The position numbers and the translations under genes are program-made. This document shows, piece by piece, positions 1 to 34,856 of a stretch of DNA of 34,856 nt. Within the stretch, counting starts at the first letter, position 1; each line of letters begins with the position of its first letter. The notes under the pieces were generated by a model, which was not told the origin of the DNA, did no database searches, and saw only the letters and a list, made by a program, of their open reading frames with translations. This DNA is from Arthrobacter sp. H20. GTDB taxonomy: Bacteria > Actinomycetota > Actinomycetes > Actinomycetales > Micrococcaceae. Location of the stretch: the NCBI RefSeq assembly GCF_000520515.1, contig NZ_KI914715.1, positions 17,643 to 52,498 of the forward strand, written 5' to 3'.

Positions 1-18
1 TGTGGTTGCTAAACCACA
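1..18. repeat. Perfect 7-bp inverted repeat at the window edge
   Basis: TGTGGTT (1-7) and AACCACA (12-18) are perfect inverted arms around a 4-base centre. It lies 35 bases past the stop of the oxidoreductase gene. It could be the stem of a terminator or an operator of the next gene; the flanking sequence needed to decide is outside the window. Confidence 0.35.
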
Positions 19-52
19 ATCCTGCGGGGGAGCCACTTTTTGGCGTAGTGAG

Positions 53-2392
53 CTACGAGATGGAAGCCTTCGCCGCGGCTGCCGACTCGGATGCGCCGCC
101 CTTCGCCGGCTCCAGCCGGACGATCACTGCCTTGGAGACAGGCGTGTTGCTACCCTCGGCGAGCTCTTCCAGCGGGACCAGCACGTTTGCCTCCGGGTAG
201 TACGCAGCGGCGCAGCCGCGGGCACTCGGGTAGGAGACCACACGCCAGTTGCGGAGCACCCGCTCCCGGCCGTCCTGGTATTCACCGCGCACGTCCACGT
301 ACTGACCGTCAGCGAACCCCAGCTCGGCCAGATCCTCAGGGTTCACGAAGACCACGTGGCGGCCCTTCTTGATGCCGCGGTAACGGTCATTGTGACCGTA
401 GATGGTGGTGTTGAACTGGTCGTGTGAGCGGAGGGTCTGCAGGATGAGGGTGCCCGCTGGCCGCTCGACAGCCTGCAGATCGTTCACCGTGATCATCGCT
501 TTGCCGGTGGGAGTGCTGAAGGTCCGTGAATCGCGCGGGCCGTTTGGCAACACGAATCCGCCCTCGCGGCGAACCTTCTGGTTGTAGTCCTCACACCCGT
601 CGACAACGCGTGAAATGTGCTCGCGGATGGTGTCATAGTTGGCCTCGAACCCTGCCCAGTCCACATTCACCTTGTCGCCGATCACAGCCCGCGCGAGGCG
701 ACTGACAATGGCGACCTCGGACAGCAGGTTCGGTGCAACTGGGTCCACTGTGCCGTGCGAGGGGTGCACGGCACACACCGTGTCCTCGACGGTGACGAAC
801 TGTGGACCGTTGGCCTGCATATCGATCTCGGAACGGCCCATGGTCGGGAAGATGACCGCCTCCTTGCCAATCACCGCGTGTGACCGGTTCAGCTTGGTGG
901 AAATCTGCACCGTCATGTCGGTGGCCTGCATCGCTTCTTCGGCGGCGAGCGTGTCCGAGATCGCTGCGACAAGGTTCCCGCCGAGTGCGACGAAGACCTT
1001 AATGTCGCCGTCGCGCATCTGGCGAATGGTTTCCACTGCGTCAGTACCGTGGTCCCGGGGTGGGTCGAACCCGAACTCCTCTTCGATGGCGTCGAGGAAC
1101 GCTGGTGGCATCTGCTCCCAGATGCCCATGGTGCGGTCGCCCTGCACGTTGCTGTGCCCGCGGATCGGTGAGGCGCCGGCGCCTGGCTTGCCAATGTTTC
1201 CACGCAGCAGGAGCAGGTTGATGATCTCCTTGATGGTTGCCACGCCCTTTTTCTGCTGCGTGATGCCCATGGCCCAGGTGATGATGACCTTGTCGGCCTT
1301 GATGTAACGTGCAGCCAACTCATCGATTTCCTCGACTGAAAGCCCCGTTGCTTCGAGGACAGCACCCTCGTCCAGCTGGGTCAGACTGACTTTGAGTTCG
1401 TCAAGACCCTGACAATGCTTCTCCAGGAAATCATGATCCAGGACCGTTCCTGGGTTCTCCGCTTCGGCGTCGAGGACCCGCCGGCAGATGGCCTGCATGA
1501 GGGCCATATCGCCGCCGATACGGATCTGCATGAACTGGTCGGCAATTTCCGTGCCACGACCAAGGACTCCCTTGACCTCCTGAGGGTTTTTGTACCGCTT
1601 CAGTCCCGCTTCGGGGAGGGGGTTGACCGCAACGATCTCGGCGCCGTTCTCCTTCGCGTGTTCCAGGGCCGTGAGCATCCGGGGGTGGTTGGTACCCGGG
1701 TTCTGGCCCATGATGATGATCAGATCAGCCTTGGCGAAGTCGTCGTATGCGACAGTGGCTTTGCCAATTCCGATGGTCTGGCCCATCGCCCAGCCAGAGG
1801 ATTCGTGGCACATATTGGAACAGTCGGGAAGATTGTTGGTTCCGAAGGCCCTGACGAACAACTGGTAGGAGAACGCAGCTTCGTTCGAGGCGCGGCCGCT
1901 AGTGTAGAACGCTGACTGGTGCGGGGTCTCCAGCCCGTTCAGCTTGTCGGCAACCAGGGAGAACGCCTTCTCCCAGCTGACCGGCTGGTAGTGATCGCTG
2001 TCCGCCGGCTTGTAGACAGGTTCGGTCAGGCGGCCCTGCATGCCCAGCCAGTATTCGCTTCTGGTGAGCAGATCGGTGACTGAATGCTCGGCCCAGAACT
2101 CGGAGGCCACCAGGACGGGAGTTGCTTCCCAGGTGACAGCCTTTGCGCCGTTTTCGCAGAATTCGAAGTTGCTGCGCTTACCCGGATCCGGCCAGGCGCA
2201 ACTCATGCAGTCGAAACCGTCCTTCTGGTTCAGCGCCAGCAGGGTCTTCCGTGTCCGGTTGACGCCCATGTGCTTGATCGCCGGCTGCATCGAATGGATG
2301 ACTCCAGGAATACCTGCCGCCCAATCTTTGGGCTTGCCGACCTCAATTTCACTCTCGTCAGCTTCTTCCACTGCGGGGTTGCTGCTCGTCAT
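53..2392 (-). CDS. FdhF/YdeP-family molybdopterin oxidoreductase
   Basis: A 779-residue protein of the formate-dehydrogenase-alpha-like FdhF/YdeP family, a bis-MGD molybdenum enzyme acting in the cytoplasm (no Tat or Sec signal). Visible: an N-terminal CMSCAWPDP motif giving Cys62, Cys65 and Cys79; DCSNMCHESSG at about 190-200, where Cys195-His196 sits where E. coli FdhF has Sec140-His141 and is the likely Mo ligand; and a C-terminal molybdopterin-dinucleotide domain from about 660. Family length is usually 750-790. I chose ATG 2392 because AAGAGA lies just upstream and the family N-terminus starts near it; an in-frame ATG at 2455 would add 21 unsupported residues. The MarR gene lies 75 bases upstream in the same direction, so both are probably co-transcribed. 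Whether an Fe-S cluster is bound, and what the substrate is, are unknown; E. coli YdeP is linked to acid resistance. Confidence 0.9.
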   Translation of the reverse strand: MTSSNPAVEEADESEIEVGKPKDWAAGIPGVIHSMQPAIKHMGVNRTRKTLLALNQKDGFDCMSCAWPDPGKRSNFEFCENGAKAVTWEATPVLVASEFWAEHSVTDLLTRSEYWLGMQGRLTEPVYKPADSDHYQPVSWEKAFSLVADKLNGLETPHQSAFYTSGRASNEAAFSYQLFVRAFGTNNLPDCSNMCHESSGWAMGQTIGIGKATVAYDDFAKADLIIIMGQNPGTNHPRMLTALEHAKENGAEIVAVNPLPEAGLKRYKNPQEVKGVLGRGTEIADQFMQIRIGGDMALMQAICRRVLDAEAENPGTVLDHDFLEKHCQGLDELKVSLTQLDEGAVLEATGLSVEEIDELAARYIKADKVIITWAMGITQQKKGVATIKEIINLLLLRGNIGKPGAGASPIRGHSNVQGDRTMGIWEQMPPAFLDAIEEEFGFDPPRDHGTDAVETIRQMRDGDIKVFVALGGNLVAAISDTLAAEEAMQATDMTVQISTKLNRSHAVIGKEAVIFPTMGRSEIDMQANGPQFVTVEDTVCAVHPSHGTVDPVAPNLLSEVAIVSRLARAVIGDKVNVDWAGFEANYDTIREHISRVVDGCEDYNQKVRREGGFVLPNGPRDSRTFSTPTGKAMITVNDLQAVERPAGTLILQTLRSHDQFNTTIYGHNDRYRGIKKGRHVVFVNPEDLAELGFADGQYVDVRGEYQDGRERVLRNWRVVSYPSARGCAAAYYPEANVLVPLEELAEGSNTPVSKAVIVRLEPAKGGASESAAAAKASIS

Positions 2393-2440
2393 GTTCACAT
2401 CTCTTTTCTGACTGTCGTTACCTTCAGACTTAGCAGCCCG

Positions 2441-2466
2441 AGCGCGGCATCGCAAGAGGCCGCGCT
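2441..2466 (-). terminator. Intercistronic hairpin between marR-type gene and oxidoreductase
   Basis: AGCGCGGC (2441-2448) and GCCGCGCT (2459-2466) form a perfect 8-bp GC-rich stem with a 10-base loop, starting directly behind the MarR stop codon. There is no following T-run in either direction, so it is more likely an attenuator or mRNA-stability hairpin than a full intrinsic terminator. Confidence 0.4.
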
Positions 2467-2467
2467 G

Positions 2468-3007
2468 CTACCTGCTGTTATCGGAAGCCTGGTTTCGTTG
2501 CTGGCTTTCCTCGGCGGTGAGGTAATCAACGAAATCGGAGAGGCGTTCAGTGGCCAAGCGAAGATACTTGCCGATGGTCACCTGCTCCTCACTGGTGAAC
2601 TCGCTTGTCAGCGTATCGAGCGAATCGAAGAGTGGTCGAAGTTCGCCGAGGATGCGACCAACTGCTTCTTCGGTTGGCCGCAGAAGCACCCGTCGTCTGT
2701 CCTTTTCATCACGTGCGCGGACCAGATGACCGGCGCGTTCAAGCCGATCAACGAGCTCGGTCGCAGACCCGGTACTGATACCCAATCTGCTGCCGAGTTC
2801 AGCTGGTCCTAGAGGTTCTCCCTCCTGGCTCATCACATGCCCGATGGCCGCGTAATCAAGGGGGCGCAGACTGATCTTGCTGCCCAGGGCATGATCCACT
2901 TCGGCAGCTGCCCGGTTTACTCCTCGGAGCGCCCACGAGAGCTCCTCGAGTGACACCCTGCGTCGCTCGGTCTCCTCGGCTCGCTTCGCCTGTTCACTGT
3001 GGGTCAT
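2468..3007 (-). CDS. MarR-family transcriptional regulator
   Basis: A 179-residue winged-helix repressor of the MarR family. After a charged, helical N-terminus (1-35), the DNA-binding core shows the recognition helix region GISTGSATELVDRLERAG (about 73-90) and the wing DEKDRRRVLL, the classic MarR beta-hairpin. Long C-terminal helices serve dimerisation. The ATG at 3007 follows a GGAG four bases upstream. It is divergent from the MFS exporter (start 3078) and upstream of the molybdo-oxidoreductase, and an 18-bp near-palindrome lies in the 70-base gap. The simplest reading is a ligand-responsive repressor of itself, the exporter and the oxidoreductase; the ligand is unknown. Confidence 0.9.
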   Translation of the reverse strand: MTHSEQAKRAEETERRRVSLEELSWALRGVNRAAAEVDHALGSKISLRPLDYAAIGHVMSQEGEPLGPAELGSRLGISTGSATELVDRLERAGHLVRARDEKDRRRVLLRPTEEAVGRILGELRPLFDSLDTLTSEFTSEEQVTIGKYLRLATERLSDFVDYLTAEESQQRNQASDNSR

Positions 3008-3013
3008 GCTCCA

Positions 3014-3031
3014 ATACTAGTTGACAAGTAT
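3014..3031. promoter_or_regulatory. Predicted MarR operator
   Basis: The 18-bp sequence ATACTAGTTGACAAGTAT has seven of nine base pairs symmetric (ATACT/AGTAT outer arms, GT/AC inner). Size and symmetry fit MarR-family operators. It contains TTGACA at 3021-3026, a consensus -35 for the exporter gene, so binding would occlude that promoter. Confidence 0.65.
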
Positions 3032-3045
3032 CTCGGAAACCGAGA
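3031..3045. promoter_or_regulatory. Second inverted repeat in the marR/exporter gap
   Basis: TCTCGG (3031-3036) and CCGAGA (3040-3045) are perfect 6-bp arms around AAA, adjoining the predicted MarR operator. It could be a second operator or an mRNA stem in the leader of the exporter gene. Confidence 0.4.
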
Positions 3046-3077
3046 AACTCCTTGAAGGAGATAAATTTGGAGGAATA

Positions 3078-4658
3078 GTGAAACAGGAACCGCAAGCTGC
3101 CTCGGCCCCAACTCAGCCGGTTTTGACACCGGGCCAGCTTCGCGCGTTGCTGATAGTCCTGTGCGCCGGACTTGCCCTAGTGGTCGCCGGAAACTCTGCA
3201 CTGTCGATTGCCCTCCCCAACATTGCCGCTGACCTTGAAGCAGACCAGTCCGAGTTGACGTGGATTATCGATGCGTACGCACTCACCTTCGCTGCGCTGC
3301 TCCTGACCGCCGGGATCGCGGCTGACCGCGTGGGGCGCCGCACAATCCTGGTGATTGGGCTGGCAATCTTCGGCCTCGCCTGTGTCGGGTCAGCGTTCTC
3401 GCCCGACACCACCTGGTTCATTGCCCTCCGGGCGCTGGCTGGGGTAGGGGCAGCAGCTGTTTTCCCCGTGACACTCTCAGCGCTGGTGGACGCGTATCCG
3501 GAGGACCGGAGGACCTTCGCTATCGGTGTGTGGTCCGGAGTCAGCTCCGCCGGAGCGGTTGCTGGCACCATCGTTGCCGGCGCCCTTCTTGAGGCATTTT
3601 GGTGGGGAAGCGTCCAGCTCCTCTTCGGCGTCGTTGCTCTCGCGATCATCGTCCCTGTGGTCTTCCTCGTTGCACAGCACCGTAACCGCTCGCTGTCCCT
3701 CGACCCACTCGGAGCACTCTGGTCGATAGTCGCTCTCGCGGGGCTGGTCTTCGGAGTCGTCGAAGGTCCCCAACGCGGATGGTTCGATCCGCTCACCCTC
3801 GCCTCCCTCGGCGTCGGGGTGGTCGGATTCATTGCCTTCATCTCGCACCAGCTTCGCTCACAGGCACCCTCCCTTGACGTGCGACTGTTCAAAAACAGAG
3901 GACTGGCAGCGGGGTCAATCATCGTGACAGTCCAGTTCTTCGCATCCCTGGGTTTCTTCGTCCTGACACCTCAGTACCTGCAGATCGTGCTTCAGTACAC
4001 CCCTCTCGGCTCGGCCCTGGCTCTATTGATCATTCCGCTGGGAGTGGGTGCCGGGATTGGGAGTGCTAGCGTCCTCACGAAACGATTCGGTGCACGCGTC
4101 CCCGGATCGCTCGGTCTGCTCCTGATGGGGACGGGGTTCGCCGTCTTCGCCGTCGGCCTGGCCGAAGGCCTCGATGCGTCACTCTGGGTGATGGGTGCTG
4201 GAGTACTGGTGTTTGGGGTCGGCTTCGGAATGGGCATCACTCCTGGCACTGAAATGATCATCGAGGGACTTCCTGCCGAGCGGCGGTCAGTTGCAAGCGC
4301 AGTCAATGACATCACACGCGAAGTTGGTGGGGTGCTGGGCATAGCCATTTTGTCGAGCATTCTGGTCAGCTATTACCGCGCCGACATCAGACCAGCAATC
4401 GCAGCGCTCCCCGATCAGGTGCGGCAGGTAGTCGATTCGGGTGCGGGAGCCGCGCTCGGTGTGGCGGACTCCTTTGGGCCCGACGGCGAGAATCTCGCCA
4501 ACGCTGCCCGCGAAGCCTTCGCCCAGGGTCTGAGTGCAAGCATGTGGTTCGGTGCAATCATTCTGGGCATAGCCGCGGTCGTCACAGCGATTGTCGCTCC
4601 CAGATCCGCCACCAGCGCTGAAGGCATCGACGCCCAGGAGCAGGAAATCAGCTCATAG
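3078..4658 (+). CDS. MFS transporter, DHA2 (EmrB/QacA) type
   Basis: A 526-residue inner-membrane exporter of the 14-helix drug:H+ antiporter family. After a 30-residue cytoplasmic tail the first helix is LLIVLCAGLALVVAGNSAL; the loop 2-3 signature ADRVGRRTI and a motif-C-like SSAGAVAGTIVAG follow, and hydrophobic segments continue to about residue 510. I chose GTG 3078 because GGAGG ends four bases before it; an in-frame TTG at 3021 would start inside the predicted -35 element. It is divergent from the MarR gene and probably controlled by it. DHA2 exporters commonly expel hydrophobic drugs or metabolites; the substrate here is unknown. The glutamine amidotransferase gene follows after 34 bases and may be co-transcribed. 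Confidence 0.9.
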   Translation: MKQEPQAASAPTQPVLTPGQLRALLIVLCAGLALVVAGNSALSIALPNIAADLEADQSELTWIIDAYALTFAALLLTAGIAADRVGRRTILVIGLAIFGLACVGSAFSPDTTWFIALRALAGVGAAAVFPVTLSALVDAYPEDRRTFAIGVWSGVSSAGAVAGTIVAGALLEAFWWGSVQLLFGVVALAIIVPVVFLVAQHRNRSLSLDPLGALWSIVALAGLVFGVVEGPQRGWFDPLTLASLGVGVVGFIAFISHQLRSQAPSLDVRLFKNRGLAAGSIIVTVQFFASLGFFVLTPQYLQIVLQYTPLGSALALLIIPLGVGAGIGSASVLTKRFGARVPGSLGLLLMGTGFAVFAVGLAEGLDASLWVMGAGVLVFGVGFGMGITPGTEMIIEGLPAERRSVASAVNDITREVGGVLGIAILSSILVSYYRADIRPAIAALPDQVRQVVDSGAGAALGVADSFGPDGENLANAAREAFAQGLSASMWFGAIILGIAAVVTAIVAPRSATSAEGIDAQEQEISS

Positions 4659-4692
4659 TCGAAACCGGGCCGGTGGGCAGTAGTCTCGATGA

Positions 4693-5427
4693 GTGAAACC
4701 GTTCCTGCTGATAGCCACCCGTGCCGAGGATGAGGCCGCCGACGGCGAGTACCGGGCGTTCCAGCGCTTCGGCGGACTCAAGCCTCACCAGCTGCACAGG
4801 ATCCGTGCCGAGTCCTCCCCGATACCGCACGTCGACCTCGGTCAATACTCGGGCATCATGGTCGGCGGCAGTCCGTTCAACTCGTCCGACCCCGAAGACC
4901 AGAAATCCGAGGTCCAGCGGAGGGTGGAACACGATATCGGTGAACTGCTGGACCGGGTAGTAGCGGCCGACTTCCCGTTCCTCGGCGCGTGCTACGGCGT
5001 GGGTACCCTTGGCCGGCATCAGGGCGCCGTGATCGACAGAACCTTCGCCGAGCCGATCGGTCCGGTACCCATCGCTGTCACCGCTGCCGGGGCGGCTGAC
5101 CCGTTGCTGGCCGGGCTGCCGTCGTCGTTCGATGCCTTTGTTGGCCATAAGGAAGCCTGCACCACTCTGCCCGACGGCGCGGTACTGCTCGCCTCGTCGG
5201 CCAGCTGCCCGGTCCAGATGTTCAGGATCCGCAGCAACCTCTACGCGACCCAGTTTCATCCAGAGCTCGACGTCGATGGACTGATTCAGCGGATCGACAT
5301 CTACCGCCATGCGGGGTACTTCCCCCCGGAAGAAGCAGAGGACTACATGAGCCGCGCTCGCTCGGCACAGGTCGAATGGCCGGCGGCGATCCTGCGGAAC
5401 TTCGTGAACCGGTACGCGACGGCGTAG
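4693..5427 (+). CDS. Class I glutamine amidotransferase-fold protein
   Basis: A 244-residue cytoplasmic protein with the class I (triad) glutamine amidotransferase fold, similar in layout to stand-alone GuaA-type amidotransferases. The catalytic triad is visible: nucleophile Cys100 in FLGACYGVG, and His189 and Glu191 in TQFHPEL. A MVGGSPFNSSDP segment at 56-67 matches the oxyanion side of the fold. The start is GTG at 4693; the nearby ATG at 4689 is in another frame. It follows the exporter by 34 bases. The partner or ammonia acceptor is not evident, and many members of this group have no known substrate. Confidence 0.85.
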   Translation: MKPFLLIATRAEDEAADGEYRAFQRFGGLKPHQLHRIRAESSPIPHVDLGQYSGIMVGGSPFNSSDPEDQKSEVQRRVEHDIGELLDRVVAADFPFLGACYGVGTLGRHQGAVIDRTFAEPIGPVPIAVTAAGAADPLLAGLPSSFDAFVGHKEACTTLPDGAVLLASSASCPVQMFRIRSNLYATQFHPELDVDGLIQRIDIYRHAGYFPPEEAEDYMSRARSAQVEWPAAILRNFVNRYATA

Positions 5428-5516
5428 CTGAAGCGGAAGCGAGCTAAGCCAGGTTTTCACGCCGCGTTTACCTCGTATTGTCGCGGGGGATGGGCTGATG
5501 CGGCACCGTCGGTTGT

Positions 5517-5536
5517 GGAGGGGATCAACCCCCTCC
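5517..5536 (+). promoter_or_regulatory. Leader hairpin upstream of the phosphodiesterase
   Basis: GGAGGGG (5517-5523) pairs perfectly with CCCCTCC (5530-5536) across a 6-base loop. The stem holds a GGAGG run and ends 21 bases before the chosen start codon, so it could shape translation of the next gene. No T-run follows. Confidence 0.35.
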
Positions 5537-5557
5537 ATAACGAAGGGAACTTCTTCT

Positions 5558-6772
5558 ATGGCATCCCGTTTAGCCAAGACCCTCGCCAGCACAGCCGCCG
5601 TCACTGTAAGCCTCACGCTCCTGGCTGCGCCTGGCGCCTCAGCGCAGGCCCCCGCTCCGGAGGAATCGTCGCCTATCCTGATCGGTCATCGTGGCGCCGC
5701 CGGAACCGCACCGGAGAACACTGTGGCCGCGTTCACGGACGGCCGCAGATCGGGTGCTGACTTCTTCGAGGTCGATGTTCAACTCAGCGCCGACGGCGTC
5801 CCCTTCCTCTTTCACGACGACACCCCTGCGCGCACCACCAACGTCGAGGAAGTCTTCCCCGACCGGGCCACCGACCCGATTACGTCCTTCACCTGGGCCG
5901 AACTGCAACAGCTCGACGCAGGGTCCTACTTCGATGACCAGTTCGTCGGTGAGCGGATTCCCCACCTCGACGACGCCGCTAAGGTTGCCAACACCAAAAC
6001 TGGCGTGTACATCGAGATCAAGTCGCCGGTGAACTCGCCCGGTATAGAGCAGTTGGTCGCCGACGAACTGCGCACCGACAAGACCTGGCAGCGCCTCGTG
6101 GTGACTGACAAGGTCCAGGTCCTGGGCTTCGACGAGGCCTCCAACCGGACGTTCGCCGAGTTGGCCCCGGAGATTGAGTTGCAGCAGCTTGCAGGAGTTG
6201 TTCCGGGACCGGCTGTGCTTGAATCCTGGGCTACCTTCGCCGATTCGGTGGGCACCAACTACCGCGTGCTGACTGCGCAGAATGTCAGTGACGTCAAAGC
6301 AGCGGGCCTGATACTCGGGGTTTACACGGTGAATTCGCCCGAGGCGGTCCAGGCGTCAATCGATCTGGGGGTCGACGCCGTCACCACCGACTTCCCCATC
6401 CAGAACGCCCGCTACCTTCAGGGAGCACCGGTGTTTCCTGGTAGCGGCGTGGAGATTGTCGACTCGGTGAACAACCCAGCCGGCGACGATGTCCAGCCCG
6501 AAACGGGTGAGCATGTAGTGCTGCGCAACACCAGCAACAGGACCATCGATGTCAGCGGCTACATCCTGCGTGACGCCGCGAGCAACATTCTCACCGTGGG
6601 TGACGGCTACACGCTGGCCGCCGGAGCAGCACTGCGGGTCTACACCGGCCCCGGGACCAACGCCGCTGATGCCTACTACAACGGACGAACAGCCTCGCTG
6701 CTGAACAACGGTGGCGACTCAGTGGGATTGTGGACTCCGCGGGACAAGCTGCAGGATGTCTTCGCCAACTAA
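5558..6772 (+). CDS. Secreted glycerophosphodiester phosphodiesterase with lamin-tail domain
   Basis: A 404-residue exported enzyme. A Sec signal peptide spans about 1-30 (MASRLAKTLAS, hydrophobic core, then PGASAQA as the cleavage site). The GDPD catalytic domain (about 38-300) shows His44-Arg45, Glu53-Asn54 (GHRGAAGTAPEN), Glu71/Asp73 and His86 (FLFHDD), the metal and acid-base residues of the family. From about 310 to the end lies a lamin-tail-domain-like beta module (EHVVLRNTSNRTIDVSGYIL, later RVYTGPGT and LLNNGGDSVGLW). It should hydrolyse glycerophosphodiesters outside the cell and release an alcohol and glycerol-3-phosphate. ATG 5558 has GAAGGGAA upstream; ATG 5498 would add 20 residues before the signal peptide. 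The stop overlaps the stop of the convergent gene. Confidence 0.88.
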   Translation: MASRLAKTLASTAAVTVSLTLLAAPGASAQAPAPEESSPILIGHRGAAGTAPENTVAAFTDGRRSGADFFEVDVQLSADGVPFLFHDDTPARTTNVEEVFPDRATDPITSFTWAELQQLDAGSYFDDQFVGERIPHLDDAAKVANTKTGVYIEIKSPVNSPGIEQLVADELRTDKTWQRLVVTDKVQVLGFDEASNRTFAELAPEIELQQLAGVVPGPAVLESWATFADSVGTNYRVLTAQNVSDVKAAGLILGVYTVNSPEAVQASIDLGVDAVTTDFPIQNARYLQGAPVFPGSGVEIVDSVNNPAGDDVQPETGEHVVLRNTSNRTIDVSGYILRDAASNILTVGDGYTLAAGAALRVYTGPGTNAADAYYNGRTASLLNNGGDSVGLWTPRDKLQDVFAN

Positions 6773-7125
6773 CCGGGACAGTCGGGGGCGGCCTGCCTCA
6801 GGCCGGCGGTGACGACGTTGAGGGCCACCCCTGTTTCTGCCGCAGCCCGCCTCCGCATCCGGTGCACCAGCCGTTTCCTGTGCAGGAGCGCGGCGGGGTC
6901 CTGCAGGATGGCTGCCCAGACGTCATTGACCGTGCTGTACTGCAGGACTGCGCCGGTCACCCCGCGCACCACCCAGGTATCCCCGGCAGCTTGCACGCTG
7001 GGGATACCTGGCAGGCCGTGACAGAGTGTGTTGATGGTCTGCGCAGCGATCAGCCGGTGACGGAGGGTGCTGACTGGGCCGAGCACTTCATCGGCTGTGA
7101 CTGTTCGTCCGCAGACGCCGCACAT
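6769..7125 (-). CDS. Conserved small hypothetical protein (MCGVCGRTV-type)
   Basis: A 118-residue protein of unknown function. It begins MCGVCGRTV, a CxxC pair that suggests a small metal or redox site, and continues with VLGPVSTLRHRLIAAQTIN and a basic RKRLVHRMRRR stretch. I have the impression of similar short proteins in Arthrobacter relatives, but I cannot assign a function. GGAAGGA lies 11 bases before the ATG, a long spacing. It follows SDR1 by 45 bases in the same direction, so it may be the last gene of that operon. Its stop codon overlaps the convergent phosphodiesterase stop by 4 bases. Confidence 0.65.
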   Translation of the reverse strand: MCGVCGRTVTADEVLGPVSTLRHRLIAAQTINTLCHGLPGIPSVQAAGDTWVVRGVTGAVLQYSTVNDVWAAILQDPAALLHRKRLVHRMRRRAAAETGVALNVVTAGLRQAAPDCPG

Positions 7126-7139
7126 TTACTGGCCGTTCC

Positions 7140-7166
7140 TTCCACATGGTGAAAATTCCACTGGTG
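7140..7166. repeat. Short direct repeat upstream of the small hypothetical gene
   Basis: TTCCACATGGTG (7140-7151) and TTCCACTGGTG (7156-7166) are near-identical direct repeats separated by four A bases, one and a half helical turns apart start to start. They lie just upstream of the MCGVCGRTV gene and could be tandem regulator half-sites. Confidence 0.3.
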
Positions 7167-7170
7167 AGAA

Positions 7171-7869
7171 TCATTGCATCACGTCGCCGGAGTTGGGGCC
7201 TAGGGTTTGTCCTACGAAGAGGTTGCCGCCGGGGTCACTCGCGAGCAGCAAAGCGGCGGGGGCAACCTCGGCCGGTGTGCCGAATCGTCCCAGGGGAAGC
7301 TCCTTCCGTTTGGCGGCCTTCCAATCGTCGGAGATTCCCTCCACCAGCGGTGTTTCGATCGGTCCCGGAGCTATGCAGTTGACCAGCACATTGTCACCGG
7401 CCACCTCAAGGGCGAGAGATTTGGTCATGCCGATCACCCCCGCCTTCGCCGCACTGTAGTGGCTGAGGCCGGTGCCGCCCTTGATGCCAAGCTGGGACGA
7501 GATGTTGATGATCCGTCCCCATTTGTTCGCCCGCATCTCGGCGACCACTTCACGGCAGCAGAGGAAGACCCCAGTCAGGTCGACGGCGATGGTTTCCTGC
7601 CACCGGGCCAGCGACATGTCCTGGAGCGGTGATTCAGTGAGCAGTCCTGCACTGTTGACGAGAATGTCGATCCTGCCCAGCTCTGCCCGCGCTGCGGCGA
7701 AGCCGGCCACCACGCTTGCCTCGTCGCCCACATCGACGGTGATCGAGTGGGGCGAGGGCGTCCGGTCCAGCACCACCACCCGCGAACCGGTCTCCCGGAA
7801 GGCCTCGGCGATCGCCGCCCCGATGCCGCTCCCGCCGCCGGTGACGACGACGGTCCGCGCGGCGCTCAT
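7171..7869 (-). CDS. SDR-family oxidoreductase 1 (FabG-like)
   Basis: A 232-residue classical short-chain dehydrogenase/reductase. The cofactor motif is TGGGSGIG (10-17), the NSAG motif is at 72-75, and the catalytic set is Ser125, Tyr138 and Lys142 (HYSAAKAG). It should interconvert a hydroxyl and a keto group with NAD(P)H in the cytoplasm. The start at 7869 gives an ATGA overlap with the stop of SDR2, the mark of translational coupling; an in-frame extension to 7995 would run deep into SDR2. Its place behind the imidase-type enzyme and transporter suggests it acts on a product of that pathway; the substrate is unknown. Confidence 0.9.
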   Translation of the reverse strand: MSAARTVVVTGGGSGIGAAIAEAFRETGSRVVVLDRTPSPHSITVDVGDEASVVAGFAAARAELGRIDILVNSAGLLTESPLQDMSLARWQETIAVDLTGVFLCCREVVAEMRANKWGRIINISSQLGIKGGTGLSHYSAAKAGVIGMTKSLALEVAGDNVLVNCIAPGPIETPLVEGISDDWKAAKRKELPLGRFGTPAEVAPAALLLASDPGGNLFVGQTLGPNSGDVMQ

Positions 7870-8630
7870 GCCTTCATCTTGACGGTGAGGCCGCCGTCGA
7901 CAATCAGCGACTGCCCGGTCACATAGGCGGCGTCGGCCGAGGTGAGGAACCCAATCACACTGGCTACCTCCTCCGGCCGGCCCACGCGACCCCACGGGAT
8001 GTCCCGCCCCGCACGCTCCAGGCCGTCCGGCCCCAGCGAGTTCACGGGATCCAGGGACTGCGGGGTTTCGATCAATCCGGGAACGACCACGTTGGCCCTA
8101 ATCCCTCGGGGACCCAGTTCGACGGCGACGCTCCTGACCAGCCCGAGAATTCCCGCTTTGGCGGCAGCGTAGTGCGCGTGCTCCTCCCAGCCGTAGACTC
8201 CACCCGCGATGGACGAGACGGCGACCATGGCGCCGCCGTCGTCCATCCGGGTGGAGCCAGCCCGCAGGGTCCTCAGCACACCGGTCAGATCGACGTCGAG
8301 CATGTCGTTCCAGCGAGAGTCGGTGAGCTCTCCGAGTGGAGCATTGCGCAGGACGCCGGCGTTGGCCACCGCGTAGTCCAGCCGCCCAAACTCGTTGAGC
8401 GCCCGGTCAGCGAAGGTCTCCACCGATTCAGTGTTCCTGACGTCCACTTCCTGGATGACGGCCCGGCCCCCGGCCCGCTCGACCAGGTGGAGGGTTTCCT
8501 CCGGGTCGTGCGGATCACCGGAGAACGTGCCTATGACCGAGCGGACCCCGCGCTGTGCGTAGTGGACGGCGAGAGCACGTCCAATTCCGCTGGCAGCGCC
8601 GGTAATGATGGCTACAGGTGACTCAGGCAC
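7866..8630 (-). CDS. SDR-family oxidoreductase 2
   Basis: A 254-residue classical SDR, different from its neighbour (the two share fold motifs but little else by eye, so they are not a recent duplication). Cofactor motif TGAASGIG (10-17), NAG at 90-92, and catalytic Ser139/140, Tyr154 and Lys158 (HYAAAKAG). Near the C-terminus YVTGQSLIVDGG is typical of FabG-like SDRs. It starts with GTG at 8630, with GGAGG six bases upstream, and overlaps the transporter stop by 8 bases and the SDR1 start by 4. Two SDRs in one operon suggest a two-step redox change, such as epimerisation through a keto intermediate; this is inference. Confidence 0.9.
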   Translation of the reverse strand: MPESPVAIITGAASGIGRALAVHYAQRGVRSVIGTFSGDPHDPEETLHLVERAGGRAVIQEVDVRNTESVETFADRALNEFGRLDYAVANAGVLRNAPLGELTDSRWNDMLDVDLTGVLRTLRAGSTRMDDGGAMVAVSSIAGGVYGWEEHAHYAAAKAGILGLVRSVAVELGPRGIRANVVVPGLIETPQSLDPVNSLGPDGLERAGRDIPWGRVGRPEEVASVIGFLTSADAAYVTGQSLIVDGGLTVKMKA

Positions 8631-10002
8631 TCGGGTCCTCCAGTAGCTCCTTCGGGATGGGCTTCGCCATCATCATCAGCAACCCGGAAACCAGGGTGCC
8701 GAGGGCGCCGACCCACAGGGCCGCCGCAGTAGTACCTGCCGCAGCTGTGACCACGGTGAACAACGCTCCGCCCAGGATGATGCCCGGCTGGCTCATCGCA
8801 CCGATGAACGCCAGCCCGGTGGCCCGGCAGCTGACGGGGTAGCACTCTGCCATGAAGTACTGGATGGCCGCGTAGGGCCCCACCAGAAAGAAAAGCCCGA
8901 CGCCGTAGGTGAGGATGATGAGGAAGGGGGTGGAAGCGATGGGGCTGAGCATGACCGAGAAGGAAATACCCGAGATGATCCAGCCGATGATGATGGTCTT
9001 CTTCCGGCCAATGACATCGCCGAACCAGCCGTGGAAGACATAGCCGAAGTAGGCAAGCCCGTTGATGACGATCAGCATCCAGAAGGCGTCTGACAGTTCC
9101 ACTCCGCGGGAGTTCACCAGCACTGAGGAACCCAGGATGCTGAAGACCATGATGCCGAAGAAGTTCACGATCCAGGCGAGGGAGAAGACTATCGTGTTGC
9201 GCCGCAGCTGTGGTTCCCAGATGCGCTTCAGGGGAGCCGTTGAGGAGTGCTGGACGCCGAAGGAGCCGGCCAGTGCGTGGGCTTCGTCCACGTTCCCGGA
9301 CTTTTCCAGCTGGGTCAGTTTCTCGTGCAGTTCAAACTGAGGGGATTCCTTGAGCTTCTTCGCGATCAGGTACACGATGATTGCCGCAGGAATGGCCGCC
9401 ATGATGTACAGGGCCCGCCATCCGAGGGATGGCAGGAAGGCGAAGGCGAGGGCTGCAGCAAGCAGGAAGCCCAATGGCCAGCCGCCCTGGACGAAGGAGT
9501 AGTAGAAGCCGGGGCGTTTGCGCTTCTTTTCGTCCTCGGTGACCTGGAAAACCTCGTTCATGTAGGTCGCGTTGACAGCCTGCTCCGAGAAGCCGAGCCC
9601 GCCGAAGGAGCGCACCACAACGAGCATGGCGTTGCTGATGAAACCCAGTCCCGCAGGAATCACTGAGGTGAGCGCTGACACGACGGCGGTGCCACCGACG
9701 GTGAGCATCATTCCCTTGCGCCGGCCGAGCCGATCGATCACCGGGCCGATGCCGAAGCAGACGATCGCCGTGCCAACAGCAATCCAGGTGTTGATCGCGT
9801 AGGCCTCGGTCTCGGTCCACCCGAATTCTTCCTGCATGGCGGGAAGCAGCGTGCCGAACAACCCATAGTCGAAGACCGCGACGGTCCACGCGAGCAGTGC
9901 CAGGATCATCGCCGTATTGGTGTTTTTCTTGCTGAAGATGGGCAGCGCGCGTTTTTCGTCAGCGGTGGGCGTGGACAGGTCAATCAGTGCCGGAGCCTTC
10001 AT
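8623..10002 (-). CDS. MFS transporter, metabolite:H+ symporter type
   Basis: A 459-residue 12-helix MFS permease. Helix 1 ([19 protein letters not shown]) carries an intramembrane Asp; the loop 2-3 signature is DRLGRRKG and its counterpart in the second half is GDVIGRKK. A large cytoplasmic loop (about 215-265) joins the halves. The layout is that of small-carboxylate, aromatic-acid or polyol importers rather than drug exporters. It overlaps the deacetylase-fold gene (ATGA, 9999-10002) and SDR2 (8 bases), so it is fully embedded in the operon and most likely brings in the substrate of that pathway. Confidence 0.9.
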
Positions 10003-10889
10003 GAGTTGGCTTCCTTTCTGGGATTGTCGGACAGGAACTTGTCGGCGATCTGGTCGAACGTCCGCCAGGTAACGCCGTCGTGCGAGTTGAAGTGCTGGAT
10101 GAGGCGCTCAAGCATGAGCAGGACCTGGGGGCGGCCCGACACATCGGGGTGGATGGTCATGGTGAAGACGGCGTCGTCCATCTCCTGGTAAACCCAGTCG
10201 AACTGGTCCTTCCACATCTGCTCGATATCGCGGGGATTGACGAATCCGTGGGAGTTGGGGGCCGCCTTGATGAACATCATGGGAGGCAGATCGTCGAGGT
10301 ACCAGTTGGCCGGGATCTCCACCAGGTCAGTTTCGTGGCCACGCACCAGCGGTTTCATCCACGCCTCGGCGGGCTTGCTGTAGTCGATCTTCGTCCAGCT
10401 GTCGCCCACCCGGACGTAGTACGGCTCGAAGTCGTTGTGCATCAGGGAATGGTCGTACTTGATGCCCCGCTCGAGCAGGATTTCGTTGGTGATGGTTGAG
10501 AACTCCCACCACGGCGCCACATACCCGGTGGGTCGCTTCCCGGAGACCTGCTCAATGAGTTCGATCGACCGGTCGAGGATGGCCGTTTCCTGCTCACGGG
10601 TCATCGCGATCGGGTTTTCGTGGGAGTAGCCGTGGACCCCGATCTCGTGACCGGCCTCCACCACCATCCGGGTCAGCTCAGGGAAGGTCTCCAGTGAGTG
10701 TCCCGGGATGAACCAGGTGGAGGGAAGGTTGTACTTTTCGAAAAGCCGGAGAATGCGGGGACCTCCCACCTCGCCGCTGAACAGCCCGCGCGAGATGTCG
10801 CAGGGGGAGTCCTCGCCGCCGTAGGAGCCGAGCATGCCAGCAACGGCGTCAACGTCTACGCCGAATGCAATCTGTATGTTCTTAGTCAT
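9999..10889 (-). CDS. Polysaccharide-deacetylase-fold hydrolase, HP0310/cyclic-imidase type
   Basis: A 296-residue CE4/NodB-fold metal hydrolase without a signal peptide. Metal ligands are Asp14 (FGVDVDA), His86 and His90 (HGYSHEN), the same numbering as in Helicobacter pylori PgdA (HP0310). Other family marks are [22 protein letters not shown] and [10 protein letters not shown]. This subgroup also holds the cyclic imide hydrolase of Pseudomonas putida (about 293 residues) and is related to the allantoinase PuuE. A cytoplasmic location and tight coupling to an importer (4-base overlap) and to an asparaginase (3-base gap) favour ring-opening of a cyclic imide over peptidoglycan deacetylation. 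This substrate call is inference from context; the fold and family are clear. Confidence 0.88.
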
Positions 10890-10892
10890 GGG

Positions 10893-11954
10893 TCAGCCTT
10901 TCGATGGGGTCAAAGCGGTCAGGGCGTCGCTGTCCTGCGGGACCAGGAGGCCCCGCCGGTGGAAATGTTGTTCGATGAGGGGGCGGGTCATCCCGAGGGC
11001 GAGAAGCAGTTGCAGCAGAATCCTCGCCTGCCCCGGGCGGAGGAGGCCGGACGGGATCGCCCCCGCGGCGAGGAGGTCCTTCCCGCCGCCCGTGCCATAG
11101 ACCGGCACCACAGGTCCGGCATGGACCCGCGTACTGGTGACGACGACGGCGCCTCCGGCCGTCGCCTCCGCCACCGCCGTGCACAGGACGGGGTTAGCGT
11201 TGCCGATCCCCGTGGCCTCCAGCACGATTCCTGCTGCTCCCGCCGCCAGCGCGGCCTCGATCATCACTGCATCGGCGCCGGGGTAGGAGGCGACGACGTC
11301 GGTTCGGGGGAAACCGACGCCGTCGCCTGTCTGGGGGGCGGGCAGGGGTTCGAAGCGGGCCGGGCGGGAGTCCATCGACACGACGCCGGTGCCTGTGACG
11401 CTGCCGGCCGGGATGCTGTCGGGACTGTCGAAGGCCGCATGGGCGGTGGTGTGAACCTTCCGCACTCCCGCCGAATGGAAGATCTGCCCGGCAAAGCTGA
11501 CCAGGGCGCCCCTTCCACCCGCTTCGGGGGAAGCCGCGACGGCGATGGCCCGCCGCAGGTTATCCGGCCCGTCAGGTGTGGGGTGATCCGCGGCAAACTG
11601 GGCGCCGGTAAAGACCACCGGCCGCCAGTCGTCGTGAAGCAGATCGGCGAGGTAGGAGGTTTCCTCGGTGGTGTCAGTTCCATGGGTGACGACGACGCCC
11701 ACCACCAGCGGATCGCTCAGCGCAGCTTTGACCTCTGAACAAATTTCCAGCATGTCCGGAAAGGTGAGCCGGTAGGAGCCCTTCCGCATCACGTCGACCA
11801 CCTTCACCGGGACCGACCCGTGGCCGGTGCTTTGCAGCAGCACCTCGCCTGAGTCCTCCGCGATGGTTGCGCCGCCAGCCTCCGGGGAATTGCGGGAAGC
11901 GATGGTGCCGCCTGTTGCCAGCAGCACCACGAATTGATCATCGCTGGTTCTCAT
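10893..11954 (-). CDS. Asparaginase family amidohydrolase
   Basis: A 353-residue type I/II asparaginase-fold enzyme. Both catalytic motifs are present: TGGTIAS with nucleophile Thr17, and THGTDTTEE with His91, Thr93 and Asp94. No signal peptide, so it acts in the cytoplasm. The start at 11954 is supported by a strong GGAGGTGACC just before the ATG; an upstream in-frame ATG at 11990 lacks this. It is the first gene of an operon whose next member begins 3 bases on. In the family it releases ammonia from asparagine or related amides; beside an imidase-type enzyme a role on the half-amide product is a reasonable inference. Two LacI-type operators lie upstream. Confidence 0.9.
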   Translation of the reverse strand: MRTSDDQFVVLLATGGTIASRNSPEAGGATIAEDSGEVLLQSTGHGSVPVKVVDVMRKGSYRLTFPDMLEICSEVKAALSDPLVVGVVVTHGTDTTEETSYLADLLHDDWRPVVFTGAQFAADHPTPDGPDNLRRAIAVAASPEAGGRGALVSFAGQIFHSAGVRKVHTTAHAAFDSPDSIPAGSVTGTGVVSMDSRPARFEPLPAPQTGDGVGFPRTDVVASYPGADAVMIEAALAAGAAGIVLEATGIGNANPVLCTAVAEATAGGAVVVTSTRVHAGPVVPVYGTGGGKDLLAAGAIPSGLLRPGQARILLQLLLALGMTRPLIEQHFHRRGLLVPQDSDALTALTPSKG

Positions 11955-11982
11955 GGTCACCTCCTTCCTCGTCGCCATGCGG

Positions 11983-12002
11983 TTACACAATCGTTTGGGT
12001 AA
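11983..12002. promoter_or_regulatory. Predicted LacI-family operator, asparaginase-proximal
   Basis: TTACACAA-TCGT-TTGGGTAA: 7 of 8 arm positions are symmetric around a central CG, the hallmark of LacI/PurR-family sites. It lies 29 bases upstream of the asparaginase start and shares the core CAATCGTTTGGGT with the second site, 101 bp away centre to centre. Confidence 0.75.
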
Positions 12003-12084
12003 GCTACAAATCGTGTCCGGCCAGATTCTGCGGCTGGTGTCGATTGCTCCCAGCCAGCCTGCTTGTCCGTCCGGTTAGTTACTC

Positions 12085-12102
12085 AACCCAATCGTTTGGG
12101 TT
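12085..12102. promoter_or_regulatory. Predicted LacI-family operator, lacI-proximal
   Basis: AACCCAA-TCGT-TTGGGTT: perfect 7-bp arms around a CG-centred core. It overlaps the -35 box of the regulator's own promoter, so autorepression is expected; with the first site it could also support DNA looping. Confidence 0.8.
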
Positions 12103-12123
12103 CGTTGTGGAAAAGACTAGAAT
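12096..12123 (+). promoter_or_regulatory. Predicted promoter of the LacI-type regulator
   Basis: TTGGGT (12096-12101) and TAGAAT (12118-12123) are separated by 16 bases. The -10 matches TATAAT in five of six positions. The -35 lies inside the second operator. The leader to the chosen start would be roughly 80 bases. Confidence 0.5.
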
Positions 12124-12213
12124 GTGATTTGGGTCTCGTCAAGGGTTCGACTGAAAGTTTTCAGGTCTGAAACAATCATGTACATGATCAGGGAGCACGG
12201 CGGAGGGAGTCTT

Positions 12214-13278
12214 ATGGGCGCAGGAGGGCAAAGCCGCGTACCGGTCACGCTGAAGGACCTTGCCAGCGAGTTGGGGATCCATCCCTCAACCGTCTCGAGG
12301 GTCCTTCACTCGACGTCGGACGTGGCCCGCGGTGCCGCTTCGTCAGCAACTGCGCAGAAGGTGCGGGATCTCGCCCGGGAGCGCGGATACTCACCGGATC
12401 CCCAGGCGAAATCCCTCAGGACACGCCGGACCCGCGCGCTCGGCGTAATCGTGCCGCGGCTCTCCGATATTGTCCTGGCCACCATGTATGAGGGCATCGA
12501 GGAAGCCGCGGCCGAGAACAACTATTCAACGTTCGTCATGAACTCCCACGACAGTCCTGACGAGCAGCGCCGGAAAGCCGAGATCATGCTGGCCCGTCGG
12601 GTAGACGGACTCATCCTCGGTGACGTACATGACGGCAGCGATCTGTTACCTGATCTGCGTGCACGACACATCCCGTTTGTGCTGATGAACCGCCGGCATC
12701 CCGGTTTCCCCTCGGCAACCTGCGACGACACCGTGGGAGGAGAGCTGGTGGCAGACCACCTCTGGCAGGCGGGTCATCGGCGTGTCTCCCTGATCGCTGG
12801 AGAACCCTATGCCAGCACGGCGCTGGACCGCACCGCCGGTTTCCGGCAACGCTGGCAGGACCTGGGCGGAGAGCTTCCTGACAGCTCAGTGATCTGGTCG
12901 CGCTTCGATACCGAGGGCGGCAAGGAGGCAGCGGAAACCATTGTTGCTCAGCCCGGTCCAGTACCGACGGCTGTTTTTGCCGTCAACGACTTCGCAGCGA
13001 TCGGGGCGATGGGTACATTCCGCGCGCACGGGCTGACGGTGGGTCAGGACATTGCCGTCGTCGGCTTTAATGACACCTCACTCGCCGCACAGCTTCCCAT
13101 CCCTTTGTCCTCGGTGCGCTCGCCGATGTTCCAGATTGGCCGTCAGGCGATGCTGATGCTGCGGCGGGTCATCAACGGCGAGCAGGTCGACTCGGTTCGG
13201 ATGACACCCCAACTCTTCGTCCGTGAGAGCAGTGCCGCGTCGCCGCACCGCGAGTCGCAGCGTTCACTGGCCAGCTGA
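12214..13278 (+). CDS. LacI-family transcriptional regulator
   Basis: A 354-residue repressor. The N-terminal helix-turn-helix is VTLKDLASELGIHPSTVSRVLH (residues about 10-31, so written here in part), then the hinge helix region with SLRTRRTRALGVIVP, then a periplasmic-binding-protein-like sensor domain to about 335 (VDGLILGD, VGFNDTSLA). I chose ATG 12214 because GGAGGGA lies 5 bases upstream; ATG 12178 is in frame but has no comparable site. It is divergent from operon A and its stop overlaps the pxpC stop by 15 bases (convergent). The two palindromes upstream fit its own control and that of operon A. The inducer is probably the imide, lactam or amide substrate or its product. Confidence 0.92.
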   Translation: MGAGGQSRVPVTLKDLASELGIHPSTVSRVLHSTSDVARGAASSATAQKVRDLARERGYSPDPQAKSLRTRRTRALGVIVPRLSDIVLATMYEGIEEAAAENNYSTFVMNSHDSPDEQRRKAEIMLARRVDGLILGDVHDGSDLLPDLRARHIPFVLMNRRHPGFPSATCDDTVGGELVADHLWQAGHRRVSLIAGEPYASTALDRTAGFRQRWQDLGGELPDSSVIWSRFDTEGGKEAAETIVAQPGPVPTAVFAVNDFAAIGAMGTFRAHGLTVGQDIAVVGFNDTSLAAQLPIPLSSVRSPMFQIGRQAMLMLRRVINGEQVDSVRMTPQLFVRESSAASPHRESQRSLAS

Positions 13279-14244
13279 CCCCCAGATCCTGGACCGCAGA
13301 GTCTTTCCTTCGTCGCGTGCTGCGAGTGCTTCCTCCATGGTCACCGGGGTGAAGGTTGTCTGCGTCCCTGGAGCGCTCCGCGCCAGCAGGTCCATATCGG
13401 AGCTGATGACCGTGGCCACCATCGCATAACCGCCGCCGGAGACGGCATCGCGGTGGAGCACTATGGGTTCCTTGCCACCGGGGATCTGGATGGAGCCGAT
13501 CGCATAGCCGGCGTCGACGATGTTCGACGGATCGGATCCCGCGCCGAACGGCTGGACCCTCGGTTTCCACGACACCGAGGGGCCGGCATACCGCAGACCC
13601 GTCCGGTCAGCGACTGGCGTCAGCTTCCACGTGGCACTGAACAGGGTATTCAGCCCCTCCTCGGTCAGCCGATGGTCGTACAGACCGGGCATGACCCTTA
13701 CGGTGATCTCCTTGGCGAAGGAAGGCCGGAGGGACTCGTCGATGAAGTCTGCAGCCGACGCATGGCGTTCCAGCCCGGCGGTCCCGACGTCGAGGGCGTC
13801 GCCCGCTTTGAGGGCGCGCCCCTCGAAGCCGCCCATGGCGCCCAACGCATAGGTGGAACGGCTGCCTAGCACCATCGGGACGTCGATTCCGCCCTGGACA
13901 GCGATGTAGTACCGGGTCCCGGCGCGGATCATCCCGAAGGACACCTCGTCGCCTGCGACCAGCTTAAGCCGGGTCCATTGCTCCCGGGGCGTCCCATTGA
14001 CCAGAACGTCCACTGGGGCGCCGGCGACGGCGATGACGGCGTCGGTGTCGGTGGTGAACCGGGGCCCGATGTAGGTGCATTCCAGGACTGCCTCCGCTGG
14101 CGTGTTGCCGGCGAGGGCGTTGGCCAGCTCTGCCGACAGCTGGTCCATCGACCCGCCCTGGGGGATGCCGACGTGATAGTAGCCGGGCCGGCCCGTGTCC
14201 TGGACCGTCGTGGCAAGCCCGGGCTCAGTGATCCTAATGGCCAT
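13264..14244 (-). CDS. pxpC: 5-oxoprolinase subunit C / carboxyltransferase AHS2-domain protein
   Basis: A 326-residue KipA/AHS2 (COG1984) protein. The N-terminus MAIRITEPGLATTVQDTGRPG is typical (shown here in part), followed by HVGIPQGGSMD and later FFGAG-like PFGAGSDPSNIVDAGY and GSIQIPGG. In PxpABC it works with PxpB to cleave 5-oxoproline with ATP; the same fold forms half of the carboxyltransferase domain of urea carboxylase. The ATG at 14244 overlaps the pxpB stop by 11 bases. It is the last gene of the operon and its stop overlaps the convergent regulator's by 15 bases, with no terminator in between. With a biotin carboxylase and carrier in the same operon, a carboxyltransferase role is a real alternative to 5-oxoprolinase. 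Confidence 0.88.
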   Translation of the reverse strand: MAIRITEPGLATTVQDTGRPGYYHVGIPQGGSMDQLSAELANALAGNTPAEAVLECTYIGPRFTTDTDAVIAVAGAPVDVLVNGTPREQWTRLKLVAGDEVSFGMIRAGTRYYIAVQGGIDVPMVLGSRSTYALGAMGGFEGRALKAGDALDVGTAGLERHASAADFIDESLRPSFAKEITVRVMPGLYDHRLTEEGLNTLFSATWKLTPVADRTGLRYAGPSVSWKPRVQPFGAGSDPSNIVDAGYAIGSIQIPGGKEPIVLHRDAVSGGGYAMVATVISSDMDLLARSAPGTQTTFTPVTMEEALAARDEGKTLRSRIWGSAGQ

Positions 14245-15136
14245 TGAGGTGCTCCGTGATCTCCTGGTTGTATTCAGTGGGGTGGGCAAGCGCCCGCTCG
14301 AGGTCGAACACCACGGGCGCCTGCCGGTAGGTGAATGACCCGTCAGCCACCAGCTCCTGGATCCGCCGGTATTCGTCTTCGTCAACCGGTTTAAACTTCA
14401 CAATGTCTCCGGGTTTGAAGAAGATCATGAAGTCGTCGAAGTCCGAGAGGCGCTGGGCAGGATCGAAGATCGGCGCCGCGGCGATCCCGAACATCTGGTA
14501 CCCACCGGCGCCCCGAACCGAGTAGATGCAGGCAAAACAACCGCCGTGACCCACGGTAAGGGCGGGAGTGTCGGTGCGGGGGCTCAGATACTTGGGGACC
14601 TCGAGCTGCTGGTCCTGCGGCACAATCTGGAACATGAAGGGCAGGCCGGCCACGAAACCGACCATCGACACCAGCCACGGTGACTCGTGATGGCGGCTGA
14701 TGAACTCCGCCGGCGACGCCAGATGGTTCTCCTCGGCCGCGAAATCGAGGTCGTTACCCTCCGGGCGCTGGTGTCCCGAGCGAAATCGAGCACCGGTTTC
14801 ACGGGTGTACGGATCGTCATACCAGACGGGCACCTCGATGACGCGGGTCTGGAGGGTGTGCTGTGACATCTGCGCAACTTCGGCCTCGACGCCGCGGACC
14901 GCTTCCTCGAGTGCGCTGGGCGGGAGGTCGTCCGGGTTGAAGCGGATCAGCAGGGACGCGTTGGCTGGGCAGATGTCGGTGATCCCCTGTACGGTGCGGG
15001 ACCCCAGCGCGGCTGCCATCGCGTTGGCCTTGAAGTTGGCGGCGAGGCTCATTCCCTCAGCGATTTCGACAAAGAGGAATTCGTCTCCTCCCCAGGTGTA
15101 ACGGGCCGCGTCCAGGTGCAGGGCTGTGTCGCTCAT
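14234..15136 (-). CDS. pxpB: 5-oxoprolinase subunit B / carboxyltransferase AHS1-domain protein
   Basis: A 300-residue KipI/AHS1 (COG2049) protein. Typical stretches are WGGDEFLFVEIAEG near the start, FVAGLPFMF at about 163-171 and GAGGYQMFGI at about 214-223. Classical PxpB/KipI proteins are about 220-250 residues; this one has an added 40-50 residues around 108-150 (DDPYTRETGARFRSGHQ onward) ahead of the core signature. Longer forms of this kind are usually called carboxyltransferase-domain proteins. The start overlaps the accC stop by ATGA and the end overlaps pxpC by 11 bases, so subunits are translated together. It should form a complex with PxpC; see that entry for the two possible reactions. 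Confidence 0.87.
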   Translation of the reverse strand: MSDTALHLDAARYTWGGDEFLFVEIAEGMSLAANFKANAMAAALGSRTVQGITDICPANASLLIRFNPDDLPPSALEEAVRGVEAEVAQMSQHTLQTRVIEVPVWYDDPYTRETGARFRSGHQRPEGNDLDFAAEENHLASPAEFISRHHESPWLVSMVGFVAGLPFMFQIVPQDQQLEVPKYLSPRTDTPALTVGHGGCFACIYSVRGAGGYQMFGIAAAPIFDPAQRLSDFDDFMIFFKPGDIVKFKPVDEDEYRRIQELVADGSFTYRQAPVVFDLERALAHPTEYNQEITEHLNGH

Positions 15137-16494
15137 GCACTAGCTCCTAACAGGTCGGGTGTTGTTTCGATGAATTTGGAGTGGTGCTCGACGGCGGCCA
15201 CTTCGCTCCGGGCGAGGACAGCCTTCAGCAGGGGGAGAGTGGTTTTCACCCCGGAGATGAGGACCTCGCTGAGCGCTCCGGCCGACCGGGTCATTGCCTG
15301 GTCTCTGCTGGAATCCCAGACGATGAGCTTGGCCAGCAACGAGTCGTAGAATGGCGCCACGGCCGACCCGGCCACCACCCCGGAGTCGATGCGGATGCCT
15401 GGACCTCCCGGCCACTGGAGCCGCTCCAGGGTGCCCGGGCTGGGCATGAATCCGTTCTCGGGGTCTTCGGCGTTGATCCGGAATTCGAAAGCGTGGCCGC
15501 TGAAACTGATGTCCTCCTGGGTGAGGCGGAGTGCTCCGTCGCGCGCCACCAGGATCTGCTCACGGATCAGGTCCAGGCCGGTGATCATTTCCGTGACGGG
15601 ATGCTCGACCTGCAGGCGGGTGTTCATCTCGATGAACGCGGCTTCCTGGGTATCCGGGTTGTAGAGGAATTCGACCGTTCCCAGCCCGCTGTAGTGACAT
15701 TGGCGGCCTAGCTCGATGGAGGAAGCCAGGATGGTTGCCCTGACCTCGTCGGGCAGCCCGGGGGCCGGGGCTTCCTCGACGATCTTCTGCTGTCGGCGTT
15801 GCAGGGAGCAGTCCCTGTCGCCCAGATGGACGACCTGTGCCCCGTCGCCGATGATCTGGACTTCCACGTGCCGGGCGCGGTGGACAAAATGTTCAAGGTA
15901 CACGGTGGAGTCCCCGAAGGCCGCCTGGGCTTCGGCCTGGGCGATTTCCACAGTCGACAGGAGATCGGCTGCTGCGGTGACGAGGCGGATGCCCCTGCCG
16001 CCACCGCCTGCGGAGGCCTTGACCACGAGGGGATAGCCCACCTTCCCGGCGATCTCCAGGATGTTGCTGTCCGGTGTGAGAGCTCCGTCGCTGCCGCGCA
16101 GGGTGGGAACTCCCGCGGTCTTCGCCGCCTGCCGGGCGCGGGACTTGTTGCCCATGAGCTCGATGGCGTCGGCGGACGGACCAATCCAGGTCAGCCCCCG
16201 GTCAACCACGGCTCGCGCGAACCCTGCGTTTTCGGAGAGGAAGCCGTAGCCAGGGTGCACTGAGTCGCACCCGGTGGCCTGGGCAGCCTCAAGGACAGCT
16301 TCAGCGTTTAGGTAACTCTTTCCGGCCGGGGCTGGGCCGATGATGTGGACCTCGTCAGCCAGTTGCGCTGCGTAAGAGTCTTCATCGGGCTCGCTGGCCG
16401 CCAGCACCGTGCGGATGCCGAGGTCGCGGGCCGCGCGGATGATCCGGACGGCAATTTCGCCCCGGTTCGCTACCAGCAGTTTCTCCACGGTCAT
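15133..16494 (-). CDS. accC: Biotin carboxylase subunit
   Basis: A 453-residue ATP-grasp biotin carboxylase. Motifs: N-terminal LLVANRGEIAVRI, HPGYGFLSEN at about 80-89, the ATP-binding glycine loop SAGGGGRGI at about 163-171, KIVEEAPAP at about 239-247, and the catalytic EMNTRLQVEHPVTE at about 288-301. It carboxylates the biotin carried by the partner protein using bicarbonate and ATP. It overlaps the carrier gene and pxpB by 4 bases each. It sits inside the pxp operon, not next to fatty-acid genes, so it likely serves the Pxp complex rather than acetyl-CoA carboxylase. No conventional carboxyltransferase gene is in the window. Confidence 0.93.
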   Translation of the reverse strand: MTVEKLLVANRGEIAVRIIRAARDLGIRTVLAASEPDEDSYAAQLADEVHIIGPAPAGKSYLNAEAVLEAAQATGCDSVHPGYGFLSENAGFARAVVDRGLTWIGPSADAIELMGNKSRARQAAKTAGVPTLRGSDGALTPDSNILEIAGKVGYPLVVKASAGGGGRGIRLVTAAADLLSTVEIAQAEAQAAFGDSTVYLEHFVHRARHVEVQIIGDGAQVVHLGDRDCSLQRRQQKIVEEAPAPGLPDEVRATILASSIELGRQCHYSGLGTVEFLYNPDTQEAAFIEMNTRLQVEHPVTEMITGLDLIREQILVARDGALRLTQEDISFSGHAFEFRINAEDPENGFMPSPGTLERLQWPGGPGIRIDSGVVAGSAVAPFYDSLLAKLIVWDSSRDQAMTRSAGALSEVLISGVKTTLPLLKAVLARSEVAAVEHHSKFIETTPDLLGASA

Positions 16495-16730
16495 CCCTCG
16501 GTCACCGTCGCAATGACGTCACCGGGGTTGACGGCTCCCGAGTCTTCGATGGCGAAGGTTTCGAGAATCCCCGAGACATCACTGCGCACCTCGGAGAATT
16601 GCTTCATGATTTCGACGACGCCGACCGTCTGGCCAGCCTCGATCCGATCTCCAACGGTGGCGTAGGGCTCCTTGTCGGGGCCGGGCTTGCGGTAGAAGAT
16701 GCCGGGAAGTGGGGAAATGATGTCGGTCAT
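16491..16730 (-). CDS. accB: Biotin carboxyl carrier protein, single-domain
   Basis: A 79-residue protein that is only a biotinyl domain, lacking the Pro/Ala-rich N-terminal extension of AccB. The biotin site is Lys43 in VEIMKQF; the usual core is AMKM, so the residue before Met is Ile and the residue after Lys is Gln. A hammerhead-like start (ISPLPGIFYRKP) and the closing VNPGDVIATV complete the fold. The start has AAAGG six bases upstream; it overlaps accC by 4 bases and follows pxpA by 51 bases. It should carry carboxybiotin between AccC and the PxpB/PxpC pair. Confidence 0.9.
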   Translation of the reverse strand: MTDIISPLPGIFYRKPGPDKEPYATVGDRIEAGQTVGVVEIMKQFSEVRSDVSGILETFAIEDSGAVNPGDVIATVTEG

Positions 16731-16781
16731 GGGTGGCCTTTCTGGGCTCTGTTCGGAACTGATTCCTGGACTGGTGGGATG

Positions 16782-17534
16782 CTACTCGGGGAGGGTGGCG
16801 CGCACGGCGGCGGCGACGTCGGGGGAGTTGGGTGCATCGGAGTGCACGCAGATGCTTTGGAAATCGATGTGCAGTTCGGTGCCGTCCGATGCCTCGACCA
16901 CGCCGTCCGCCATCGCGCGGCGCACCCGCGCAGCGGCTTTGGCGGGATCGGTGGGTTCTGGCTGACGCTGGATCAGCAGCTGCCCCTCCGGGCCGTAGTT
17001 GAGGTCCACATAGAGTTCGCTGACAAACTGCACACCCAGTTCGTTGCAAACCGTCTGGTGTTCGGTAGCCGCGAGGCCGTAGAACGGCACGTTATAGAGG
17101 GCAGCGACCTTGGCCGCGGCCGTCATCAGGGACCGGTCCCTGGACAGCATGCCGTACAGGGATCCGTGGGGTTTGATGTGGTTGAGGGTGGCGCCGGCGG
17201 CGGTGAGGAAGGACTGGAGGGCTCCCACCTGGTAAAGCAGGATGTTCTCCACCTCGTCGGGGGTCAGCTTCATTTCGCGGCGGCCGAAACCGACCAGATC
17301 GGGTAGCCCTGGGTGGGCGCCGATGCCGAGTCCCCGTTCGGCAGCAGCTGACACCGTTGCGGCCATGGTGTCGGGGTCTCCAGCGTGGAACCCGCACGCC
17401 ACATTGATGACGTCCACGGTGTCCATCAGGGCAAGGTCATTGCCGAAGGAGTGCAAGCCCAGGGACTCACCCATATCCGAATTCAGGGTGGGGCCTGGCT
17501 TGCTGGTGGCAGGGGTCACAGCTGGCGAAGTCAT
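16782..17534 (-). CDS. pxpA: 5-oxoprolinase subunit A (LamB/YcsF family)
   Basis: A 250-residue YcsF-fold hydrolase. Motifs: LNSDMGESLG near residue 17 (most relatives have LNCD, so Cys is Ser here), NVACGFHAGDP at about 48-58, GAHPGLPD, and HIKPHGSLY. In PxpABC it is the third subunit needed to open 5-oxo-L-proline to glutamate with ATP. I chose ATG 17534; the Shine-Dalgarno there is weak (GTGAAG), but upstream in-frame codons lack family similarity. It is the first gene of operon B and is divergent from a PucR regulator whose start is 93 bases away. Confidence 0.9.
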   Translation of the reverse strand: MTSPAVTPATSKPGPTLNSDMGESLGLHSFGNDLALMDTVDVINVACGFHAGDPDTMAATVSAAAERGLGIGAHPGLPDLVGFGRREMKLTPDEVENILLYQVGALQSFLTAAGATLNHIKPHGSLYGMLSRDRSLMTAAAKVAALYNVPFYGLAATEHQTVCNELGVQFVSELYVDLNYGPEGQLLIQRQPEPTDPAKAAARVRRAMADGVVEASDGTELHIDFQSICVHSDAPNSPDVAAAVRATLPE

Positions 17535-17586
17535 GCGCTTCACACTAGTAGCCGCCGGCGCAGCCGATATAGTGGACTTCCGCCCT

Positions 17587-17597
17587 CGGATAATCCG
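17587..17597. promoter_or_regulatory. Palindrome in the pxpA/pucR gap
   Basis: CGGAT-A-ATCCG is a perfect 5-bp inverted repeat around one base. It contains GATAAT (17589-17594), which could be a -10 for the PucR-type gene, although no good -35 is placed before it. It is a candidate site for the divergent regulator. Confidence 0.35.
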
Positions 17598-17627
17598 GTT
17601 TGATGGGCACATGCACAGGTGGACTCG

Positions 17628-19139
17628 ATGATTATTGCTGATCTGCTATCCGAAGACACTCTCCAACTCCGGCTCCATACCCCCAGTTCGAGCGACCGGC
17701 TAGCCCGGGAAATCAGCTGGTGCGCCCCGGCCGAAACTATCGATCCCACCCCGTTCCTGAGCCGAAACGTCCTGCTCCTGACCAACGGCATCGGCCTGAA
17801 TATCGAGGATGACCGCACCTGGTCGGCCTATGTGGAACGGCTGGTCTCGGTACAGGTGGCCGCGGTGGCGTTCGGCACCGGATTCGCCCACCACCTCATC
17901 CCGCCGGGGCTGGTGCGCGCAGCAGCGGACCACGATCTACCCCTGCTGGAGATCCCGCGGTCTGTCCCGTTCCTTCAGGTGCATCGCCACGTCACCAATG
18001 TGCTGCAGTCCGAGCGTTTCACCGCGATCACCCGGTCCTGGGAGCTCGCCCAGACGTGCGCCGGTCTCGCGTCATCGGGGGCAAGACTTTCCGTCATTCT
18101 CGATGCGGTCGCGGCGGCGGTCAGGGGTGAGGTGGCGATTGCCGACGCCCTCGGTGCGGTGATCGCCAGGTCGCCGGAGCGGTCAGCCTGGAGTCAGGAG
18201 GACCTGGAACAGGCAGCATCGGCAGGGATGGATGCCACGGTTCCGTTGCCGATGGGGACAGGGGATTCCTTCCAGCTAGTAGTGCGGGACGCCGAGGTGG
18301 AGCATCCCATTTCCACCCTGCTGGCGCCCGTTGCATCGATCATTGCCGTGCAGTTGCAGACCGCGCTGCTGACCACCACGTCCAAGCAGTCCGAGCTTGG
18401 TACGCTGCTGGATCAGGTGTTTGACTGGAACGGGGTGGCCTTGGAGCAGTTTGCCAGGACAGTGCGATCCACAGGGCTTCTCGGTGATGAGGCAACCGTC
18501 GTCATAGCGGTCCGCACGGGCCACGGCACCCTGTCGGATGCGTGGAAGACCCGGCTGATGTTGCAGTCAGTGTTCGACGTCGTCAGGGTCCAGGTGCGCC
18601 ATGGCACGTTGTTCGCGTTTGCCCAGCAGCCACGGCCGGGGGACGATGCAGCAGCGACGGCTTCCGAGTCGCTCCTTGCCTGGTTCACCGAAGAGATGCC
18701 GGACCAGGCCGTGGTGCTCAAGGGGCCTTGCGCGAGCAGTGACGAGCTGAGGCTCGGCGTCTACCAGTCCCAGGACATGCTGGCGACCGTGGTCAGGCCA
18801 ACTATTGCTCCTGAGTTGGGCATTAGCGCCCTGATCGCTTCAACGGCGACCCACGGCGCGCGGGCAGGCGCGCGAAAGCTGTTGGCTCCGGTGATCGCCT
18901 ACGATTCCACCCATTCGCTGGGCCTGCTCCACACCCTTGAGTGCTTCCTGGCCCACGACGCCCATCCCTCCCGGGCTGCGGCCAGCCTGTACATCCACCG
19001 GAATACCCTGAGTCAGCGGATCGGCAAGCTGGAAGGGCTGCTGAAGTTATCCCTGTCGACTCTGGAGGGACAGACGACCTGCCTGCTCGCGTTGCGGATC
19101 CTTAGCAGTTCTGACCCGGATCGAACCGGTGCCTCGTAG
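17628..19139 (+). CDS. PucR-family transcriptional regulator
   Basis: A 503-residue regulator. The N-terminal PucR domain (about 1-125) shows LLTNGIGL and LLEIPRSVPF; a middle GGDEF-like linker region follows; the C-terminal PucR helix-turn-helix is at about 425-490 (LLHTLECFL, then AAASLYIHRNTLSQRIGKLE). I chose ATG 17628 with AGGTGG six bases upstream; GTG 17619 is in frame but less likely. PucR proteins often activate purine or amide/amino-acid catabolism genes in response to the substrate. Divergence from pxpA and a 9-base gap to the acetamidase gene make both likely targets. Confidence 0.9.
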   Translation: MIIADLLSEDTLQLRLHTPSSSDRLAREISWCAPAETIDPTPFLSRNVLLLTNGIGLNIEDDRTWSAYVERLVSVQVAAVAFGTGFAHHLIPPGLVRAAADHDLPLLEIPRSVPFLQVHRHVTNVLQSERFTAITRSWELAQTCAGLASSGARLSVILDAVAAAVRGEVAIADALGAVIARSPERSAWSQEDLEQAASAGMDATVPLPMGTGDSFQLVVRDAEVEHPISTLLAPVASIIAVQLQTALLTTTSKQSELGTLLDQVFDWNGVALEQFARTVRSTGLLGDEATVVIAVRTGHGTLSDAWKTRLMLQSVFDVVRVQVRHGTLFAFAQQPRPGDDAAATASESLLAWFTEEMPDQAVVLKGPCASSDELRLGVYQSQDMLATVVRPTIAPELGISALIASTATHGARAGARKLLAPVIAYDSTHSLGLLHTLECFLAHDAHPSRAAASLYIHRNTLSQRIGKLEGLLKLSLSTLEGQTTCLLALRILSSSDPDRTGAS

Positions 19140-19148
19140 GCTAGGCGG

Positions 19149-20087
19149 ATGACTGTTCACCACCTTGAGCCCAGCCTGGCCACCACCACCCAGGTGTTTT
19201 CCCGCGACAGTCCGCCGGTGCTTACCGTGAACCCCGGAGACTCGGTGCGGGTCCGATCCCTCGACGCTTGGGGGCACCTGGAACGGCAGACTATCCCCGG
19301 AGAGGACAAGCCGCAACTCTTCGCCGAACGGGAGGGGCATTGCCTCACCGGGCCTATCGCCGTGGCAGGTGCCAAACCCGGTGACATGTTGGCCGTCACC
19401 TTCGCCTCCCTCACTCCCGACCCGTGGGGGTTCACCAACGCAGGGCGGAAGGACGACGAGTTCACCCGACTGCTCGACGTCGACGGTGGTGTACCGCAGT
19501 GGCTGCTATGGGATGTTGATGCGCAGCAGGGGACAGCTACCAATCAGCTGGGGCAGAGCGTTGCGCTGAACCCGTTCCTCGGCGTCGTCGGCGTGCCGAC
19601 GAACCGTCCGGGCGACTTCGCCACCACGCCGCCGCGGGCTGACGGTGGCGGCAACATCGACTGCAAGGAACTGACCGTCGGATCCACCCTGTTTCTGCCG
19701 GTGACAGTTCCCGATGCGCTAGTGAGCGTTGGCGACGGGCACGCAGCACAGGGCGACGGCGAGGTGGGCGGTACCGCGATTGAGTGCGGAATGACCGCTG
19801 ACCTGGTGCTCGACGTCGTCCTCGATGCTCCACTGCAGACCATTCATGCGATGACACCGACGGCGAGAATCACCTTCGGCTTCAACGCCGATCTCAACCT
19901 CGCGACTGCTGAAGCACTCAAGGCGATGCTGACCTGGATGCAGGACCTCTATGGCATGGAACGCACGCATGCGCTCGCCTTGGCAAGCACAGTGGTGGAC
20001 CTGCGGATCACGCAGGTAGCCAACGAAACGTGGGGTGTTCACGCGGTGCTTAGCCACGATGCGGTGCAGATCTCGCCGACGGTCTGA
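19149..20087 (+). CDS. Acetamidase/formamidase family protein
   Basis: A 312-residue FmdA/AmdA-fold amidohydrolase. Family signs are LTVNPGDSVRVRSLDAWGH early on, GPIAVAGAKPGDMLAV, GVVGVPTN and the conserved GDGHAAQGDGEVGGTAIE at about 194-211. The enzyme hydrolyses formamide or short amides to the acid and ammonia in the cytoplasm. It starts 9 bases after the PucR gene stop and is presumably co-transcribed with it. Its place beside the Pxp operon supports a wider amide-nitrogen function. The Shine-Dalgarno (TAGGCGG) abuts the start codon. Confidence 0.9.
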   Translation: MTVHHLEPSLATTTQVFSRDSPPVLTVNPGDSVRVRSLDAWGHLERQTIPGEDKPQLFAEREGHCLTGPIAVAGAKPGDMLAVTFASLTPDPWGFTNAGRKDDEFTRLLDVDGGVPQWLLWDVDAQQGTATNQLGQSVALNPFLGVVGVPTNRPGDFATTPPRADGGGNIDCKELTVGSTLFLPVTVPDALVSVGDGHAAQGDGEVGGTAIECGMTADLVLDVVLDAPLQTIHAMTPTARITFGFNADLNLATAEALKAMLTWMQDLYGMERTHALALASTVVDLRITQVANETWGVHAVLSHDAVQISPTV

Positions 20088-20108
20088 CATCGTTGGCGGC
20101 GTCCATCT

Positions 20109-20121
20109 TTGCGAATAGCAA
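20109..20121. promoter_or_regulatory. Inverted repeat upstream of the diiron-type gene
   Basis: TTGC-GAATA-GCAA is a perfect 4-bp inverted repeat in the 91-base gap before the next gene. It may be an operator; no consensus promoter pair was found around it. Confidence 0.25.
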
Positions 20122-20178
20122 GTATGCTTAGGACTGGTTATATCCAATGTTTGACTGCCCAACGATAGGGGTCCCGTC

Positions 20179-21222
20179 ATGAAACAACCTGAGCCTCGCG
20201 GCCCGGTGAGCTCGCTGCTCCTGGCCACCCTGAACGGTCCGGAGCAAAGCAGCCCCGAGGCGCCGAGCACAGCCAGCGATCTTGCTCCCGCCGTGCGGGA
20301 CGCAGTTGCTGCGACCAATGATTTCGCCTTCGACGACGACCTCCAGCTGACCTTGTTCTGCCTTTTCGAATTGCACTACAGCGGTATCGACGGCACGAGT
20401 GGCGACTGGGAGTGGAATCCCGACCTGATTGCCGCCCGCCGTTTCCTGGAACAGGCGTACGAAGCGCAGCTGCGATCGGCAACCACCCTTCCCGAGCTGC
20501 CAGCCCCCACCAGCGCCGACGTCGCAGCGGGCTTGTTCGAGCTGACCGGTGCCGATGGTGGTCCCAGCATGGCCAAGTACGTGGCCAAGCAGGCAACCGA
20601 GGAGCAGATCGGCGAGTTCCTGATCCAGAAGTCCATCTACACGCTCAAGGAAGCAGACCCGCACACCTGGTCCATTCCTCGTCTCACCGGCCGGGCCAAG
20701 GCCGCAATGGTGGAGATCCAGGCGGACGAGTACGGCGGCGGAGTGCCCGAGCGAATGCACTCTGCCCTCTTTGCCCAGTCGATGCGTGGCGTCGGGCTCG
20801 ACGACGGCTACGGCCACTATGTGGATGACGTACCCGCCATCACCCTTGCGTCATCGAATCTGATGTCGCTGTTCGCACTCAACCGTCGTCTTCGCGGTGC
20901 GATTGTGGGGCACCTGGCGGCGTATGAGATGACCTCGTCGCTGGCGAACCGGATGTACGCCAGAGGGTTCCGTCGGCTCGGGTTCAACGACGCCGTCGCT
21001 GCCTACTTTGACGAGCATGTGGAGGCCGACGCCGTCCACGAACAGATCGCTGGGAGGGACCTCGCCGGCGGATTGGTCGAGGCTGAACCGGACCTGCTCT
21101 CGGACGTATTTTTCGGGGCTGCGGCGGCCGCCGTCGTCGACACGTGGATGACCGAGCACATCCTCGACGCCTGGAAAGTGGGGAGCTCCTCGCTGCGCTC
21201 CTCAGCTTCAGTCATCGCATGA
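20179..21222 (+). CDS. Iron-containing redox enzyme, heme-oxygenase-like diiron type
   Basis: A 347-residue, largely helical protein that matches the iron-containing redox enzyme group of the heme-oxygenase-like diiron superfamily (the fold of UndA and SznF). Candidate ligands are Glu64 and His66 (FELHY), Asp183/Glu184 and His194 (DEYGGGVPERMH), and His280, Asp284 and His287 (HVEADAVH), the last a typical HxxxDxxH set. Such proteins use a Fe2 cofactor and O2 to oxidise or cleave small molecules; the substrate here is unknown. ATG 20179 has AGGGG eight bases upstream. It overlaps the CDGSH gene by ATGA, which implies a shared function. Confidence 0.8.
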   Translation: MKQPEPRGPVSSLLLATLNGPEQSSPEAPSTASDLAPAVRDAVAATNDFAFDDDLQLTLFCLFELHYSGIDGTSGDWEWNPDLIAARRFLEQAYEAQLRSATTLPELPAPTSADVAAGLFELTGADGGPSMAKYVAKQATEEQIGEFLIQKSIYTLKEADPHTWSIPRLTGRAKAAMVEIQADEYGGGVPERMHSALFAQSMRGVGLDDGYGHYVDDVPAITLASSNLMSLFALNRRLRGAIVGHLAAYEMTSSLANRMYARGFRRLGFNDAVAAYFDEHVEADAVHEQIAGRDLAGGLVEAEPDLLSDVFFGAAAAAVVDTWMTEHILDAWKVGSSSLRSSASVIA

Positions 21223-21494
21223 GTGCCGGTCAGCACGACGACGACGGTGTCGCCGAAGATGGTGCCGGTGACGAGGCCGCCGCGGCGTCGATCGGACCGC
21301 GGCAGACGATCGTCGCTTTCCCCAATGGGCCACTGCTGGTCCGAGGAGATTTCGACATTGTGGATCCCGACGGCAACCAGCTGCGCCGCAGCCGAAAGAC
21401 AGTTGCCCTCTGCCGGTGCGGAGCCTCGGTGATCAAGCCGTACTGCGACGGCAGCCATAAACTGATCGGCTTCAAGACCGAACCCGAAAGCTAG
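21219..21494 (+). CDS. CDGSH iron-sulfur domain protein
   Basis: A 91-residue protein. An acidic, probably unstructured N-terminus (1-25) precedes a CDGSH zinc-finger-type domain with Cys65, Cys67, Cys76 and His80 in CRCGASVIKPYCDGSH, the 3Cys-1His ligands of a labile 2Fe-2S cluster. The start overlaps the stop of the diiron-type gene (ATGA at 21219-21222). It could be the electron donor or an Fe-S partner of that enzyme. The stop shares CTAG with the convergent acetyltransferase gene. Confidence 0.88.
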   Translation: MSAGQHDDDGVAEDGAGDEAAAASIGPRQTIVAFPNGPLLVRGDFDIVDPDGNQLRRSRKTVALCRCGASVIKPYCDGSHKLIGFKTEPES

Positions 21495-22042
21495 CTCCGC
21501 TCGGGAAATGTCAGTTCGAGGATGAAATCATTCTCGACGCCGGCGCCCAGGCGGAACGTCTTCACTCCCACTTTGGTGAAGCCGTGCTTTTCGTAGAAGC
21601 GAACCGCGCGGTGGTTTTCGTCGTTAGTTCCTAGCCACACCGCCGAGACGCCCTTTTGTGCCGCAGTTTCAAGTGTTGCCTGCATCAGCAGGGTGGCCTG
21701 TCCACGCCCGTGATGGTCCGGGTGGACGTAGAACTTGCTGAGCTCAATGGTGGGGAAGGTTGACAACGACGATCTCACGCCGCCATCGGCGGGTTCGCCG
21801 TCGATGAGCATGCTGTAAGCAATGAGGCGGTTGCCGTCGCTCAGGCATAGCAGCGTCTTGCCCGGATCCGCAAGGTGTTGGCGGAACCGTACCGGTGAGA
21901 GTTCGGTTGCGATGTGGTGCTCGATGTCCTCGGGCCGTGAGGAGGCCGGGCAGGCGAGCGGGAACGTGATGGCGGCCAGCTCAGCGAGCCGCTCGACGTC
22001 GTCGGCAGTTGCCTGGTCAATGAGGAGATTCACGGGATCCAT
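21491..22042 (-). CDS. GNAT-family N-acetyltransferase
   Basis: A 183-residue acetyl-CoA-dependent acetyltransferase. The acetyl-CoA site is ELSKFYVHPDHHGRGQATLLM (given here only in part: HPDHHGRGQATLLM), followed by AVWLGTNDENHRAVRFYEKHGFTKVG-type motif B (NHRAVRFYEKHGF visible). The start ATG 22042 has GGGA just upstream; a longer reading to 22171 would run through GC-rich sequence without similarity. The target (small amine or protein N-terminus) is unknown. The upstream gap holds the palindromic repeats. Confidence 0.85.
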   Translation of the reverse strand: MDPVNLLIDQATADDVERLAELAAITFPLACPASSRPEDIEHHIATELSPVRFRQHLADPGKTLLCLSDGNRLIAYSMLIDGEPADGGVRSSLSTFPTIELSKFYVHPDHHGRGQATLLMQATLETAAQKGVSAVWLGTNDENHRAVRFYEKHGFTKVGVKTFRLGAGVENDFILELTFPERS

Positions 22043-22133
22043 GATCCCACGCCGGGACAGCACACCGGTCCCGGGGCCGCCGTGGCGGCGCAATGTGACG
22101 GCTCGGTTTGGGGATCGTAGGTGGTGCTTCAAA

Positions 22134-22167
22134 AGGGTGCCTGCAGTGCATGCAATGCAGTCACTTT
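22134..22167. repeat. Palindromic repeat A
   Basis: The core 22141-22160 is an 18/20 palindrome made of TGCA-type steps (CTGCAGTGCA, TGCAATGCAG), with further pairing to 22134 and 22167. It shares GGTGCCTGCAGTGCA with the larger palindrome that begins next to it. Confidence 0.6.
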
Positions 22168-22218
22168 CCACTTTAAAGGTGCCTGCAGTGCAGGCATTGC
22201 ATGCACCTTCAAAGTGGA
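22167..22218. repeat. Palindromic repeat B, 52 bp
   Basis: Arms of 26 bases pair at about 22-23 positions: TCCACTTTAAAGGTGC on the left against GCACCTTCAAAGTGGA on the right, with TGCA-rich inner arms. It can form a long hairpin. It lies 66 bases past the stop of the ene-reductase gene and upstream of the acetyltransferase gene. No T-run follows, so a REP-like element or mRNA-stability structure is more likely than an intrinsic terminator. Confidence 0.7.
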
Positions 22219-22284
22219 CTAGGCGCTGGTCCGGCCCGCCTACCGCCGGGTTTATGGGACGGTCGGCAGGCCGGGTTCGCTGTA

Positions 22285-23373
22285 CTAGGAGCTGGTGACG
22301 AGGGTGGGGTAGTCGGTGTAGCCCACCTCGGTACCGCCGTAGAAGGTGCTGCCATCAGCTTCGTTGAGCGGCGCATCGGTGGCGAGCCGCTCCACGAAGT
22401 CGGGGTTGGCAATGAACATGCGGCCGAACGCAATGAGGTCGGCGCCCCGTGCCAGCCACACATCAGCACGTTCCTTGTCCGCAGCATCCTGGTTCTGGAC
22501 GAGAGGGGACGGGTTGACGATAAGAGTCCCTTCCCATAGGTCGAGGATGCGCTCATTGACCTCGTCCTCGCGGGCTTCGACGATGTGGAGGTAGGCCGGG
22601 CCGAGTGGAACCAGCTGCTCAAGCAGTGCAGTGTAGGTTTCCAGCACGTTGTCCTCGAAGATGTCGTTGAAGTCATTCCCGGGGGAGAGGCGGAAGCCAA
22701 CGCGAGCGGCGCCGATGGCTGCAACGACTGCCTGCATCACTTCGACGAGGAAGCGGGTGCGGGCAACTGGGGAGCCGCCGTATTCGTCGGTTCGTTCGTT
22801 GGTGCCGCTGGCAAGGAACTGGTGGGGGAGGTAACCGTTGGCGCCGTGGATCTCGACGCCGTCGAACCCTGCTTCTACGGCGAGGCGGGCGGCGGTGGCG
22901 TAATCGGCGACGGTGTCGGCGATGTCCGTCAACGTCATGACCCGGGGGACCACGAAGTCCTGCATGCCTTCGGCGGTGAAAACCTGTCCCGCGGGGAGCA
23001 CGGCAGAGGGTGCCATCGGGACAAGGCCCTCGGGCAGCAGGCTGGGGTGGCCGATGCGACCGGTGTGCATGATCTGGGCGAAGATCTTTCCGCCCTCGGC
23101 GTGCACGGCGTCGGTCACGGTACGCCAGCCGGCAACCTGCTCAGCGGTGTGGAGGCCTGGTGTGAAAGGGTAGCCCTGGCCCAAGGCGTTGGGCTGCGTT
23201 CCCTCGGAGATGATCAGTCCGGCTGAGGCGCGCTGCGCGTAGTAGGTGGCCATCATGTCGGTGGGGACGCCGTCGTCGTCGGCCCGGGAGCGGGTCATTG
23301 GCGCCATGACGGCGCGGTTGGCGAGCTGGAGTCCCCCGACGTTTGCGGGGTCGAAAAGTGTTGAGTCAGCCAT
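22285..23373 (-). CDS. Alkene reductase, old yellow enzyme family
   Basis: A 362-residue FMN-dependent ene-reductase with the (beta/alpha)8 barrel. Visible: APMTRSRAD near residue 24 (flavin-contacting Thr), HTGRIGHPS, and EIHGANGYLPHQFL at about 174-187, which holds the His/Asn substrate-binding pair and Tyr of OYE/NemA enzymes; GFRLSPGNDFND and FGRMFIANPD follow. It reduces activated C=C bonds, nitro compounds or nitrate esters with NAD(P)H. AGGGG lies just before the ATG. It is divergent from an ArsR-type regulator across a 105-base gap rich in inverted repeats, which suggests control by that regulator. Confidence 0.92.
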   Translation of the reverse strand: MADSTLFDPANVGGLQLANRAVMAPMTRSRADDDGVPTDMMATYYAQRASAGLIISEGTQPNALGQGYPFTPGLHTAEQVAGWRTVTDAVHAEGGKIFAQIMHTGRIGHPSLLPEGLVPMAPSAVLPAGQVFTAEGMQDFVVPRVMTLTDIADTVADYATAARLAVEAGFDGVEIHGANGYLPHQFLASGTNERTDEYGGSPVARTRFLVEVMQAVVAAIGAARVGFRLSPGNDFNDIFEDNVLETYTALLEQLVPLGPAYLHIVEAREDEVNERILDLWEGTLIVNPSPLVQNQDAADKERADVWLARGADLIAFGRMFIANPDFVERLATDAPLNEADGSTFYGGTEVGYTDYPTLVTSS

Positions 23374-23399
23374 GGCTACCCCTATCGGTTGGATGATTG

Positions 23400-23451
23400 G
23401 TACGATAATAAACGTACAACGATGAAACCCTTAGTACAACTTTCATCGTAC
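23400..23451. promoter_or_regulatory. Symmetric operator region, ene-reductase/ArsR gap
   Basis: Four GTAC motifs start at 23400, 23414, 23434 and 23448, spaced 14, 20 and 14 bases, so the set is symmetric. Inside, ACGATGAAA (23419-23427) and TTTCATCGT (23441-23449) are perfect 9-bp arms, and GTACG/CGTAC (23400-23404/23413-23417) a 5-bp pair. This is a likely binding region of the ArsR-type repressor. Confidence 0.6.
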
Positions 23452-23478
23452 TAATCATGACGTCGAAGGACCACAGAG

Positions 23479-23814
23479 ATGACCGCTGAACCTCTCCCGC
23501 GGCAGGTGGGACACCCATTGGCTACGGAATTCCGCCTCACCGAGGTGCTGCAGGCGCTCTCGGATCCGCTCCGGCTGGACATCGTGGCCACCCTGGCTGA
23601 ATCAGGTGTTGAGCTGTCCTGCAGTGCGTTCCACCTTCCGGTCACCAAGTCGACCAGCACGCACCACTTTCGGGTCCTCCGTGAGGCAGGCATTGTGCAG
23701 CAACGCTACGAGGGCACGGCGCGAATGAACAGTCTCCGCCGGCAGGACCTGGACGCTGTATTCCCGGGCCTGCTGGCCTCGGTGCTGTCGTCGGCGGTCC
23801 GGAACGAGCGCTAG
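23479..23814 (+). CDS. ArsR-family helix-turn-helix regulator
   Basis: A 111-residue winged-helix regulator. ALSDPLRLDIVATLAESG opens the domain and KSTSTHHFRVLREAGIVQQR is the recognition helix and wing start (cited in part). There are no obvious paired metal-binding cysteines beyond a single Cys in LSCSAF, so it is probably a non-metal member responding to an electrophile or redox signal. AAGGA lies upstream of ATG 23479. It is divergent from the old yellow enzyme gene, a common arrangement for repressors of ene-reductases. Confidence 0.88.
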   Translation: MTAEPLPRQVGHPLATEFRLTEVLQALSDPLRLDIVATLAESGVELSCSAFHLPVTKSTSTHHFRVLREAGIVQQRYEGTARMNSLRRQDLDAVFPGLLASVLSSAVRNER

Positions 23815-23857
23815 GGTCCACCCGCGGCCGAGCCCAGTTGAGCGAAGTGAAGAGCTG

Positions 23858-23940
23858 GGTTTTTACGCCGGTCGACCCTCGAAGACGATCGGATCGAGCC
23901 GGGCGGTTTCCTCAAGAGACCCCGTCAGGCTGTAAAAACC
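23858..23940. repeat. Distant 9-bp inverted repeat
   Basis: GGTTTTTAC (23858-23866) and GTAAAAACC (23932-23940) are perfect arms 65 bases apart. Smaller stems lie between them. No gene was found between 23815 and 23924, and this repeat is the only structure there. It could be the trace of a mobile element or the edge of the decayed gene region. Confidence 0.4.
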
Positions 23941-24288
23941 GAGGGCGGGTTTCCCGAATTGAAATATGCGGTACTAATGGAATTGGTCTCAAAGCCGGTA
24001 CCGTCACCCCGTGTGGCGGAAAGGTGTTCCACCTTCGCGGCCAGCTTCCGATTGCCCATGGCTTCGAAGAACCTTCGTTCGTAGGCGAGGGCTGACCGAT
24101 GGGCGGGACCGTCGAACGCAGGTGATCCTGTGCGTTACGCATCGGCTTGTACCCGTCAATCGGAATACCCTTGGCATCGATAAGTACCGCGGAGATATTC
24201 TGGTGCTTGAATTCAATTGACCCCTTGGTTCGACCACCGCGGCACTGACTTCCGCGTTCGTCCAGTCAGTTCCCCTTAGTTCGGCCAT
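23925..24288 (-). pseudogene. Decayed DUF3883-domain gene
   Basis: Three reading frames carry successive pieces of one protein type. Piece 1 (from ATG 24288) reads TDWTNAEVSAAV, the usual N-terminus of actinobacterial DUF3883 proteins. Piece 2, in another frame from about 24235 to 24116, reads GRTKGSIEFKHQNISAVL and then IDGYKPMRNAQDHLR, which normally follows some 35-40 residues later, so an internal deletion has occurred. Piece 3, in the third frame from about 24092, reads LAAKVEHLSATRGDGTGFE, the start of the DUF3883 domain. Similarity ends near 23985 and a TGA closes the frame at 23925. The remaining nuclease-like C-terminal part is gone. The recognition is from memory of the family. Confidence 0.7.
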
Positions 24289-24359
24289 GGCGCCAGGATA
24301 GTACGCCGCAGGGTGTGAAGTCCGGTTTTAATTCCTGACGTTCTCCTGCGCGAATCCTG

Positions 24360-24390
24360 TGCCGCTTCGGCGGCAGCCCGATTTAGGCTG
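24360..24390 (+). other. Structured leader with UUCG hairpin
   Basis: TGCCGC-TTCG-GCGGCA (24360-24375) is a 6-bp stem with a stable UUCG tetraloop, and CAGCC (24374-24378)/GGCTG (24386-24390) a second, 5-bp stem overlapping it. Both lie just upstream of the NERD gene. With no T-run this is more likely leader RNA structure than a terminator. Confidence 0.35.
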
Positions 24391-24419
24391 GACAGCAGGA
24401 TCTGATGGGGGAGCCAGAA

Positions 24420-25403
24420 ATGACGGCTGGGGCAGGTGCCGCTGAACAAGCGCGCCGGGCGGCGGAACGGGTAACACGGTTGAAAGGCGAGCTTGCTCAA
24501 GCCGTCGAAGCGGTCGATCGACTGCAAAAGCAAGTCGCCCATGCGGAGCGAACTAACCGGGCCTGGATCGCGGGAGCAACAGGGGAAGTGCTGGTGGCCG
24601 ACCGCCTTGGTCTGCTAGAGGCCCAGGGATGGTTCATTCTGCACGGCCTGCACTGGCCGGGCAGACCGAAAGCCAACCTGGATCATGTGCTAGTAGGACC
24701 CGGCGGAGTGCTCGTCATCGACGCAAAGAACTGGGGTGGGGACGTCCTCCTGCGGCGGGGTGAACTGTCCCAGAACGGCTATGCAAGAGCGAGGGAGTCG
24801 GCAGCTGCCCTTCAGCAAGCCAGCGCTATTGCCGCTTTGCTTGAACCACAGCATAGGCAACTGGTTCAGGCATGGCTCTGTATGGTCGGCCAACCGGAGC
24901 TAAAGGCAACGACTGCTTCTGGAGTGCGGGTCGAAGGCCTCAACACCATTGCTCAGTCAGTCCTTGCCCTACCAACAGTTCTTGAACGCGAATTTGCCGC
25001 CGCGATCCATGAGTACCTGAATTGTCTGCTTGGTGGGGACACGAACCCCACGCTGTTAACGACTGCCGGTATCGGATCCGCTGACGCAGGTGTCTCCATG
25101 CTGCATCAACGCCGAGCAGCTACCCGTCGCCCCGAAGCCGCTACGACCACACTGAACGCACCGGTTGGGGGAGTTGCTGGCGGTGGACGAGGACAGAATC
25201 GGGGACCCGCCCGACAAGCGGGCAGATCCCGCAAGGCGAGGAAACGGCCAGGTTGTCTGGGAGTATCGGCTCGGCTGGCGGCAATTGCTTTAGCGCTGAC
25301 CCTCGCGATGGGCATTCTTGATGCTCTGAGTCAGGTGAACGTCACCGTCCCGCAACCCAGTCCAACGATTAGCAACCAGTCTGAGAGCCCAGGCACCGGT
25401 TAA
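24420..25403 (+). CDS. NERD nuclease-related domain membrane protein
   Basis: A 327-residue protein. A predicted coiled coil (about 5-50, AERVTRLKGELAQAVEAVDR) leads into the NERD domain (about 50-160), with the active-site-like set GATGEVLVADRL, LDHVLVGPGGVLVIDAKNW: the Glu, Asp and D-x-K of the restriction-endonuclease-like fold are all kept. A basic, disordered linker (about 220-280) is followed by one transmembrane helix near 283-303 (LAAIALALTLAMGIL) and a short tail. The start is ATG 24420 (GGGGAG upstream); ATG 24405 is also possible. It converges on the HNH gene with 10 bases between stops. The function of NERD proteins is not settled; DNA processing or defence is suggested. Confidence 0.85.
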   Translation: MTAGAGAAEQARRAAERVTRLKGELAQAVEAVDRLQKQVAHAERTNRAWIAGATGEVLVADRLGLLEAQGWFILHGLHWPGRPKANLDHVLVGPGGVLVIDAKNWGGDVLLRRGELSQNGYARARESAAALQQASAIAALLEPQHRQLVQAWLCMVGQPELKATTASGVRVEGLNTIAQSVLALPTVLEREFAAAIHEYLNCLLGGDTNPTLLTTAGIGSADAGVSMLHQRRAATRRPEAATTTLNAPVGGVAGGGRGQNRGPARQAGRSRKARKRPGCLGVSARLAAIALALTLAMGILDALSQVNVTVPQPSPTISNQSESPGTG

Positions 25404-25413
25404 CAGAGGTCCA

Positions 25414-26265
25414 CTATGTACCGAGAATCCTGGCGGCATTCTCCTGGGCGCTCAGCTCCTCGGGGCTGAGAACGGTCCCCTCCATATGCGTTGAGGCACG
25501 GATGAGCCGACGAAGTTCGGCCGGCGAGTAGGGGGCAGGCGTGCGCGAGTGCGCCATTGCATGACAGTTGGGGCACAGCGGAACCAGATCGGTAAGGGGA
25601 TCGAGCACGTAGTCGGCGTCGATCTGGGAAACAGGCACAATGTGGTGCACCTGAATGAATCCGTGCCCCAGCGCGCCGTAGGCATCCTCAAAATTGAACC
25701 GGCAGACGGAGCAACTGGTCCCTTGGTGAGCGATGCACTGGCGTCGTGCCTCGGGATCACGCTCGTAGCGGTTGACCGAGACCCGAGTGAGAGCGCTGGC
25801 GGGAAGGGTGCCGGGGACCGGATCTACTGGGTCGATTTCCGACGACGGCGCATGGTCGGCCCACACAGCGCGCAACATTTGTTCATCGTTTGTGGCGAGC
25901 AGAGTTCCTGAAATCGGGTTGCTCTCCCAATCCAGTCCCGGCACCCGGTGGAGTAGCGCCGTCTCCGGAATGTGTTCGCCACGGGGAAGGAGCAGGTCGA
26001 CGTCGAAGGTGACCTGTGAGGTGGATCGGTCAGCTGACGTGTCGGTGGTCGCAATACCGTGCCCTAGCAGGCCGCGTTCATGGGCGCCCTGCAGGATGAG
26101 CCACACGTCAGTGCCAGCAGGAATGGCAAGGTGCGTCGAAAGGGGACAGCGAACCGACGCGAACCCGGTGTCATGCAGGACGTCGAGGACCGGGGTATAG
26201 GCGAATTGCCAACCGTCCCACCGATCCGGGTTCCAGCCGAGCACGATTGCCGTCATGGGACTCAT
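25414..26265 (-). CDS. HNH endonuclease domain protein
   Basis: About 283 residues. The N-terminal part begins TAIVLGWNPDRWD and carries GTDVWLILQGAHERGLLGHG, typical of an EVE/PUA-like domain that may read modified bases. The C-terminal HNH domain has zinc cysteines in CSVC and CPNC, with the active core QVHHIVPVSQ and LVPLCPNCHAMAH; metal and catalytic His residues are present. ATG 26265 and ATG 26256 are both possible and neither has a strong Shine-Dalgarno. An EVE-like plus HNH layout fits a modification-dependent restriction enzyme. It converges on the NERD gene and is near a broken DUF3883 gene. Confidence 0.82.
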   Translation of the reverse strand: MSPMTAIVLGWNPDRWDGWQFAYTPVLDVLHDTGFASVRCPLSTHLAIPAGTDVWLILQGAHERGLLGHGIATTDTSADRSTSQVTFDVDLLLPRGEHIPETALLHRVPGLDWESNPISGTLLATNDEQMLRAVWADHAPSSEIDPVDPVPGTLPASALTRVSVNRYERDPEARRQCIAHQGTSCSVCRFNFEDAYGALGHGFIQVHHIVPVSQIDADYVLDPLTDLVPLCPNCHAMAHSRTPAPYSPAELRRLIRASTHMEGTVLSPEELSAQENAARILGT

Positions 26266-26272
26266 TGTGTCA

Positions 26273-26289
26273 CTGGCTGTTAAAGCCAG
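26273..26289 (-). other. Small hairpin at the HNH gene start
   Basis: CTGGCT (26273-26278) and AGCCAG (26284-26289) form a 6-bp stem within 10 bases of the start codon of the HNH gene. It may limit ribosome access, which would fit the lack of a Shine-Dalgarno. Confidence 0.3.
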
Positions 26290-26348
26290 CGGCCGCACGC
26301 CGGTCTCCCGATGCGCGGCCACTGAAGGTATGGAACCGAGGCTGCTGG

Positions 26349-26927
26349 TTAGGCGGGGTCGGTGGAGCCTTCGGCTACCGGCGTGTTTGCGGATTCAGTC
26401 TTGGCGTCCGCGGCGAGGGTCTGGCGACGACGGTACAACTGGATGCCGATCGCCACGGGGATGGCTGTCAATGCCACTGCCCGCATCCACGGCCGGTCAA
26501 GGACATGACCGGTGGCCGAGTCCAGTGAGACTGCGCCTGCTCCAGCTATGGCGAAGGATGCAGCGGCAATACCGAGGACCGCCGGGTACTCGAAGCCACC
26601 CTCGGTGGCGAAGAATCCGTTCGGCGTATGCACACTTGCAGCAACTCCCATGGTTGTTGCCGCTGCAGCGCCGGCAACAGGGGTGCCAAGGCCGACGGCG
26701 AGGGCTAGACCCGCACCGGCCTCGCCCAAACCGGCGAGAACAGCACTGGTCTTCGCCGGGCGGAAGCCCATGGCGTCCATGCCCTTGCTGGTGCCGTCGA
26801 TGCCTCCGCCGCCAAACCAGCCGAACAGTTTCTGCGAACCGTGGGCCACCAGGACGCCGCCAAGGGCGACCCGGAAGATAGTCTGCGCGGCAGTGGCGGC
26901 GACAGGCGTGTGTGCTTGATACGTCAT
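26349..26927 (-). CDS. DoxX family membrane protein
   Basis: A 192-residue DoxX-family protein with four predicted helices. FRVALGGVLVAHGSQKLFGWFGGGGIDGTSKGM is the family N-terminus (VLVAHGSQKLFGWFGG visible), then LAGLGEAGAGLALAVG, then VHTPNGFFATEGGFEYP, and a final helix near 150-165. The basic tail YRRRQTLAADAK is cytoplasmic. DoxX proteins are membrane subunits linked to quinone or sulfur redox stress; the partner is not visible here. AAGGA is placed 5 bases before ATG 26927. Confidence 0.88.
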   Translation of the reverse strand: MTYQAHTPVAATAAQTIFRVALGGVLVAHGSQKLFGWFGGGGIDGTSKGMDAMGFRPAKTSAVLAGLGEAGAGLALAVGLGTPVAGAAAATTMGVAASVHTPNGFFATEGGFEYPAVLGIAAASFAIAGAGAVSLDSATGHVLDRPWMRAVALTAIPVAIGIQLYRRRQTLAADAKTESANTPVAEGSTDPA

Positions 26928-26944
26928 GGAGTTCCTTAGGGGTG

Positions 26945-26970
26945 GGGGATTGTGCTGTGCACAGCTCCCC
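26945..26970. promoter_or_regulatory. Perfect 12-bp palindrome upstream of doxX
   Basis: GCTGTGCACAGC (26954-26965) is a perfect palindrome, and GGGGA/TCCCC arms on either side (26945-26949 and 26966-26970, with a 4-base bulge) extend it as a hairpin. It lies between the methyltransferase stop and the doxX start, so it could be an operator for doxX or a hairpin between the two genes. Confidence 0.45.
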
Positions 26971-27024
26971 TTCTATAAGGCACCAGTCGGCCAGTTTCTT
27001 CCCGGGGGATAGAAACCAGTTGGG

Positions 27025-27729
27025 TTAGGACACCCGACGGGCCCGCAGCACCGCGTCGTGGATGGTGACGGTTTCGCCGTCGTGATCCTGGGTTCGCTGA
27101 CGGGACTCCGTCACCAGGTCCCACCGCTCCGGGTCCAGCAGCAGGGCGATTTCTTCGGCGGTGTAAAAGAGATCAAGGCGGGGTGGCCGATGAGCGCCTG
27201 ACTCCATGTCGGATGGGTGGTGTCCCACAACCAGCAGGGTGCCACCGGGTGTGACCGCAGCCGCTAACCGGGTGAATAGGGGCTCGCGCTCCGTTTTCGG
27301 CAGGTGCATGAACTGGGCCGAAATCAGATCGAACGAGGATTCCGGCGGCGCCCACTGCAGGAGGTCCTGGCGGGTCCAGGTGATCAGGGCCGCTGACTCT
27401 TCATCTGCCGCGGCATTTGCTGCGCCGCGGGTGAGCGCAACCTGGGAGATGTCGACGGCGGTGACCTTCCATCCCCGGCGAGCCAGCCAGATGGCGTCGG
27501 CGCCCTCTCCGCTGCCGACGTCGAGCGCGGTGCCCGGCGTCAGACCGGCCGTCTCGGTGACTAGCTGCGGGTTGGGTTGACCGCTCCAGATGGCAGGGCG
27601 TTCATCGTAGAAGGTGTCCCAGTAGGTCTGGTCGTACTCGGTGGTGCTGTCCTGATGCCCTTCGTTGGCCCCGTGGCCTTGATGGGTCGAGTGGGCTTCG
27701 TGGGTGTGGTGGTCGTGGGAAGTCATCAT
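27025..27729 (-). CDS. Class I SAM-dependent methyltransferase with His-rich N-terminus
   Basis: A 234-residue methyltransferase. Residues 1-26 hold ten histidines (HDHHTHEAHSTHQGHG is the core), a likely metal-binding tail. The catalytic Rossmann domain follows from about 35: DQTYWDTFYDERPAIWSG, motif I ALDVGSGEGADA at about 67-78, motif II VTAVDIS, and LISAQFMHLP. The layout fits the tellurite/thiopurine or metalloid methyltransferase style, with a substrate that cannot be fixed. The ATG overlaps the stop of a possible small upstream gene by 4 bases. It is followed by doxX, perhaps co-transcribed. Confidence 0.87.
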   Translation of the reverse strand: MMTSHDHHTHEAHSTHQGHGANEGHQDSTTEYDQTYWDTFYDERPAIWSGQPNPQLVTETAGLTPGTALDVGSGEGADAIWLARRGWKVTAVDISQVALTRGAANAAADEESAALITWTRQDLLQWAPPESSFDLISAQFMHLPKTEREPLFTRLAAAVTPGGTLLVVGHHPSDMESGAHRPPRLDLFYTAEEIALLLDPERWDLVTESRQRTQDHDGETVTIHDAVLRARRVS

Positions 27730-27875
27730 GCGGTCACCTTTGAGGTCGAGTCGGACTGGGCAAGGCTGCGGTGCGCCGCGAGGTCACGCTGCATCTCCTC
27801 TTCCATGAGGTTCATGTTAATCATGGCACCCGTCCAGGACCCATCAGCTGCTGAAGCGAGCACCTGCATCTGCAT
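27726..27875 (-). CDS. Possible small gene upstream of the methyltransferase
   Basis: A 49-residue reading frame beginning MQMQVLASAADGSWTGAM and containing MNLMEEEMQRDLAAHR, a probable amphipathic helix. Its stop overlaps the methyltransferase start by 4 bases (ATGA), the spacing of a coupled pair. A weak GGCGG lies upstream. The frame is open to a TGA six codons above the ATG. I do not recognise a family; it could also be the surviving end of a longer broken gene. Confidence 0.4.
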   Translation of the reverse strand: MQMQVLASAADGSWTGAMINMNLMEEEMQRDLAAHRSLAQSDSTSKVTA

Positions 27876-27988
27876 GTCCGCCGCGTTGCCCAGTCACCTT
27901 CATGCCCTCGCGGGTGGAAAAGCCCCGCGTCCTCAACGGCAAACTGCGCTTAGTGCTGTGGGATCAGGATCTCGTACTCGGCTAGCGG

Positions 27989-28045
27989 GACCACCGTTGG
28001 TCGTAAAAGCCGCCCGTCGAACCCCCGATATGGTCGGCGACCATT
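27989..28045. promoter_or_regulatory. Two inverted repeats upstream of the lactate permease promoter
   Basis: GACCA-CCGT-TGGTC (27989-28002) and ATGGTC-GGC-GACCAT (28031-28045) are perfect inverted repeats. The second ends on the first base of the predicted -35. The TGGT...ACCA arms recall FadR/LldR-type GntR sites, but the spacing (5 bases between TGGT and ACCA) is longer than the usual 3. The rest of 27876-28030 shows no gene. Confidence 0.5.
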
Positions 28046-28073
28046 GACTGTGCCTGTGGTCGGACCTAGTGTC
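28045..28073 (+). promoter_or_regulatory. Predicted promoter of the lactate permease
   Basis: TTGACT (28045-28050) and TAGTGT (28068-28073) with 17 bases between. Transcription would start near 28080, upstream of the palindrome at 28096-28110. Confidence 0.45.
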
Positions 28074-28095
28074 TTATTCACTAGCAGAAAACTTA

Positions 28096-28110
28096 TTCCA
28101 CAATGTGGAA
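28096..28110. promoter_or_regulatory. Predicted operator in the lactate permease leader
   Basis: TTCCACA-A-TGTGGAA is a perfect 7-bp inverted repeat. TTATTCCACAATG (28093-28105) matches 12 of 13 bases with a site upstream of the FAD oxidase gene, so one regulator may control both. TTCC...GGAA symmetry is seen in IclR-family sites, but the protein is not in this window. Confidence 0.6.
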
Positions 28111-28159
28111 AACACAGTGGTGGACTCGTGCGCGAATCGCAGTCAAAGGGGACTGGATT

Positions 28160-29998
28160 ATGGACAATCTTGCTGTGTTAAGCCTATTGGCGTTATTGCC
28201 AATTTTGGTGGTGGGAGTATTGCTGGCGGGATTCCGCTGGCCCGCCAAATACGCCATGCCCGTTGGGTACGTGTTGGCTGTGCTGGTTGCGTTGCTGGTC
28301 TGGAAGATGGAGTTCACGGGCATCATCGCCGCATCCCTCGAAGGGTTGATCGTCGCGGCGACGCTGCTCTATATCGTTTTCGGTGCGCTATTACTGCTCT
28401 CGACGCTCACTATTGGCGGCGCCATGGCCAGCATTCGGGCGGGGTTCAACAACATCTCAGCTGACCGGCGGGTGCAGGCGATCATTATCGGCTGGCTGTT
28501 CGGTAGCTTCATCGAGGGCGCCTCAGGGTTTGGAACCCCGGCCGCCGTCGTCGCACCGTTGCTCCTGGCGATGGGCTTCCCGGCCATGGCGGCCGTCATG
28601 GTGGGACTGATCATTCAGAGTACGCCAGTGAGCTTCGGTGCGGTCGGCACACCCATCCTCGTCGGTGTGACCAATGGGCTGGGCGGGGATCCGGCGGTTG
28701 AGGAACGCATCGCTGTGCTTGGGCTAACCATGCCGGAGTTTGTATCAAACATCGGGTTTCAGGTGGCGGCCATTCACGCGATTGTGGGCATCCTGATTCC
28801 CCTGATCCTGGTCTGCATGCTCACCGGGTTCTTCGGGCCGGAGCGGCGTTTCCGCGACGGTCTTGCCGTTTGGCCGTTCGCAATTTACGCGTCGCTCGCT
28901 ATGACCGTCCCCTCCGTGATCGTCGCCCGCGTCCTCGGACCGGAGTTCCCGTCGCTCTTCGGCGGGCTGATCGGTCTGATGCTGGTCATGTTCACCTCCA
29001 GCAAGGGCTTCCTGATGCCCAAGGACACGTTTGACTTCGGTCCGCGATCCTCCTGGTCCGATCGCTGGATGGGCACCATCGAACCGTCCGAGGCGACCGA
29101 CGTCCGCACCCACATGAGCATCATCAGCGCCTGGTCACCGTACGTGCTCATGGCGGTGCTGCTGGTGGGCACCCGAGTGATTGCGCCGGTGAAAGAGTTC
29201 CTGACCGGTATTCAAATTCCGTTCGAGAACATCCTGGGCACCGGCATCACCACCAATGTGCAGCCGTTCTATTCGCCGGCCTTCCTGTTGATCCTCGCTT
29301 CCGTCTTCGGATATCTGATCCATCGGATGAATGGGAAGCAGATTGCCGAGACGCTGAAGGTGTCAGGAAAACAGTTGGCTGGGACGGCTGTGGCCCTCCT
29401 GTTTGCTGTTCCGTTGGTGCGGGTGCTGATCCAGTCGGGTCCGGATCTCAACGTGTCGGGCCTGTCCAGCATGCCGGTCACCTTGGCCGAGGGCGCTGCG
29501 GCGATCTCAGGTGTCTCCTGGCCCGTTATCGCCCCCTTCATCGGCGCGCTGGGGGCATTCGTGGCCGGGTCGAACACCGTCTCGAATCTGACCTTCGCCC
29601 AGTTCCAGTTCTCCACAGGCGTGGCCATCGGTGTCCCACCGGAGCAGGTAGTCGCCGCGCAGGCGGTCGGTGGCGCCGGCGGTAATCCGATCGCGATCCA
29701 CAACATCGTGGCCGCCTCCGCGACCGTCGGGTTGTTGGGGCGTGAGGGTGACCTGCTGCGCAAGACCATCCTCGTGACGGTGTACTACTGTTTGGCTGCC
29801 GGCGCTGTGGCATCGCTCTTCATCTTCGGCCTCGGGTTCAACCTTGGCACCATTGTGCTGGTCGCGCTGATCATCGGGCTGGTCTTCCTGACCCGGTGGA
29901 TGATGCGATTCCAGGGCAAGGAGGCGCTCTCGCGGGTCACGAACCATGACGATGCGGACACTGACGACGCCGATGCTGATCGGAGGGACCGCGCCTAG
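28160..29998 (+). CDS. lctP: L-lactate permease
   Basis: A 612-residue membrane protein of the LctP family, a proton symporter for lactate and probably glycolate. Helices begin at MDNLAVLSLLALLPILVVGVLL (cited in part) and run to the end; GSFIEGASGFGTPAA and STPVSFGAVGTP at about 110-190 are the family signature, and FIGALGAFVAGSNTVSNLTF repeats it in the second half. The C-terminus is an acidic cytoplasmic tail. ATG 28160 has AAAGGGGA seven bases upstream; in-frame ATG 28103 is inside the operator. Family proteins are usually 530-600 residues. A FAD-linked oxidase lies 1.5 kb away on the other strand and shares an operator motif. Confidence 0.93.
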   Translation: MDNLAVLSLLALLPILVVGVLLAGFRWPAKYAMPVGYVLAVLVALLVWKMEFTGIIAASLEGLIVAATLLYIVFGALLLLSTLTIGGAMASIRAGFNNISADRRVQAIIIGWLFGSFIEGASGFGTPAAVVAPLLLAMGFPAMAAVMVGLIIQSTPVSFGAVGTPILVGVTNGLGGDPAVEERIAVLGLTMPEFVSNIGFQVAAIHAIVGILIPLILVCMLTGFFGPERRFRDGLAVWPFAIYASLAMTVPSVIVARVLGPEFPSLFGGLIGLMLVMFTSSKGFLMPKDTFDFGPRSSWSDRWMGTIEPSEATDVRTHMSIISAWSPYVLMAVLLVGTRVIAPVKEFLTGIQIPFENILGTGITTNVQPFYSPAFLLILASVFGYLIHRMNGKQIAETLKVSGKQLAGTAVALLFAVPLVRVLIQSGPDLNVSGLSSMPVTLAEGAAAISGVSWPVIAPFIGALGAFVAGSNTVSNLTFAQFQFSTGVAIGVPPEQVVAAQAVGGAGGNPIAIHNIVAASATVGLLGREGDLLRKTILVTVYYCLAAGAVASLFIFGLGFNLGTIVLVALIIGLVFLTRWMMRFQGKEALSRVTNHDDADTDDADADRRDRA

Positions 29999-30058
29999 CG
30001 GCATCCTGCACTGAAGAAGGGGCGCTGCCTGGGAGATCCGTGGATCGGAACGGAACCA

Positions 30059-30077
30059 GTAACGCCGCGGTAACGCC
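30059..30077. repeat. 8-bp direct repeat one helical turn apart
   Basis: GTAACGCC occurs at 30059-30066 and again at 30070-30077, 11 bp start to start. It lies about 100 bases upstream of the metalloprotease gene and could be tandem half-sites of a regulator of that gene. Confidence 0.3.
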
Positions 30078-30172
30078 ACCGGGTCCACACTAAACCAGTT
30101 TCGCCATGACTCGGGGCGGAGCCGTCCCACGGTACGTCGGGGACCGCAGCTTCAGACATTGGAGGATTTCCC

Positions 30173-30970
30173 ATGACCTGGTCGGGTTGGTTCAACCATG
30201 GCGCCCCGGTCGGCGGGTTCGCTGGGGCCCCGTCGATCGTTTCGCGCAACGATTCCGTCTGCAACATCTATGTCCGTGGAGCGGACAACGCCCTGTGGCA
30301 AAAAGGTTTCTGGAATGGTTCCTGGCACGACTGGGGCCGACATGACGACGGGGGCGTACTTGCCTCGGATCCAGCTTCGGACACCATGGGCCAGGAGCAT
30401 GAGCACGTGTTCGTTCGAGGCACCGATGGCAGCGTCTGGTCCAAGGCGTGGACCCTCGTCCCCACAGTCATACTGCATCTGAAGATCCTGACGGCGCCGA
30501 CCAGTTTCACGGTGGATCAGATGGTCCAGGCGATGCGCACGGTTTATGCCAGCCGTGGCATCAACGTATCGGTTGGCTCAACTGAGAACCTGAACCTGCC
30601 GCTGCTGACGGATCTGGACGTTGGCGGCTGCACGATGGGCACGACCACCGCCGAGCAGAACCAGCTCTACGGCAATCGGATCAACGTCGGGGGCGACCAC
30701 GTCGCGGTATATTTTGTCCGTAGCACCAATCCGCCATCTAACGGCTGCGCCGCCTTTCCTGCTGGCCGCCCCAGCTGTGCGGTGACGTCCACCGCCAGCA
30801 GTTGGACACTCGGCCATGAAGTGGGCCATGTGATGGGACTGCCCCACGTAACGCCGACGGATCGGTTGATGATGGGCGGCGGCACGTGGAACATTACCAA
30901 TGCGCCGCCGGATCTCGATGCGGCGGAAAGCACTACCCTGAACAACAGCGCACTAACAGTGAACGTCTAG
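30173..30970 (+). CDS. Metzincin-type zinc metalloprotease with lectin-like repeats
   Basis: A 265-residue protein. Residues 1-92 contain two propeller-blade-like repeats (NIYVRGADNALWQKGF and HVFVRGTDGSVWSKAW), as in PLL/fucose-lectin proteins; a full propeller would need more blades. From about 97 a protease domain follows, with the zinc site HEVGHVMGLPH (His215, Glu216, His219, His225) and a Met-turn LMMGGG at 232-237, so it is a metzincin. Cys153, Cys192 and Cys202 could form a disulfide. There is no signal peptide, which is odd for this kind of protease. GGAGG is eight bases before the ATG. A HEAT-repeat gene follows by 9 bases in the same direction. The target is unknown. Confidence 0.82.
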   Translation: MTWSGWFNHGAPVGGFAGAPSIVSRNDSVCNIYVRGADNALWQKGFWNGSWHDWGRHDDGGVLASDPASDTMGQEHEHVFVRGTDGSVWSKAWTLVPTVILHLKILTAPTSFTVDQMVQAMRTVYASRGINVSVGSTENLNLPLLTDLDVGGCTMGTTTAEQNQLYGNRINVGGDHVAVYFVRSTNPPSNGCAAFPAGRPSCAVTSTASSWTLGHEVGHVMGLPHVTPTDRLMMGGGTWNITNAPPDLDAAESTTLNNSALTVNV

Positions 30971-30979
30971 GAGAGCGCC

Positions 30980-31432
30980 ATGTCAGTGACTATGGAAGAT
31001 GTCCGCAGGGCCCTGGACCCGGACGAGGTGGATTACCCTGAAGCCTCGCGACTTGGCCCTGATGCCCTCCCACACCTGATGACACTGGTCCAGGAGGCGG
31101 AACCAGGCCTGGCCGCTAAGGCCGCCTATCTTGCTGGTGCCATCGAAGGCGAACAGTCGGCGGACATCGTGGCCGCAGCGGCTACCAACGGCGATGCCCG
31201 GGTCCGCGTGGCCGCGGCCCAGGCAGCGGCACTGTTGCCGCCTTCCTCGGCAAGCCGGGTGCTGGGCAGCCTGATGCTTGATGATGACCAGGGAGTCCAG
31301 AAGGTCGCCCTCAGGTCGGTGTCTGCCGGGCTCTCGCCAGAGGTACGTGACAAAGTGGCGGAAGTTTCGGAGAACTCGTCCGACCCCGCACTGCGGGAAA
31401 TAGCCGCTGAAGCCCTTGGCCGACTCCGCTAG
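30980..31432 (+). CDS. HEAT-repeat protein
   Basis: A 150-residue all-helical protein of HEAT/armadillo-like repeats. LGPDALPHLMTLVQEAEPGLAAKAAYLAGAI, VAAAATNGDARVRVAAAQAAALL, VLGSLMLDDDQGVQKVALRSV and VSENSSDPALREIAAEALGRL form four repeat units (cited as start fragments: ALPHLMTLV, ARVRVAAAQ, GVQKVALRS, ALREIAAEA). HEAT repeats bind other proteins. It begins 9 bases after the metalloprotease with GGAGAG near the start, so they are an operon pair. It could bind, hold back or chaperone the protease; that is inference. Confidence 0.8.
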   Translation: MSVTMEDVRRALDPDEVDYPEASRLGPDALPHLMTLVQEAEPGLAAKAAYLAGAIEGEQSADIVAAAATNGDARVRVAAAQAAALLPPSSASRVLGSLMLDDDQGVQKVALRSVSAGLSPEVRDKVAEVSENSSDPALREIAAEALGRLR

Positions 31433-31456
31433 AGTTTCTGCTTGGCCAGTTACTTC

Positions 31457-32821
31457 CTAAATGGCCTTGCCGGGGTTGAGGAGGCAGTGGGGGTCGAGTG
31501 CGTCCTTGATGGAGCGCATGACGTCGAGGGACACCTCGCCCAGCTCCGGCAGGAGCCAGTCGCGCTTGAGGAGTCCGACGCCGTGTTCGCCGGTCAGGGT
31601 GCCGCCGAGGCTCTTCGCGAGGTAGAACATCTCTCCCAGCGCTACCTTCGCGGGACCTTCAGTGACTGAGTCGCTAGGGTCCAGGACGAGCATCGGGTGC
31701 AGGTTGCCGTCCGACGCGTGGACTACCGAGTAGATCCGCACCCCGGTGCGCTCGGAAATTTCCTTCAAACCAACCGCTACCTCGGCCAGGCGGCCCCGTG
31801 GGACGCCGATATCGCCGATGGACACCCGGCCCAGCTTTTCCAGGCAGGGAATGGCTTCGCGGCGGGCGGTGATCAGTTGGGCGGCGTGTTCGTCGTCGTC
31901 GGCCTTCTCAATGGAGGTGGCGAACGGTTTGATCGCTTCGATCAGCACATCCTGTTCAAGGTGGGCGCCGTAGCCGTCGGTCTGCGCCAGCAGGAACGCG
32001 CCGCCCTGTGACCGGTAGCTGGTGCCCATCGCCATGTCGATGGCTTCAAGCGTCTGCCCATCGATCAGCTCCAGCATGGAGGGCTGGATCCGGGACGCTA
32101 TGACCGCCGATGCCGCCCGAGCCGCCGTCGCGAAGTCGGAGAAGAACGCTGCCACGGTCGCCGTTGCCACCGGGAGGGGGCGGAGCCGCAGGGTAGCCTC
32201 AGTGACGACGCCGAGGGTTCCCTCGGAACCGACGATCAGCGCATTGAGGTCATAACCGGAGACACCCTTGATGGTTTCGCGGCCTGTTTTCAGCTCGCGC
32301 CCGTCGGCGAGCACCACGTTCAGGGAGAGCACCGCCTCGCGGGTGACACCGTACTTGGCGCACCGCATGCCGCCGGCATTGGTGGCTACGTTGCCACCGA
32401 TGGAGCAGATGGCGGTGCTCGCCGGGTCCGGCGCGTAGAACAGGCCGTACTCACCGGCGGCAGCGTTCAGCTCCGCGTTCAAGACTCCAGGCTCGACGAC
32501 GGCGAGCTGCTCCACTGGGTCGATACGGAGGATTTTTTTCATCCGGGAGACGTCGAGAACCACTTCGCCGGCTCGTGCCGAAGAGCCTGCCGCGAGTCCG
32601 GTGCCAGCACCCCGGGTGACTATGGGGGTGCGGTGGGCGGCGGCCAGGCGCATGGTGGTGACGACGTCGCCGGCTGTCTCGGCGAAGACCACACCGTCAG
32701 GCAGCGACTCCGCAACGTAGCCGGATCGATCGGTGCTCGCGCTGAGCCGATCGGCCTCGGAGACCGAGAAGGATCTAGACCCGTCCAGAACAGCTTGCGT
32801 GGTACCGGTGTGCAGTGACAT
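31457..32821 (-). CDS. FAD-binding oxidase, GlcD/lactate dehydrogenase type
   Basis: A 454-residue FAD-linked oxidase. The PCMH FAD-binding domain (about 35-215) shows PIVTRGAGTGLAAGS, VVEPGVLNAEL, and ICSIGGNVATNAGGMRCAKYG; the C-terminal FAD-oxidase domain has VVHASDGNLHPMLVLD and GGTLTGEHGVGLLKRDWL. It oxidises a 2-hydroxy acid such as glycolate or D-lactate. ATG 32821 gives the usual family start. GlcE and GlcF partner genes are not in this window. The TTATTCCACTATG motif upstream links it to the lactate permease. It converges with the HEAT gene. Confidence 0.92.
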   Translation of the reverse strand: MSLHTGTTQAVLDGSRSFSVSEADRLSASTDRSGYVAESLPDGVVFAETAGDVVTTMRLAAAHRTPIVTRGAGTGLAAGSSARAGEVVLDVSRMKKILRIDPVEQLAVVEPGVLNAELNAAAGEYGLFYAPDPASTAICSIGGNVATNAGGMRCAKYGVTREAVLSLNVVLADGRELKTGRETIKGVSGYDLNALIVGSEGTLGVVTEATLRLRPLPVATATVAAFFSDFATAARAASAVIASRIQPSMLELIDGQTLEAIDMAMGTSYRSQGGAFLLAQTDGYGAHLEQDVLIEAIKPFATSIEKADDDEHAAQLITARREAIPCLEKLGRVSIGDIGVPRGRLAEVAVGLKEISERTGVRIYSVVHASDGNLHPMLVLDPSDSVTEGPAKVALGEMFYLAKSLGGTLTGEHGVGLLKRDWLLPELGEVSLDVMRSIKDALDPHCLLNPGKAI

Positions 32822-32874
32822 CTCGCAGAACCCCTTTGTTATACGGATCAGCGGTATCGAAACCACAAAGCAAA

Positions 32875-32892
32875 TATCGCATAGTGGAATAA
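32875..32892 (-). promoter_or_regulatory. Operator-like site upstream of the FAD oxidase
   Basis: On the minus strand TTATTCCACTATGCGATA matches the left half of the perfect palindrome before the lactate permease (TTATTCCAC-ATG shared), but its right half is degenerate. It lies 54 bases upstream of the oxidase start. No clear -35/-10 pair was found in the rest of 32822-32981. Confidence 0.5.
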
Positions 32893-32981
32893 CACTTCTG
32901 CTGATTGGATAAAATCCTAGGGGGTCCGGGCGGATGGGTCAATGGAACGCCGTGTCATGGAATGCCGTGGAAAAGCCGTCG

Positions 32982-33701
32982 CTATGCAGCAGCAACCGGG
33001 TCCAGGCTCTCAGCCGGGCTGTATTCGGCCCGAACCAGGATGGGAAGGTGGTCGGAGGCCCCGCGGGGCAGGGTCTCCACGCTTTGGATGTCCAGCCCCC
33101 TGGAGGTCGCGAAGTCGAAGTGTCCCCGGAAGACCCGGTAGCGGGTGTAGGTCCGAAAGTCGCTCAGCGACAGGTCGTATCCGGAGTCCTTCATATGCCT
33201 GGTGAGGCGCTGGGTGAAGAACGGATAGTTGAAATCGCCCACCATGAGCGTCGCAAATCCATTGCCCATCCCCAGAAGTTCAGCGTGCGAGGCATGGATC
33301 TGCTTGCGGCGAAGTGAGTTCGACGCCGTCAGCGGAGCGGCATGGAAGGATCCAACAACGAGGTCGTGCTTGGTCTCGTTGTCAGTCAGCTGGAGGCCGA
33401 TCAAACGCTCATGCGCGGGGGTGAGAACACGGTCGTGGAGGGACTTCTTGAGCGACATGGCCCTGGAATCCAGCGCGGTGAATCGCTCTTCCCGAAAGTA
33501 GAGGGCAAGCCCAAGCCGGTTTTCCTGGGTGGCAATCGCCAGCTTGAGATCGCCGACGGTAGCCGGCAGATCGGAAGCATCGCACTCCTGAAGGCACAGG
33601 AGATCAACGCCGTACGCCTGCACCAGATCCTCCAGCTCGTCGCTGGCCTGATGTTCCCGCAGGTTGTAACTGATGGCCCGTATCAGGTGATCACCTCTCA
33701 T
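32982..33701 (-). CDS. Endonuclease/exonuclease/phosphatase-family protein
   Basis: A 239-residue EEP-superfamily metal hydrolase. Motifs in order: ISYNLREHQ at about 10, LLCLQECD at about 34-41 (metal-binding Glu), FHAAPL at about 118-123, VGDFNYP at about 155-161, and SDHLPILV near the end, with the Asp-His pair of the active site. Members cut DNA, RNA or phosphoesters. ATG 33701 has AGAGGG only two bases away, so the true start may differ; a 107-residue extension to 34022 is unlikely, as it runs across the MscS gene on the other strand. The DNA or lipid substrate is unknown. Confidence 0.82.
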   Translation of the reverse strand: MRGDHLIRAISYNLREHQASDELEDLVQAYGVDLLCLQECDASDLPATVGDLKLAIATQENRLGLALYFREERFTALDSRAMSLKKSLHDRVLTPAHERLIGLQLTDNETKHDLVVGSFHAAPLTASNSLRRKQIHASHAELLGMGNGFATLMVGDFNYPFFTQRLTRHMKDSGYDLSLSDFRTYTRYRVFRGHFDFATSRGLDIQSVETLPRGASDHLPILVRAEYSPAESLDPVAAA

Positions 33702-33860
33702 TCCCTCTGGCAGCAGGTTTATTGTACACACGTGGGCGACAGGCAAGACAGAGCTCCTGATGTTCTGGTCGGTAGATCGCTGGACACGGATTGAACATGG
33801 CGCCCGAACGGTCACGGCGCGCCTTCCTCGCATCCGGGCATGCTGTGCTTGGCTCGGCCC

Positions 33861-34856
33861 ATGGAAAACAACCGAGCCAGTGCCGCGGTAGCAGCGTTCG
33901 GAGCGCCGATCACAGTGATCGAAGTAGTGACCGCTATCGGCATTCTCGTCGCGGCCAGCCTGATCGCGTTCGTGCTGCGCACGATCATTCTGCGCCGCTC
34001 TCGAACCCAACAGAGCACCCATATCTCAACGTGGTACACGCTGTCGCGGCTGGTCGCCTACACGGTTCTGGCTGTCGGCTTCTTCCTGGCCATCTCGGCG
34101 CTCGGGGTGCCGCTAAGCGACTTCGCTGTGCTCGCTGGCGCCGTCGGGGTCGGCCTGGGTTTTGGGCTGCAGACGCTCTTCAGCAACTTTATCTCGGGGA
34201 TCGTGCTGCTGATTGATAAGTCGCTGAAGATCGGCGATTTTGTCGAGCTCGAATCCGGCGTGACCGGCGAGGTACGCGACATCAAGATCCGGGCTACGAC
34301 GATCGTCACCAACGACAACATCGACATCCTGGTTCCGAACTCCGAATTTGTTGCCGGCCGCGTAGTGAACTGGACTCACCGCGACGTGCTGCGGCGCCTC
34401 CGCGTACCATTCGGGGTCGCCTACGGTACCGACAAGAACGTGGTGAAGAAGGCGGCCCTCGAAGCAGCCGCGGCCGTACCGTTCACTCTTCACCTCGACG
34501 GCCCCAAGCGGCCACAAGTCTGGCTGAGCGAATTTGATAAGAGCTCGCTGAACTTTGAACTCGTCATCTGGCTCAACCCGGAGGCAACCAAGAAGCCCGT
34601 TGCCGTGGCCGCCGCCTATAACTGGGCGCTGCACTCCGCCTTGCAGGCGCACAGCATCGAGATCCCGTTCCCGCAGCGCGATCTGCACGTCAAGACGCTA
34701 TTCGGGCTGAGCGACGATGATGCCCGCCGCGCACTGGGACTCGGCGAAAGCGCCACCCTGGCTGGGGCCGGCACGCGGGCTGAGCAACCGATCAGCGGGT
34801 CGGAAGACAACGATGCCATTGACGATGTGAACGCAGACACCAGCCCCGACGCTGTG
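33861..34856 (+). CDS. Mechanosensitive channel of the MscS family (runs off the window)
   Basis: At least 332 residues and open to the window end with no stop. Helix 1 covers about 17-40 (VVTAIGILVAASLIAFVL), helix 2 about 62-83, and the pore-lining helix 3 is AGAVGVGLGFGLQTLFSNF at about 92-110, followed by the beta domain (IGDFVEL, VPNSEFVAGRVVNW). This is the classical MscS plan, with turgor-sensing gating. The C-terminal region from about 290 is acidic and likely disordered. ATG 33861 lacks a strong Shine-Dalgarno; a TTG four codons upstream is possible. The EEP gene is divergent, with 159 bases between starts. Confidence 0.9.
   Translation, partial: MENNRASAAVAAFGAPITVIEVVTAIGILVAASLIAFVLRTIILRRSRTQQSTHISTWYTLSRLVAYTVLAVGFFLAISALGVPLSDFAVLAGAVGVGLGFGLQTLFSNFISGIVLLIDKSLKIGDFVELESGVTGEVRDIKIRATTIVTNDNIDILVPNSEFVAGRVVNWTHRDVLRRLRVPFGVAYGTDKNVVKKAALEAAAAVPFTLHLDGPKRPQVWLSEFDKSSLNFELVIWLNPEATKKPVAVAAAYNWALHSALQAHSIEIPFPQRDLHVKTLFGLSDDDARRALGLGESATLAGAGTRAEQPISGSEDNDAIDDVNADTSPDAV

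Follow-up and report, generated by a model that had tools for sequence, protein, structure and literature searches.

A stretch of about 13 kb (6769–20087) in Arthrobacter sp. H20 is crowded with genes of families that open or cleave C-N bonds, which raises the question of whether these genes form one catabolic system and on which compounds it might act. Within the analysed DNA (hereafter the window, 34,856 nucleotides in full), a preliminary description had placed here a single island built from three operons. All the genes that it named were recovered in their places by family profile matches, as listed below together with two predicted operators.

7171..7869, minus strand: SDR1, short-chain dehydrogenase at the end of the imide operon (PF00106/PF13561)
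7866..8630, minus strand: SDR2, short-chain dehydrogenase (PF13561)
8623..10002, minus strand: MFS transporter, presumed importer (PF07690)
9999..10889, minus strand: IMD, predicted cyclic imide hydrolase of the polysaccharide-deacetylase fold (3qbu match and key residues)
10893..11954, minus strand: ASN, asparaginase family, predicted half-amidase (PF00710 and PF17763)
11986..11999, no strand: predicted LacI-type operator, one of a pair, with 1 mismatch (palindrome, conservation)
12087..12100, no strand: predicted LacI-type operator, perfect, CCCAAWCGWTTGGG (palindrome, conservation)
12214..13278, plus strand: LacI-family regulator (PF00356/PF00532; the ORF opens at 12124, ATG at 12214 preferred)
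13264..14244, minus strand: PxpC-like carboxyltransferase subunit, AHS2 (PF02626; TIGR00724)
14234..15136, minus strand: PxpB-like carboxyltransferase subunit, AHS1 (PF02682)
15133..16494, minus strand: AccC-type biotin carboxylase (PF02786/PF00289/PF02785)
16491..16730, minus strand: AccB-type biotin carrier, 79 aa, motif EIMK (PF00364)
16782..17612, minus strand: PxpA-like LamB/YcsF protein, start uncertain (PF03746; NF003814 above cut-off)
17619..19139, plus strand: PucR-family regulator, divergent from the Pxp operon (PF07905 and PF13556)
19149..20087, plus strand: acetamidase/formamidase family (FmdA), doubtful member of the system (PF03069)

Judged by strand and spacing, the genes fall into four units, namely LacI, ASN-IMD-MFS-SDR2-SDR1, PxpA-AccB-AccC-PxpB-PxpC, and PucR-FmdA; the gene runs of the preliminary description stand, but its count of three operons does not. 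Neighbouring genes of a run mostly overlap or have only a few bases between them. The ATG of SDR1, for example, overlaps the stop codon of SDR2, and a GGAGG ribosome-binding site precedes the ASN ATG at 11954. A promoter scan found no promoter, and terminator-like sites were no commoner than in shuffled sequences. The island consists of two modules, each with its own regulator: module 1 (7171–13278) comprises LacI and the ASN, IMD, MFS and two SDR genes, while module 2 comprises PucR and the PxpA, AccB, AccC, PxpB and PxpC genes. We consider that these are probably, though by no means surely, two catabolic modules, adjacent but under separate regulation, that act on small cyclic amides.

The genes of module 1 (LacI, ASN, IMD, MFS, SDR2 and SDR1) were found together again in other actinobacteria, and the grouping of IMD, MFS, SDR2 and SDR1 recurred in Pseudomonas, Halomonas and Klebsiella as well. 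Module 1 is a widespread operon whose arrangement exceeds chance; the scattered, non-conserved gene order that the preliminary description had named as evidence against its reading was not seen for this module when the loci of relatives were compared. IMD matched structure 3qbu (HP0310) with 524 bits over residues 1-292, colinearly and without gaps. The zinc-binding and catalytic residues Asp12, Asp14, His86, His90 and His247 were all found in IMD, as was W127, and each of these six residues is conserved in all 108 loci compared or in all but one. According to PMC9304392, the fungal imidase HxnM has 3qbu as its closest structure, is 64.2% identical to an imidase homolog of P. putida and is tied to a cyclic imide by deletion; the tie between IMD and HxnM runs through this published closest structure and not through a direct alignment. 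The gapless match and the kept key residues bear out the earlier assignment of the deacetylase-fold enzyme to the imidase type, and support the placement of IMD in the imidase-type branch of this fold (HP0310/HxnM). With the PuuE allantoinase model TIGR03212, IMD scored 83.7 bits, under the cut-off of 424.6.

The second hydrolase of the pathway had been suggested to be the asparaginase, and the company that IMD keeps agrees with this suggestion. Of 80 loci, 53 had an asparaginase near IMD and 22 an amidase-signature enzyme; none had both and five had neither, the swap being seen in other phyla. Of six annotated plasmid IMD loci, one (in Pantoea) had neither partner. In the genus, PF00710 occurred in 13 of 24 genomes, as one copy each beside IMD, and these were the same 13 that have IMD. 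Since ASN occupies the place held by an amidase in other phyla, it fits the role of a half-amidase, and we predict from these sequence comparisons that it acts after IMD. The type II L-asparaginase model TIGR00520 gave 156.2 bits for ASN, under its cut-off of 314.3. Ser58, Thr89, Asp90 and Lys162 of AnsB were kept in 72/72 cluster proteins and Thr12 in 71/72, whereas the positions of Gln59 and Glu283, which we take to have a role towards the alpha-amino group, were lost in all 72. These residues were also considered as proof of half-amidase function, an argument that is weakened by four control asparaginases, where Gln59 was absent in 4/4 and Glu283 in 2/4. Tyr25 had no counterpart in either the cluster proteins or the four controls, and the best-matching solved L-asparaginases carry Met at position 59. 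Because controls and solved L-asparaginases differ at these positions too, the residues leave asparagine as a conceivable substrate of ASN. One of the controls resembled the cluster type (211 bits), and its genome lacks this IMD.

An MFS gene lay near IMD in 63/80 loci, and the window's MFS protein matched the aromatic acid/H+ symport model TIGR00895 weakly (115 bits, cut-off 418.55). Both SDR genes were within 6 kb of IMD in 60/80 loci; their PDB matches were general SDRs (FabG-like, glucose and carveol dehydrogenases), which point to no role.

Two other explanations of module 1 deserve consideration. It is very improbable, in our view, that IMD works as a true deacetylase on some cell-wall or N-acetyl compound, with ASN as an ordinary L-asparaginase. 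This idea draws on the Pfam name of the fold, polysaccharide deacetylase, and on HP0310 of the same branch, for which acetylesterase activity and a description as peptidoglycan deacetylase are given in PMC3688963. Another study (PMC3084791) found HP0310 to be inactive on allantoin and on the N-acetyl compounds tried, with a structure devoid of a polysaccharide groove and with no signal peptide; HxnM, again of the same branch, was linked to a cyclic imide through deletion (PMC9304392), and the operon neighbours of IMD are those of a catabolic route. Unlikely, too, is that module 1 corresponds, in bacteria, to the lower part of the fungal nicotinate (hxn) pathway, whereby a hydroxylated piperidinone or pyridine-derived compound would be converted to 3-hydroxyglutarimide by an SDR and, in some species, an OYE as well, IMD would open this ring, deamidation would yield 2-hydroxyglutarate and the second SDR would oxidise the latter. 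The classes of HxnP/Z (MFS), HxnT (OYE), HxnW (SDR), HxnM (imidase) and HxnN (amidase), as given in PMC9304392 and PMC8478523, are shared, and all but the OYE of an hxn-type set (predicted imidase, predicted amidase-role enzyme, SDR and transporter) are present in the window. An OYE gene directly follows SDR1 in 7/80 loci, and also in a Rhodococcus locus, but no OYE stands right after SDR1 in 73/80 loci or in the window, and no family like the ring hydroxylases HxnS, HxnX and HxnV occurs among the genes of 6769–20087. Members of the SDR and MFS families are very common, and the likeness to the Hxn proteins is one of enzyme class only.

Returning to the cyclic imide module, we searched for signs of its control. 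A pair of palindromes about 100 bp apart (11986..11999 and 12087..12100) lies in the gap between LacI and ASN. Among genus genomes with IMD, sites with at most one mismatch were present in 15/18, every one in this gap, and in the H20 genome itself all LacI-like sites outside the gap carry two mismatches. As two or more matches arose in 10 of 100 shuffles of the window, the support for the palindrome lies in its conservation. No further site with at most two mismatches was found elsewhere in the window, the Pxp promoter included. The predicted LacI sites occur only at the promoter of the imide operon, which speaks against a single regulon over both modules.

What, then, would module 2 act on? 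The preliminary description had called it a lactam module of PxpABC with biotin subunits; the module is present and frequently lies beside module 1, but the name PxpABC suits it in part only. PxpB reached 76.7 bits with TIGR00370 (cut-off 145.55) and PxpC 180.8 bits with NF045499 (cut-off 500), and since both are below these equivalog cut-offs, PxpABC is a family-level name only. PxpC was above the cut-off of TIGR00724 (246 against 230.2 bits) and PxpA above that of NF003814 (251.2 against 226), with the other four PxpA models below theirs. The best solved match of PxpB was urea carboxylase 3va7, and the biotin carboxylase, biotin carrier and CT domains of urea carboxylase are all present on separate genes; no subunit reached the 1303.85 bits of the single-chain urea carboxylase model TIGR02712, and no allophanate hydrolase partner was found among the operon genes. 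The biotin motif E-x-M-K was kept in 42/42 AccB frames. Biotin alone is no marker of a new substrate, as the second Pxp set of the same genome, considered as a plain PxpABC, turned out to consist of PxpA and two fusion proteins, PxpBC and AccBC, which removes the contrast between a plain and a biotin-linked set. The order PxpA-AccB-AccC-PxpB-PxpC recurred in 13/17 annotated plasmid loci. Four of the 17 encode GABA transaminase, succinate-semialdehyde dehydrogenase or both within 5 kb (L185, L188, L191 and L198), and two of the 17 have biotin-synthesis genes (L191, with carbonic anhydrase, and L195). No GabT or GabD was annotated at the other 13, and none was found in the window. Given these GABA-degradation and biotin-synthesis neighbours in relatives, a simple lactam such as 2-pyrrolidinone would be favoured over 5-oxoproline, and the gene context points to such a substrate. 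In fungi, the regulator of the lactam genes lamA/lamB also governs genes for GABA and acetamide (PMC8016842), and kinship of YcsF with LamB and of KipA with urea amidolyase has been described (PMC3412718).

Whether the two modules belong together is a separate matter. They might be unrelated neighbours, module 1 serving cyclic imides and module 2 being a second biotin-linked 5-oxoprolinase, brought close by the regional gathering of catabolic genes. The separate regulators with no operator in common would suit such an arrangement, as would Pxp-Acc operons with no IMD nearby (L183, L184, L185, L188 and others) and a class sample of 216 genomes, where IMD occurred in 11 and the window-type PxpB in three, adjacent in the H20 genome only (one genome had PxpB without IMD, and another had both on different contigs). 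We nevertheless find this rather unlikely, as window-type PxpB was present in 18/57 relatives, all 18 of which carry IMD; the modules are adjacent, in differing layouts, in Arthrobacter, Pseudarthrobacter, Frigoribacterium, Aneurinibacillus, Rhizobium, Thioclava and Acidiphilium; an extra LamB/YcsF gene exists elsewhere in all 17 genus genomes with the window-type set; and GABA genes neighbour the set in some relatives. Among the 60 plasmid PxpB records listed, 42 have IMD 10.3–13.3 kb away, most of the linked plasmids being from close Rhizobiaceae, and among the 80 IMD loci, some of which lie on short contigs, 24 had the whole Pxp-Acc set. The acetamidase/formamidase is a doubtful member of the island: FmdA stood beside PucR at L028, L029, L030 and L041 only (the last on the same contig as L028), that is, in the closest relatives, and was absent at L033, L034, L035 and L038, each with at least about 1 kb after PucR, the other loci ending near PucR.

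Taken as two linked catabolic modules, the locus could work as follows. The MFS protein would take up the substrate, and one or both SDRs might oxidise a hydroxyl of substrate or product, comparable to the A. nidulans SDR that turns a hydroxylactam into a cyclic imide. IMD, a zinc-type hydrolase, would open the cyclic imide to a half-amide, from which ASN would release ammonia and a dicarboxylate, the operon being under LacI control through its two sites. In module 2, AccC would load CO2 onto the AccB biotin at the expense of ATP, PxpB and PxpC would move it to the lactam ring nitrogen, in the manner of urea carboxylase with urea, and hydrolysis of the activated ring by PxpA would yield an omega-amino acid. 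The lactam would likely be 2-pyrrolidinone or an analogue, leading through GABA to succinate, and the matching imide a succinimide-like compound that also yields succinate. The reaction classes of both modules are well supported by sequence evidence (families, key residues, the operator pair, conservation, partner replacement and linkage in several lineages), and from these we infer each reaction, the direction of transport, the substrates and the service of both modules to one compound. More tentatively still, though we see it as a real possibility, module 2 may be a biotin-dependent lactamase, working by N-carboxylation (AccB-AccC with PxpB-PxpC) and hydrolysis by the YcsF protein, distinct from the hydantoinase-type caprolactamase and paired with the imidase branch so that the lactam and imide levels of one C4 skeleton reach succinate.

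In the open-licence literature, judged by titles and abstract starts, neither an imidase-asparaginase-SDR operon of bacteria nor a lactamase of the biotin-linked Pxp type came up. Under the proposal, two gene sets that are widespread and now labelled in databases as polysaccharide deacetylase, and as 5-oxoprolinase, allophanate hydrolase or acetyl-CoA carboxylase, receive a substrate class that can be tested. If true, many automatic labels mislead, an asparaginase-fold half-amidase would be added to imide catabolism, and compounds of the pyrrolidinone and succinimide type would have a defined route in soil bacteria.

Among known systems, HxnM of A. nidulans and the P. putida imidase AAY98498 (CE4_HpPgdA_like) resemble IMD in their closest structure, 3qbu, and in zinc-site residues, and the HxnM gene set, like module 1, includes an amidohydrolase partner, an SDR and an MFS; module 1 differs, with IMD compared to HxnM via 3qbu only, in its asparaginase-fold second hydrolase, its LacI control, the lack of hydroxylases and the adjoining lactam module. 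Cyclic imide users such as Blastobacter have a pathway of imidase and half-amidase, with the same two hydrolytic steps, ring opening and then deamidation, as proposed here, to which module 1 adds the asparaginase fold, the SDR pair and the MFS. With urea carboxylase and with urea amidolyase, the latter of which A. nidulans LamA resembles, module 2 has the biotin carboxylase, carrier and CT domains in common, PxpB being nearest to the CT part, but it is split into four genes and PxpA replaces allophanate hydrolase. It shares the PxpA, PxpB and PxpC families with the PxpABC 5-oxoprolinase of E. coli and C. glutamicum (pxpTABC; PMC13274462), from which it differs by encoding a biotin carboxylase and a carrier separately within the operon, by PxpB and PxpC scores below equivalog cut-offs and by GABA genes near some relatives. 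Finally, the A. nidulans lamA/lamB genes (PMC8016842 and PMC3412718) have the LamB/YcsF family in common with module 2, for which a link to GABA catabolism shows in four of the 17 annotated relatives, and which is by comparison a bacterial multi-subunit operon under PucR control with an imidase module alongside.

All the named genes of the island at 6769–20087, which the preliminary description read as one of imide, lactam and amide catabolism, are indeed present within it in Arthrobacter sp. H20 (3.44 Mb, 88 contigs). The first module comprises a five-gene run and a divergent LacI-family gene:

10893–11954, minus strand, asparaginase-family enzyme (ASN), predicted half-amidase
9999–10889, minus strand, polysaccharide-deacetylase-fold enzyme (IMD), predicted cyclic imide hydrolase
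8623–10002, minus strand, MFS gene
7866–8630, minus strand, SDR2
7171–7869, minus strand, SDR1
12214–13278, divergent from this run, LacI-family gene

The second run, also on the minus strand, encodes PxpA-like, 79-residue biotin carrier (AccB), biotin carboxylase (AccC), PxpB-like and PxpC-like proteins; a PucR gene diverges from this run and has an acetamidase/formamidase-family gene after it. The window also holds a glycerophosphodiester phosphodiesterase with a C-terminal lamin-tail domain (5498–6772, plus strand) and, just outside the island, a haem-oxygenase-fold iron enzyme (PF14518; 20179–21222, plus strand) and an N-ethylmaleimide-reductase-like gene of the old-yellow-enzyme type (OYE; 22285–23373, minus strand).

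IMD aligned without gaps to H. pylori HP0310 (3qbu/4ly4) over residues 1–292 (524 bits). IMD retains the HP0310 residues for zinc binding and catalysis, which are kept in 107 or 108 of the 108 loci compared (some genomes counted twice). The PuuE allantoinase model scored far under its cut-off on IMD. The authors of the HP0310 structure proposed a small substrate because the polysaccharide groove is absent (PMC3084791). For A. nidulans, PMC9304392 and PMC8478523 report that deletion of HxnM leads to a small build-up of 3-hydroxypiperidine-2,6-dione; the former names 3qbu as the structure closest to HxnM and gives 64.2% identity between HxnM and a homologue of cyclic imide hydrolase in P. putida. 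The IMD family is widespread, with at least 580 confirmed relatives and 113 plasmid records. In a Leisingera locus (L123, 16426–18876), a second polysaccharide-deacetylase gene lies between those for a DUF1989 protein and an amidase, and DUF1989 and amidase matches occur near distant IMD paralogues in loci L025 and L039.

Among the best 80 of the at least 580 relatives, 53 loci had an asparaginase-family gene no more than 6 kb from IMD and 22 had an amidase-signature gene at such a distance, never both together (0/80); neither was found in five (L082, L088, L092, L099 and L106), of which L099 is a 5-kb contig. Requiring the same strand and adjacency, these counts became 41 and 14. Six annotated plasmid IMD loci carried an amidase in four cases (L122–L125), an asparaginase in one (L126) and neither in one (L121). 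One typical arrangement in Proteobacteria runs amidase, IMD, MFS, SDR, SDR, small protein and CobW GTPase with a divergent GntR gene, as in Klebsiella (L122) and Pseudomonas loci. From this exchange of partners, the actinobacterial asparaginase occupies the amidase's place, as expected of a half-amidase. Within the genus, PF00710 was found in 13 of 24 genomes (H20 included), as a single copy adjoining IMD, and the same 13 carry IMD.

In 72 cluster asparaginases (some genomes counted twice), AnsB residues Ser58, Thr89, Asp90 and Lys162 are always kept and Thr12 in 71, while Tyr25 has no counterpart. The positions of Gln59 and Glu283, which we take to bind the alpha-amino group, are aromatic and Gly or Ala, respectively, in all 72. 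Four control asparaginases, taken from different families within the order (L151–L154), have Ser, Ala, Gly and Ser at position 59 and Gly, Gly, Glu and Glu at position 283, and likewise lack Tyr25; that of L151 is similar to the cluster type, and its genome has no IMD of the module 1 type. The earlier suggestion that the asparaginase could take the half-amidase step is supported by its occupation of the amidase slot and the mutual exclusion of the two partners; as an argument for it, the residue changes are weakened by the controls.

The Klebsiella pneumoniae amidase-imidase-MFS-SDR-SDR operon with its CobW GTPase (NZ_CP147633.1, 6262–15382) sits on a mobilizable IncF plasmid with insertion sequences close by. 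The trio after it (12840–15382), recurring in Proteobacteria, consists of a ~104-aa protein, a CobW-type GTPase and a 'solute-binding' protein without a Pfam match; one guess is a metal chaperone that serves the imidase.

Of the same best 80 loci, 63 have MFS near IMD and 60 have the two SDRs there. The A. nidulans SDR HxnW yields a cyclic imide from a hydroxylactam (PMC9304392), which suggests what an SDR of module 1 may do. An OYE gene directly follows SDR1 in 7 of these 80 loci and in Rhodococcus L126, and the hxn gene set likewise has an OYE. In the LacI-ASN gap, the palindrome CCCAAWCGWTTGGG has an exact copy at 12087 and a copy with a single mismatch at 11986; relatives with two exact copies space them by 87–115 bp. 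Sites with at most one mismatch occur in 16 of 57 relatives; 15 of these belong to the 18 IMD-bearing genomes of the genus, where every site lies in the LacI-ASN gap; the sixteenth (G005) has one imperfect site and no IMD of this type. The palindrome was not found at the PxpA promoter of the window. One genus member (L013, G017:C37) has IMD and ASN but neither MFS and the SDRs nor a window-type Pxp set or the operator, perhaps because its operon is reduced. Separate frames split PxpB in Arthrobacter sp. H5 (L030) and AccC, MFS and SDR2 in Pseudarthrobacter sp. Fe7 (L069), reflecting either real decay or sequencing error.

PxpB scored 110 bits against the urea carboxylase model and 77 against the PxpB model, both under their own cut-offs; among solved structures, urea carboxylase CT domains match it best (58.5 bits), with a PxpB homologue close behind (56.6). 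The motif E-x-M-K is present in 42/42 AccB frames. An extra LamB/YcsF gene lies elsewhere in all 17 genus genomes with the window-type set but not in G056; the second set of H20 consists of PxpA, a PxpBC fusion and an AccBC fusion. A relationship has been drawn between YcsF and LamB and between KipA and urea amidolyase (PMC3412718), and A. nidulans AmdR regulates the genes for acetamide and GABA together with the lactam genes lamA and lamB (PMC8016842).

Seventeen annotated plasmid Pxp-Acc loci (L182–L185, L188–L200) were chosen for variety, not at random; 13 have the order PxpA-AccB-AccC-PxpB-PxpC, and L183, L189, L190 and L193 are different or incomplete. Opening of 2-pyrrolidinone is expected to give GABA. 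The surrounding 5 kb include genes for GABA transaminase and succinate-semialdehyde dehydrogenase in L185, L188 and L198, and the latter gene alone in L191; L183 carries genes for an aldehyde dehydrogenase and a class III aminotransferase. Nearby bioB (L191, L195), with other biotin synthesis and carbonic anhydrase genes in L191, fits the supply of biotin and bicarbonate to a carboxylating enzyme. Molybdenum hydroxylase genes are close by in L184, L189 and L194, and in Rhodococcus jostii pRHL2 (L190) the set lies near bacterial microcompartment, aldehyde dehydrogenase and aminotransferase genes. IMD lies within 15 kb in four of the 17: L182 (with L125), L191, L199 and, by annotation only, L195.

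Among the 57 relatives, window-type PxpB (>250 bits) occurs in 18, all among the 22 with IMD (>350 bits); the two share a contig within ~7 kb in 17 and lie on different contigs in G027. On plasmids, 89 records have window-type PxpB, and 43 appear in both lists (60 listed of 89 PxpB, 60 of 113 IMD records); in 42 of these 43, mostly Rhizobiaceae, the genes are 10.3–13.3 kb apart, one distance being counted across the record start. In Frigoribacterium (L068) and in G056 (locus L019) the Pxp genes come after SDR1, on its strand and at a distance of ~0.3–0.4 kb or more, and in Aneurinibacillus (L107) they precede MFS-IMD. Because layouts differ between distant lineages, these pairings speak for a functional tie of the two modules. 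Against it counts that, among 216 genomes of the class (IMD in 11, window-type PxpB in 3), adjacency was found in H20 only.

Overall, the evidence supports imide and lactam catabolism well as far as classes of reaction are concerned, whereas the acetamidase/formamidase is a doubtful part of the system; the substrates, and the union of the two modules, we infer. Among open-licence papers, judged by titles and the openings of abstracts, our literature search listed no description of an asparaginase-fold half-amidase, a biotin-linked lactam module or their repeated pairing. The individual parts are of known kinds, of which these features are variants.
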